Positions 1 through 44,408 of a stretch of DNA of 44,408 nt are shown here, piece by piece. How positions within the stretch are numbered: position 1 is the stretch's first letter; every line of letters begins with the position of its first letter. The notes beneath the pieces were generated by a model. The model saw nothing but the letters and a program-made list of their open reading frames with translations. It was not told the DNA's origin and did not search any database. The position numbers and the translations under genes were made by a program. Source of the DNA: a virus. The stretch spans positions 1 through 44,408 of the IMG/VR virus record IMGVR_UViG_3300024520_000142; one strand, 5' to 3'.

Positions 1-180
1 TTCTTCATTTAGTGATGTTTCTTTTTCGTGCCAGTCCAAGATTGCTTGAGCCAACTCTTCAGCACTAGTTATCTGATGGTTTGAAGCATTGCGAGCATGG
101 ACTTCTTTTATGAGCTCTCTCAACTTCTCTAACTCACATTTCTGACCAATTTCTTTCCAGGGCTTAAATTTATTTGTCAT
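1..180 (-). CDS. Hypothetical protein, 3' end cut by window edge
   Basis: Sixty codons from ATG at 180 run open to the window edge, beginning MTNKFKPWKEIGQKC. The fragment is a charged helical stretch without a recognisable domain. Its ATG overlaps the TGA of the gene upstream (ATGA), and that gene's last codons supply a strong AAGGAGGG ribosome site, so translation is probably coupled. Function unknown. Confidence 0.7.
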   Translation of the reverse strand, partial: MTNKFKPWKEIGQKCELEKLRELIKEVHARNASNHQITSAEELAQAILDWHEKETSLNEE

Positions 181-479
181 AATAATCCCTCCTTCATTGG
201 CTTACTTGTGAGTGCTTTTCGGATGAAATCTTTAACTTGATCCCTTGTATAAGATATACATAATCCTCTATGAGTTAGTGGATGCTCTTTATCAAACGCC
301 TCCAAAACCTTCTCAACATCAATCTCCAGCTCAGCTAACCTAGAAGCTATTTCTTCTTTGGTTTCCCTTTGTCTCATTATTCCCCAACATTCATAACAAG
401 TTCCAACTTGACAACAAGGGTGCTTATATTCTTCTTTCTCCCCCACAATAGAATCAATAGTTTTCTTATCTAGACGCAT
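177..479 (-). CDS. Small cysteine-containing hypothetical protein
   Basis: 100 residues. A cysteine cluster near the N-terminus (HPCCQVGTCYECWG, about residues 20-33) could bind a metal, and the rest is charged and helical. It starts inside the end of the preceding gene (14-nt overlap) and ends in an ATGA overlap with the next. Its last residues, ALTSKPMKEG, are encoded by a 27-bp sequence that also ends the gene at 1606-2241, and the repeat lies next to a Shine-Dalgarno sequence for the following gene. No family recognised. Confidence 0.75.
   Translation of the reverse strand: MRLDKKTIDSIVGEKEEYKHPCCQVGTCYECWGIMRQRETKEEIASRLAELEIDVEKVLEAFDKEHPLTHRGLCISYTRDQVKDFIRKALTSKPMKEGLL
193..219. repeat. 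27-bp direct repeat, copy 1 (gene-end cassette)
   Basis: Identical over 27 bp to 1616-1642. On the minus strand it encodes the C-terminal residues ALTSKPMK of two otherwise unrelated proteins and is followed at once by AGGAG for the next gene. Both copies are in the same reading frame relative to the host gene. Confidence 0.85.
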
Positions 480-909
480 TTAGAGCCTCCTTTCTTAAAT
501 ACTGAATCATTTTACACAAAGCATTGACAAGGGATATATCTTGTTGTAGGTGATTGCTCTCTTTTCTTGAATAAGAATCTCCATTTTTAGTGTATTCTAT
601 TCCCCATGTCCAATATGAAACATTGTACCACCCTTGTTTTTTCTTTTTCATTGTCATGTGGTCTGTTTCACATTTACCTATTTCCAAATTTCCTAGTTTT
701 TGTGTGTAATCAGGGATTAAATCCAAAGCCATTTGAATTGTTATGGCTGGGTAGTCAAAAGTTAAACTCCCTTGATTATATGGTCTACGTTCTAATTTTA
801 TGGATTTATTCGAATATAAACACCACCACCACTCAGCATCAGGAAACAACTCTGCTAAGTCTTTTGAATAAGAAATATCAGCCCATTCAGAACTTACACA
901 TTTTTCCAT
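466..909 (-). CDS. Hypothetical phage protein, tryptophan-rich
   Basis: 147 residues, beginning MEKCVSSEWADISYSKDLAE. It is rich in Trp and Tyr (AEWWWCLYS near residue 25, YWTWGIEY near 100), which suggests a compact beta-containing fold. Its start overlaps the end of the HNH gene upstream by 23 nt and its end overlaps the next gene by 14 nt, typical of a tightly packed early phage operon. I do not recognise a family. Confidence 0.75.
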   Translation of the reverse strand: MEKCVSSEWADISYSKDLAELFPDAEWWWCLYSNKSIKLERRPYNQGSLTFDYPAITIQMALDLIPDYTQKLGNLEIGKCETDHMTMKKKKQGWYNVSYWTWGIEYTKNGDSYSRKESNHLQQDISLVNALCKMIQYLRKEALNASR

Positions 910-1393
910 GTTTTTCTCCTATATATATATAATTTATAGTAGTTCGGTGTACTCCATATTCATTAGCTATTTGCTTTTGACTTTCACCATTATCTGTACG
1001 AATTCTAATATCAATCACATCTTCTTTTGTTAATACAGCACGATTGAATTTTGTATTTTTTTGGTTATCAGCTAATCTTTTTAAATGTTTTCTTTTTTCG
1101 TCCGTCATATCATATTTGCCATGGCATGAACAACATAGTTCAATATAATCATCTGGATTATGGGAATACTCTCTGTCTTTTATCAAAGCCCAATGGTAAG
1201 TTTTACTGTTGCCAGAACAATTTTTTGAAGTACATTTACTAGCTTTACCTTTACATTTTTGAACCCACTTATGTTTGGCTATATATCCACCAGTTCCAAA
1301 CCTCTTCTTCTCTAACTCGACTCTAGCTTTAACCAATTGTTGCCTTGATTTTTCTTTATGAGCTTCTGTTCTTTCATATATTCCTGTTGGCAT
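887..1393 (-). CDS. HNH endonuclease with C-terminal HTH
   Basis: 168 residues from MPTGIYERTEAHKEK. This start is chosen because AAAGGAG lies six bases before it; an upstream GTG at 1417 lacks such a site. The centre has a zinc-binding HNH pattern: CTSKNC, then HWALIKD, an Asn, and LCCSCHGKYD. The C-terminal 45 residues (SQKQIANEYGVHRTTINYI) form a helix-turn-helix seen at the end of many phage HNH homing nucleases. It is probably a free-standing homing endonuclease that cuts DNA lacking its own locus. It overlaps its downstream neighbour, so it is well integrated into the operon. One of three HNH genes in this arm. Confidence 0.9.
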   Translation of the reverse strand: MPTGIYERTEAHKEKSRQQLVKARVELEKKRFGTGGYIAKHKWVQKCKGKASKCTSKNCSGNSKTYHWALIKDREYSHNPDDYIELCCSCHGKYDMTDEKRKHLKRLADNQKNTKFNRAVLTKEDVIDIRIRTDNGESQKQIANEYGVHRTTINYIYIGEKHGKMCKF

Positions 1394-1416
1394 AAATTCT
1401 CCTTTCTGCATATTCA

Positions 1417-1602
1417 CTAATTGACATCTTTGTCCTCCTTCATTGACTCACCGAATATATACTCTTCACACGACATTCCTAGTTCATATTCAATATCACA
1501 AAAGTCCATACCACAATATCCAACAAATAAATCTACTGCTGCCTCTCTATCATTTGGATGTGCTGCTAATGCTGCTTGTTTTGCATCAAATTGTCTGCTC
1601 AT
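1417..1602 (-). CDS. Small acidic hypothetical protein
   Basis: 61 residues, MSRQFDAKQAALAAHPNDRE and onward, with a cysteine-containing middle (GYCGMDFCDIEYELGMSC). A strong AAAGGAG site, supplied by the end of the upstream gene, lies eight bases before ATG. The gene end (ESMKEDK) itself carries an AAGGAGGA sequence, the same layout as the two genes that share the 27-bp repeat. No family recognised. Confidence 0.75.
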   Translation of the reverse strand: MSRQFDAKQAALAAHPNDREAAVDLFVGYCGMDFCDIEYELGMSCEEYIFGESMKEDKDVN

Positions 1603-1605
1603 AAT

Positions 1606-2241
1606 TTATTCTCCTTTCATTGGCTTACTTGTGAGTGCTTTTGGTGGTTCTGGTAGTGGCATCCAATGAGTTACTTCCCATTGAATAGGTTGTGGAATAC
1701 TTGTTCTTGTTACTGTTTTCCATTCCTTTCCATCGTGTACAGCTACCCCACCAGACACAATCACTATTCTATAAACTTCTGGCAATCTCTCCTCAACACT
1801 TATCCAATCATTCTCCACTGGCTTGAAATGGGAGTGTATTGCTTGGGCTGTTAGCTTATATTTATCTATTAAGCCACAATTACAATGCTTAATTGGATCT
1901 TCACCTGTAACCCATGAATGACAATCCTTTTCATGGTCGCCCCTTCTAAACAATGTTAAAAATATATCTTTCTCCTCAACACTCAACTCCTTGCTTACTC
2001 TGGTGTTCCAGGCTTGGATTGCTTCACATTTCTCTGCGTATCCATTTGAGCATTGTTCACAGTATTCATCCAAGCAAGACCACCCATAACAATCTTCTGT
2101 TCTGCACCCTATATCATATAGTGGATACTTCAAGGCAAGTCTTTTCACAAGAAACCCCTCACCTCCACAGAATGGACAGGATGATAATGCTGGTTCATCT
2201 ATTTCTAAACTATTTGCCATTGCTAAATTTCCATCACACAT
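1606..2241 (-). CDS. Lar-like zinc-ribbon plus DUF551 domain protein
   Basis: 211 residues from the ATG after GGGAGGGG at about 2250; an upstream in-frame ATG at 2301 has no ribosome site. N-terminal part: Lar-like restriction-alleviation pattern (SCPFCGGEGF, YDIGCRTEDC, then CEAIQAWNTR). The middle has a Cys/His run (HEKDCHSWVTGEDP, KHCNCG). The C-terminal part is DUF551: WISVEERLPE to WMPLPEPP. Lar-type proteins modulate type I restriction in lambdoid systems; whether this one does is inference. A smaller paralogue of the N-terminal domain lies at 42741-42941. Confidence 0.85.
   Translation of the reverse strand: MCDGNLAMANSLEIDEPALSSCPFCGGEGFLVKRLALKYPLYDIGCRTEDCYGWSCLDEYCEQCSNGYAEKCEAIQAWNTRVSKELSVEEKDIFLTLFRRGDHEKDCHSWVTGEDPIKHCNCGLIDKYKLTAQAIHSHFKPVENDWISVEERLPEVYRIVIVSGGVAVHDGKEWKTVTRTSIPQPIQWEVTHWMPLPEPPKALTSKPMKGE
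1616..1642. repeat. 27-bp direct repeat, copy 2 (gene-end cassette)
   Basis: Second identical copy of 193-219. It encodes ALTSKPMK at the C-terminus of the Lar/DUF551 protein, followed by AAAGGAG for the gene at 1417-1602. Confidence 0.85.
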
Positions 2242-2316
2242 TTTTCCCCTCCCTTTTAATTCAACCAACCTAGTCTTCCACCATAGTAGACAGGCTCCCA
2301 TGAGCTTTTCGGTTGG

Positions 2317-2520
2317 CTAGTTATTGTTTCCTTCTATACAATCCGTTATTAAATAAATTCCAAAAAAAACCATAAGACTTAATAAAGCAGCAATAACTAA
2401 AGTTACTAATAGTATCAACAGCTCCCCAATACTGTAAGCATAAATCCCTATCAATATAAACGGGCTTGGCAATAACAACGTCCCCACAATACATTTCCAT
2501 TTCTTTTTAAGCCAGTGCAT
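2317..2520 (-). CDS. Small two-helix membrane protein
   Basis: 67 residues. Basic N-terminus (MHWLKKKWK), then two hydrophobic stretches at about 11-31 and 34-58, and a short polar tail (CIEGNNN). AAAGGAG lies eight bases before the start. The pattern is that of an inner-membrane protein with both ends in the cytoplasm. It is too far from the lysis cassette to be called a holin on position. Function unknown. Confidence 0.75.
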   Translation of the reverse strand: MHWLKKKWKCIVGTLLLPSPFILIGIYAYSIGELLILLVTLVIAALLSLMVFFGIYLITDCIEGNNN

Positions 2521-2544
2521 CTTCTACTCTCCTTTGTTATTTGG

Positions 2545-2640
2545 TCAATCTAGCTTTTCACAATCCCAACACTCTTGCTCGCCCTTATTTTTACAAGCTT
2601 TACAAACTTCCTCTTTATCTATGTACCAAGGTGTCTCCAT
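2545..2640 (-). CDS. 31-residue zinc-ribbon microprotein
   Basis: Read directly from the DNA: METPWYIDKEEVCKAC and onward, with two CxxC pairs (CKAC and CWDC) eight residues apart, a minimal zinc-ribbon pattern. A very strong GGGAGGGG site precedes the ATG. It is the first gene after the structured non-coding stretch at 2703-2986. Similar CxxC microproteins recur in this genome. Function unknown. Confidence 0.7.
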   Translation of the reverse strand: METPWYIDKEEVCKACKNKGEQECWDCEKLD

Positions 2641-2702
2641 TTCTTCCCCTCCCTTTCTTTCAACCACCTGTTATTAAAGTTTAGATGGGTTTGTTTTAAT
2701 TA

Positions 2703-2986
2703 GGTCAGCCCTTGGTAGGGCAACAGTACGTTGCTCATTGGCTGTCTTAGCTGTCAGGTTTCCAAACCATGACCCAAATGAATTGAAGTAGGTAAGTACC
2801 GTTCAAGACGGATTCCTGATTTGCCGAGTCCCACACTTGATTCCGAGGGGCTGACTCGTATAGTCACCTTACATAAGCTAGTGGTTACTCACCATTAAGC
2901 CTGGTCTCGTCTGATAATCCAGTACTTTGTTGCATGATTCCAGGCACTCAGGATTTATCTGTGTCTACCTATTCCACCACTACTCC
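2703..2986 (-). ncRNA. Candidate structured non-coding RNA with tRNA-Leu-like 5' end
   Basis: No ORF of note on either strand, and visibly more G+C-rich than the flanks. Read on the minus strand, the 5' part (2961-2978) is GGTGGAATAGGTAGACAC, nearly identical to the D-arm region of bacterial tRNA-Leu, but no matching anticodon arm, T arm or 3' acceptor follows. Hairpins in order: GCCTGG/CCAGGC (2940-2945 with 2899-2904), TGGT/ACCA (2882-2894), TGACT/AGTCA (2852-2866), CCGT/ACGG (2799-2811), GTCA-GGTT/AACC-TGAC (2753-2773), GCAAC/GTTGC (2720-2734), and an enclosing CAGCC/GGCTG (2740-2744 with 2706-2710). A promoter at 2992-3020 would start transcription at about 2986. Strand choice rests on this promoter and on flanking gene direction. 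The 3' end is approximate. Class unknown. Confidence 0.6.
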
Positions 2987-2991
2987 AAATT

Positions 2992-3020
2992 ATTAAAGAA
3001 CGTATACAGTTTACTGTAAA
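2992..3020 (-). promoter_or_regulatory. Promoter for the candidate ncRNA
   Basis: Minus strand TTTACA (3015-3020), a 17-base spacer, TTTAAT (2992-2997), then AATTT before the GG at 2985-2986. The -35 box sits inside a perfect inverted repeat AGTTTAC-T-GTAAACT (3007-3021), so it could also be repressor-controlled. A second 12-bp palindrome, ATCATATATGAT, lies upstream at 3038-3049. Confidence 0.5.
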
Positions 3021-3051
3021 CTATAAACTATAAAACATCATATATGATACT

Positions 3052-3573
3052 TTATATAAGTGCTGATTCAGGCAATGCTTTTAATGCTACAACATCTTCA
3101 ACTAGATTAGTTGTTCTTTCATACTTGCCAGTTTCAGGGTTTAGTTCATCTGCAAACTTATGTTTGATATTGCCCATTATTTCTTTATTGGAGATGTCTT
3201 CAGCTAAGGCTTCGGCTGCTTCATCTGTAATTCCACCTTTTACTAACGACAGCTTTAAGTTCAATGCTTTTGTTAGAGACTTAAGATCAGATAGAAACCA
3301 GCCTTTAGCGAACCAGTCTGCTGAGGAATCGTAAGAATCTGGATTAGCATAGTAAGTAATGAATTTAGAAAGTACTTTTCCTGTATTGTCTGGAATGTCA
3401 TCTGTTGTTCCTTCCCAAAAATCTCCAATTTCACTGTCTACTACTGCATCTGGTACTCTGAACTTGACAATTAAACTTCTCCAGTTACGTGGTTCACCTT
3501 CTTTTTCACTTAGTACTTTTACATCTAGAATTGTTAACTTTACATCTTTTGCTTCAGGTATTAATTGACTCAT
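3052..3573 (-). CDS. Probable single-stranded DNA-binding protein of the recombination module
   Basis: 173 residues, beginning MSQLIPEAKDVKLTILDVKV, with a beta-rich N-terminal half and an alternating hydrophobic pattern (RSLIVKFRVPDAVVD) consistent with an OB-like fold. A helical middle (DWFAKGWFLSDLKSLTKALN) follows. Phage Sak4-type ATPases are commonly followed by an SSB-like or DUF669-like protein, and a Sak4-like ATPase lies upstream in the same direction at 4311-5048. AAAAAGGAG precedes the ATG. The assignment rests mainly on context and overall pattern. Confidence 0.5.
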   Translation of the reverse strand: MSQLIPEAKDVKLTILDVKVLSEKEGEPRNWRSLIVKFRVPDAVVDSEIGDFWEGTTDDIPDNTGKVLSKFITYYANPDSYDSSADWFAKGWFLSDLKSLTKALNLKLSLVKGGITDEAAEALAEDISNKEIMGNIKHKFADELNPETGKYERTTNLVEDVVALKALPESALI

Positions 3574-3595
3574 TTTTTATTCTCCTTTTTGTTAT

Positions 3596-3721
3596 TTATA
3601 ATAATTCTTTTTCACATTCTTGCAGTATTTCTCTACATCCTTGCAACACTTTTAAGCATGCTGCTTTTAATTTTAAATCTTCATATTCTTTTTTACTTAT
3701 TGTTACTGTTTCTTTATTCAT
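3596..3721 (-). CDS. 41-residue helical protein
   Basis: Read directly from the DNA: MNKETVTISKKEYEDLKLKA and onward. The ISKKEYEDLKL motif starts many short phage coiled-coil proteins. Two cysteines flank LKVLQG. AAAGGAG lies eight bases before ATG. It sits between the long leader at 3722-3965 and the SSB-like gene. Function unknown. Confidence 0.7.
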   Translation of the reverse strand: MNKETVTISKKEYEDLKLKAACLKVLQGCREILQECEKELL

Positions 3722-3959
3722 TTTTACGCTCCTTTTTGTTGAGCTTTGGGCTCGTTTGTAAATTGTTTAAATAAAGTAGTTCTTGACTTGGTTATTGTTA
3801 ATTATATTATATTTATTTATAATGTAATTTATTCGGTTAATCGGTTTAAAGATGTTAGTCGTTATAACATTAATGGTTACTTTGGTAGTAAGATACCAGC
3901 CACAATCCGAATTTGTGTGCCTTTCGGCGTGATAAGTTTGCAACAATGTTATATAACAT
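3722..3959 (-). promoter_or_regulatory. Long untranslated leader with hairpins
   Basis: About 238 bases without a convincing gene, lying between the promoter at 3966-3994 and the ATG at 3721. On the minus strand it holds GCC-GAAA-GGC, a GNRA-capped stem (about 3923-3932), CACAA/TTGTG (about 3901-3917), and an AT-rich distal half. An in-frame ORF of 75 codons across it has no ribosome site at a usable distance and low-complexity content, so I treat the stretch as a leader. Confidence 0.4.
3946..3959. promoter_or_regulatory. 14-bp palindrome at predicted transcription start
   Basis: Perfect palindrome ATGTTATATAACAT, centred just downstream of the -10 box of the promoter at 3966-3994. A shorter related palindrome, GTTATAAC, occurs at about 3861. 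This is the position expected of a repressor operator. Confidence 0.4.
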
Positions 3960-3965
3960 CTCCTT

Positions 3966-3994
3966 TTTAAAGGGAAAGGGCAACCCTTAGTCAA
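3966..3994 (-). promoter_or_regulatory. Candidate promoter, leftward
   Basis: Minus strand TTGACT (3989-3994), 17-base spacer, TTTAAA (3966-3971). The spacer contains a short hairpin AAGGG-TTG-CCCTT that could instead be a weak terminator for the gene ending at 4010. Confidence 0.4.
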
Positions 3995-4009
3995 GCCAAC
4001 TACATATTA

Positions 4010-4309
4010 TTATTGTTTAAAATCTGAGAAACAATCTTCTGCTAAAGATACATCTGTTGTCCAGTTCTGTTGTTGGATTGAAGCATCTATAAGACGTAAC
4101 TGTTTTGCATAGAAATCATTCTCAGCCAGTACTTGTGATAAAGTTAACTTTGGTACATTAGCTGTAACATCATCAAGTGAATCTGTAATGTTAATACGCT
4201 TAACTCTAACCTCATAAATATCAGCATCTTTGATTGGTTTTATACGATCAATTTTTCCCTGTAATTCTTTGCGTCTTAATAAACATTCTGCTAATTTTTT
4301 GTTACTCAT
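4010..4309 (-). CDS. DIP1984/septicolysin-like coiled-coil protein
   Basis: 99 residues. The N-terminus KLAECLLRRKELQGKIDRI closely follows the pattern of the DIP1984 family (KLAEALLLR.DLQ..I), short helical proteins of unknown function found in bacteria and phages. Family members are usually longer, about 150 residues. A second helical block is rich in Leu and Gln (TLSQVLAENDFYAKQLRLID). Strong AAAAAGGAG before ATG. It lies directly downstream of the ATPase gene with a one-base gap, so it is probably co-translated. Function unknown. Confidence 0.55.
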   Translation of the reverse strand: MSNKKLAECLLRRKELQGKIDRIKPIKDADIYEVRVKRINITDSLDDVTANVPKLTLSQVLAENDFYAKQLRLIDASIQQQNWTTDVSLAEDCFSDFKQ

Positions 4310-4310
4310 T

Positions 4311-5048
4311 TTATGCTCCTTTTTGGGCTAATTTAATTGCATCGGTTACTGTTGTGTATGATACGTTTTTTATTATTTCTGGAAGATTATATCTATTTTT
4401 AGCCAACTTACCAGCTCCTAAATCTGCTCTAGCTAGATAATCGTACTGGTTATCGCCCTTACGGATTTTATCTAAAAACAGAACTAAGGAAAACATGCCC
4501 GGTGCTTGATTACGGAATCCACCTAGAATGTCAGCTACAATATCATCTTTACCAACTTTCTTTTTTAATGCTTCTTCGTGCTCTTGTTTGATGTGGCAGG
4601 TAACCACAACATTGCCAGGAAAAGAACAAATATTGAGTAAAGTAAACTCATAAAGCCAACGACCAAGAACACCGTACATACCCCTAGTATCATCTTCTCC
4701 ACTCCTTGTTGTTTGTTTCTGGAATTGGTTTATATACATCCATCTATTTTCAGCGAAGTAAGTCATATTGTCTAAGATTAAGGTCTCAATCTTTCCGTCT
4801 CTATATAACTGGTGAGCTTCTTTAAAGGCTTCAGCAGTTCGTAAGAAAACTTTATCTACTCCCTCCAATGGAGACGGAATAAAGTACTCTTGTTTAACAG
4901 TATTGGAAGAAAGTTTAGGATTCATCATAACAGAAGTATATCCATCGGGTTCGGTACTTATCCAATAACTCTTAGGGTAGCTACCAGCGAAGAATGTTTT
5001 TCCCGATCCAGGAGGACCAACAATTAAAGATTTTATAGTAGTTTTCAT
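4311..5048 (-). CDS. Sak4-like RecA-fold ATPase (AAA_24)
   Basis: 245 residues. Walker A GPPGSGKT at 11-18, Walker B-like LILDN at 90-94, and a conserved aromatic stretch between them. Phage Sak4 proteins are single-domain RecA-like ATPases that promote strand annealing together with a phage SSB. The set here fits: an SSB-like protein downstream and a PD-(D/E)XK nuclease upstream. The ATG overlaps the stop of the HNH gene (ATGA), and the HNH coding end carries its ribosome site AGGAGG. The family includes ATPases of other roles, so the function is likely rather than certain. Confidence 0.75.
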   Translation of the reverse strand: MKTTIKSLIVGPPGSGKTFFAGSYPKSYWISTEPDGYTSVMMNPKLSSNTVKQEYFIPSPLEGVDKVFLRTAEAFKEAHQLYRDGKIETLILDNMTYFAENRWMYINQFQKQTTRSGEDDTRGMYGVLGRWLYEFTLLNICSFPGNVVVTCHIKQEHEEALKKKVGKDDIVADILGGFRNQAPGMFSLVLFLDKIRKGDNQYDYLARADLGAGKLAKNRYNLPEIIKNVSYTTVTDAIKLAQKGA

Positions 5049-5566
5049 ATGGCAACCTCCTTGTATTTATTTATTATTCTATAAACAGTAGATTTATGTA
5101 TTGCAAAATATTTACAAATTGCATTTATGTGACAACCATAATCGTAAAGAAATAACATTTTAATTTCATCATCCTTATCAAGCTTTCTTCTTTTATAATT
5201 TCCTTTTCTTATTAAACCAACCTCAACAGCTTTTCTAAAATTTTGTTCTCTTGTAAGAAGTTGTAAATTACATATCCTATTATCCAATTTATTATCATTA
5301 ATGTGGTCAATAGTTAAGTACTCAGGGTAATTCCCCCAAGAATAAAAAGCTATAATTTGATGAAATTGAAATTTATGTCTATATTTATTTAAAGAAAACG
5401 ATGTTCTTCTATAACCATTTTTATCAATATTACCTGTTAAAACTCTTGGTTCCTTTAAAGTTTTATTACCTATTTTAAGTTGGACTATCTCACCTTTGTC
5501 TGGATTAATTTCAAATCTATTCTGAGATAATATCTCTTTCAAGATTGCTTGCCTTTTTAATTTCAT
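5045..5566 (-). CDS. HNH homing-type endonuclease
   Basis: 173 residues. The core HNH motif TIDHINDNKLDNRICNLQLL lies at about 85-105, preceded by a beta-rich segment (NKYRHKFQFHQIIAFYSWG) typical of phage HNH-3 proteins. The C-terminal 50 residues (HINAICKYFAIHKSTVYRII) form a helix-turn-helix. Its start is inside the preceding membrane-protein gene (50-nt overlap), with GGGAGGG before ATG, and it ends in an ATGA overlap with the ATPase gene. The insertion lies between recombination genes without disrupting them. Confidence 0.9.
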   Translation of the reverse strand: MKLKRQAILKEILSQNRFEINPDKGEIVQLKIGNKTLKEPRVLTGNIDKNGYRRTSFSLNKYRHKFQFHQIIAFYSWGNYPEYLTIDHINDNKLDNRICNLQLLTREQNFRKAVEVGLIRKGNYKRRKLDKDDEIKMLFLYDYGCHINAICKYFAIHKSTVYRIINKYKEVAI

Positions 5567-5714
5567 TGTTACCCTCCCATACTCTTGTAATTGTACTTTT
5601 TAAACCTGTATTATGAACATCCTTCATTCCTTGAAATAAAAATTTTGCAAATACAAATGACAATGTAAATATTGATATCATTATCAATACTACAAATACA
5701 TATATTATTTTCAT
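5517..5714 (-). CDS. Small membrane-anchored protein
   Basis: 65 residues. One strongly hydrophobic N-terminal helix (about 3-28) and a charged 37-residue tail. AAAGGAAAC precedes the ATG. The tail region is shared with the HNH start in another frame. It could be an inner-membrane early protein; no family recognised. Confidence 0.6.
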   Translation of the reverse strand: MKIIYVFVVLIMISIFTLSFVFAKFLFQGMKDVHNTGLKSTITRVWEGNNEIKKASNLERDIISE

Positions 5715-5758
5715 TGTTGTTTCCTTTCATTGTGGACATGGCCACGTTGTTTGTAAAA

Positions 5759-5878
5759 TTATTTATCTAACATTGTTCCAACAAAATATATATTTGCAAT
5801 TATTAAATATGTGTCATCTTTAAAAATACAGTAGCATATCCCAGATACAATTCCTATTGCTAACATAATTATCGACAT
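5759..5878 (-). CDS. 39-residue hydrophobic peptide
   Basis: Read from the DNA: MSIIMLAIGIVSGICYCIFK, a short polar turn, then a second hydrophobic stretch. AAAGGAG precedes the ATG at 5878. It looks like a two-helix membrane hairpin. Function unknown. Confidence 0.6.
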   Translation of the reverse strand: MSIIMLAIGIVSGICYCIFKDDTYLIIANIYFVGTMLDK

Positions 5879-5890
5879 ATTAATTCTCCT

Positions 5891-6781
5891 TTATTGTTTC
5901 AAATACCCATATGGATCTGTTTCTTCGTATAAACAATCTGTAATTGACTCATCTAATTCTAAACCTCTGGATACTTTACAAAGTTCTTTGTACTCACAGG
6001 AAGAGCAAATTATTCCACTCCATGAACCAGTTGACTTCAACCACAGATCATTTTTACGAGTGTACTCAATTAAATCAATCCATTGTTTGGTTTGTTCTCG
6101 CCAATCTTGTATCTCATGTGGGGTACGGTTGATGTAGTCCCTTTGAAACTTGACTGTAACAAAACCTTCTGGAACTTCCATAAAACCGTCATATGCTGAA
6201 GATGTAGGCTTTCTTTTCAATAGTTTACATTCAATTGCATTGAGAAGAATACCATTACATTGTCCGTAGTCTTGTATTGTAGATTGAACTTGTGCAGAGA
6301 TTTGGGAATTGAGGAAGAATTTGCTGAAGTAGTTATATGAGATTGATTTAGTTGTTTTATGTTCCAGCCCAAAGATATTGTCGTTATGCTTTATTACTCC
6401 GTCTTTCTTTACAATGAACTTATGTTTGCCTATATCTATATATGAGGTTTTCTCAACTTCTAAGACCTCAAACTTGGCATCTTCTAATTTGTATTTTTCA
6501 ACGTATTTTTGACAGACAAATTCTAAAGCTTTTAACGAGTACTGGGGTAAATCTTCGGGCTGGACATAAGCTTCTGCTAAGGTTCGCGGCTGTAAACTTT
6601 TTCCTAAAAACAGAGTCTCTAAGAAAGAGTGTACGGCTGATCCAAAATACATTGCTGCATTTGAATCATCTATTATTGACTTTCTAAATCCTTTTACATA
6701 CTGTAAGTAATAGGACATTGGACATTTTTGGAATTGAGCAAGTTGTGAGTTATCGTAACAATTTTCAATATTTACAGTCAT
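5891..6781 (-). CDS. PD-(D/E)XK exonuclease with Fe-S-type cysteines
   Basis: 296 residues. RecB/Cas4-type nuclease core: GSAVHSFLE near 47-55, Asp127 in KKDGVI, and Glu140-x-Lys142 in GLEHKTTK. Four cysteines, C20 and C259, C262, C268 (CSSCEYKELC), match the arrangement that holds a 4Fe-4S cluster in AddB and Cas4 nucleases. With the Sak4-like ATPase and SSB-like protein it probably forms the phage recombination or end-processing set. ATG follows directly on the upstream stop (TAAATG), with GGGGGG as ribosome site. No CRISPR array is nearby, so a Cas4 role is not suggested. Confidence 0.85.
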   Translation of the reverse strand: MTVNIENCYDNSQLAQFQKCPMSYYLQYVKGFRKSIIDDSNAAMYFGSAVHSFLETLFLGKSLQPRTLAEAYVQPEDLPQYSLKALEFVCQKYVEKYKLEDAKFEVLEVEKTSYIDIGKHKFIVKKDGVIKHNDNIFGLEHKTTKSISYNYFSKFFLNSQISAQVQSTIQDYGQCNGILLNAIECKLLKRKPTSSAYDGFMEVPEGFVTVKFQRDYINRTPHEIQDWREQTKQWIDLIEYTRKNDLWLKSTGSWSGIICSSCEYKELCKVSRGLELDESITDCLYEETDPYGYLKQ

Positions 6782-7006
6782 TTAAAACCCCCCAGTTTTA
6801 GTTTTAGGACCACTCTTCTTACTTACTATTGTATCTACTTTTATTGTAGTTGCAATCTTTTTTTTCACTTTTTTTACCTTTTTCTTCTTCGGTGTGGAAT
6901 AAAGATAGTCCAATGAACCATCAACATAGAGGTCATCATATACTATTGGCTCAAGTGGAATTGATGCGTCAATATTGTTTAAGTATTTTTCTTTTAGTCT
7001 ACCCAT
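6782..7006 (-). CDS. Lysine-rich small protein
   Basis: 74 residues from MGRLKEKYLNNID; the start is set by AAGGGAGGA just upstream, and a longer in-frame extension would cover the neighbouring gene. The middle is a strongly basic block (STPKKKKVKKVKKKIA) and the end is GPKTKTGGF. A nucleic-acid-binding accessory role is possible but unproven. Next to the nuclease gene with no gap. Confidence 0.65.
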   Translation of the reverse strand: MGRLKEKYLNNIDASIPLEPIVYDDLYVDGSLDYLYSTPKKKKVKKVKKKIATTIKVDTIVSKKSGPKTKTGGF

Positions 7007-7199
7007 TGTGTTCCTCCCTTTTGTCTTCAATAAATTGATTAAAGTCACCCATACACATACTGCATATTTCAATCTTGTTTCTACCCCAAGAATTTTTTCC
7101 TTTAGTTCTAGTCCACCATTTATTTTCAAAAAGTGAATAGTATGTATTAAATTCAGAATTAACATCTTCACAAATATCACACACTCTTTTAATTCCCAT
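6999..7199 (-). CDS. Zinc-ribbon protein
   Basis: 66 residues from MGIKRVCDICEDVN, the start chosen for the AAAGGAG eight bases before it. Two CxxC pairs (CDIC at about 7 and CSMC at about 47) with a Trp-rich loop (ENKWWTRTKG) between them. This is a classical zinc-ribbon layout. It overlaps the start of the next gene by 8 nt. Function unknown. Confidence 0.75.
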   Translation of the reverse strand: MGIKRVCDICEDVNSEFNTYYSLFENKWWTRTKGKNSWGRNKIEICSMCMGDFNQFIEDKREEHNG

Positions 7200-7204
7200 T
7201 TTAT

Positions 7205-7381
7205 TTACTCCTTTCTTTGTATAAAACCACAATCTCCATATTTAATTAAATTAGGCGTTTCATTCTTTCCATCACACCAATCCCAATTCTTTGGTGCTTC
7301 ATCCCCATCATGCTCCATTATAAATCCAATTGGCACACAATGATTGTATAACTCTCTTTTAGTCCATTTTATTTTAATCAC
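7205..7381 (-). CDS. 58-residue hypothetical protein with GTG start
   Basis: Read from the DNA. GTG at 7381 with AAAGGAG seven bases upstream; the protein begins (M)IKIKWTKRELYNHC and contains KNWDWCDGKN. Three cysteines. The last codons (RKE) contain the AAGGAG used by the next gene. No family recognised. Confidence 0.65.
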   Translation of the reverse strand: MIKIKWTKRELYNHCVPIGFIMEHDGDEAPKNWDWCDGKNETPNLIKYGDCGFIQRKE

Positions 7382-7393
7382 TTTATCTCTCCT

Positions 7394-7555
7394 TTATTTT
7401 AAACACAGTTGTTGGAATTCCATTCCCAATTGTTCTTTTAAATGTTCTACTAAAAGTTCTGACTTATTAAATCCATCATACTCCATATCTGCTGTTATTT
7501 GCTGTTGTATTTCTAAAGCATGATATAAAGATGATTTGTAGAATGCTATTTCCAT
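7394..7555 (-). CDS. 53-residue hypothetical protein
   Basis: Read from the DNA: MEIAFYKSSLYHALEIQQQI and onward, helical with Gln-rich centre. AAAGGAGG precedes the ATG, inside the end of the upstream MerR-like gene. No family recognised. Confidence 0.65.
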   Translation of the reverse strand: MEIAFYKSSLYHALEIQQQITADMEYDGFNKSELLVEHLKEQLGMEFQQLCLK

Positions 7556-7556
7556 T

Positions 7557-7904
7557 TTAATCCTCCTTTAAGAATCGGTCAATAATAAACTCTTCAATTA
7601 AATTACTCCAAAACTCAGTCCTTTTATGTATTTCGTCTCTAAGGAATTGCATTTTGGCTTCTTCGTCTTCTTCTAATATAGTGTATATACTGTCAATGTC
7701 TTTTAAACTAAAGTTTAATTTAGTAAGTGCTAAGACTTCGCCAATAGTCTTTACCTCAGAGTCTGTAAGCTCTGAACGAGTGCCCGGAGTTGGATTAGAC
7801 TTGAGAATTTCAGTCTCTCTTTGTATTTTATTGATCCAAGAAGCTGAAACCTCGTACTTCTGTGCTACTTCTGTTAATGTATATGATCCGTCCATGTTAG
7901 GCAT
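7557..7904 (-). CDS. MerR-like DNA-binding regulator
   Basis: 115 residues. An N-terminal winged HTH of MerR type: YTLTEVAQKYEVSASWINKI, then RSELTDSEVKTIGEVLAL and an alpha-helical dimerisation-like tail (SIYTILEEDEEAK). AGGAGG lies upstream of ATG. As a small standalone early protein it is more likely an excisionase- or regulator-type DNA-binding protein than a metal sensor, since no metal-binding cysteines are present. Confidence 0.65.
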   Translation of the reverse strand: MPNMDGSYTLTEVAQKYEVSASWINKIQRETEILKSNPTPGTRSELTDSEVKTIGEVLALTKLNFSLKDIDSIYTILEEDEEAKMQFLRDEIHKRTEFWSNLIEEFIIDRFLKED

Positions 7905-8322
7905 TTCGGTCCTCCTTTAATAGTTCTGGTGATTGATAAATGTTGCTGATTACTTCGAACTCTTCAATATCTTCAAATTCTTCATCATTATATAATGATG
8001 CTGATAAAGTAAATCTTGCATAATCTTCTCTCCACTCTACCTTATATATAACAGCATTATTTCTTTCAGGGTGTTTAACAACATCCCCCTCATAAATCTC
8101 AACTTCTTTCGAGTCTTTGATTCCTGTGTATTGCATAACGACATACTGGTCACTTTGTAACAACTCTCCAAAACTACGCTCCCCAGAAGTTTTATCTGAT
8201 TCACAATAATCATATGTATTCTGTACATCATACAACATTCTTGGTTTATGATGTTTTTCTGGTATACCTGGACAAAATACCCCAACTTTATCCCAAGCCC
8301 TAAATTTAAAAATACGAGACAT
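7897..8322 (-). CDS. YopX family protein
   Basis: 141 residues. Family hallmarks: IFKFRAWDK at the start, MLYDVQNT, then VMQYTGIKDSKEVEIYEGDVV in the middle. YopX proteins are common in tailed phages of many hosts and have no firmly established role. It overlaps the MerR-like gene by 8 nt and its start lies inside the end of the preceding small gene. Confidence 0.9.
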   Translation of the reverse strand: MSRIFKFRAWDKVGVFCPGIPEKHHKPRMLYDVQNTYDYCESDKTSGERSFGELLQSDQYVVMQYTGIKDSKEVEIYEGDVVKHPERNNAVIYKVEWREDYARFTLSASLYNDEEFEDIEEFEVISNIYQSPELLKEDRNA

Positions 8323-8446
8323 TATTATCTCCTCTCTTTATCAAGTGCAATTCTTCTCTAATTTGTTCCGGTGACATTGCATAAACATCCTTAATTCGTG
8401 CAACACACAATTCATTGAACTCTTTATCCTCTTGTATTTTATTCAT
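8306..8446 (-). CDS. 46-residue hypothetical protein
   Basis: Read from the DNA: MNKIQEDKEFNELCVARIKD and onward, with MSPEQIREELHLIKRG. GGAGG lies ten bases upstream of ATG 8446. Its end carries the GGAGAT ribosome site of the YopX gene and overlaps it by 17 nt. No family recognised. Confidence 0.65.
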   Translation of the reverse strand: MNKIQEDKEFNELCVARIKDVYAMSPEQIREELHLIKRGDNNVSYF

Positions 8447-8756
8447 TTTTATATACCTCCTGTTCAATTATGTTAACCTCACGCCTTATTGGCTTGATTC
8501 GATCCTCTATTTCTTCCAAAATATCAAAATATGCTTTCTTTTCGGTCGGATATTTAGACCAATTAAAGTCATATAATGGCCAATCATAGTTAGTAGGGAA
8601 GTCCTCCTGGCTCTGATGTTTGAAACTTTGCTTCCTTTTATTCAGATAAAATGCATCCATACAGTCAAAAATGACCCTCCATTCAGTTGATAAAACATGT
8701 AATTTCTCCCTCAATTCTGGCAAATCTTCAACTTTTAACCTCTTTTTTAAGACCAT
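8439..8756 (-). CDS. Helical hypothetical protein
   Basis: 105 residues from MVLKKRLKVEDLPELRE; AAAAAGGAG decides this start over an ATG 36 bases upstream. The middle is aromatic (PTNYDWPLYDFNWSKYP), and the ends are long amphipathic helices (ILEEIEDRIKPIRREVNIIE). First gene after the hairpin-bearing spacer at 8757-8959. Function unknown. Confidence 0.7.
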   Translation of the reverse strand: MVLKKRLKVEDLPELREKLHVLSTEWRVIFDCMDAFYLNKRKQSFKHQSQEDFPTNYDWPLYDFNWSKYPTEKKAYFDILEEIEDRIKPIRREVNIIEQEVYKNE

Positions 8757-8830
8757 TTTTGGCTCCTTTTTTACTGTTTTTTGATACCACACAAATGTTC
8801 AGAAATTGTTGTAAGTGAACTTTATTTGCT

Positions 8831-8927
8831 CTGCTAAATGGCATCTGCTAATTTACCGGTTGGGATTTAGCAGAAGCCTTTTTTTGCTCTAAACCATTGG
8901 AGCTACGCTATTTTAGCTCAAAAATGG
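8831..8927. other. Hairpin-rich spacer downstream of an HNH gene
   Basis: Two stems within the 203-bp gap at 8757-8959. Stem A: CTGCTAAAT (8831-8839) with ATTTAGCAG (8865-8873), and a competing CTGCTAA copy at 8845-8851 that could pair instead. Stem B: CCATT/AATGG enclosing GAGCTA/TAGCTC (8894-8927). On the plus strand stem A is followed by T7 (8879-8885). No ORF is apparent. Could be an attenuator, a processing site, or the trace of an insertion. Confidence 0.5.
8851..8862. repeat. 12-bp direct repeat ATTTACCGGTTG
   Basis: Repeated exactly at 8972-8983, inside the last codons of the HNH gene. The two copies are 121 bp apart and bracket the hairpin spacer. Confidence 0.7.
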
Positions 8928-8959
8928 CTTGAACTGCTAGTGCCCTACTAATTCCTCTA

Positions 8960-9496
8960 TCAGGAAGTAGCATTTACCGGTTGAGCACTTACAGCAATTC
9001 TTGCATCATAAATTTTTACAAGAGTTGCACCAATTTGTAGCATTTCACTATGAGTGTAATAGCTTGATTTTAACTTATTGCATCTAAAGCAGGCAAAAGT
9101 TAAATTAGATGCTTTGTACCCGATTGAATTATCTTTTCTGTCAATAGATAGTCTGCCGGTATAAAGTTTATGATTTCCCTTTTCCCTTTCTTTAATTATT
9201 TCAATACCTGATTTACAATAATCACACAAATGAATAGCTTCATTCTCTAACCAATGTGAAAACTCTTCCTTAGAACAACAGCTTAAACCTCTTTCGATGG
9301 AACCACTTTTAATAGAGGTATAGTATTTGCCAGCTCTTGCCATTTTTTGTTTATACAGTTTCATTTGTTTAAAACCTTCTTTAGCTTTATCCCTAAATGT
9401 CTGTTTTCTTCTTTCAGATAATTCATTAAAGTTTTCAGGTAATGTAGGTATAAAACGTTTTTGAATTTTATCTTCTGTCTCTTGTTGCTTTGTCAT
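8960..9496 (-). CDS. HNH-family nuclease
   Basis: 178 residues. N-terminal basic helical region, then CDYC, LSIDRKDNSIGYKASNL and ACFRCNKLK: the paired CxxC zinc site and Asp/Asn positions of an HNH fold. Its start overlaps the end of the upstream ribbon-helix-helix gene by 29 nt. Unlike the other two HNH genes it lacks a C-terminal HTH. It is followed by a structured spacer that shares a 12-bp repeat with its own 3' end. Confidence 0.85.
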   Translation of the reverse strand: MTKQQETEDKIQKRFIPTLPENFNELSERRKQTFRDKAKEGFKQMKLYKQKMARAGKYYTSIKSGSIERGLSCCSKEEFSHWLENEAIHLCDYCKSGIEIIKEREKGNHKLYTGRLSIDRKDNSIGYKASNLTFACFRCNKLKSSYYTHSEMLQIGATLVKIYDARIAVSAQPVNATS

Positions 9497-9623
9497 CTTC
9501 TACCATCCTATCAATTGTTACTGTAATACTTCTCTGATTTTTAGATGCTTGCTCTACAATATATTTATAGGCATCTTCACTTATCCGTACAGAGTGTCCT
9601 CTTTTGTTTAATTTAAAACTCAT
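9468..9623 (-). CDS. Ribbon-helix-helix regulator
   Basis: 51 residues from MSFKLNKRGHSVRISED, start fixed by AAAGGAG. GHSVRISEDAYKYIVEQASK then ITVTIDRMVED resembles the beta-strand/helix/helix pattern of Arc/MetJ-type or CopG-type repressors. It is the first gene behind a near-consensus promoter carrying an inverted repeat between its -35 and -10 boxes, as expected for an autoregulated repressor. Confidence 0.65.
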   Translation of the reverse strand: MSFKLNKRGHSVRISEDAYKYIVEQASKNQRSITVTIDRMVEDDKATRDRR

Positions 9624-9672
9624 AATATTTAGCTCCTTTTTTAATGTTGTTAGATTCACTCTTGTATCCCAT

Positions 9673-9702
9673 ATTGTACCATACTTTGTGGTATAATGTC
9701 AA
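9673..9702 (-). promoter_or_regulatory. Leftward promoter with embedded operator
   Basis: Minus strand TTGACA (9697-9702), 18-base spacer, TACAAT (9673-9678), with transcription expected at about 9666 and a 40-base leader before ATG 9623. The spacer holds an inverted repeat TACCA-N7-TGGTA (9677-9693), placed to block RNA polymerase. The downstream ribbon-helix-helix protein is the obvious candidate to bind it. Confidence 0.7.
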
Positions 9703-9719
9703 GTTTAAGAAATTACCAA

Positions 9720-9869
9720 CTATCTCAAATGATCTCTGCCCATGAAGGCATAGAAATCTCTGTCGGCTTTTTGTTCAATTGTCAGATCTTTCTTTTTGGC
9801 GAAGTTGTAGTTGAATTCTAATTTTGTATCTTTTAGTGCTTGTCTGATTCTTTTGTCTTTTGAGTTCAT
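9720..9869 (-). CDS. 49-residue hypothetical protein
   Basis: Read from the DNA: MNSKDKRIRQALKDTKLEFN and onward, basic and helical, ending FMGRDHLR. AAAGGGAG precedes ATG. It is the last gene before the promoter at 9673-9702. No family recognised. Confidence 0.65.
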   Translation of the reverse strand: MNSKDKRIRQALKDTKLEFNYNFAKKKDLTIEQKADRDFYAFMGRDHLR

Positions 9870-9881
9870 TTTATCTCCCTT

Positions 9882-10100
9882 TTATTCCATTTCAATTGAT
9901 TGTACTTTATTTTCATATTTAAGTTTCATTGTTTGGAAACGATCTTTCATGTGTTCTAGAGCGTGAATCTTTATTGCAATGTCACATGATTTTAATCTAG
10001 CTGCTGCATCTTGTATATTCCTTGATACCATATAATCATTTGCTGCATTTTCAACTTCTTCTAGTATTCCTTGAGTTGTCTTAAAGTTTAATCGGTTCAT
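9882..10100 (-). CDS. Helical hypothetical protein
   Basis: 72 residues, nearly all alpha-helical (ILEEVENAANDYMVSRN, HALEHMKDRFQTMKLKYEN). Overlaps the stop of the upstream zinc protein by ATGA. No family recognised. Confidence 0.7.
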   Translation of the reverse strand: MNRLNFKTTQGILEEVENAANDYMVSRNIQDAAARLKSCDIAIKIHALEHMKDRFQTMKLKYENKVQSIEME

Positions 10101-10465
10101 TTGTTCATCTCCTTGATTTTTCTTTTAGTTTTTAATAATTGAATTGCACTCCATACAACTTCATCAGGTAAATCCTTAGCTCTTAACCCCATTTTTCTAA
10201 AATATTGGTATACATTAGCTGGCATAGACTGTAGCTCAGGAAACCTTCTAAATCTTTTACCATTACATCTGTGGCACCTTACCGATTTTTTTTCTTGTGA
10301 TGCATACCCTGTAGATTTCCCACAATCTACACAGTTTTTACCCTCCCATTGTGGCATATGTCCCATAGCATATCTTACCACTATTGTTCCTCCACCACTA
10401 GATACTCTGTTACGTACTTGCTCACCACACCCACATTTACACAAATGATCGTAGTATTCTGTCAT
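10097..10465 (-). CDS. Zinc-binding protein with three cysteine clusters
   Basis: 122 residues. Cys clusters CKCGCGEQVRN (about 9-19), NCVDCGKSTG (about 44-53) and VRCHRCNGKR (about 62-71), with a GHMPQW segment between the first two. The first block matches the cysteine-rich lead of some phage HNH proteins, but no HNH catalytic motif follows; the C-terminus is helical and basic (LLKTKRKIKEMNK). Possibly a DNA-binding regulator. No firm family. Confidence 0.7.
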   Translation of the reverse strand: MTEYYDHLCKCGCGEQVRNRVSSGGGTIVVRYAMGHMPQWEGKNCVDCGKSTGYASQEKKSVRCHRCNGKRFRRFPELQSMPANVYQYFRKMGLRAKDLPDEVVWSAIQLLKTKRKIKEMNK

Positions 10466-10478
10466 TTTATCTCCCTTA

Positions 10479-10658
10479 TTAAGTGTAATTTCTCTTTAGG
10501 TTGGCAACATAAATACTATCAACCCATTTATCATCTTTAGCTTTTTGACTCAATTCATTAGTATCCCCACTTTGTGTAGGGTCTTTACGTCGATTATCAA
10601 GTGTTTTAGAGTTTGTCTTCCTAGCGTGTTTCCACCTTCTTTCATTACCTGTAGACAT
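10479..10658 (-). CDS. 59-residue basic protein
   Basis: Read from the DNA: MSTGNERRWKHARKTNSKT and onward, Arg/Lys-rich N-terminus. Its ATG overlaps the stop of the transglycosylase gene (TAATG), with GGGAG upstream. No family recognised. Confidence 0.65.
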   Translation of the reverse strand: MSTGNERRWKHARKTNSKTLDNRRKDPTQSGDTNELSQKAKDDKWVDSIYVANLKRNYT

Positions 10659-11131
10659 TATTTCATCTCCCTTTTATATTTGATTAAATACTCTTTAGTT
10701 TCATTAGGCAATCTTTTATTATGTACTACATAAGCAATCCCTGCATTGTATGATATTAGTATATTATCAATTGTAACTGGTTTCTTATAGTGTCGTAACA
10801 TTTGAGGTATTCTTTTATTGAGCATCCATTTGGCTATTCTAGTGTTCACTCTAGCGTCCCAAAGCTGTTTGGTGTGTACTTTATCGTTTGGATGGTAGTT
10901 ATTGTATTCCTTTAAACAAATGGAAGTTATTTGGAATTTTCCTTTCGCTCCAGATTTCCAATTGTATGCTTTTGGATTGTTAGATGATTCAATTGTAGCT
11001 ATTTTAGATAGATTGATTCTTGGTTGTGCATCTGCATCTACAACAAATATATTTACTGCATAAATAACTAGTAAAATATAGACAATTGCTGATACAAGCA
11101 CATAAAGCACTACTCTTGCTGTTTTAATCAT
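10658..11131 (-). CDS. Membrane-anchored lytic transglycosylase (SLT fold)
   Basis: 157 residues. An N-terminal hydrophobic anchor (about 8-31) is followed by an SLT core: IATIESSNNP with predicted catalytic Glu48, GAKGKFQIT at 62-69, and ILISYNAG near 124-131. The domain would face the periplasm and cleave the glycan strands of peptidoglycan. It is encoded in the early arm, far from the putative lysis cassette at 37.7-39 kb, so it may act in lysis or in wall remodelling. No other lysozyme, amidase or peptidase candidate for lysis is seen in the window. Confidence 0.8.
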   Translation of the reverse strand: MIKTARVVLYVLVSAIVYILLVIYAVNIFVVDADAQPRINLSKIATIESSNNPKAYNWKSGAKGKFQITSICLKEYNNYHPNDKVHTKQLWDARVNTRIAKWMLNKRIPQMLRHYKKPVTIDNILISYNAGIAYVVHNKRLPNETKEYLIKYKREMK

Positions 11132-11191
11132 TTTATCACCTCCTACTATGGTTTATTAATAATAATTGATTCTAGGGCACATTCTGTGCGT

Positions 11192-11308
11192 TTAAAGGCT
11201 ATCCTGGTAATGGTTACTATTGTTATTCAACCAACATTTAAAACAAAGGTCTTTTTTAGTACATTTAAAGTATATTACACTCTTACAAACAATACATTTT
11301 AGATACAT
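11192..11308 (-). CDS. 38-residue zinc-ribbon microprotein
   Basis: Read from the DNA: MYLKCIVCKSVIYFKCTKK and onward, with CIVC and CFKC pairs and an extra Cys between. AAAGGAG precedes the ATG. Function unknown. Confidence 0.65.
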   Translation of the reverse strand: MYLKCIVCKSVIYFKCTKKDLCFKCWLNNNSNHYQDSL

Positions 11309-11325
11309 TATAGACTCCTTTATAA

Positions 11326-11342
11326 TTTGATGATTAATCAAA
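11326..11342. promoter_or_regulatory. Inverted repeat TTTGAT-N5-ATCAAA
   Basis: Related in sequence to the longer palindrome at 11681-11699; the two flank the gene at 11338-11631. Possible operator or 3'-end structure. Confidence 0.35.
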
Positions 11343-11631
11343 AAGTGTTCCACCATTTACGAACTAGAGTGTAAGCAAGTTTGCCTCCGGATAATTTACT
11401 ATATCCGTCCCATTCTCTTTTATATGATTCTACTTGTGAGTCTGCAATTACTTTGATCTTTCTTACTCTTTCTTGTTTACAGGCTGTTTGACCACGTTTG
11501 AATGCTTCGTTTACCACGTTATTATACCCTTGATAGGCGTAATTACATGCAACAGCTATAATTACAAGATAAAATAGGTGTTTGTAGCCCATATCGGGTG
11601 TAGTTCTAGGTTTGGATAATGTATTTTTCAT
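11338..11631 (-). CDS. Single-pass membrane protein
   Basis: 97 residues. Hydrophobic segment at about 18-33, then a charged helical tail with one Cys (RGQTACKQERVRKIKVIAD). The layout resembles an i-spanin, but length and position in the early arm do not support a spanin call. AAAGGAG precedes ATG. Confidence 0.65.
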   Translation of the reverse strand: MKNTLSKPRTTPDMGYKHLFYLVIIAVACNYAYQGYNNVVNEAFKRGQTACKQERVRKIKVIADSQVESYKREWDGYSKLSGGKLAYTLVRKWWNTF

Positions 11632-11680
11632 TTCAACAACTCCTTTCTTTACTTACTGCTTGTTAATAAGACTCAATGCG

Positions 11681-11699
11681 ATTTGATGAATCATCAAAT
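11681..11699. promoter_or_regulatory. 19-bp perfect palindrome
   Basis: ATTTGATGAATCATCAAAT, nine-base arms around one base, in the 78-bp gap between the genes at 11338-11631 and 11710-12036. Candidate repressor operator or transcript-end hairpin. Confidence 0.45.
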
Positions 11700-11709
11700 T
11701 ATGTTGATG

Positions 11710-12036
11710 TTAAATCAAACCATGTTTAATTGACAGTTCATATTCAAATTGATTTACGAGCTTCTCATGCATATCAATAGGTTGTACGCCTCCTAAGATA
11801 TGAAACTTGTCAGAGTAAGTTTGAGTAAGTTGCTCTTGTGTCTGAAGGTCTAACAAAGTATCGTATCTTTTAACACATTTGTCTTTATATGCTTCTCTTT
11901 CCCTATATTCTGCATCTTTCTCCTCTTCTTTAATGAATTTCTGTTCTATTGTATCCAAGTGCTTATGGTTGCCGGCTCTAATAACTTCCATTGCATCAGT
12001 AAATACTTTTGTTATTTTATTGCTTATGTTATCCAT
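11710..12036 (-). CDS. Charged helical hypothetical protein
   Basis: 108 residues, coiled-coil-like (FIKEEEKDAEYREREAYKDK). AAGGAAGG upstream of ATG. Second gene of the leftward operon that begins at 12367. No family recognised. Confidence 0.7.
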   Translation of the reverse strand: MDNISNKITKVFTDAMEVIRAGNHKHLDTIEQKFIKEEEKDAEYREREAYKDKCVKRYDTLLDLQTQEQLTQTYSDKFHILGGVQPIDMHEKLVNQFEYELSIKHGLI

Positions 12037-12061
12037 TTTGTACCTTCCTTTTATTAATTGA

Positions 12062-12367
12062 TTAAAATTGAGCTATTATAAAGCTTTCTGTTCCTTCAAT
12101 TGGAATTACAGTGGTATAATCAGCAAGAACCTCAAGTGCTGGATATTCTTCCTTACTGTATTCACTATGAAATTCCTCTAAATCTTCATATTCAGTGAAT
12201 TCACAACATAAAGCGATAACGTCTAATTCTGTTTCTGTATCACATTCCTCATCCATGTACTCAATCCATTCATAAAGAGCTTTCTTCCCTTTGTAAGTGA
12301 ATTGATTACCTCTGCCCATTGTGTGGAATGCGTCTTGAAAGTCGCAAAAGTTAACTGTAGTTTTCAT
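12062..12367 (-). CDS. Acidic hypothetical protein, first gene of leftward operon
   Basis: 101 residues from MKTTVNFCDFQDAF, start set by AAGGAG. Strongly acidic, with DVIALCCEFTEYEDLEEF in the middle. The IALCCE(F/Y) type sequence recurs in uncharacterised phage early proteins. It is the first gene after the strong promoter at 12418-12445, which suggests early, high expression; an acidic host-takeover or anti-restriction role is possible but only inference. Confidence 0.75.
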   Translation of the reverse strand: MKTTVNFCDFQDAFHTMGRGNQFTYKGKKALYEWIEYMDEECDTETELDVIALCCEFTEYEDLEEFHSEYSKEEYPALEVLADYTTVIPIEGTESFIIAQF

Positions 12368-12417
12368 TGTCTCAACTCCTTGTTCGTTAGTTATTCTCAA
12401 TCTCTTTACCTACCTTA

Positions 12418-12445
12418 AGTATATACAATATAAAAACTTTGTCAA
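12418..12445 (-). promoter_or_regulatory. Strong leftward early promoter
   Basis: Minus strand TTGACA (12440-12445), 16-base spacer, TATACT (12418-12423). A GTATATAC palindrome overlaps the -10 box. Expected start at about 12411, 44 bases before ATG 12367. Best sigma70-type promoter in the window. Confidence 0.75.
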
Positions 12446-12510
12446 GAGTTTATTTGAAATAAATATAGTAAGTAAACAGCGTCGAGAGATCACACAATAC
12501 CACGCAACAA

Positions 12511-12526
12511 TGTGAAATAAATCACA
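12511..12526. promoter_or_regulatory. CRP-like palindrome
   Basis: TGTGAAATAAATCACA is an exact match to the TGTGA-N6-TCACA core recognised by CRP of gammaproteobacteria. It lies about 108 bp upstream of the expected start of the leftward promoter and near one copy of the ATCACACAAT repeat. Confidence 0.45.
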
Positions 12527-12592
12527 CAATCCTTCTTTATCAACTGCTGTTAAATAAAAGCATAAAACGCATTCCTTAGCAGTTACTATTAA

Positions 12593-12613
12593 CAATACTC
12601 AATACTCAATACT
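12593..12613. repeat. Three tandem CAATACT heptamers
   Basis: Exact head-to-tail copies in the AT-rich region; possible short iteron or operator array, or simple slippage. Confidence 0.6.
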
Positions 12614-12812
12614 ACTAACAACATTAAATAACCAACAATCTATGTCATTTATAACATTGAATAAAAACAACAATTAAAATAACCAAAATATAAACCATTA
12701 CAATTAACAAGGTAATAACAATAAATTAAGAAAGTTGATTAATAGTACTAATGTATGTTATGTTACTTTAGTAACTGTGAGCAACTTATAAGTAGTTATT
12801 ACTTACAAGTAA

Positions 12813-12841
12813 TTGACTGAGTGAACGTGATTGTATATATA
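12813..12841 (+). promoter_or_regulatory. Candidate rightward promoter
   Basis: TTGACT (12813-12818), 17-base spacer, TATATA (12836-12841) within a TA tract. It faces the structural operon. A weaker candidate, TTGATT at 12735 with TATGTT at 12759, lies upstream. Confidence 0.45.
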
Positions 12842-13064
12842 TATTAGAGTAGAGTGGTAGTTGTGGTAGTGAGATTTGTTAATAACTAAATATATAGTTA
12901 TATATATAGTAGTTAAATAAAAGTATTTAATTATATAGAGCGTGTATATTTAATTACATTGATTGTGTGTAGACCCCTCCCCCCTGGTAATGAGGTAAGA
13001 GGGTATGGTGTAAGAACTTACCCAAACATAATTTTTATTATTTTCTATAAAAAAGGTTGTTACC

Positions 13065-13253
13065 ATTAAGATTACGTTAGAAAGTGAAGGAAACAAATAT
13101 ACTGCCGAAACTGATTCAGTAATTGCGTCCGAAGCAGCCCATGATTACTTTAGATTAATGATTGCTGCCGGATACCATATTGATTCGGTAGTTGATGCGT
13201 TTGATACAATAGTCCAAGAATACGAGTTATCGAATGAACAAACAAAAGAGTAA
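13065..13253 (+). CDS. Small protein without a canonical start codon
   Basis: The frame reads IKITLESEGNKYTAETDS and onward to AFDTIVQEYELSNEQTKE, a protein-like sequence of good complexity. No ATG, GTG or TTG exists in frame between the upstream TAA and this stretch. AAAAAAGG lies seven bases before ATT at 13065, which I take as the likely start (62 residues). Its end overlaps the ATG of the next gene. Could also reflect a sequence error that destroyed an ATG. Function unknown. Confidence 0.5.
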   Translation: MKITLESEGNKYTAETDSVIASEAAHDYFRLMIAAGYHIDSVVDAFDTIVQEYELSNEQTKE

Positions 13254-13371
13254 GCAACTTAAACAATTCGCATTGGATACTTATCAATCTTATAAGGATA
13301 AGACAGCACGAGATCTACCTTTTAAAAACTATTTAAGACTTGTTAAGACGACTTACCTAAGAAGCAAATGA
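13234..13371 (+). CDS. 45-residue basic protein upstream of terminase
   Basis: MNKQKSKQLKQFALDTYQSY and onward, ending LRLVKTTYLRSK. Overlaps the preceding gene by 20 nt. Short basic proteins of this type often precede terminase genes in podoviruses; role unknown. Confidence 0.65.
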   Translation: MNKQKSKQLKQFALDTYQSYKDKTARDLPFKNYLRLVKTTYLRSK

Positions 13372-13554
13372 CGTGTACGTTGGTGGTATAGGCCGGGCGA
13401 TAGTACTGAAAAACCACTCCTTCTTTATTCACTGTAGTTCAATCCTAGGCACGATTATAAACTACCTTACCTTTTTCTACAGACTGCTTTTAGATAAAAG
13501 TTTTTTACCGTTTCAAATTTAGCAGTTGATTGGTTAACAACCAAAGGAGGCACA
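13372..13554 (+). promoter_or_regulatory. Leader of the terminase/structural operon
   Basis: 183 bp without a gene. It contains GGTGG/CCACT pairing (about 13382-13425), an AT-only terminator-like CTTTT-AGAT-AAAAG followed by T6 (13487-13506), and the hairpin TTGGTT-AAC-AACCAA (13530-13544) ending exactly where AGGAGG of the next gene begins. The last hairpin could protect or present the ribosome site. Confidence 0.45.
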
Positions 13555-13968
13555 ATGCAAGGAATGAGCAAAGAACAGTTTCATAGAAAGTGGGCAGACA
13601 CCCATACAGAGCTATCAGCTTTAGACAGATTAGAAGGTGGAAGACAAAGTCTAATCAAAGATTCACCTGGTGATAAAAACATTTATACTAAAGGTAAAAT
13701 ACCAGGAAAGAACGTAATTGAAAAGAAAGCATTTGAGGAAAGAGCAGAGAATTTCAAACACTACGTAATGGATGCAGTATGTGTTCGTAGTAAAGACATT
13801 TTAGATAAAGAACAAATGCCAATTGACAAACTATTAAACACAGTAGTCAAAACATTACCACAGAGACAAGAATTAAAAGTAGAAGGTGAATTTACATTCG
13901 CCAACATGATTGAAATTGCTAAGCAACAATCAAACGAAGCAGAAGACGCAGAGTACAACAATGGGTAA
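13555..13968 (+). CDS. Probable terminase small subunit
   Basis: 137 residues, beginning MQGMSKEQFHRKWADTH, helical and charged. Strong AGGAGG upstream. It overlaps the large terminase gene by 8 nt (ATGGGTAA). Position just before TerL is the main evidence; sequence similarity is not recognisable by eye. TerS would recognise the packaging site and regulate TerL. Confidence 0.6.
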   Translation: MQGMSKEQFHRKWADTHTELSALDRLEGGRQSLIKDSPGDKNIYTKGKIPGKNVIEKKAFEERAENFKHYVMDAVCVRSKDILDKEQMPIDKLLNTVVKTLPQRQELKVEGEFTFANMIEIAKQQSNEAEDAEYNNG

Positions 13969-15418
13969 AGAACTAGATGTAATGAAACATTACAGACAGA
14001 ACCCTGTAAAGTTCATAACCGAATGTTTAGATGTAAAGCCTCAACATGTTTGGGGTAAGATGCAAGAGATATGTGACTCAGTAGCACAGAACCAATTTAC
14101 TTGTGTCAAAGCTGGTAACTCTCTAAGTAAAAGCTACACAGTAGGACGCTTAGCATTGTGGTTCTTATTCACTCACAAACCATCAACAGTATTTACAACA
14201 GCACCATCTAACGTACAGGTTGAAGATATTTTGTGGAGAGAAATAAGAGACTCCCATTCATCAGCCAAAGTACCAATGGGTGGTAAACTTTTAAAGACTT
14301 CGTTAGAACTAAGTGAGAAACATTTTGCAACAGGATTTGCAACAAAAGCTGACAGTGGAGAAACAGAAGCAACCAGAATTCTTGGTTTCCATAATGAAGA
14401 TATGCTTATTATCTTGGATGAAGCTCCTGGTGTTGACCCTTCTATCTGGAACGCTATTGATCGTCTTATTACAAACCCTAGGGTTAAAATCCTTGTCATC
14501 GGAAACCCTATTTATGCTACTGGCAAGTTTGTGGACTGCTTTAAAGATCCACTCTATAACAAGATAACAGTTTCAGCATTTGATTCTCCTAATTACAAAG
14601 AAGGAAAAGAGATCGTGCCAGGCTTAGCAGGTCGTGAATTCGTTGAGTATGTAAGAAACAAATTCGGTGAAGGAACACCCCAGTGGAAGTCAATGATTAC
14701 AGGAGAGATTCCTGATACTGACTCTAACTCTTTAATTCCATTTACAGCGATTGACGCAGCGTTTAGCAGAACAAAGATATTACCCACAAAGAAAACAGTA
14801 CATAGATTTGTAGTGTGGGATGTAGCAGATGGTGGATCAGATACACATACAATCTGGTGTTGGGAAAACGGAAGGATAATTGATAGTGAAGAACTTCACG
14901 GAAGAACTATTGAGGAAGCTGAACCGTTCGTCTGGAGAATGGTTAGAAGAAATAAAGCCAACGCAATTGTCTGGGACGACGATGGAAGAGGAAGAGTTGC
15001 CGGAGGATACCTTGAATTGTCAGCTGATAGAAATACAGCCTTATATCCGTTCCAAGGCTCCAGTAGAGAGGTGGAAGATAAAGAAACCTTCTACAACATA
15101 AGAGATGAAGCTCACTGGTGTATGCGTGATATGTTTATTCATGGTGAAATAATCTTAAAGAAAGACGAGTATTTAAAAGAAGAACTTTGTAGTGCTAAAG
15201 AAGAAGTAGAAAAGAACTCAGGACCTAAAGCAAGATTTATCAGAGTTGAATCAAAGAAAGACGAGAAGAAAAGATTAGGTCGATCACCTGATAAACGTGA
15301 CAACGTAATGATGTACGCATACGCAATTAAACATTTTGATATAGAACCTATTAGTAGTAACTACGGTGTTTCATATGGATCAGATGGTGATTATAGTTTT
15401 AATCCAGCAACTTGTTAA
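13961..15418 (+). CDS. terL: Terminase large subunit
   Basis: 485 residues from MGKELDVMKHYRQ; the start overlaps the TerS stop. ATPase domain: Walker A-like KAGNSLSKSYT at 50-60, Walker B MLIILDEAPG with Asp153-Glu154. Nuclease domain (RNase H-like): VVWDVADGG with Asp287, IVWDDDGRG near 337-344, and DKRDNVMMYAYA near the C-terminus. It pumps DNA into the prohead and cuts concatemers. Together with the P22-like portal this suggests a headful-type or related packaging machine, but I cannot tell which from sequence alone. Confidence 0.93.
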   Translation: MGKELDVMKHYRQNPVKFITECLDVKPQHVWGKMQEICDSVAQNQFTCVKAGNSLSKSYTVGRLALWFLFTHKPSTVFTTAPSNVQVEDILWREIRDSHSSAKVPMGGKLLKTSLELSEKHFATGFATKADSGETEATRILGFHNEDMLIILDEAPGVDPSIWNAIDRLITNPRVKILVIGNPIYATGKFVDCFKDPLYNKITVSAFDSPNYKEGKEIVPGLAGREFVEYVRNKFGEGTPQWKSMITGEIPDTDSNSLIPFTAIDAAFSRTKILPTKKTVHRFVVWDVADGGSDTHTIWCWENGRIIDSEELHGRTIEEAEPFVWRMVRRNKANAIVWDDDGRGRVAGGYLELSADRNTALYPFQGSSREVEDKETFYNIRDEAHWCMRDMFIHGEIILKKDEYLKEELCSAKEEVEKNSGPKARFIRVESKKDEKKRLGRSPDKRDNVMMYAYAIKHFDIEPISSNYGVSYGSDGDYSFNPATC

Positions 15419-15436
15419 ATTATTATAAAGGACCAA

Positions 15437-17377
15437 ATGGCAAAAGAAGATATTGTTAAAAGAATACAAAGAGATCTGAAATACTCCTCTGGTAAAATGG
15501 ATAAGTTGCATCGTCAAATTCGAGAAGACTTTAAATATTCTCAAGGCGACCAGTGGGAAGATAAAGATATAAACACACTAAGAGCTGCTGGAGTCAAGGC
15601 TCTTACTATTAACAAGTTAAAACCAATAATCAAATTACTTACTGGAATAGAACGTCAATCTCGTAGTGATCCAAAAGCATTCCCTGAAGGAGCTGAAGAT
15701 GTAATATCAGCAGACATTGCTTCCAGACTATTAAAGAACGTAAGTAAGAACACAAGACTTGAAGTAAAAGAATCTGAAGTATTTAAGAACGGATCAACAG
15801 GTGGAATGTGTTTCTTAGAACCTTTTGTAGACTATTCATTCGATCTTATAAACGGAGATTTAAAGTTTAAAAAGGTCTCCTCCCAAGACATCTTCCTAGA
15901 TCCTGATTTCCAAGAATACGACTTAAGTGATGCTAAGTTCGCAATTAAACTTACAAGAGACTTAGTTAAAGACGATTTGTTAATGTTGTTCCCTGACGAT
16001 GAAGCAAAGATTGACAAGATTGAAGAAGGTAAAATAGATTTTAAATCATTAGGAATAAACGAAGTCTCTCCTGAATTCCCTACCAACTACCCTGAGAATG
16101 GAAGAGAAGAAAAGTTTGAAGAAGAACGCGAAGAAAGACTTTATGACCTTATAGACTATTATTATAAAAAACCACAGACTCGTTATTTCGTTACTATCCA
16201 AGAACGTGGCCTTATCGAAATGTTCGACACTGAAGATGAAGCAAATGAATACGCAGAAAGAACAGGTGGAGAAGTATTTGATCGTCTAGTTCCAGTTGTA
16301 ATGCATGCACAAATTGTTGGAAACACTGAGTTCTTTAATGACGTTGTTTGGTCTTATCCTAGGTGGAAAGGTTTCCCATTATTCGGTTATTTCGCAGAGT
16401 TAATTACAGAAGATTTATCTGACTATTCATTAAAAATTCAAGGAGTAGTACGTGGCATTAGAGATTTACAAGAAGAATTCAACAAGCGAAGAACCCAAGA
16501 GCTCAGACATCTCAATTCTTCAGCTAATTCTGGATTTGATATTGAAGATGGACAATTAAAACCAGAAGAAGAATCTAAGTTAAAGAAATGGGGTTCATCT
16601 CCAGGTATTGTTATTAAACGGAAGAAAGGTACACCCCCTCTTGTTCGTGTAACACCAATGCCTTTATCACAAGGACATGCCCAACTAGCTGCTGAGAATT
16701 CACAAGATATTAAAGAAGCTTCTGGAGTTAATCCTGACTTACTTGCTAATGACTCTAAGTCTCAATCAGGTAGAGCAATTCTATTAAAGCAACGCCAAGG
16801 ATTAGTAATGATCCAGGAAATGCTTGATAACTTCAGTGAAACTAAAAGATTGATTGGACGTTTTATCTTATCACAGCTTTCTGAACTATTCACTGTAGAG
16901 ACAGCAATGCAAGCATTGGGTGATGCATTTATCGCAGACAACTTTACAACAAGAGTTGATGAAATAGTCCACCGTGGTCTCAACAAGATGGAGAATGGTG
17001 AAGATCCTTCTCAACTAGAACAAAGTTATATTCTACAGTATCCTGAAATTGATGGACAGACTCCAATTGTAGATCCTGAAACAGGTGAACCATTAACTAC
17101 CGTAGATACAGATACAGCAATTCAAACAGTTAACAACGTATTAACAAATACAGAGTTAAATAAATATGATGTAGCAATTGGCGAAGGCCCTTTTAGTGAA
17201 ACCACACGTATGGCTAACTTTAATGACCTTAAAGAACTTGCTCAACAAGGGGTACCAATACCACCTCAATCTTTAATTGAAACAAGTTTATTACCAGAAG
17301 CTACAAAGAATAAAGTTCTGAGACAATTGGCAGCTCAGATCCAAGCAGCACAAGCACAACCTGCCGAACAACAGTAA
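15437..17377 (+). CDS. Portal protein, P22-like
   Basis: 646 residues. The N-terminal block (DIVKRIQRDLKYSSGKMDK, then DFKYSQGDQW and LTGIERQSRSDPKAFP) is typical of P22 gp1-type portals. The C-terminal 80 residues are Gln/Ala-rich. The portal forms the dodecameric ring at the head vertex where terminase docks and the tail attaches. Separated from TerL by 18 bp with AAAGGAC as ribosome site. Confidence 0.9.
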   Translation: MAKEDIVKRIQRDLKYSSGKMDKLHRQIREDFKYSQGDQWEDKDINTLRAAGVKALTINKLKPIIKLLTGIERQSRSDPKAFPEGAEDVISADIASRLLKNVSKNTRLEVKESEVFKNGSTGGMCFLEPFVDYSFDLINGDLKFKKVSSQDIFLDPDFQEYDLSDAKFAIKLTRDLVKDDLLMLFPDDEAKIDKIEEGKIDFKSLGINEVSPEFPTNYPENGREEKFEEEREERLYDLIDYYYKKPQTRYFVTIQERGLIEMFDTEDEANEYAERTGGEVFDRLVPVVMHAQIVGNTEFFNDVVWSYPRWKGFPLFGYFAELITEDLSDYSLKIQGVVRGIRDLQEEFNKRRTQELRHLNSSANSGFDIEDGQLKPEEESKLKKWGSSPGIVIKRKKGTPPLVRVTPMPLSQGHAQLAAENSQDIKEASGVNPDLLANDSKSQSGRAILLKQRQGLVMIQEMLDNFSETKRLIGRFILSQLSELFTVETAMQALGDAFIADNFTTRVDEIVHRGLNKMENGEDPSQLEQSYILQYPEIDGQTPIVDPETGEPLTTVDTDTAIQTVNNVLTNTELNKYDVAIGEGPFSETTRMANFNDLKELAQQGVPIPPQSLIETSLLPEATKNKVLRQLAAQIQAAQAQPAEQQ

Positions 17378-17386
17378 GGAGATTGC

Positions 17387-17644
17387 ATGATAGAAAATTA
17401 CAGTAATGACTGTGATTATCTTCGCAAAAGATTCGAGCTTCACAACAGTGCCAGTTTGTACCAACTGGTAAGAGAAGTAACGAAATATTTACAAGAGCAA
17501 GATAATCTCAAAGAACTAGAGAAACTTAATAAAGACACATTAGTGAAAACTAAAGGAGAACAACAATGTCAGGAGAAGCCGTCGAAGTCACAATTGAAGA
17601 ACCCGTTGAAAAAGTTGAAGAAAAGTTCGACATTGAAGGTTTAA
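17387..17644 (+). CDS. Small hypothetical protein between portal and scaffold
   Basis: 85 residues, MIENYSNDCDYLRKRFELHN and onward, helical. A clear AAGGAG precedes ATG. Its last 26 residues (basic, PLKKLKKSST) are encoded over the start of the scaffold gene in another frame, so the true product may depend on that 79-nt overlap. No family recognised. Confidence 0.6.
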   Translation: MIENYSNDCDYLRKRFELHNSASLYQLVREVTKYLQEQDNLKELEKLNKDTLVKTKGEQQCQEKPSKSQLKNPLKKLKKSSTLKV

Positions 17645-18558
17645 GTCCACAAGAAATAAAGATGGCCGAAGACCAAGGGTTAATTAAAGAAGAAAAAGAA
17701 GAAAAAAAGGAAGAAGACGATGGCGAACTCAAAGAGCAGTCCAAGCCTGAGACCGAAGATAATAAAGTGTCAGAAGAAGTCGAAGAAACCGAAGAAGAAA
17801 AAGTAGAAGAAGTCACGCCAACCTTCGATGAAGCAGAGAAAGACGAAAAGTTAACTGACAAGTTCAATAGAAACGAAAAAGCTTTGTTTTGGAAATGGAA
17901 GTCAGACAAACACAAACGTCAAGAAGCACAAAAAGAACTTAATGAATTAAAGACGCAACTAGAAGATAATAAAGGCGATTCAGGATCTAAAAAGAAGATC
18001 GCAGAGATCAACAAACTTTTAAATGAAGACGTTGACAATCTTACAATAGAAGCGTTACAGAAAATTATCAACGAAGCAGTTGAAGAGAAAGAAGAAGTAG
18101 TAAAGCCTGATGTTGTTGCTGAAAAGAGACAAACAAGGTTAAATTATACTGAGAAAATTGGTCTTTCCAAGTACGAAAAGTTCAATGAGTATGCGTTACT
18201 TGCAAAAGAAATGACTGATACTTCTCAATTATATAACACAGCAATGGCTGATGCTATTGAGAATGAGAATATTGATGAAGGTATGTTGGCAGAAGAAATT
18301 GTTAACTTAGCAAGACTTCATCCGAAATTTCAAGAAATATCAGATTCGGTTGATCCCGAAAAGAAAGAAATTGTAGAGAAAGCTGTTAAAAACTCTAAAA
18401 AGAAGGTAAGCAGTGCCTCATTATCTGGTTCTAGTGGGAGAAGAACAATTAATGAAAATGAATTGACTTGTGATGATGCTGGGAGATTATCAATCTCACA
18501 ATGGTCAAAATTAAGTGATGAAACTAGACAACGAATAAAACAGGGCATTGACCCTTAA
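17566..18558 (+). CDS. Probable capsid scaffolding protein
   Basis: 330 residues, extremely Glu/Lys-rich. The first 90 residues are acidic, a coiled-coil-like helical centre follows (QEAQKELNELKTQLEDN), and the end has basic and Ser-rich stretches. Composition, length and position between portal and major capsid protein fit a scaffold that directs prohead assembly and then leaves. AAGGAG precedes ATG. Confidence 0.75.
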   Translation: MSGEAVEVTIEEPVEKVEEKFDIEGLSPQEIKMAEDQGLIKEEKEEKKEEDDGELKEQSKPETEDNKVSEEVEETEEEKVEEVTPTFDEAEKDEKLTDKFNRNEKALFWKWKSDKHKRQEAQKELNELKTQLEDNKGDSGSKKKIAEINKLLNEDVDNLTIEALQKIINEAVEEKEEVVKPDVVAEKRQTRLNYTEKIGLSKYEKFNEYALLAKEMTDTSQLYNTAMADAIENENIDEGMLAEEIVNLARLHPKFQEISDSVDPEKKEIVEKAVKNSKKKVSSASLSGSSGRRTINENELTCDDAGRLSISQWSKLSDETRQRIKQGIDP

Positions 18559-18577
18559 TTAATAAAGGAGTTTTAAG

Positions 18578-19699
18578 ATGGCGAATTCAGTAAGTATAGC
18601 AGCCTTGAGACCAGAAATCTGGCAAAAAGAGCTGACGAAAAATATAGAAGATAACCTTTACTTTAATAAATTCATGGGTGGATCAGATTCAATCATCCAA
18701 GTAAAGAGTGACTTAAAGAAAGATCGTGGAGATACTATTACAGTACCTATCACATATAAATTAGATGCAGACGGAGTTACTGGTGATGGAGAATTAGAAG
18801 GTAATGAAGAAGCAATCACACCTTACAGTGATTCAATTGCTATTGACCAAGTTCGTAATGCTGTTCGTATGACAGGTGAATTAGATGAGCAAACTAACGT
18901 ATATAACATGCGTGAAGATGCTAAAAACAAATTAGGAATGTGGGCTAGAGAATTCTTGGAACGTCAATTATTCCTCAAAATGGCTGGTGTTAACAATACT
19001 TCTCTTACAGACGTAGGTGGAAATGTTGTTGGTACTCGTGCTGCATGGTCTAACGCTCCTGACAGAGTTCCAGACGCTGATACAGCTGCTGGTTTCGGAG
19101 ATCGTTACCTTTGTGCTGATTATACAAATGGTGCTGACAGTCTAGCTGCAACTGACTTGTTAACTCCTGAGTTAATCTCAAGAGCAAGAATTAAAGCTGG
19201 ACAAAAAGGTGCTAATGGAGCTCCAAAGATGAGACCAATCATGATTAGTGGTAGACCACATTATGTATTGTTTATTCACCCTTGGCAAGCATTTGACCTT
19301 AAAAACAATGCTACATACGCACAAGCAAATCGTGAAGCACAGATTCGTGGTGAAAAGAATCCAATCTTTACTGGTGCTTTAGGTGTATGGGACGGTGTTA
19401 TTGTACACGAGCATGAGTATGTGCCTTTCTTGGACATTTCTGTTGCTGGTAATAACTTCTTCGCAAGTGGATCTGGAACAGACATTAGTGCTGATTGTTT
19501 TAGAGCGTTGTTATGTGGAGCACAAGCAGCATTGTACGCTACAACATCAAAATCATTTATTATGAGAGAAAAAGACTTTGACTATGGAAATAAAGTTGGT
19601 CACTCTACAGGAATAATGGGTGGAGTTCAAAAGTTAACTTTTAACTCTGTTGATTATGGTGTATTGGCATTAGATACTGCTGCAACAGCATTGGTATAA
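18578..19699 (+). CDS. Major capsid protein, N4-gp56 family
   Basis: 373 residues. Family hallmarks: N-terminal PEIWQKELTKNIEDNLYF, RGDTITVPITYKL, IDQVRNAVRMTGELDEQ, and later RPHYVLFIHPWQAFDL. HK97-fold capsid protein of the type found in many marine and freshwater podoviruses. AAGGAG precedes the ATG, and a stable UUCG hairpin follows the stop, as expected for a highly expressed message. Confidence 0.93.
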   Translation: MANSVSIAALRPEIWQKELTKNIEDNLYFNKFMGGSDSIIQVKSDLKKDRGDTITVPITYKLDADGVTGDGELEGNEEAITPYSDSIAIDQVRNAVRMTGELDEQTNVYNMREDAKNKLGMWAREFLERQLFLKMAGVNNTSLTDVGGNVVGTRAAWSNAPDRVPDADTAAGFGDRYLCADYTNGADSLAATDLLTPELISRARIKAGQKGANGAPKMRPIMISGRPHYVLFIHPWQAFDLKNNATYAQANREAQIRGEKNPIFTGALGVWDGVIVHEHEYVPFLDISVAGNNFFASGSGTDISADCFRALLCGAQAALYATTSKSFIMREKDFDYGNKVGHSTGIMGGVQKLTFNSVDYGVLALDTAATALV

Positions 19700-19712
19700 A
19701 TTAGAAAATAAT

Positions 19713-19740
19713 TAGGTTGGCATCTTCGGATGCTGACCTA
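19713..19740 (+). terminator. UUCG-capped hairpin after the capsid gene
   Basis: Twelve paired bases (TAGGTTGGCATC with GATGCTGACCTA, two G-U pairs) around TTCG. The following TTACT is not a clear U-tract, so it may act as a partial terminator or a 3'-end stabiliser of the capsid message rather than a full stop. Confidence 0.7.
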
Positions 19741-19760
19741 TTACTATAAGGAGAATTAAA

Positions 19761-20063
19761 ATGGGAGCAATAACAGGTACTTTAATTAAAGGTACAGAAT
19801 TTGCAGCAACAAGTAAACTTGTTAATGTAACAGCAGCTATTGGGGCAGCTTCTGATACTATTACATTGACTGAAGCAACTCATGGTATTAAATCAATTGA
19901 TGCTGTAGTTGGATGTATTGTGGAAGCACCATTAGTAGGACACATTACTTCATCTGCGACAGCAAGTGGTTTAGTTATTACTGTTGCCTCACAAGAGGGA
20001 GATGGAACTGCTGCAACCGTATTTGGTACTGTAGTTTCAGTAACAGTTTTAGGTGCTATGTAA
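19761..20063 (+). CDS. Probable capsid decoration or stabilising protein
   Basis: 100 residues, Ala/Thr/Val-rich and beta-patterned (GTLIKGTEFAATSKLVNVTA). Small size, strong AAGGAG, position straight after the capsid gene and its own UUCG hairpin suggest a high-copy head-surface protein. No family identified by eye. Confidence 0.55.
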   Translation: MGAITGTLIKGTEFAATSKLVNVTAAIGAASDTITLTEATHGIKSIDAVVGCIVEAPLVGHITSSATASGLVITVASQEGDGTAATVFGTVVSVTVLGAM

Positions 20064-20073
20064 GAATTATTTA

Positions 20074-20099
20074 TCAAGGGGAGCTTCGGCTCCTCTTGA
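20074..20099 (+). terminator. UUCG-capped hairpin after decoration-like gene
   Basis: Eleven paired bases (TCAAGGGGAGC with GCTCCTCTTGA, one G-U) around TTCG, followed by ATATTCTC. Same design as 19713-19740, so capsid and decoration messages are each bounded by one hairpin. Confidence 0.7.
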
Positions 20100-20119
20100 A
20101 TATTCTCTAAAGGAGAAAG

Positions 20120-21427
20120 ATGGCATATTTAATTATAGTTGTTGTATGTCTGGTTGCATATTGTAAATCTTTTACTTACCAACCTGTAGTTGATGATGTA
20201 AGTAATAGAGTTAAGCATAACAAACCAGAACAAGAAAAAAGACATTCGCTCATTGTAAGAATTAGAAGAGCCTTAGATGGTAATTACCCAGTAAGAAGTA
20301 TTGGACTAGATCGAGCTATTACATTCTTTATAAATACTGCTGTTTGTTGTTTAATGTATAAAGCATTTGGTTCGTTAGTAGCAAGCTTATTGTTTGCAGT
20401 CAATATTTCTAATAATCAAGTTTCATTATGGTTGAATGGTAAACGATATGGCATAAATACAATAATATGTTTACTTGCTTATATATCACCTTGGTTAATT
20501 CCTTTGTGGTTTCTTACACCTTGGTTTCAGGCAAGTGCCATTACGTTCCCTTTATTACTGGTTTTTAAGTATAGTCCTTGGCTGCTCTTAGCAGTTCCTT
20601 GTGGATTGTTAGCAGGTAATAAATTTCTAATCAACTGGGCTAAATCAAGAATTAAAAAGAATAACTTTCCATTTTTCCATCAGTGGAACAATAAGAAAAT
20701 ATTCTTAATTGCCAAGACATTTGCATTTTACTTTGTTAGAGGGATAGTCCCATTCATTCCGTCAATGTATGTTAATTATTTGAGGAATTATGGATTCATT
20801 GAAGAAGATACGAAAAAAGCATATTCAATTGACGTTGCAACAGTGTTTGGATTTATACTTATACTATCAATACCAGTATTATATATGCTAGATCCAGCAT
20901 TCTTCTTTGGTTTAATGTGGTGGTTAATCACAATTGCAGTATTCAGTAACTATGTCACCATAACAATGGTTTTTGGTGAAAGGTATATGTACTTACCAAA
21001 TGTTGGGTTAATGTTATTTCTTACAAACTGTTTGAATTTAATATCCCCAAATTTATGGCTTTTAGTATTTGGATTGTATTTAGGTAGATTAATTTCATAT
21101 ATGCCAATGTATAAAGATTTAGATGCCTTCTTTGAACACCATCTATATACAGACCCTACTAACGATACAGGATGGGTTGGAGCAATGAATATAGCGACTG
21201 CTAAGAAAGATTCTGCAACAGCTTTGCAGTTAACAAATAGAGCATTAGCTCATGGTGCTGTATCACCAAGGATTTGGATTAACAGAGCTGCATTAGTAGC
21301 AGCTTATGGAGACAAAAAGATAGCTTTAGAATGTTTAGATGAAGCTGATGTGAGTTGTACGGATAGTTATAGAGATATATTGCTACCTAAAATAAATCAA
21401 TTAAGAAAAGAAATAAAGGAGAAATAA
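20120..21427 (+). CDS. Multi-pass GT-C glycosyltransferase-like protein, TMTC/DUF1736 type, with TPR
   Basis: 435 residues. Order: first membrane helix; YQPVVDDVSN with Asp25-Asp26, the position of the catalytic acidic motif in the first outside loop of GT-C enzymes; NYPVRSIGLDRAITFFIN then SLVASLLFAVNISNN and SLWLNGKRYG (84-110), paralleling the RPLT..LTF..N, LFAxHP and W(I)xGR blocks of TMTC proteins; several further helices; ERYMYLPNVG at 287-296, the clearest TMTC-type signature; and a soluble tail (about 350-425) with two TPR-like helical pairs. Known TMTC enzymes transfer mannose from a lipid carrier to Ser/Thr on the lumenal side. In a bacterium this would be the periplasmic face. It is shorter than eukaryotic TMTCs, which carry long TPR arrays. 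Substrate unknown: secreted fibre proteins of this phage, or host surface glycans. Confidence 0.7.
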   Translation: MAYLIIVVVCLVAYCKSFTYQPVVDDVSNRVKHNKPEQEKRHSLIVRIRRALDGNYPVRSIGLDRAITFFINTAVCCLMYKAFGSLVASLLFAVNISNNQVSLWLNGKRYGINTIICLLAYISPWLIPLWFLTPWFQASAITFPLLLVFKYSPWLLLAVPCGLLAGNKFLINWAKSRIKKNNFPFFHQWNNKKIFLIAKTFAFYFVRGIVPFIPSMYVNYLRNYGFIEEDTKKAYSIDVATVFGFILILSIPVLYMLDPAFFFGLMWWLITIAVFSNYVTITMVFGERYMYLPNVGLMLFLTNCLNLISPNLWLLVFGLYLGRLISYMPMYKDLDAFFEHHLYTDPTNDTGWVGAMNIATAKKDSATALQLTNRALAHGAVSPRIWINRAALVAAYGDKKIALECLDEADVSCTDSYRDILLPKINQLRKEIKEK

Positions 21428-21428
21428 A

Positions 21429-22208
21429 ATGGCGAGTACATTCGTAGACAATTATACTCTTGTCGATACAATTAATACACAGTTACCTTCGGCAACTCAA
21501 TACAATAGCAATGAAGGTGATGCAACTTTAACAACAGATTCATATGCACCAACAAGTGACTCAGTACATACTATACCAACTGCTTTGCGAAGCTTAGCAA
21601 CCGGAGCTTTAACGGATGATGGTTATTCACAAAAGAGTCTGTATGAACTACTTTTAATGATCAATGTCAATTGGGACAATGCAATGAAACAACTTGATGA
21701 TTCCTCGTTAGGAACATCAGACTATGAAACTTCGTTTGCAATTGGTCCATTAGACGGAGCTTACTCAGTAGATAGTGCAACATCTTTTGGAGCATCAACT
21801 ACAGCACTTAGATTAGGATTAGGACAAGGAGTAGATGCAACAAGTAGCACTGGTGCAATGGTCAATATTCATCCAGAAGGAATAAGCACACACGATCTAG
21901 CTGTTTGGTGTGAAGCAATGAACTCCACAATGGTTGCTTGTTTTGCTCAGTGTGATACCGATTCTGTACTGGATACAACTACATACAATACTTTGGCAGT
22001 TGGCTTTACAGCTAGTACTGGTAACTTTGACGCTATTGGCGCATCAGTAGCATTTACTGTTCTTCATCCAGATACAGACAAGTATGGACCACATCCAGGA
22101 TCATACATCACAACTACTGGAATTAAACAGGGTGCATTAATATCGTATTTAAATTCTATTGTTACTAACTTAAACACATTCTGGACTGCATTAGATGCAG
22201 ACATTTAA
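21429..22208 (+). CDS. Virion structural protein candidate
   Basis: 259 residues, Thr/Ser/Ala-rich with few charges, beginning MASTFVDNYTLVDTINTQLP. Repeated short beta-like segments (TTLRLGLG-type) and absence of motifs fit a structural protein. It starts one base after the glycosyltransferase stop, with AAGGAG upstream, so the two are probably co-translated. No family recognised. Confidence 0.6.
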   Translation: MASTFVDNYTLVDTINTQLPSATQYNSNEGDATLTTDSYAPTSDSVHTIPTALRSLATGALTDDGYSQKSLYELLLMINVNWDNAMKQLDDSSLGTSDYETSFAIGPLDGAYSVDSATSFGASTTALRLGLGQGVDATSSTGAMVNIHPEGISTHDLAVWCEAMNSTMVACFAQCDTDSVLDTTTYNTLAVGFTASTGNFDAIGASVAFTVLHPDTDKYGPHPGSYITTTGIKQGALISYLNSIVTNLNTFWTALDADI

Positions 22209-22218
22209 GGAGATTGAA

Positions 22219-22569
22219 ATGAGAAAGTTTTTACTAAGTTTATTGATACTTGGATTGATTTGTGTTTATCCTGTTTACGCAACTGTTACAGAAGGTGGAA
22301 ATATTGTTAAAATGACAGCAGCAGCTGACGCAACAACAAGTTCATTTAAGATTTCTACAATTGTATGGACTTCTGTTGCTGGATCAGAAATTACAGCAGC
22401 TGATGGTTTTATCTTAACTGATGAAGCTGGAGTTGAAATTATTTCAAGTGAGGCAACTGCTATTGAAGGTCAGCTTGTTGTTTCATTTGCAAAACCTTTA
22501 GTTGTTAAAGGATTAACAGCTTCTACATTAGATACAGGTGCATTATTCATTTACGGACAAAGACGTTAA
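22219..22569 (+). CDS. Small secreted protein in the structural operon
   Basis: 116 residues from MRKFLLSLLILGLICVYPVYA, with AAGGAG deciding this start. Basic n-region, hydrophobic core and VYA cleavage site make a textbook Sec signal peptide. The mature part is about 95 residues of beta-like, Thr/Ala-rich sequence (TVTEGGNIVKMTAAADATTS). A signal peptide is unusual in a virion operon; see findings. Confidence 0.75.
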   Translation: MRKFLLSLLILGLICVYPVYATVTEGGNIVKMTAAADATTSSFKISTIVWTSVAGSEITAADGFILTDEAGVEIISSEATAIEGQLVVSFAKPLVVKGLTASTLDTGALFIYGQRR

Positions 22570-22583
22570 AAAGGAGATTCCCC

Positions 22584-23027
22584 ATGTTGGAGGTATTAAA
22601 AGAAATTGACAAGTTAAAGACACTATTAGAAGAAAAGAACGATGCAACTGAAACTTTAAACAAACAATTATCCAGGCAAAAACTAGATCTTGAGAAATTA
22701 GAATCTAGAGTATCTGCTAAGCTAAACCATGCGTCAGCAATGGAAAGAGTCTATAAAAAGTATGAAGACTTTGACAATGAAGTTGCTGATTTTAATAAAA
22801 AGAAAATTAATTATTCAAGCAAGATGCAGACTATTGAGAAAAAAGAAAAAGAAGTTAATAAAGCTCAACAAGACTTAGATAAACAAGAAGAAGATGTAAG
22901 TAAAAAGAGTGCTGATTTATCTAGAAAAGTTCTTGCTTTAAAAGAACGTGAAGCTAACTTCGATAAGAAAAAAGATGACTTAAAGGCAATGATTAGTGGA
23001 CAAGCAATCAAGGACTTACTTAAATAA
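22584..23027 (+). CDS. Coiled-coil protein
   Basis: 147 residues, almost entirely heptad-like Lys/Glu/Leu (KLKTLLEEKNDATETLNKQ). Overlaps the next gene by TAATG. A structural, chaperone or assembly role is plausible from position. No family recognised. Confidence 0.7.
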   Translation: MLEVLKEIDKLKTLLEEKNDATETLNKQLSRQKLDLEKLESRVSAKLNHASAMERVYKKYEDFDNEVADFNKKKINYSSKMQTIEKKEKEVNKAQQDLDKQEEDVSKKSADLSRKVLALKEREANFDKKKDDLKAMISGQAIKDLLK

Positions 23028-23833
23028 TGACAAAAACTTTTGTTAATACGGGTTTTCATATAGTCGATAAACGTGATCTCAACCTTGAAATAGCTAGAGG
23101 TAATGTTAAAGGGTACACTTCTATTCACAAATTTGGTAATGCTCCTGATTTTGATACAGGTGATGGGTCTGTAGACATTTGGGATGGAGCGTTTGATGCT
23201 GGTCCTGATCTTATGAACTACACATATTCAGCAACAGCGAATATAGATTCTTTATCAAGTTCAGATGATGGCGATACTGTTGAGATTGAAGTGCAAGGAT
23301 TAGATGCTAACTTTGATTTAGTTGTCCAAACAGTTACATTAACAGGCCAAACTAGAGCTGCTTTAACAACTGATTTAATTCGAGTGTTTAGGTTGAAGAA
23401 TGTTGGTGCTACAGACTTAGCTGGAGTAGTCTATTGTTTTGTTAATGTAGCTACAACAGGAGGCGTTCCAAATACAATAGCTAACACTAGAGCTTTAATT
23501 TGTATAGGAAACAATCAAACCTTAATGGCTCTTTTTACAATACCTAATGGATGTACTGGCTATATGGATTCTTTTGAAGCTGCAGTAGCTGGTGCCAGTA
23601 AAACAGCTGAGTATCAGATTGACCTGTTTGCAAGGTCAGATGGTGGTGTTTTCCAATTAAAACATCGAGATTCTTTACAAGATACAGGTACAACTAATTG
23701 GAGACATTCATTTAAAGTCCCTGAGGTATTCCAAGCTAAAACAGATGTTGCAATGAGAGCAAATCTTTTAACAGCCAATAAAACAGAAGCCAATATTTCA
23801 GCAGGTTTTGATTTAATTCTTATAGACAATTAG
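23027..23833 (+). CDS. Virion structural protein candidate
   Basis: 268 residues, beta-rich, with few charges and no catalytic motif (GNVKGYTSIHKFGNAPDFD near the start; VFQAKTDVAMRANLLTANK near the end). Lies between the coiled-coil protein and the head-tail adaptor. Probable head or neck component. Confidence 0.6.
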   Translation: MTKTFVNTGFHIVDKRDLNLEIARGNVKGYTSIHKFGNAPDFDTGDGSVDIWDGAFDAGPDLMNYTYSATANIDSLSSSDDGDTVEIEVQGLDANFDLVVQTVTLTGQTRAALTTDLIRVFRLKNVGATDLAGVVYCFVNVATTGGVPNTIANTRALICIGNNQTLMALFTIPNGCTGYMDSFEAAVAGASKTAEYQIDLFARSDGGVFQLKHRDSLQDTGTTNWRHSFKVPEVFQAKTDVAMRANLLTANKTEANISAGFDLILIDN

Positions 23834-23842
23834 GAGATTTAA

Positions 23843-24496
23843 ATGTTAGGATCAACATTTTACACATACGTACTAAAAAAGTTCATTCGTACAGACAAAG
23901 AAACAGAAGCATACCAGGCAATGACTGATATTATCAGTGATATGCGAATTCAATTCAATGCTGAACCTTTTAAAGAAGAAGCTTATATTGTAGGTATTAC
24001 AACTTTAGGTGAGTACCGAATTGCAATTCCATCTGACTTTGGTCACTTAATAGGTGACATTACTCTTATAGACCCTGATTCAAATGCTCGTAGGGAATTG
24101 AAGAAATTGGACAAACAAGAATATGATCGCAAATACGCTGATAGATTGTTTGATACTTTTGGTGATACATACTCAGGTGAACCAATTGACTACTGTCTTT
24201 ACGGAGAACAATTCTTCCTAGGTCCTGTACCTGATAAAATCACATACAAATATCAAATTAATTACTCAACTGAAGATTCTACTGAAATTACTTCAGCAAC
24301 TACAAATGTTCCTTTTACAGACAAGCATCGAAATATTGTCCGTTCCGGAGTCTTAGCAGAGCTACATGAGTTATTAGAGAACTATCAAGAAGCTGGATAT
24401 TGGAAAGCAATTTATCAAAATGGTTTAGATAAGGTTATTGCTAATGACAATGACAATATTGCAGATCATATGAATACAACTTATAACGGAATTTAG
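23843..24496 (+). CDS. Head-tail adaptor / tail tube-like protein
   Basis: 217 residues. The pattern of a helical N-terminus (KKFIRTDKETEAYQAMTDII), a loop-rich centre with ADRLFDTFGDTYSGEPIDYC and FFLGPVPDK, and a helical end (AELHELLENYQEAGYWKAIY) is typical of podovirus adaptor proteins of the P22 gp4/T7 gp11 type that join the portal to the tail. Confidence 0.65.
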   Translation: MLGSTFYTYVLKKFIRTDKETEAYQAMTDIISDMRIQFNAEPFKEEAYIVGITTLGEYRIAIPSDFGHLIGDITLIDPDSNARRELKKLDKQEYDRKYADRLFDTFGDTYSGEPIDYCLYGEQFFLGPVPDKITYKYQINYSTEDSTEITSATTNVPFTDKHRNIVRSGVLAELHELLENYQEAGYWKAIYQNGLDKVIANDNDNIADHMNTTYNGI

Positions 24497-24506
24497 GAGG
24501 TTTTAA

Positions 24507-25265
24507 ATGGCAGTACCAACTACTCAATGGGATGAAAATGCACCAGCTGGAACAGACAGTATTGCAAGTGGTGATAATGAAATAAGAACAATGAAACAAC
24601 AAGTTCGTGAAGTAGTTGCTGTTGACCATGAATTCACCTCTTCGCAAACTGCTTCTACTGGTGGACAACATTTGCAAGTTACTTTACAAAATCAGACAGA
24701 TGTTGGAATTGGTGCTAATGGAACAACAGCCATAGGAACTCAAGGAGCATCAGGTAGTGGTCAATTAGTTTATACTACTGAATCAGATTCAGATATTGTT
24801 ATAGTTGATACTAATGATAAATTATCATTCTCTTCTATCTCTGCTGTAGCTAATATGTCTGTTTTAATGGAATTTATATACCCTGTAGGTTCTATCTATA
24901 TGAATGCATCTGTTTCAACAAATCCTGGAACATTGTTAGGTGTAGGTACTTGGACAGCAATGGTTGATGAAGTTGTTGTAGGTAAGAACTCAAGTGGAAC
25001 ATTTGACACTTTAGGTACATTAGCAACTGGTGCTGAAACAGTACAATTATCTGCTGTTGAATCTGGAGTTGCTGCTCACACACACAGCATTCCAACATCA
25101 CAAGATAATAATGGTGGGTCGGCTGCATATGTACAGCAAGCACAAGCAACAACTACTTCTACTATTACGGGTGGTGCAGTTACAGGTGGTGCAGCTCAAG
25201 CTGCATCTGCTCACAATAATATCCAGCCTACATATGTAGCTTATATGTGGAGGAGAACTGCTTAA
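24507..25265 (+). CDS. Tail fibre protein with collar/receptor-binding C-terminal domain
   Basis: 252 residues. The C-terminal half matches the tail-collar type: IYPVGSIYMNASVSTNPG (about 124-141), LGVGTWTAMVDEVVVGK, AAHTHSIP and NNIQPTYVAYMWRRTA at the end. This domain in T4-like and other phages lies in baseplate or short-fibre proteins and coordinates metal through its HxH motif (HTH here). The N-terminal half is likely the attachment part. It overlaps the next gene by one base (TAATG). Confidence 0.8.
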   Translation: MAVPTTQWDENAPAGTDSIASGDNEIRTMKQQVREVVAVDHEFTSSQTASTGGQHLQVTLQNQTDVGIGANGTTAIGTQGASGSGQLVYTTESDSDIVIVDTNDKLSFSSISAVANMSVLMEFIYPVGSIYMNASVSTNPGTLLGVGTWTAMVDEVVVGKNSSGTFDTLGTLATGAETVQLSAVESGVAAHTHSIPTSQDNNGGSAAYVQQAQATTTSTITGGAVTGGAAQAASAHNNIQPTYVAYMWRRTA

Positions 25266-26791
25266 TGGCAATTTCCACAAATAAAAAAGGTAGTGTTTTA
25301 CTTATAAACGGTATTGATATATCAACACCTGCTGAGTATATAGATGACAGTTCTGCTAGAGACTCTGTTAATTTTGAGTTGTCACGTAATGTTCTTGCTA
25401 AACGTTCAGGAACAACTGTAATTGGCGTAGCTATTTCTACTACAGACGATATTATGGCTGGTCGTCAATACAATCGTGCAGGCACATTGTTTAATGTAAG
25501 ATTTGGTCAGAGTAAAATTGAATATGATGCAAGTGGTACTTGGACTGATTTAGGGACTACATTAACTGGAACTACGATTGACTTAGTAGATACTGCTATT
25601 CCAACTTTAAGTAGTAAGCGAATTCTATGCTCATCTAATGGAATTGATGGAATACAAAAGTGGGTAGGAACAGGTAATTTTGGATTACTTGGTGGATCAC
25701 CTCCTACACCTAAGTTTATACAAGAATACAAGACTTACTTAGTAACTGCTAATATCCAAGGTGGTACAGATGTAACACAAAGGGTACAGTGGTCTGATAC
25801 TGCTAATCCTGAAGAATGGAGTACAGGTAACTCTGGTTCAGTAGACTTAGTAGAAGATGGTGAGGATATTACAGGTTTAGGGTTATTTGGTAACTACATT
25901 ACTGTCCATAAGAAAACATCTATTTACTTAGGTTATTTGGTATCAACAACAGCAATTTTTAGATTTGATCGTAAGGACACTGGAGCAGGTGCAATTGCTA
26001 ATGGTTCAATTGTTAATATACCTGGTGGTGGACAATTGTTCTTAGCTCAGGATGGAATTAGAATATTCAATGGTATATCTACTCAATTAATACCTTCTAA
26101 AGTAAATGATGAAATTAGAGACACTTTAAATAAAGATGCAGCTGCTAGAGCATATTCAGTATTAGTACAAGAGAATGATGAGATTTGGATTGGCTTACCA
26201 ATTGGTTCACAAACAACAGGTGAAACAGTTTATAAGTATAACTATATTAATGGAACTTTGCTTAAAGACTCGCGTACTAGTGCTACTACAATGTGGTTAG
26301 GAACAGGATCTACATCAGCTACTTGGGACAGTTTATCAATTAATTGGGATAACTATAACGAACGTTGGAACAGTGGTTCATTAGTTGCTGGAGCTGATCA
26401 AATCAATATTGGCTCTACAGACGGATTAACAGTTAAAGTTGATTTAACCCAAACAGATGATAATAGTTCTGCAATCAATGCCTTTTGGGTAACTAAAGAC
26501 TTTCAAGATTCACAAGAACGAATTGGTCGTTGGCAAAGACTTGAGTTATGGGCTAAAGGAACAAGTTTAACTGTTGAATACTCTACAGACCAAGGTAATA
26601 CATGGGTTACTTTTAGTGGAAGTCCTATTACTCTTGGTAATAATTATCCAACCTTTGACGCACCATATGTACTATATTTTGATGTAATAGCACAACAAGT
26701 TAGATTTAGATTCAGTGATAATTCCTCTACAAACTCGTTAGGAATTAAACAGTTCACATTGGGTTATCATCCAAGGGAGTTACGTCAATAA
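25265..26791 (+). CDS. Tail nozzle-like beta-propeller protein
   Basis: 508 residues from MAISTNKKGSVLLINGID. Multiple propeller-type repeats (KRILCSSNGIDGIQKWVGTG, GLGLFGNYITVHKKTSIYLG, GQLFLAQDGIRIFNG). Resembles podovirus tubular tail protein B / P22 gp10-class nozzle proteins in length, position after the adaptor and repeat type. An upstream ATG gives six extra residues but overlaps the fibre gene with no ribosome site. Confidence 0.65.
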   Translation: MAISTNKKGSVLLINGIDISTPAEYIDDSSARDSVNFELSRNVLAKRSGTTVIGVAISTTDDIMAGRQYNRAGTLFNVRFGQSKIEYDASGTWTDLGTTLTGTTIDLVDTAIPTLSSKRILCSSNGIDGIQKWVGTGNFGLLGGSPPTPKFIQEYKTYLVTANIQGGTDVTQRVQWSDTANPEEWSTGNSGSVDLVEDGEDITGLGLFGNYITVHKKTSIYLGYLVSTTAIFRFDRKDTGAGAIANGSIVNIPGGGQLFLAQDGIRIFNGISTQLIPSKVNDEIRDTLNKDAAARAYSVLVQENDEIWIGLPIGSQTTGETVYKYNYINGTLLKDSRTSATTMWLGTGSTSATWDSLSINWDNYNERWNSGSLVAGADQINIGSTDGLTVKVDLTQTDDNSSAINAFWVTKDFQDSQERIGRWQRLELWAKGTSLTVEYSTDQGNTWVTFSGSPITLGNNYPTFDAPYVLYFDVIAQQVRFRFSDNSSTNSLGIKQFTLGYHPRELRQ

Positions 26792-27933
26792 TGGCAGATA
26801 TTAATATTCAAGATGATATTATATTTCCTGAGCCTGAGAATCAGAAAGAAATTGATCTTTATAAAACACTACAAGATACACACAGGCAAGTAGTAGATAC
26901 TTTTAGTGCTTTTGAAGATATTGCTGCTATTACTGCTGGTGATGGGTTGTTAGATACTTCTGATGTTTTTAGTGTACGAGTTGATACAACGACAATTGAG
27001 ATTACAGCTGATGTTTTAAATGTTGTAGATGGTGGAATTGGTTCAGATCAACTAGCTAATACTTCTGTAATTACAGCTAAAATTGCTGATGACGCAGTTA
27101 CCGAAGCAAAGTTACAGTTTAGTAACAACGCTTTTATGGAAGCTCTTATTTCAGGTGGTGGTTCAACAGTTGATTTAATTAAAGCTAATACTACTAACTA
27201 TCTTGAATTTGGTACTGAGATTACCTTCTCAACAGGTGCTGTTATTAAATTGTTTTCCGTAGATACTACGTTAGTTGATAATTCCGACCAAATATTACCA
27301 ACTCAAAAAGCAATTAAAACCTATATTGATTCTAATACTAGTGGAACTGGAATTGAAGTTTTTACAGCAAGTGGAACATTTAATGTACCTTCAGATGTAA
27401 GTTTCGTATTAATAGATGCAACAGGTCAAGGTGGAGGAGCTTCAAGAGGTATTGATGCTGGTAATGGTGGAGGAGGAGGAGGAGCTGGTGAGTATGTTCA
27501 AGATTACGGTGTTTCTGTAACTCCAGGTGGTACTGTTACTGTTACTTTAGCAAATACTGGTGGTGTTGGTGGAACGGGTGCTTCGGGTGCTCCTGGTACT
27601 GCTGGTAGTAATGCAGTGTTTGGTTCTATTACTTTATTAGGTGGTGGTCTTGGTACTGGAGCAACAGCAGGTTCTGGTGGAGGTAGTGGAGTATTTGATG
27701 CATCAACTACAACTGGTGGTTCTGGATTTCAACAAGGTGGAGACGGAGCAGCAGGTGCAGGCGACGGTGGAGGTGGAGGTGCTAATCCTTTCGGAAGTGG
27801 TGGAGACGGAGGAAGTGGTAGTTCTGCTGGAGACAATGCAACAGGATTTGGAGCAGGTGGTGGTGGTGGAGATGGAAGTCCAGGAGCTGATGGTGGTAAT
27901 GGATCTGACGGAGTTATTATTGTTAAGTATTAA
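26791..27933 (+). CDS. Tail fibre with polyglycine adhesin domain
   Basis: 380 residues. N-terminal third is a virion-binding region (FPEPENQKEIDLYKTLQDTH). The repeated DGGIGSDQLANTSVITAKIA pattern is a common fibre shaft element. From about residue 205 the sequence is dominated by Gly-rich runs such as GNGGGGGGAGEY, ending GVIIVKY. Such domains form polyglycine-II bundles in phage adhesins such as S16 gp38. Strong low-complexity bias is expected. Confidence 0.8.
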   Translation: MADINIQDDIIFPEPENQKEIDLYKTLQDTHRQVVDTFSAFEDIAAITAGDGLLDTSDVFSVRVDTTTIEITADVLNVVDGGIGSDQLANTSVITAKIADDAVTEAKLQFSNNAFMEALISGGGSTVDLIKANTTNYLEFGTEITFSTGAVIKLFSVDTTLVDNSDQILPTQKAIKTYIDSNTSGTGIEVFTASGTFNVPSDVSFVLIDATGQGGGASRGIDAGNGGGGGGAGEYVQDYGVSVTPGGTVTVTLANTGGVGGTGASGAPGTAGSNAVFGSITLLGGGLGTGATAGSGGGSGVFDASTTTGGSGFQQGGDGAAGAGDGGGGGANPFGSGGDGGSGSSAGDNATGFGAGGGGGDGSPGADGGNGSDGVIIVKY

Positions 27934-27966
27934 GAGGATAGAAATTTATAAATAAAGGGAGTAATT

Positions 27967-28995
27967 ATGGTTAAGAAGTCAACCAGTACAGCTATTGGTA
28001 CAGGATTAGGGGCTGTAGGAGGATCGTTTTTTGGTAATCCTATGTTAGGAGCATCTTTAGGTGGATCATTAGGTAGTTTATTTGGTTCTGATGGCAGTAA
28101 TAATGATTTAGAAGATTTACGTACTCCCGAACAAATAGCTGCTGCTCAAGCATTGCAAAGTTTAGGACAAACAGGATCTGGTGCTGGTATTACTTTAGGT
28201 AAAGCTTTTGAAGGACCTCTAGGTAACTTCCAACAAACAGGAGCAGAGCAACAAGCTCTAGGTCAATTACAAGGTTTATTTGGTGGGCAGGAATTAACCC
28301 AAGCACAAGATGTCTTTAGTAAAGCTGCTGAAGCTAAGTTTAATCCAGACGATCCTAGTTCTGGTTTTGCTGCATTTAGCCGAGCCTTAGCAAAGTCTGG
28401 TGGAGAAGCTCAAGACAAACTTAACCAACAAGCTGCTATTACAGGTGGTGTTTTCGGTTCAGGTAGAGGTCGAGATACTGCTTCTTTACAGGCTGATTTG
28501 TCTAACCAACGTGGGCAATTCTTAGCGAATCTATTCCAAAATCAACAACAAGTTGCTTTACAAGGTGCTCAAGGACTACAAGATATTGCTACTCAAAGAG
28601 CTGGTTTATCTGCTCAGTTACAACAACAAGGAGCAATTGAACGTCAACTTAAAGATCAAAAAGCTAAAGCTGCATTGGGCGAATTTAAAAGACAACGTGG
28701 TGAAGAGTTACGCAGGATTGATTTATTAAGTGCTGAAGCTAATCGTAATCCATTCTTAGGAATTAGTTCAATACCTGGTGGTCAAAGTGGATTTAGTCAA
28801 TTAGCTAATTCAGTTTTAGGTAGTGCTGGACAATCAATTGGATCAGATCCTAGTGGATTCTTAAGTGGATTAAAAGGTTTATTTGGTGGTGGTGGAACAG
28901 CTTCATCGTCAGCAAGATCTTTAAATTTACCATCACCACAATCTTTTACTAACTCATTTGCTTCTGGTGCTGCATCAGCATTACCAAAATTCTAA
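27967..28995 (+). CDS. Probable DNA-ejection protein 1
   Basis: 342 residues. A Gly/Leu-rich N-terminus (GTGLGAVGGSFFGNPMLG) and Gln/Ala-rich helical body (NQQQVALQGAQGLQDIATQ) are typical of P22-type ejection proteins that leave the capsid with the DNA and help it cross the envelope. First of three large adjacent genes in the same class; 11 bp before the next. Confidence 0.65.
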   Translation: MVKKSTSTAIGTGLGAVGGSFFGNPMLGASLGGSLGSLFGSDGSNNDLEDLRTPEQIAAAQALQSLGQTGSGAGITLGKAFEGPLGNFQQTGAEQQALGQLQGLFGGQELTQAQDVFSKAAEAKFNPDDPSSGFAAFSRALAKSGGEAQDKLNQQAAITGGVFGSGRGRDTASLQADLSNQRGQFLANLFQNQQQVALQGAQGLQDIATQRAGLSAQLQQQGAIERQLKDQKAKAALGEFKRQRGEELRRIDLLSAEANRNPFLGISSIPGGQSGFSQLANSVLGSAGQSIGSDPSGFLSGLKGLFGGGGTASSSARSLNLPSPQSFTNSFASGAASALPKF

Positions 28996-29006
28996 AGGAG
29001 GTCACA

Positions 29007-30284
29007 ATGGCTGGAGGAGTACCAATAAATAGTTTACAAGACCTTCTATTACTGAGGGAATTAAGAGATCAGGCTGATCCATTTAAGTCTGGTATTAAGG
29101 CATTGGCTCAAGGAGTTTCGGCTGGAATTGCTGAAAGACAGGAAGAGGCTAAAGCTAACAAACAAAGAGAAGCTAATTTTGCTCAGTTTTCAAAAATTGC
29201 AGAGAATAATACTAACTCAGGAAAATTAATAAAGAAATTATCAATTGAGCCTTTAACTGGTAAAACAAAATTCAGTCTTTCATTACCGACTGAAGCTGAA
29301 AAGAAAATTCAAAGAGAATCTAAGATTGATGAAGATTTTAGATTAGCTGTGAAAGAAAATAAATCTTCTACTGAAATAGGCAGACAGTTTCCAGGCAAAG
29401 CAAAAGAAATTGCAGAACTGGAAGAACTTAATATTTTATCTCCTCAAGGTGCTGTACCAATACCAGGTCAAGTCCCTGGAGTTCAACAAGTACAAGCAGA
29501 TGGAACAGTTGGAGGTGGTCAACCAACGACAGGACAAGATAGAATCATAACAGAGGTAACTCCTCAAGGTAGAGCTAAGACAACTATTTCAAAATCTGGT
29601 AAAATTGCAGAACAAGAAACTAAAGCTGTAGGTAAAGTAAGAGGAACTCAATTCGAACAAGGTGCAAAATCATTAGCTAACTTCAATCGTGTAAAACAAG
29701 CATCTATTGGTATGGTTTCTGCTGCTAAAAGAGTTTTTAAAGAACAAGGTGGTTTTGGTTTTGTACAAGGAATTAAAGGTAAAGTTAAAAGAGCAGCTGC
29801 TAAAAGTGGACTTGTTAAGGTTGCTGCAGAAGATGCTCAAGCAGGTAGAGCCGAACTTATAGGTCAAACTCAAGAGATGGTACTTTCACTTTCACCAATC
29901 CTTACTAACCAAAATAGGGTTATCCAAGGTGTTCTTGAGATGCTTGGTAAAACAATACCTGATGCAGATAAACCTACTACAGGAGCAGAATTTACAGCAC
30001 AATTAAAACAAACAACCCAAAATGCTTTCCGTTTAAGCTTTGCATTATCAGCTGGAGCTTTAACTGTTGGAGAAATTGAAGACTTAAATAAAGGTGGAAC
30101 TCAAGAAGAAATTGTTAGTACAATGCGTGATGTTATGGCAAGATCAACAGTAAAAGAAGAAGCTGATAAATTCTTTAAAGAACAGTGGGGAGAAATACTT
30201 AATTCTCCAGCTTCGGTAGCTGAAGATATATTTGCTGATAGAGAACAACAACCTTTACAAATCAATAGTGTAACTAGGAATTAA
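29007..30284 (+). CDS. Probable DNA-ejection protein 2
   Basis: 425 residues, mostly helical, Lys/Ala/Gln-rich (AKANKQREANFAQFSKIAEN). No enzymatic motif seen, so no transglycosylase activity is claimed. AAAGGAGG precedes the ATG. Assignment rests on position, length and composition. Confidence 0.6.
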   Translation: MAGGVPINSLQDLLLLRELRDQADPFKSGIKALAQGVSAGIAERQEEAKANKQREANFAQFSKIAENNTNSGKLIKKLSIEPLTGKTKFSLSLPTEAEKKIQRESKIDEDFRLAVKENKSSTEIGRQFPGKAKEIAELEELNILSPQGAVPIPGQVPGVQQVQADGTVGGGQPTTGQDRIITEVTPQGRAKTTISKSGKIAEQETKAVGKVRGTQFEQGAKSLANFNRVKQASIGMVSAAKRVFKEQGGFGFVQGIKGKVKRAAAKSGLVKVAAEDAQAGRAELIGQTQEMVLSLSPILTNQNRVIQGVLEMLGKTIPDADKPTTGAEFTAQLKQTTQNAFRLSFALSAGALTVGEIEDLNKGGTQEEIVSTMRDVMARSTVKEEADKFFKEQWGEILNSPASVAEDIFADREQQPLQINSVTRN

Positions 30285-30288
30285 ATAT

Positions 30289-32019
30289 ATGAGTTCATTT
30301 ACATACGAAACAAATAAAGGTTCTTTCACAATTGATTCTAATAGACCGTTAAATCCTGAAGAATTAGCTGAACAAATTAAAATTCAAGAAGCTAAAGACA
30401 TGTCTATTGGTGAAATTATATCAAGTAATTTTGTTAAGGCAGCTAAAGGAACATTTCAAGAAGGTGTTGTTCCAATTGCTAAAGGTTTAGATGTTGCTGC
30501 TTTTGGATTACCTAGAACAATGTTAAAAGCATTTAATCCTGAACTAGATAAGCAAATGTTTCCAGATCAAGAAACTTTAGGTGGGAAAGTTTTCAACATA
30601 GCTTCTCAAGTTAGAGGATTACTTAAAGGTGGAGCTGTTAAAGCTGGTGAAGCTGTTGGAGCTAAGTTAATTCCTAAAGCTGCAACGTTAGGTCAAAAGA
30701 TAAAGAAAGGTGCAACAATTGCTGGAGTTGGTGGAGCAACGCAGTTTGTAGGAGATCCTGAAAAAACTTTATTAGATCAAATAGGTAAGCAGGGAATTCA
30801 AGGTGCTTTAAGTGCAGGCATTGGTGCTGGTGTTCCGGTAGCTGGAGCAGGCATTGCTAAGGGAAAAGAGCTAGGTCAAACATTTTCTAAAGGAGCTAAA
30901 GGGTTTGTTTCTGATGCTTTGGTACCTAAAATGATGGAGAAATTTGGTAATTCTGTTTCTAAACTTGGGAGTAAGTTTACTAAGTTTGCTGAAGAAAAAT
31001 TAAACATACCAAAACAGTCTTTAGAGGTTATTAAAAATAAAGGTGAGGCTGTTCTTGATGAAGTATTTGCAGCAACAAGAGGAGCTACTGATGATATTGC
31101 CAATAGGTTACAAAGAGGATTAGGTACCATGCGTACAATAGCTGATGATGCTTATACTCAAGCAATGGATTCTGTGCCAAACAATCATTTGTTTTCTATT
31201 AACAAGACATACAATAAATTAAGAGGTCACTTACGAGAAAATAAATTAATTGATTTACAAGGTAACTTAACTCAAAGAGGTCAAGAAGCAAGAGCTGTAA
31301 ATAAAAGATTAATAAACATTTATGATGATATGAATCGAGGTGTTGTTGGCGAAGGTCGTACAATAGCAACTGGTAAAGTTCAAAAAAATGACTTTAATTT
31401 TTATAGAGATGAACTAAGTGATTTATACAGTCAAAGCCCTAAAGACAGAATTATATTTGATACTATAGACAGTCTTTACGATGATGCAGCTGAATCAGGT
31501 TTTCAAGGTTTAAAAGAAGGTAGAGCATTGCAAAAAAGAGCTTTTCAAATGGAAAAGAAATTTGCTAACAGTGCATTAACTAAAGAACAAAAATTAAATA
31601 GATATCATAAGTGGACATCTGAAGAGAAAAGAGATTTAAAAGAATTAACAGGTTACATTGAAGACACTTTCCCTACTGATGCTGGAATTATTGATGATCT
31701 TGAATCAACTGTTTCTTCTGCTGACTTACAAGTTATGCGAAATAAAATAGGTCCTGAAGTTATGAGAAAAGATTTAAAATCAGCTATCGATAAAGAAAAT
31801 TTTAATACAATCAAATCAAAGTGGGCATCTATCTTGGATGATCCAGTAGATGACATTTTTAATGAAATTAAACAAGTTAGAACAGGTAGAGCAATAAGAA
31901 GGTTTGCTGAAAAAGCAGCCGTACCAGCAGTGTTAGCTACTGGTGTAGCTTCTGGTATTGGATATGGAATGTACCGTCTTGGAGCAGAAGGTGTGCAAGA
32001 CTTATTTGGAGATTTCTAA
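30289..32019 (+). CDS. Probable DNA-ejection protein 3
   Basis: 576 residues. Helical, Ala/Lys-rich, with a Gly/Ala hydrophobic stretch at about 140-200 and another at the C-terminus (VLATGVASGIGYGMYRLG) that could insert into membrane. Stop overlaps the ATG of the next small gene. Assignment from position, size and composition. Confidence 0.6.
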   Translation: MSSFTYETNKGSFTIDSNRPLNPEELAEQIKIQEAKDMSIGEIISSNFVKAAKGTFQEGVVPIAKGLDVAAFGLPRTMLKAFNPELDKQMFPDQETLGGKVFNIASQVRGLLKGGAVKAGEAVGAKLIPKAATLGQKIKKGATIAGVGGATQFVGDPEKTLLDQIGKQGIQGALSAGIGAGVPVAGAGIAKGKELGQTFSKGAKGFVSDALVPKMMEKFGNSVSKLGSKFTKFAEEKLNIPKQSLEVIKNKGEAVLDEVFAATRGATDDIANRLQRGLGTMRTIADDAYTQAMDSVPNNHLFSINKTYNKLRGHLRENKLIDLQGNLTQRGQEARAVNKRLINIYDDMNRGVVGEGRTIATGKVQKNDFNFYRDELSDLYSQSPKDRIIFDTIDSLYDDAAESGFQGLKEGRALQKRAFQMEKKFANSALTKEQKLNRYHKWTSEEKRDLKELTGYIEDTFPTDAGIIDDLESTVSSADLQVMRNKIGPEVMRKDLKSAIDKENFNTIKSKWASILDDPVDDIFNEIKQVRTGRAIRRFAEKAAVPAVLATGVASGIGYGMYRLGAEGVQDLFGDF

Positions 32020-32177
32020 TGGCCTGGACTAAACAAACAAAAGCAACAACAACAAATAAAGGTTGGGGACAAGCTGGTTGGGGATCTAGCCGATGGGGAA
32101 GTCCTTCCGGTTATGTAAATTGGGCTAAGCAGACTAAACCAACAGATACTTGGACTAAACAAACAAAGGTAACGTAA
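32019..32177 (+). CDS. 52-residue Trp-rich repeat protein
   Basis: Read from the DNA. W(T/A)KQTK occurs three times (about residues 3-8, 35-40 and 46-51), separated by GWGQAGWGSSRWGS. Six or more tryptophans in 52 residues. ATG overlaps the stop of the ejection gene; the next gene's ATG follows its stop directly. Function unknown; a virion or membrane-interaction role is a guess from the Trp content. Confidence 0.7.
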   Translation: MAWTKQTKATTTNKGWGQAGWGSSRWGSPSGYVNWAKQTKPTDTWTKQTKVT

Positions 32178-33443
32178 ATGAAAAAGATTCTATATTCCAT
32201 TGCAGCAATTTTAATTACATGTGGATTAGTTTGGGCTGCTACTACCACAACTAATTATAGTCTAACTAAGCCTGGTATTGGTGATGTTGATTGGGGAGCT
32301 TCAGTAAATACTAACTTCGACACTATTGACACTACAATGAAAGCCAATGAAGATGCTGCTGGATTGAATACTACTCATCGTAGTTCTAATGGTTCAGATC
32401 ATAGTTACATTGACCAGGACGTAACAAGTGGTTCAACGCCAACCTTCACAGGTACTAACATTACAGCTGCTGCTACAGCAACTGCTTTAGTTACTAATCC
32501 TACTGCGTGTAGCTCAGGTGACTATGTAAGTGATTTAGATGCTGACGGTACATTAACTTGTAGTACTCCAGCTGGTGGTGCAGGAGGTAATGTTGCTGTA
32601 CAGACAGATGGAACTCAATTAACTGCTGCATTAGATACATTGAACTTTGGTGGAGATTTCACTACTTTAGAAACAATTACAGACTTGATTACCCTTGCAA
32701 TAAATACCAATGCAAACTTAACCTGGAGTGGTACTAATTCATGGTCAGGTACAAGTACCTTTTCAGGTGCTACTTCGTTTACAGGAGCTGGTTCTTTTGT
32801 TATTTTTGATGAAGGTTCTTCTGAATCGACACCAGGATCTAACAAAGTTAAGCTTTATGCAAAGAGCGATGGATTTCTTTACTCTAAAGATGATACTGGA
32901 ATTGAATCCAATGTTGGTGGTGCTACTTTACTAACTGGTTTAAGTGATATTGCCTCCAGTGTAACCTATAATCCAGGATTGATATTAATTGCTAATGGAA
33001 CTCAGTTTGATTCTGTAACTATAGTAGGTGATGGTACTATTGCAGCAGGTGGAACTTTAACTATTGTTGATAATTCCCACAACCATACTGAGTCTAATAT
33101 TACAGACTTGAACCCTTTATCTGGGTTGCCTTTTGATAAGTCTATAGTGATTGAATCTCCAGTAACTTTAGATAGTTGGGATATATTCTCATCAAGAAGT
33201 GCCGTTACTTTAGATCGTATTGATGGTACGCTACAAAGTTCAGGAACCATTATATTTGATTTTTTTGTAAACGATTCAGCAGTAAATGGATCTTTTATTA
33301 CTCTTACTAACGCAGGAACGTTTGATAGTTCTTTAGGTGGAACAACGTCATTAACAACAGGAGACGTTTTAAGTGTTCAAATATCAACAGTATCAGGTGA
33401 TGTAACTTGGGCTATGCCTCAAATATCAGGGAGTTATGACTAA
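32178..33443 (+). CDS. Secreted tail-fibre-like protein
   Basis: 421 residues. Sec signal peptide (MKKILYSIAAILITCGLVWA, cleavage after VWA), then TTNYSLTKPGIGDVDWGAS and VNTNFDTIDTTM, which is the well-known opening of phage tail-fibre shafts, and a beta-rich body of Thr/Ser-rich repeats. The fibre motif directly following a signal peptide is the odd part. Overlaps the next gene by one base (TAATG). Confidence 0.75.
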   Translation: MKKILYSIAAILITCGLVWAATTTTNYSLTKPGIGDVDWGASVNTNFDTIDTTMKANEDAAGLNTTHRSSNGSDHSYIDQDVTSGSTPTFTGTNITAAATATALVTNPTACSSGDYVSDLDADGTLTCSTPAGGAGGNVAVQTDGTQLTAALDTLNFGGDFTTLETITDLITLAINTNANLTWSGTNSWSGTSTFSGATSFTGAGSFVIFDEGSSESTPGSNKVKLYAKSDGFLYSKDDTGIESNVGGATLLTGLSDIASSVTYNPGLILIANGTQFDSVTIVGDGTIAAGGTLTIVDNSHNHTESNITDLNPLSGLPFDKSIVIESPVTLDSWDIFSSRSAVTLDRIDGTLQSSGTIIFDFFVNDSAVNGSFITLTNAGTFDSSLGGTTSLTTGDVLSVQISTVSGDVTWAMPQISGSYD

Positions 33444-33976
33444 TGAAAAAGATAATATGGATATTCTTATTATCACTTATGGCAGTAAATGGACATGCAG
33501 CCTGCACAGGTGAGATTAAAAATGCCTACAAAAACACTACGTATAAATCCGTTATTGTAGAAACTGAGTATAAGATCAATGGGCAGGTAGTTAACGGGCA
33601 AGGCTTACCATGTGCTTTTGATACCAACGAAAAAGTTTTTAAAAGAAATGGAAAAGTATGTATAGGTGGTGAGGGTTTTAATAAACTTTCTGGCACTGAT
33701 CTTGGTATTATAGAAAGAGCTTTGGCTGGCGTAGCTGAACATTGTGGGAACATAATTTCCCGACTGGAAGCTAATGCAACATTTATTAACGACGAAAAAG
33801 CTAAACGAATGGAATATCTAAAGTTGAATAGAGATTCAGATAATATAGTGCTGGGGATAAAAGATGCTTTAATAGGGCAAATAATAACCGTAGATGAAAA
33901 AAATATAATCTTTAAGGGGAAAATAATCAATGTTAAAGCAGACAGCACTCATAGTATTACTGATATTGTTGAATAG
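33443..33976 (+). CDS. Small secreted protein, unknown
   Basis: 177 residues. Signal peptide MKKIIWIFLLSLMAVNGHA, then a domain with four cysteines (ACTG, LPCAF, KVCIGG, EHCG) suggesting disulfides. The C-terminal third overlaps the start of the next gene by 47 nt. I recognise no family; it is unlike usual virion proteins. Possibly a chaperone or partner for the secreted adhesins next to it. Confidence 0.65.
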   Translation: MKKIIWIFLLSLMAVNGHAACTGEIKNAYKNTTYKSVIVETEYKINGQVVNGQGLPCAFDTNEKVFKRNGKVCIGGEGFNKLSGTDLGIIERALAGVAEHCGNIISRLEANATFINDEKAKRMEYLKLNRDSDNIVLGIKDALIGQIITVDEKNIIFKGKIINVKADSTHSITDIVE

Positions 33977-34730
33977 TTCTTTTGTAGAAGCCTACGACTG
34001 GACGCAGGACGCAGATGCAGAGGCGACTTGGTTATTAGATGTCTCAGACAACCCAACTCCTGATGCTACAGCTTCCTTTGATGGAACAGTAACAGGAGCT
34101 ACTCATGCAACTGCTAGTCCAGCTAAAAGTTATTCCACAGGTTACTATACTTTCGATGGTAGCAATGATGAGATAAACTTTGGAGATATTCCTGCTATTG
34201 ATGATTCTTCTATTGTTTCAGGAGTTGCTTGGGTTTATCAAAATAACATAACACAAGACCATTGGATTTTTGGTCACTACAATGGAACTAGTGGATTGTT
34301 TTGGATGTTTGATGATACGTCAGCAGGATCAGGTAGAACTGATATTTATAGAATCTTTACAAGAGAGTCAGCAGGTGCAGGTCAAGGTCTTGTTAACTTA
34401 GAAACTCCTACTAGTGGGGCTACAGCAGGTGATTGGGAACATGTTGCTTTCTCATGGCAAGCTAATGTTAGTAGTGGATTAAGGTTGTGGGTTGATGGAA
34501 TTGAAGTTGCAGATAGTCCTGTATCAACAGTAGGTAACAATGATTTTGGTTTAACTAGTGCAGACTTTAGAGCTGGTGAAACTAATACAGGCGTAAGTGA
34601 TAGAAATGGTAGGCAGGATGAACTTGGGGTTTTTACAGTCATATTAGATGGTACAGACATTAACGATATTATGACCAATGGTTTACTACAAGCCGTTGTG
34701 ACATCAAGAAGAATAATGATAATTAACTAA
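33930..34730 (+). CDS. Secreted LamG-like lectin-fold protein
   Basis: 266 residues. Signal peptide (MLKQTALIVLLILLNSSFVEA), then a concanavalin/LamG-3 type jelly roll: YYTFDGSNDEINFGD, ASGVAWVY-type strands, DWEHVAFSWQ and LRLWVDGIEVAD. This fold typically binds sugars or surface glycans. It sits between a secreted protein and the large receptor-binding protein. Confidence 0.75.
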   Translation: MLKQTALIVLLILLNSSFVEAYDWTQDADAEATWLLDVSDNPTPDATASFDGTVTGATHATASPAKSYSTGYYTFDGSNDEINFGDIPAIDDSSIVSGVAWVYQNNITQDHWIFGHYNGTSGLFWMFDDTSAGSGRTDIYRIFTRESAGAGQGLVNLETPTSGATAGDWEHVAFSWQANVSSGLRLWVDGIEVADSPVSTVGNNDFGLTSADFRAGETNTGVSDRNGRQDELGVFTVILDGTDINDIMTNGLLQAVVTSRRIMIIN

Positions 34731-34738
34731 GGATTTTA

Positions 34739-37711
34739 ATGAAAAGATTATTTATATCAATATTAATATTATTATCTAGCCAAGCTTACGCTGAGACTGT
34801 TACCGTTACAATCCCCTCCCAAGTTTCAAGCTTTATGGATACAAGACATTACGACCCTAGCGAGATTGATGCCTTGGCTCTGCCAGCTAACACAAACGGA
34901 GAGAAAACATACTACGTTGATGGCACAAATGGTGACGATGATGAGTGTAATGGTCTTTATCCCACCTATACTGGTGGTGGAGCTGTTTGTAGTGCTGATG
35001 CAAATGGACCTTATAAGAGCCCAGAAAAACCTTTTAAACAATATGAAGGGCATCAATATGGAGAGAGAGTTTTATTCTTAGCTGGAGAATACATAATCAC
35101 ATCAGCTTTAATGGACAATGTTCGCGTTTTTACAGACAATGTTTTAAAAAATACTGATAGCCATTGGAATACAATAGCTCCTTATGGTGATGGTGAGGTT
35201 ATATTTAATTTATCTGAGACAGATCAGCTAGGAACGTTTACTACTCTTTCTGGCAATATTTATCAAGCATCTTATGGTGGAACCTGGTCAAGTTCTGATC
35301 CTGTAGATTGGGCTGTATTAGATTATAATGCTCAAAGTGCAAGACAGTCTATTGGGTATACAGGAACAGATAGTTCAGGCTCAAGTAATAAGACAACCTC
35401 AATGGTAGATACTTCAAGTAATATTGATGCTTCGTGCAGTCAAGCTGTAACAAGGGATTTTGTTGATTTAACTTGGGATGATTGTGTCCGAACTGGAAGT
35501 TTAACAACGGATTTTGTTGGAGGAATTATTTGGAATATTACAGATGATTCGTGGGGCGTGGTGACTTCAATTTCAACTACAACAAACTCTAATGATACTA
35601 TCAACTTCTCTGCTGGTTTGTCAGGTGGAACAGACAATGATTTTGATAACGGAGATAGCTATGCTGTTTATGAAATGGGAGCTGATGGAGAATTTACAAC
35701 AATAGGAGGATCTTTCTTTATTAGATCTGATTCAGGCAACCCAACATCAAGGAACCTTATTGCACAGCAAATTATAGCCAGTAGTTCTTCTTCTAAATTT
35801 GTACTAAGAGGGCAAGCTAAGAGATGGCTTTTATATGGAATAACTCTGATAGGAGCTAACAATATTGGGGTGGACTTTCAAGGCGACGGGATGAAAGTCA
35901 AAGTTCAAAAGTGTCGTTTCATGTTTAATGGTAAGTCGGGAGCAAGTTATTTCGGTGACGGCATGACACAGAAGTTCTTTAAGAATTTCTGGTATGGGAA
36001 TGTAATGGCTAATTGGCCTAGAGGAAATTATTACGGAGGGAATGGTGGTTGGACTAATGCTATGACAAATGCTGGGTATGCTGATTTAGTTGATGGGAAT
36101 ATTACACTTGATAATGGAGGGGAAGGAACTCCGTCTGCAACAATAACACAAAACAATATTTCATATAACAACTGGTCAATGGGGATATATGTTGGAGATT
36201 TAAATCCATCCCCAAACACAGGATCAGTTACTAATAATGTTGTTGTTAATCCTGGTTATGACGCGACAGAAGCAGAGTCTATGTTTTATTTACAGTCAGC
36301 TTATAATTCATCTGATAGAACTTATACTAAGCAAAATACAAACGCTTATGTTAATTTGTCTAATGAGAATAGTGGGCCAGGAAATCCCCCTACTGGATGG
36401 GAGTTCTACAACAATCTAATTATTGGTGGACGTATTGGAGTTTATTTTGAGAGAGATACAGCACACATGGTTAACAGTGTGATAGCTAATAATACAATAA
36501 TCCTTTCCCCAGATCAAACAAGATTTGACCCTGACTTTGGTATAACTTCTGGAGTGTTTTATCCAACAACATCTAGTGACACGGGTAATGTTTTCAAAAA
36601 TAACTTAATTATATCTTCCTCTTTAAATACTGATGCTCAGCATTTCTTGGTTCAAACATACAGAGGGACGGATTATTCTGGATATGATTGGGATCAGAAT
36701 GTGTATTCTTTCCCAAGTAATGAACTTTTCTATCCTGGAAGTAGTGCAAGTTTTTCCACTTGGAAGTCAACAACAGGTTTTGATGCAAATTCAGTAATGG
36801 TAAATAGTCAACTATTAGACACTACGTCTGATTTTTTAGATATGTCTTTATTGGATAAGTCTGCTATGAAACTTGTGGCAGGGTCACTAGCTATTGATAC
36901 AGGAGCAGATCTAAGCAGTTCGCTTTCTACAGACTATGATTTTGGGACGAGACCTTTTAATTCTACATTTGATGTTGGTGCTTTTGAGTATTTAGCTACC
37001 CCTAATATCCCAGATTTAGCTTTGGATGAAGAGGCTTGCTCTGTTGATGGAGATTGTTTAGCTGGGAGTCAATGTTGTAGTTCTGTATGTAAAGAAGAAG
37101 CCTGTGGCTCTGGACCAGATTGTACTTTAAATACATTTTCGTGTTCTGATAGTACAGATTGTTGTTCTGGATATTGTTGTAGTGATGTATGTGTTGCAAG
37201 TTCATGTCCTGAAGCTGGAGATTTAAACATCGCAGTATTTAAAACTGCTGTTGCTTCAAGTGATAGAGGAGGTAATGTTGCTAGTGGCGTTACTGACAAT
37301 ATTATAAGCTATTTCAATATGTGGCAGAGTAAAGATGTTTTCTATGACGACCCTCAAACTCAATGGGTTTATGTTGATTTAGAGGCTGGTTATTTTATTG
37401 GTGGAGCTACAATTGAGTGGACGGCAACTTATACTAATGGGTATGCTCAAACATACTCAATACAAACATCTGACAATGCAACAGATTGGACCACAATATA
37501 TACAACCACAGAGGGGAATGGAGGTCAGGATATTATTACTGGCCTGTCTGGATATGGTCGATATGTTAGACTACTTTGTGATGACCCAAACAATGCCTCT
37601 GGAGGCTACCAAGTGCCAGAGTTTAAAATATATGAAGGGTCTTCTGAAGGATCTTCAAATCCAACGACAGTAATTGGCACTGTTACATGTCAAGGGGTTA
37701 CATTTAATTAG
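34739..37711 (+). CDS. Large secreted receptor-binding protein: beta-helix, cystine-knot-like, F5/8C
   Basis: 990 residues. Signal peptide MKRLFISILILLSSQAYA. Residues about 50-750: entry motif YYVDGTNGDDDECNG and parallel beta-helix coils (NNISYNNWSMGIYVGD, NNLIIGGRIGVYF, NNLIISSSLNTDA), as in tailspikes and pectate-lyase-like proteins. Residues about 763-823: two tandem Cys-rich modules with CC pairs (CSVDGDCLAGSQCC and CSDSTDCCSGYCC), the spacing of inhibitor cystine knots. Residues about 826-975: F5/8 type C (discoidin) lectin domain (VASSDRGGNVASGVTDN, WVYVDLEAG, GRYVRLLC). No catalytic residues of a known depolymerase could be assigned. The disulfide-rich module needs an oxidising place to fold, which fits the signal peptide. 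Confidence 0.8.
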   Translation: MKRLFISILILLSSQAYAETVTVTIPSQVSSFMDTRHYDPSEIDALALPANTNGEKTYYVDGTNGDDDECNGLYPTYTGGGAVCSADANGPYKSPEKPFKQYEGHQYGERVLFLAGEYIITSALMDNVRVFTDNVLKNTDSHWNTIAPYGDGEVIFNLSETDQLGTFTTLSGNIYQASYGGTWSSSDPVDWAVLDYNAQSARQSIGYTGTDSSGSSNKTTSMVDTSSNIDASCSQAVTRDFVDLTWDDCVRTGSLTTDFVGGIIWNITDDSWGVVTSISTTTNSNDTINFSAGLSGGTDNDFDNGDSYAVYEMGADGEFTTIGGSFFIRSDSGNPTSRNLIAQQIIASSSSSKFVLRGQAKRWLLYGITLIGANNIGVDFQGDGMKVKVQKCRFMFNGKSGASYFGDGMTQKFFKNFWYGNVMANWPRGNYYGGNGGWTNAMTNAGYADLVDGNITLDNGGEGTPSATITQNNISYNNWSMGIYVGDLNPSPNTGSVTNNVVVNPGYDATEAESMFYLQSAYNSSDRTYTKQNTNAYVNLSNENSGPGNPPTGWEFYNNLIIGGRIGVYFERDTAHMVNSVIANNTIILSPDQTRFDPDFGITSGVFYPTTSSDTGNVFKNNLIISSSLNTDAQHFLVQTYRGTDYSGYDWDQNVYSFPSNELFYPGSSASFSTWKSTTGFDANSVMVNSQLLDTTSDFLDMSLLDKSAMKLVAGSLAIDTGADLSSSLSTDYDFGTRPFNSTFDVGAFEYLATPNIPDLALDEEACSVDGDCLAGSQCCSSVCKEEACGSGPDCTLNTFSCSDSTDCCSGYCCSDVCVASSCPEAGDLNIAVFKTAVASSDRGGNVASGVTDNIISYFNMWQSKDVFYDDPQTQWVYVDLEAGYFIGGATIEWTATYTNGYAQTYSIQTSDNATDWTTIYTTTEGNGGQDIITGLSGYGRYVRLLCDDPNNASGGYQVPEFKIYEGSSEGSSNPTTVIGTVTCQGVTFN

Positions 37712-37903
37712 ATGCAGATTCAACATTTAAAAATAAACGCAGGAACAATATTAATATTAACGTTTGGGATTTTTATTCTTAACCTTGTATTAGTGTATAA
37801 GATAGGTGTTTACGATGAGAAAATTGGGTACCTTGAGGATCAGAACAAAGACTTTATGGAGCTTAAAGATGAACTTCTTAAAAAAGGAGCTTTAAATGAG
37901 TAA
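37712..37903 (+). CDS. Small membrane protein of the lysis-type cassette
   Basis: 63 residues: short polar start, one hydrophobic helix (about 11-29), then a coiled-coil-like tail (GYLEDQNKDFMELKDELL). ATG directly follows the stop of the receptor-binding protein. Could be a holin-associated or spanin-like protein. Ends with the AAAAGGAG site of the next small gene. Confidence 0.6.
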   Translation: MQIQHLKINAGTILILTFGIFILNLVLVYKIGVYDEKIGYLEDQNKDFMELKDELLKKGALNE

Positions 37904-37979
37904 AGGTGGGCGTAAAGGAAGTAATAAAGGTAACAAAAAAGGGGGTCGTAAAGGTGGGAGAAAAGGAACTAAGCGATAG
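37896..37979 (+). CDS. 27-residue Gly/Lys/Arg repeat peptide
   Basis: Read from the DNA: MSKGGRKGSNKGNKKGGRKG and onward, with GGRKG repeated. AAGGAG lies six bases before the ATG. Stop is one base before the ATG of the next gene. A longer reading of the next gene from GTG 37906 would only re-read this stretch in another frame, so I keep the two separate. Nucleic-acid or membrane binding is possible from charge only. Confidence 0.55.
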   Translation: MSKGGRKGSNKGNKKGGRKGGRKGTKR

Positions 37980-37980
37980 G

Positions 37981-38289
37981 ATGGTCGATTTGGAACTAAA
38001 ACATGTACTTGCCTCTGAAAGTCAAAAAGCTCTTGATTTAAAAGTTGAAGACCATAGGGAAGAACAGATTGAGATTAACAAAAGACTTACTGATATGCTG
38101 TCAGAAGTTAAGACAACTGTGTATGGTCATTACAACTCTCCGGAGAATGGTCTTGTAGCTCAGACTAAGAAAAATACAAGTTGGATTGATGAGAAAAATG
38201 GGTGGCGAAATACTACAATTAATATTGTCTATAGAGCAATAATTCTTGGATTGATTGCTATAATATTTAATAAAGTGAGTGGTCAATGA
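37981..38289 (+). CDS. XhlA-like holin-associated protein
   Basis: 102 residues from MVDLELKHVLASESQKAL: N-terminal coiled coil (LKVEDHREEQIEINKRLTD), then a C-terminal transmembrane helix (VYRAIILGLIAIIF). The arrangement, with the membrane anchor last, is that of XhlA/hemolysin-type phage lysis accessory proteins. Overlaps the next membrane protein by 4 nt. Confidence 0.6.
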   Translation: MVDLELKHVLASESQKALDLKVEDHREEQIEINKRLTDMLSEVKTTVYGHYNSPENGLVAQTKKNTSWIDEKNGWRNTTINIVYRAIILGLIAIIFNKVSGQ

Positions 38290-38747
38290 GTGAATTAACT
38301 TTACAGCTTACAGCTTCTCTTAGAATTATGTGTGTTGCTATATGGGGGCTGATGTATGGTTTAGGAGGTATGTCTCACAAACCTATGAGGCGTTACTATG
38401 GTACAGCATTGTTAGTAGGAAGTTATTGTTTGTTTAGTGGGTTAGAGGGTACATTCAGTTGGTGGTATTTACTGTGTTATCCACTGTTAATAGCTGCTAC
38501 TTCAATAGGATACGGGGCTGATTCCGTTGCGATGAAGATATGGAAACGATTCTATTGTGGTGCAGCATATTCTTTCGCAGCATTGCCAATTGCTTTTGTT
38601 ACTGGTAATTGGACAATGTTTGCTTTACATACAGCTCTTTGTCTTTCTGTCAGTATTGTTTTAGGGGTTATAAATCCTGTTACGGCACGGAAAGAAGAGA
38701 CGTTAATTGGTACAACAATTGGGTTGATACCTTTATTTATGGTTTAA
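38286..38747 (+). CDS. Polytopic membrane protein
   Basis: 153 residues with four or five hydrophobic segments (IMCVAIWGLMYGLGG, LLVGSYCLFSGLEG, YLLCYPLLIAATSIGYG, AAYSFAALPIAFV, LGVINPVTARKE then IGTTIGLIPLFMV). Lies between an XhlA-like protein and a one-helix protein. Larger than typical holins; function unknown. Confidence 0.7.
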   Translation: MSELTLQLTASLRIMCVAIWGLMYGLGGMSHKPMRRYYGTALLVGSYCLFSGLEGTFSWWYLLCYPLLIAATSIGYGADSVAMKIWKRFYCGAAYSFAALPIAFVTGNWTMFALHTALCLSVSIVLGVINPVTARKEETLIGTTIGLIPLFMV

Positions 38748-38761
38748 CAAATGACCAATAA

Positions 38762-38778
38762 GTATAGTATTACTATAC
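38762..38778 (+). other. Hairpin in gap of membrane gene cluster
   Basis: GTATAGT-ATT-ACTATAC, seven paired bases, in the 67-bp gap before the next gene. No U-tract follows, so a processing or stability structure is more likely than a terminator. Confidence 0.45.
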
Positions 38779-38814
38779 ATACTGGGCTTTTAATAAACTC
38801 TAAGGAGATTGAAA

Positions 38815-39003
38815 ATGGAAGTAATAAATACTATTGTTAATTATGTTGTTGAATATTTGCCAATTGCATTACAGATTGTTGGTGGATTTGCTTTAATTGC
38901 AATTAAAACACCTAATAAAGTTGATGACAAAATATTACAAATTGTAATGGATGTTATTAATTTCTTAGGAGCCAATTTAGGCAAGGCAAAAAACAATGAG
39001 TAA
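38815..39003 (+). CDS. Single-helix membrane protein, holin candidate
   Basis: 62 residues from MEVINTIVNYVVEYLP; AAGGAG and spacing decide this ATG over a TTG two codons upstream. One hydrophobic segment (LPIALQIVGGFALIAIK, about 15-31) and an amphipathic remainder. Short, position in the cassette, and the anchor fit a small holin, but other membrane roles are possible. Overlaps the next gene by 8 nt. Confidence 0.5.
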   Translation: MEVINTIVNYVVEYLPIALQIVGGFALIAIKTPNKVDDKILQIVMDVINFLGANLGKAKNNE

Positions 39004-39232
39004 TATTAAATTCAACGTCAACGTATTTGGTGAAGCCGTTGGTAAAATGGCTGAGGCGACGAGTGAGATCGCCAAAGCCCTTACCAAATGGTTCGGTTCT
39101 TCTGATCATAGACGCATGACTAAAGGTATTAGACATGGTGATAAGATCGTCAAGAGGATCAAAGAACTTGATTTAAATGACAAAGAGCTAAACAAACTAA
39201 TGGAGAAATGGGACGATAAATATAATAATTAA
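38996..39232 (+). CDS. Basic helical protein at end of rightward operon
   Basis: 78 residues (MSNIKFNVNVFGEAVGKMAE, later GIRHGDKIVKRIKELDLNDK). Cationic and helical. Its stop codon shares bases with that of the convergent metallopeptidase gene (TTAA, 39229-39232), so there is no space for a terminator. Function unknown. Confidence 0.65.
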   Translation: MSNIKFNVNVFGEAVGKMAEATSEIAKALTKWFGSSDHRRMTKGIRHGDKIVKRIKELDLNDKELNKLMEKWDDKYNN

Positions 39233-39528
39233 TCCAGTGAGAGGAAATCTAACTTGTTATCAACAATAATTTGCATTAGATTTAATCCTATTATATTTAC
39301 CCTGTTCTCTCCTAACTCCATTTGATTCTCTTCATCTATTGCATGGACTATTTCATGGAGAAATGTTTCACAGAGTCTTGTGTTTTTCAAGCCACTCTGG
39401 ATCAGGATTACTCTTTCTTCTGCCCTACATTCTCCCCTTAGCTCATCTCCATTTTCATCTATTATTTTCTTTTTTCTTACAACTTTATAGACATGGGGGC
39501 CTACTTTTATTTTTTTAGGTATTTTCAT
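39229..39528 (-). CDS. HExxH zinc metallopeptidase-like protein
   Basis: 99 residues. FLHEIVHAID with His58, Glu59, His62 is a zincin active-site motif; a Glu/Asn-containing helix follows (ENRVNIIGLN) that could give the third ligand. Resembles the core of ImmA/IrrE or SprT-like phage proteins. ImmA/IrrE-type enzymes cleave repressors, so a regulatory protease is a plausible role. Overlaps the phosphoesterase gene by ATGA. Confidence 0.65.
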   Translation of the reverse strand: MKIPKKIKVGPHVYKVVRKKKIIDENGDELRGECRAEERVILIQSGLKNTRLCETFLHEIVHAIDEENQMELGENRVNIIGLNLMQIIVDNKLDFLSLD

Positions 39529-40202
39529 TTCATCTCCATTGGTATTACAATTGGATTTATGCCTCTCTTAGTGTATTGGACAACTCCACAAGATACAATT
39601 GGTTTATACCTGAAAGCCTTGCCATATTCAAAGGCATAGCGTTTATTGTCAATCCCACATCCAACATTCATTCCAAACAGAATCTTATCAGGTGTTGCAT
39701 AGTACTGTACTCCGGCCCATGAATGTATATGACCAATTACTGTACTAATTCCATTGTTCTGAGCAGTAGTTAAAGCAGCATTCTTACCACTCATTCCTGT
39801 ACCATGTATGTAACGGACTCCATCAAACATAAATTCAAAGTCATCTTTCCATCCTTTTGGAAGGTTCCATATTTCTCTAAAGTTTTGAAAACATCGCTTA
39901 GGAAGACCAACTGTCTTACCTTTTCTATCAACAAGGTTGTCATGGTTGCCACGGCATAGGTAAAGTTCGGGAAATGCCTTAAACCAGTTTTTAAGGTGTT
40001 TATCAGTTTCTCTCATTTCATTCTCTGGTGACCAGCCATCTGGATCATGTTCATGGTAGCTTATACTGTGATTATCAACCAAGTCTCCAATATGTACTAC
40101 TCGGTCACATTTGTAATGTTTCTCAATTCTTTTTAAAAACTTAAGGTATTTAGAATGTTCAAATGGTAAATGAGTATCCCCAATGATTAAAGTATTTTTC
40201 AT
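39525..40202 (-). CDS. Calcineurin-like metallophosphoesterase
   Basis: 225 residues with the full metal-binding set: GDTH (8-11), GDLVD (39-43), GNHD (85-88) and GHIH (157-160). Di-metal hydrolase of nucleic acids, nucleotides or phosphoproteins; phage members have been shown or proposed to act on DNA or nucleotides. Substrate unknown. First of the right-hand early operon to be read after the small genes upstream. Confidence 0.9.
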   Translation of the reverse strand: MKNTLIIGDTHLPFEHSKYLKFLKRIEKHYKCDRVVHIGDLVDNHSISYHEHDPDGWSPENEMRETDKHLKNWFKAFPELYLCRGNHDNLVDRKGKTVGLPKRCFQNFREIWNLPKGWKDDFEFMFDGVRYIHGTGMSGKNAALTTAQNNGISTVIGHIHSWAGVQYYATPDKILFGMNVGCGIDNKRYAFEYGKAFRYKPIVSCGVVQYTKRGINPIVIPMEMK

Positions 40203-40217
40203 TACTCCCCCTTGTTG

Positions 40218-40493
40218 TTAGTCAATATTGTTAGTAGCTGGTTGAGATTCATCTGATTGATTTAGATATTGATCTTCTACAGACTTAATATGAGCTATTG
40301 CACAATCTTTATCACATGTAAATAACTTGTCAATTGGTTTACAATCCATCATAAAGTCAACATCAAAATGTTTTGTCTTTGTGTTGAATCTTAGTACAGA
40401 CTTGTTTGCCCAGAACCAACAAACCCCATTGTCTTCATAGTAAATCTTTCCATCTTCTTCTTTACAAGCTTGGATCCATTCAGTTATTTTCAT
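40218..40493 (-). CDS. Hypothetical protein
   Basis: 91 residues, with five cysteines spread as CKEED, NGVCWFW, MMDCKP, FTCDKDC. Starts inside the end of the upstream gene (14-nt overlap). No family recognised. Confidence 0.65.
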   Translation of the reverse strand: MKITEWIQACKEEDGKIYYEDNGVCWFWANKSVLRFNTKTKHFDVDFMMDCKPIDKLFTCDKDCAIAHIKSVEDQYLNQSDESQPATNNID

Positions 40494-40764
40494 CTCGCCC
40501 CTTCACATTTAGTTTAACAACAGAGATAACTTCAGTTGTTTCATATTTTCTTTTAGCTACAATATATATTTTAGTTCCTTCTTGTTCATTTAACTTTTGT
40601 GCCCACTTGGTTACATAGTCTATAAACAACATTGTGTCGAAGTCTCCTTCTGCATTGAACTCTGATGTTTGTAGTACGTAATTAGGAGCTTTCCAGTTCC
40701 AGTAAGTATTTTTATACTTGACTCCCTTTTTGTTTAATTCTTCAATGTCAGGTATAAGTTTCAT
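40480..40764 (-). CDS. Hypothetical protein
   Basis: 94 residues, mixed alpha/beta (YVLQTSEFNAEGDFDTMLFI; IYIVAKRKYETTEVISVVK). No family recognised. Confidence 0.65.
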   Translation of the reverse strand: MKLIPDIEELNKKGVKYKNTYWNWKAPNYVLQTSEFNAEGDFDTMLFIDYVTKWAQKLNEQEGTKIYIVAKRKYETTEVISVVKLNVKGRDENN

Positions 40765-40773
40765 TTAATCTCC

Positions 40774-40983
40774 TTAGATATTGGCTTGTATTAGAAACCA
40801 GGTTGAAAATAATAAAAAGTAAATTGCGTCTTGTATTTGTCCTACTATTGCAAAACATACTGATACTCCAAATGATATTGCTGTTAAAGCTGTCATTAGG
40901 TTGTTCCAAAAGTTACTCACTTTAATGTCTGAAACATGCAGCCTTTCACTTTGTTCTGCTATTGTTTCATATAGTTTTTTCAT
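40774..40983 (-). CDS. Small membrane protein
   Basis: 69 residues from MKKLYETIAEQSERLHVSD; AAGGAG decides this ATG. A polar N-terminus, then two hydrophobic segments (about 30-45 and 51-67). No family recognised. Confidence 0.65.
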   Translation of the reverse strand: MKKLYETIAEQSERLHVSDIKVSNFWNNLMTALTAISFGVSVCFAIVGQIQDAIYFLLFSTWFLIQANI

Positions 40984-41005
40984 TTTAACTCCTTGTTGTT
41001 GATTG

Positions 41006-41095
41006 TTATAGTAATGTGTATGCAGCATGAAGCCACCCTACAATAAAGCCACCTATAAACGATAAAATACATATTGTTAAGCTATTCATTTCCAT
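41006..41095 (-). CDS. 29-residue membrane peptide
   Basis: Read from the DNA: MEMNSLTICILSFIGGFIVG and onward, one hydrophobic helix. AAGGGAG lies seven bases before the first ATG, inside the end of the upstream zinc protein. Function unknown. Confidence 0.5.
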   Translation of the reverse strand: MEMNSLTICILSFIGGFIVGWLHAAYTLL

Positions 41096-41285
41096 TTCGT
41101 TTCTCCCTTCCATAAGGTTGTTCTAGTTCGCCTGTTTTTAATTCCTTGTTTGACCATCTACCGTACCTTGTTTTACAGTCCATACAGTGTAGTTCACTTA
41201 TTCCATCATAGTGTTCAGGCATAGTGAACGCATATTCAACATATTGAAAGTGTGTTGATCCACATTTACATTTCTCTGGTCCCAT
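41082..41285 (-). CDS. Zinc-ribbon protein
   Basis: 67 residues, KCKCGSTHF then LHCMDCKTRY, a CxC/CxxC zinc site with the typical beta-rich centre. Overlaps both neighbours (TAATG-like at 41285, 14 nt at its end). Function unknown. Confidence 0.7.
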   Translation of the reverse strand: MGPEKCKCGSTHFQYVEYAFTMPEHYDGISELHCMDCKTRYGRWSNKELKTGELEQPYGREKRNGNE

Positions 41286-41584
41286 TACTTTACTCCTTTT
41301 GCCGGATTATTATTAAACCACATTAGAAACAGTAAGCAACAAACTGCATGAGCTAAGTGATTCTGTCCTGTTTCAGGATCCTTTATTTCTCCTTCTTTCC
41401 ATGCTGTTAAATGTCTCATTGCTGCTGCAAAATATCGATTGTGAGGGTTGCTAACTCGTTTCCAATTATTGTCTGAGTATTTACAGGCTCCAAAAGTTAG
41501 TACACGAACTACCTGACTTACTTCTTTGTAGGGTAATAAATCCCATCTTGCTTTCTCTTGGTCATCTTTTCTACCTAGTAACAT
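41285..41584 (-). CDS. dATP/dGTP diphosphohydrolase N-terminal-like protein (DUF5664)
   Basis: 99 residues. ARWDLLPYKEVSQVVRVLTF, GACKYSDNNW, RYFAAAMRHLTAWKEGE, DPETGQNHLAHAVCC follow the conserved pattern of this phage family, including its His and Asp residues. Members are proposed to hydrolyse purine deoxynucleotides. Here it may shape nucleotide pools; there is no sign in the window of an aminoadenine pathway (no PurZ-like gene). Confidence 0.8.
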   Translation of the reverse strand: MLLGRKDDQEKARWDLLPYKEVSQVVRVLTFGACKYSDNNWKRVSNPHNRYFAAAMRHLTAWKEGEIKDPETGQNHLAHAVCCLLFLMWFNNNPAKGVK

Positions 41585-42744
41585 TATTTCTTCTCCTTTA
41601 CTAATTCATAAAGAACCTTAGTTGATCGTTTATCACTTAGTTTTATTACTTTATTTTTCTTTAATTTAGTATAGATATTTCTTACAGACTGGTAATCAAG
41701 GCCAGTTTCTTTTGATAAGTCAGCTGCTGCGTAAGGTCCATTGTGTTTAAGAAATTGAACAACATTTGCTTCAACTTTATTATTGGTTTTATGTCCAACT
41801 GGAATTAACATTAGTGCTGGTTCTTCAATTAACTTAAGTACAATTCTTTTTTCAACTTGAGCATTACGTTGAGTATCACATGTTACTGTTCTGGTTTCTT
41901 CTTTCTTGTTATAGAATACTCTTAAGACATGAGTTGCAAATGCTTTCCAAACGAACGATCCCATTATAGCGTTATCACCTTCATCAATTGGATTACCATT
42001 TTGATCTATTTTACCTCTGTGTTGGTGATGAGCAATTATAAATGAACAATTTAAGTCGTCTTTAAGTCTTCTTGTATTACGACAGAACATTCTAGCTGCT
42101 TTGTTATCACTTAAATCACCTTCCATTGCCATATACAAAGGGTCAATAACAATTACTTCAGGTTTGAAATTGTGAGTTTCATTGTACTCTTGGATATCAG
42201 ATGCAAGCTTTTCATAACCTTCATCAGTATCTAAGGACAATGCAGGTGGAAACATATGTCCCCATCGTTTAGGGTCCCAGCTTAATCCACCTTGTTGGAT
42301 TGCTCTAGATACTCGGTCTTGTGTTTCTTGCATTGAACCTTCTGCTTGTATATACAATACATTTAAAGGTCGGGCTACTTCGTAGGCTCCGAGAAAAGGT
42401 TCGCCACATGTTAAGGCAAATGCCATTTGGAATGAGAGGAAAGATTTACCAGCTTTCTCAGGTGCTAATATAATTGCAATATCGTTTTTCCAAAGAAAGT
42501 TTTCAATAAGATAGTTATTAGTTTCAAAAGGAATAGATAGAAGTTCCTCACCTGACATTATTGGTTTGGCTAGAATTTCTTCTCTGATCCTATCAATTGC
42601 TAATTCTTCTTCTGTTTCAATACGAGGTATTGATGGGTTACCTTGGTTATTACTTGGTTCTTTATTAGGATTTCTATTTACTCCATTTATTTCCATGAGC
42701 ATTTCATTACTCTCAAAGAAGTCTTTATCGGATTGATGGGTCAT
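41584..42744 (-). CDS. RepA-like AAA_25 replicative helicase ATPase
   Basis: 386 residues. Walker A APEKAGKS at 94-101, Walker B VIVIDPLY with Asp201, then FIIAHHQHRG; the last 60 residues form a winged-helix-like domain (YAAADLSKETGLDYQSVRN). Fits the RepA/RSF1010-type hexameric helicase group common in phages. It is the only replication ATPase seen in this arm, so host polymerase is presumably recruited. Stop overlaps the Lar-like gene by ATGA. Confidence 0.8.
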   Translation of the reverse strand: MTHQSDKDFFESNEMLMEINGVNRNPNKEPSNNQGNPSIPRIETEEELAIDRIREEILAKPIMSGEELLSIPFETNNYLIENFLWKNDIAIILAPEKAGKSFLSFQMAFALTCGEPFLGAYEVARPLNVLYIQAEGSMQETQDRVSRAIQQGGLSWDPKRWGHMFPPALSLDTDEGYEKLASDIQEYNETHNFKPEVIVIDPLYMAMEGDLSDNKAARMFCRNTRRLKDDLNCSFIIAHHQHRGKIDQNGNPIDEGDNAIMGSFVWKAFATHVLRVFYNKKEETRTVTCDTQRNAQVEKRIVLKLIEEPALMLIPVGHKTNNKVEANVVQFLKHNGPYAAADLSKETGLDYQSVRNIYTKLKKNKVIKLSDKRSTKVLYELVKEKK

Positions 42745-42941
42745 TGAGACCTCCTATTCCATGCTTTAATTGCATCTTCCTTGAATTCATAGCCATCAAT
42801 ACATTGCTTACAATTTGCATACAGACACTTGTCATTAAAACAATCAAAAGTAACACAACCTATATCATATAATTCATTCATCCTTTTAACCATTTTGGCT
42901 TCGTCACCACAGTAAGGACAAGATTTTAATTTATCTTTCAT
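42741..42941 (-). CDS. Lar-like zinc-ribbon protein
   Basis: 66 residues. SCPYCGDEAKMVKRM, YDIGCVTFDC and CKQCIDGYEF, then EDAIKAWNRR: the same arrangement as the N-terminal domain at 1606-2241 without DUF551. Lar proteins of Rac and related prophages relieve type I restriction; function here is inferred. Confidence 0.8.
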   Translation of the reverse strand: MKDKLKSCPYCGDEAKMVKRMNELYDIGCVTFDCFNDKCLYANCKQCIDGYEFKEDAIKAWNRRSQ

Positions 42942-43204
42942 TTATCCTCCGTTTCAACTTGTTTGATAACGCAGTCTTTATAGATTGTAAAATGGAATTC
43001 AGGCACTAGTTCTTCTTCACTTTTAAATTCAGTGTCTTCTAAATCATCTTGTCCACACATATAAGCAAATACAAAAGACTTTTGAAAATGAACGTGAAGA
43101 TCTTCAATATCTTCTTCGGTGAAATTGTACATACGAAGTAACGGTTTACATATTGTCCAATAGTTAGTAAAATGGTGCAAAGCTTTTTGATTTAATTCAT
43201 TCAT
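42938..43204 (-). CDS. Hypothetical protein
   Basis: 88 residues from MNELNQKALHHFTNYW, with GGAG upstream preferred over a start six codons earlier. Mixed alpha/beta, acidic end. Overlaps the Lar-like gene by ATGA and the resolvase gene by 8 nt. No family recognised. Confidence 0.65.
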   Translation of the reverse strand: MNELNQKALHHFTNYWTICKPLLRMYNFTEEDIEDLHVHFQKSFVFAYMCGQDDLEDTEFKSEEELVPEFHFTIYKDCVIKQVETEDK

Positions 43205-43577
43205 TTGAGACTCCAAGTTCATATATTTTTACAAGAGTATAATCTTCTTCTTCACAGTGATTTTTAGACCAGGTACCTTCCCAAACAATTGAATCATCTA
43301 AGCCAAACTTTTCAAATATTATGTCGTACAGACATTTGTCTAGGTTTTGACCATCTTTACGTTTGATTGTGCCGTTCTTGTTTAGAAACCTGCCGTAATA
43401 TTCTACTTCTATTCTAAGTCTTTCTACAGGTGGTTTTAATGCTGGAATTAAAGGGTAAACTTTGTTTTTAAAGTCTGTAACAGACTTATCTAAATACATT
43501 TGTTTAGTTCGGTAGTTAATCTTATACATTTGATTAACTGATGGTGGTAGTGCAGGTAATTTGAACGCCATTAACAT
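43197..43577 (-). CDS. RusA-like Holliday junction resolvase
   Basis: 126 residues. PPSVNQMYKI near the start and KRKDGQNLDKCLYDII (Asp75, Asp80), then LDDSIVW (Asp94/95), match the metal-binding acidic residues of RusA-type resolvases, which cut four-way junctions. It fits the recombination set of the left arm. AAGGAAAG precedes ATG. Confidence 0.85.
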   Translation of the reverse strand: MLMAFKLPALPPSVNQMYKINYRTKQMYLDKSVTDFKNKVYPLIPALKPPVERLRIEVEYYGRFLNKNGTIKRKDGQNLDKCLYDIIFEKFGLDDSIVWEGTWSKNHCEEEDYTLVKIYELGVSNE

Positions 43578-43634
43578 TTGCTTTCCTTGGTTACTAGTTA
43601 ATAGAACGTCAACGCTTTATTTCAGAATGTGGGA

Positions 43635-43835
43635 TTAGTTTTCGATCTTGATCTTACATCTTCTAATGTCTTTTAACATTGTTTCTAACATTTCGATTAT
43701 TTCTTTCTTTGATTCTGCTATTACTTCTAATGGATCTATTGTATGTCCGTACTCGGTACCAAAGTATTCGGCAACTCTTACCCAACCATTTCGGTCTTTA
43801 ATGAGTATATATTTCCATGTTACTCCATCGTTCAT
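43635..43835 (-). CDS. Hypothetical protein
   Basis: 66 residues from MNDGVTWKYILIKDRNGW; GGAGGAAGC before the ATG decides the start. Overlaps the previous stop (TAATGA). No family recognised. Confidence 0.65.
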   Translation of the reverse strand: MNDGVTWKYILIKDRNGWVRVAEYFGTEYGHTIDPLEVIAESKKEIIEMLETMLKDIRRCKIKIEN

Positions 43836-43978
43836 TATGCTTCCTCCTCCATCCATCTTATGTATTTTTCTACTACATAAAGGCATTTGTCTAGTTCATT
43901 GTAAGGTATTGTTTTTATTCTTTTATGGCGAAATTTGATACATTTCTCATAAGCTTTTATTACTTCTTCTAGGGTCAT
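43835..43978 (-). CDS. 47-residue helical protein
   Basis: Read from the DNA: MTLEEVIKAYEKCIKFRHKR and onward, ending RWMEEEA. GGAGG precedes ATG; ATGA overlap with the upstream gene. No family recognised. Confidence 0.65.
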   Translation of the reverse strand: MTLEEVIKAYEKCIKFRHKRIKTIPYNELDKCLYVVEKYIRWMEEEA

Positions 43979-44334
43979 GCTTCCTCCAAGGCGTTGCGAA
44001 TATGCTGTATTCTTATTCTAGGTGGCGTAGTTTGGTCTTGTTCGTCACGCGCTTTATCAAACAAGTCTAAATAATGCTCTTTGGCTATTTGAGCTAAAAC
44101 CTTAGCCCCTTTTTCGGACATATAGTATTTTTTATCATCCCCTAGTGCTAATAACTTATCCTCCAAGGTTTTAGGAAAATCTTTTAACTCTTCTTCTTCA
44201 ATCCGTTCAATAACTTCTAAAGTTAATAATTCAACTATAGCTCCTGGTGTATAATAGATACTTAGTTTTTCATAGTCTACAACTTGCTCTTTTCTAAAAA
44301 AATCTGTATCATAAATTACTCTGACTTTTTTCAT
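43975..44334 (-). CDS. Hypothetical protein
   Basis: 119 residues, mostly helical and acidic (VIERIEEEELKDFPKTLED; LAQIAKEHYLDLFDKARDE). GGGGG lies upstream of the ATG. No family recognised. Confidence 0.65.
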   Translation of the reverse strand: MKKVRVIYDTDFFRKEQVVDYEKLSIYYTPGAIVELLTLEVIERIEEEELKDFPKTLEDKLLALGDDKKYYMSEKGAKVLAQIAKEHYLDLFDKARDEQDQTTPPRIRIQHIRNALEEA

Positions 44335-44408
44335 TTGGCCCCCATATCTTAGGATTATTAATTAAAGCCTTCGCCTGTATATTACAAGTTGCTTCTGATA
44401 GAACAGTA
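44309..44408 (-). CDS. Possible C-terminal fragment, 5' end beyond window
   Basis: Open frame entering from beyond 44408 and ending with TGA at 44309-44311: TVLSEATCNIQAKALINNPK and onward. It overlaps the start of the next gene by 26 nt and carries its GGGGG ribosome site. Only about 32 codons are visible, so coding status is uncertain. Confidence 0.4.
   Translation of the reverse strand, partial: TVLSEATCNIQAKALINNPKIWGPNEKSQSNL

Follow-up and report, generated by a model that had tools for sequence, protein, structure and literature searches.

Tailed phages are, in the textbook view, assembled wholly in the cytoplasm. Their ordinary tail fibres and tailspikes, exemplified by Tunturi_4 gp112, which begins at its fibre N-module, and by pectate-lyase-type and Phage_depo_C spikes, share with the proteins described here this N-module, a late gene position and glycan-active domains, but start at the module and carry no export signal. 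Passage through the host Sec system before lysis has been described for other late phage proteins (the fOg44 endolysin Lys44, SAR endolysins, spanins and T4 RI; PMC6116005, PMC12642591), but these serve lysis or its control rather than adhesion. The mosaic adhesive trimer (MAT) fibres of Bdellovibrio bacteriovorus are, by their description, likewise tail-fibre-like, glycan-binding proteins borne behind a signal peptide, which is directly followed by a conserved beta-rich domain of ~130 aa (PMC10769870); they are, however, encoded by a bacterium and displayed on its own surface. WceF of Pantoea stewartii is an exported enzyme with a tailspike-like fold that acts on exopolysaccharide, but it belongs to a bacterial biofilm operon, carries a Tat signal and is not a phage protein (PMC7949094). 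Phage-borne glycan enzymes altering the host surface or the virion include the serotype-conversion glucosyltransferases (PMC3851460) and the capsid glycosyltransferases of the mycobacteriophages Che8 and Rita (Freeman 2023, as cited in PMC11256854); they occupy genome positions other than that of the gene considered below, and no likeness to TMTC proteins is shown for them.

Here we consider the late region of a 44,408-nucleotide stretch of viral DNA (the window) from an environmental podovirus, for which a nucleotide search returned no relatives among cultured phages and whose portal protein has only distant relatives, of Bcep22/KPP25 type (23-25%). The relatives used for comparison (L-numbered contigs) are all metagenomic fragments, so that a gene missing from a contig is not necessarily missing from the phage; the slot occupied by gene 20120 is itself spanned. 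Genes are named by their start positions, and all features given with both coordinates lie on the + strand. Our preferred reading, to which we assign a probability of about 0.6, is that the late region would comprise two separate things, i.e. Sec-exported variants of fibre and spike proteins, and an independent TMTC-derived protein in an exchangeable slot.

Signal peptides of five late proteins

The first-pass annotation had noticed signal peptides on five late proteins, and this observation was borne out: genes 22219, 32178, 33443, 33930 and 34739 all encode a clear Sec signal peptide with a basic n-region, a hydrophobic core and a small-x-small cleavage site, and with no further membrane span. 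The cleavage motif lies at 18-21 residues in all five, the predicted cut lying between MRKFLLSLLILGLICVYPVYA and TV in 22219, MKKILYSIAAILITCGLVWA and AT in 32178, MKKIIWIFLLSLMAVNGHA and AC in 33443, MLKQTALIVLLILLNSSFVEA and YD in 33930, and MKRLFISILILLSSQAYA and ET in 34739. Signal peptides were scored by a home-made rule, not SignalP, and 5 of 2750 shuffled proteins passed at an about equal cut-off; the only other gene in the window to pass was 10658, a signal-anchor lytic transglycosylase. Judged by these type I features, the five are genuine Sec-type signals, and we infer that the proteins are exported and cleaved in the cell.

Gene 22219 (22219-22569; mature domain 22282-22566) encodes a small, predicted Sec-exported protein, for which this start is preferred because it is preceded by a Shine-Dalgarno sequence (AAGGAG), whereas the open reading frame start at 22195 has none. 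Its family also carries the signal peptide in L004 and L017, with a broken copy in L011, and across the family the mature domain is conserved but the leader is not, as fits a true signal peptide; an AlphaFold2 model of the domain (pLDDT 47) was too poor for interpretation. The predicted Sec-exported product of 33443 (33443-33976; 177 aa, 4 Cys) matched no family among the Pfam, PHROG and NCBIfam models. Neither of these two yielded an adhesive domain or fibre features; of the five proteins earlier described as adhesion proteins, several are fibre- or spike-like. Gene 33930 (33930-34730), also predicted to be exported, is of LamG/concanavalin type by likeness: its own Pfam match lies below significance, its identity to L053:3786 is 28%, and its positional counterpart L026:20318 matches Laminin_G_3 (E=3.3e-22). 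The predicted exported product of 34739 (34739-37711; 990 aa) is spike-like, with a beta-helix-type body bearing a choice-of-anchor Q motif, a Cys-rich stretch and a C-terminal F5/8C (CBM32-type) domain (matches: NF041518, 1.2e-7; F5_F8_type_C_2, 2.3e-12; glucanase/chitosanase domain 4zy9, 6e-13).

The large exported proteins contain 21, 14 and 10 Cys, compared with 0-3 in most virion proteins, and the content of 34739 (21 Cys) would be in keeping with an oxidising compartment. Richness in Ser/Thr, for which the exported proteins had been singled out, is by comparison no mark of them (10-28%, against 19-25% in several cytoplasmic virion proteins). We consider it decidedly unlikely that the hydrophobic N-terminus is instead a retained anchor, aiding insertion of the fibre into the tail or a membrane during infection; a single helix could equally have this length and hydrophobicity, and such proteins are uncharacterised, but the small-x-small motif at 18-21 residues, the freely varying leader of the 22219 family beside its conserved mature domain and the Cys-rich body of 34739 all speak against an anchor.

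Fibre modules with and without a signal peptide

Gene 32178 (32178-33443) is of fibre type, having both the shared N-terminal fibre module and a late tail-fibre position; its signal peptide (aa 1-20) is followed by the TTNYxLTKP N-module (aa about 21-62), which may serve docking or trimerisation. Across 25 viral fibres this common module lies at the start codon in 22, and a signal peptide stands before it in three, the window included. It occurs without a signal peptide in L019, L023, L025 and many more fibres, and in L023 and L025 the non-exported homologue holds the same gene position as the exported fibre. Matches to the module among genomes were Bacillota loci without signal peptides, and no upstream leader was found in the Bacillota loci L076-L080. 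A second fibre family has a signal peptide in L026:17107 and L028:15694 but none in L031:4523, the gene order being matched at this point. Domains on exported members comprise Pect_lyase_RHGA_epim (L062), Phage_depo_C (L024, just under the cut-off), LamG_3 (L026) and F5/8C (window). Since the signal peptide directly precedes the N-module, a cut by signal peptidase would leave a fibre N-terminus of normal appearance, 32178 then beginning A-TTTTNYSLTKP where a non-exported fibre has M-PTTTPNYGLTKP. An export signal on tail-fibre-like, sugar-binding proteins is unusual for a tailed phage, and we found no description of signal peptides on tailed-phage fibres in the open-access papers searched, where absence is not proof.

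The signal-peptide proteins would, on our preferred reading, be variants, exported by Sec, of the fibre and spike proteins that phages ordinarily make, with the signal peptide set directly before the usual N-terminal module; synthesised late, they would cross the inner membrane and fold in the periplasm, with disulphides forming in the Cys-rich 34739 product, and would have their targets outside the cytoplasm, in glycans of the cell surface or the extracellular space. They may work in free form, as exoproteins that hide receptors from sibling phages or open polysaccharide, or may dock on virions as the envelope breaks; we consider the former slightly more likely. That the exported fibres are true virion parts, which pass through Sec, undergo maturation in the periplasm and attach to the tail at envelope break without any glycosylation, is possible but doubtful. 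In its favour, an ordinary N-module stands intact directly past the cleavage site, the genes follow those for internal virion proteins, where tail-fibre genes are placed, and non-exported homologues hold this position in L023 and L025. However, the phage also has tail proteins lacking a signal peptide, namely a Gp10_C protein (24507-25265; PF21939, 7.3e-20; phrog_6465), a cytoplasmic tail/fibre component, and a Gly-rich tail-fibre-type protein (26791-27933; phrog_863, 8.1e-27); 33443 and 22219 are without fibre features; and we know of no tailed phage in which exported fibres dock late.

Choice-of-anchor Q and F5/8C domains, both present in 34739, are common in bacterial exoproteins, and the exported proteins could be host-type surface adhesins, acquired by the phage and altering the host surface during infection. 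The tail-fibre-like, signal-peptide-bearing MAT proteins on the Bdellovibrio cell surface (PMC10769870) would provide a model, but close homologues of 32178 and L028:15694 occur in phages, in fibre position and without signals, and we regard this origin as unlikely.

An exchangeable slot with a TMTC-like protein

Gene 20120 (20120-21427) lies just behind the major capsid protein gene (18578-19699; phrog_334, E=2.8e-75), which anchors the slot, and is bordered on the left by a small capsid-adjacent protein (19761-20063), with homologues beside the capsid gene in relatives, and on the right by a conserved late protein (21429-22208), also with homologues there. In sister phages this position holds a GT-C-like protein (2), SAM-methyltransferase and/or GT2-type genes (8) or nothing (6), and L010 and L011, about 99% identical on both flanks, differ by exactly the slot cassette; the position is an exchangeable plug-in slot. 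A strong hairpin (20074-20099; 11-bp stem, UUCG loop) stands directly upstream of the slot gene, and most relatives have one like it. The suggestion that the GT-C-like gene and the exported proteins share one operon is for this reason only partly shown, and a promoter scan, which gave no more sites than shuffled sequence, did not establish a single operon.

The 435-aa product had been recognised as TMTC-type, and its landmarks were confirmed: it is a multi-span membrane protein (9-11 hydrophobic spans; TMTC proteins have 11, in a GT-C fold) with the blocks VVDD, ASLLFAV, LNGKRYG and ERYMYLP and C-terminal TPR repeats. With the O-mannosyltransferases TMTC1-4 (GT-C/PMT clan; PMC7801869) it shares the DD of the first loop, the ASLLFAV and ERY blocks, G-K/R at the M3 spacing, the order and spacing of motifs and a TPR tail, although the latter is much shorter than in TMTC1-4; it differs in lacking a PF08409 match, the D of M3, the KE of M4, the DW of M5 and the PxxP of M6. 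M1 (DD, first periplasmic/lumenal loop) is present, D25-D26 being invariant in all three phage homologues, as is M7 (ERxxY; E287, R288 and Y291 in the window and L020, DRYIA in L022). M2 (SHKSYRP, first loop) is absent (GNYPVRSI in the window, GEFPVKSI in L020). In human TMTC3 the RxD of M3 lies 16 residues past the F of SLLFAV (PMC7801869), and K108 (R in L022) occurs at exactly this spacing, with Y110 replacing the D. M4 (KE(T/Q)xxT, metal site), placed by eye, reads FQASAIT, FQVSAVS and FQVTALL in the three homologues; no DW occurs in residues 211-240 (M5, DUF1736 loop), and PF08409 is silent; and M6 (PxxP in TM9) reads AVFSNYV or AVFGNLV. Most ligand- and metal-site motifs are substituted in all three homologues, and the protein is, as judged from its sequence, without most of the residues lining the TMTC active site.

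No glycosyltransferase model in Pfam, PHROG or NCBIfam matched, family searches giving TPR only, and PF08409 exceeded its cut-off nowhere in the virus's own record or in Bacillota genomes. The TPR part matched a designed-TPR profile (E=3.4e-12), and TPR folds topped the list from Foldseek, whose matches reflect this part only; the AlphaFold2 model of the protein (pLDDT 52) was too poor for interpretation. Homologues were found in L020 (42%) and L022 (31%), a candidate in L021 proving a false match, and a search of bacterial genomes and plasmids, with TMTC-rich phyla outside its range, returned none or TPR-only matches. The protein accordingly resembles the TMTC branch of GT-C, by motifs and likeness rather than by a profile match.

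GT-C enzymes act at the periplasmic side, and both the GT-C-like protein and the exported proteins would face the periplasm; the first-pass annotation had joined them in one pathway, in which the former O-glycosylates the five proteins while they are being exported, and the completed adhesins are added to virions at lysis. L022, the GT-C-like carrier most distant from the window, does have signal-peptide genes in its vicinity, one of which encodes FG-GAP repeats, but these may be host or cargo genes, because they are on the opposite strand and apart from the virion genes. At least six sister contigs have signal-peptide genes but no GT-C-like gene. Signal-peptide proteins keep the same positions where the slot is empty (L004, L017 and L011) and where it holds cytoplasmic-type GT2/methyltransferase genes (L013, L014/L024, L026 and L028). 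Conversely, L020 has the GT-C-like gene without a neighbouring secreted 22219 gene. Given also the exchangeability of the slot, the substitution of M3-M6 and the undistinctive Ser/Thr content, a joint glycosylation pathway is not supported and appears very improbable indeed. Our preferred reading is instead that 20120 would encode a TMTC-derived membrane protein carried as slot cargo, most likely acting at the periplasmic face on a lipid-linked sugar or host surface glycan, independently of the fibres; its chemistry may be altered or absent.

Implications for tailed phages

The slot provides a natural inventory of cargo that modifies glycans, and two nearly identical phages differ there. For the exported proteins, the recurrence of a signal peptide before a standard fibre module points to either a periplasmic virion-assembly step or the pre-lysis release of receptor-binding or depolymerising proteins, and either would, within the literature searched, be new for tailed phages. 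We propose, tentatively and as the less probable outcome, that several tailed phages may complete their adhesion apparatus outside the cytoplasm, by passage through Sec, cleavage, periplasmic folding with disulphide formation, and docking on virions as the envelope breaks. If this is true, a phage that acquired or lost a signal peptide ahead of its fibre module would thereby move the maturation of its fibres from cytoplasm to periplasm or back.

Late region and its signal peptides

The viral record comprises 44,408 bases with a late region of podovirus type, in which genes for terminase (13910), portal (15437, phrog_156) and major capsid (18578, phrog_334), tail genes (23843-26791) and internal-virion-type genes (27967-32019) are followed by signal-peptide genes (32178-37711) and then two short genes; its relatives among cultured phages are distant. 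Early and replication genes lie on the opposite strand; Sak4-like and helicase-like proteins are encoded, as are an exonuclease and a signal-anchor transglycosylase, and no integrase was found among the window genes searched. The transglycosylase-like protein (10658-11131, minus strand), with its long hydrophobic N-terminus, is probably a signal-anchor-release endolysin.

The leaders that the first-pass annotation had taken for signal peptides, on the products of 22219, 32178, 33443, 33930 and 34739, were all (5/5) scored as typical Sec signal peptides, by a rule that passed 5 of 2750 shuffled proteins and only one other window gene, encoding a signal-anchor lytic enzyme. The start codon of 22219 is the right one, to judge from its Shine-Dalgarno sequence, and in its family (viral relatives L004 and L017) the mature domain is conserved and the leader variable. 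This signal-peptide gene is interrupted in relative L011 (4222-4578) and carries an internal deletion in L010 (6389-6508), so that it seems dispensable, unless these breaks are sequencing errors. The large exported proteins contain 21, 14 and 10 cysteines, compared with 0-3 in most virion proteins. Residues ~765-830 of the 34739-37711 product form a dense Cys-rich stretch (CCSSVCKEEACGSG...CCSGYCCSDVC), unusual in a phage protein, between a beta-helix-type body and an F5/8C domain.

Fibre modules with and without a leader

In the 32178 protein the signal peptide is followed immediately by the fibre N-terminal module TTNYxLTKP, which in Tunturi_4, the phage of the sole annotated match, stands directly after the start codon. 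The module starts at or beside the start codon in 22 of 25 viral fibres that contain it, and a signal peptide precedes it in three, from the window and contigs L062 and L063. The morphogenesis genes neighbouring the L062 and L063 fibres differ from those of the window, suggesting that the leader-module fusion probably arose more than once. A second fibre family carries a leader in L026:17107 and L028:15694 and none in L031:4523, with identical upstream gene order. The domains on exported forms are ordinary phage adhesion domains: Pect_lyase_RHGA_epim together with a weakly matching endosialidase-type N-extension (L062), Phage_depo_C slightly below its cut-off (L024), LamG_3 (L026) and F5/8C (34739). 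At the sequence level, exported fibres are real and recurrent.

An exchangeable slot and its GT-C-like gene

The stretch that separates the small capsid-adjacent gene (19761) from the conserved late genes that follow was compared in 17 capsid relatives and further tail-gene relatives. This slot holds a GT-C-like gene (20120-21427) in the window (L002 being the same phage) and in L020; SAM-methyltransferase and/or GT2-type genes, Pfam-confirmed in L008, L010 and L013 and otherwise assigned by likeness, in L008 (with its near copy L009), L010, L013, L014, L015, L016, L026 and L028; and nothing in L003, L004, L006, L011, L017 and L027. L010 and L011 share 99.1% and 99.2% identity on the two flanks and differ by precisely the slot cassette, a natural swap behind the capsid gene of methyltransferase-GT-GT (L010:3636-5819) against L011:3353-3652. 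Just ahead of the slot, 9 of the 12 stretches folded form a strong hairpin (20074-20099 in the window; also L020, L010, L011, L003, L004, L017, L027 and L014), differing in sequence among phages and placed directly 3' of the small capsid-adjacent gene; because these hairpins lack a clear U-run, termination is no likelier a role for them than attenuation or processing. Hence 20120 is cargo of an exchangeable glycan-gene slot. The small capsid-adjacent gene is tandemly duplicated in L003 (4246-4872), L017 (9043-9683) and L004 (4568-5083). Upstream of terminase, L014 (135-4739) contains genes resembling, by eye, those for radical-SAM, aminotransferase and TPP enzymes, possibly sugar-biosynthesis cargo of this sister phage.

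The blocks that had been named in the 20120 protein are indeed present. A TMTC3 fragment (KSSVIASLLFAVHPIHT, printed in PMC7801869) compared with window residues 83-99 outscores all 300 shuffles. The distance to the M3 K/R is exactly that of TMTC3, and TPR repeats make up the tail. DD and [E/D]RY are kept in all three phage homologues in the collections (20120, L020 at 42% and L022 at 31%), and the M3 D is replaced by Y. Unlike TMTC1-4, to which DD, ERY and TPR liken it, the 20120 protein lacks M4 KE, M5 DW and M6 PxxP, which by placement by eye occur in none of the three. Given this placement, and since the definitions are those of human TMTC1-4, from which bacterial relatives may differ, we do not take inactivity as proven, and read 20120 as a TMTC-derived membrane protein of uncertain catalysis.

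The products of methyltransferase and GT2 genes would work inside the cytoplasm, where the capsid may be their target, as it is for mycobacteriophage enzymes (PMC11256854). A GT-C protein would work on the periplasmic side; a capsid assembled in the cytoplasm is thereby ruled out as substrate, and a host surface glycan is indicated.

A glycosylation pathway coupling 20120 to the five exported proteins, as initially proposed, is unsupported, since in relatives the two elements occur apart, which was the check that the proposal had itself set. Signal-peptide proteins accompany an empty slot in L004, L017 and L011 and GT2-type cargo in L013, L014/L024, L026 and L028, and the entire records of L014, L026 and L028 contain no GT-C-like gene; conversely, L020 has the GT-C-like gene without a secreted 22219-type neighbour. 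L022, with the most distant GT-C-like gene, has three signal-peptide genes nearby on the other, minus strand (L022:2879-5787), one with FG-GAP repeats, which are candidates for phage fibres, cargo or host flank; this co-occurrence is the sole observation that could favour a link.

Possible roles of exported fibres

The leaders and composition suggest that these proteins would be expressed late, exported by Sec, relieved of their leaders and folded in the periplasm with disulphides. Signal peptidase cleavage would leave the fibre N-terminus nearly normal again, as would be sensible for a module that has kept a role in docking or trimerisation. The exported fibres might act freely, by receptor masking or polysaccharide opening, or dock on virions at lysis; free action is slightly favoured, because leaderless tail/fibre proteins (24507, 26791) are encoded by this phage as well.

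Filamentous phages export coat proteins ahead of assembly. MAT fibres (PMC10769870) and WceF (PMC7949094) are bacterial exported tail-fibre-like proteins, whereas those of the window are phage-encoded; the phage proteins already known to use Sec are lysis proteins (PMC6116005, PMC12642591), whereas those of the window are fibre/adhesion proteins. In the literature searched, no tailed-phage fibre was described as carrying a signal peptide, and on that showing it is these leaders that would be new, beside the bacterial fibre-like and phage lysis proteins whose export was known already.
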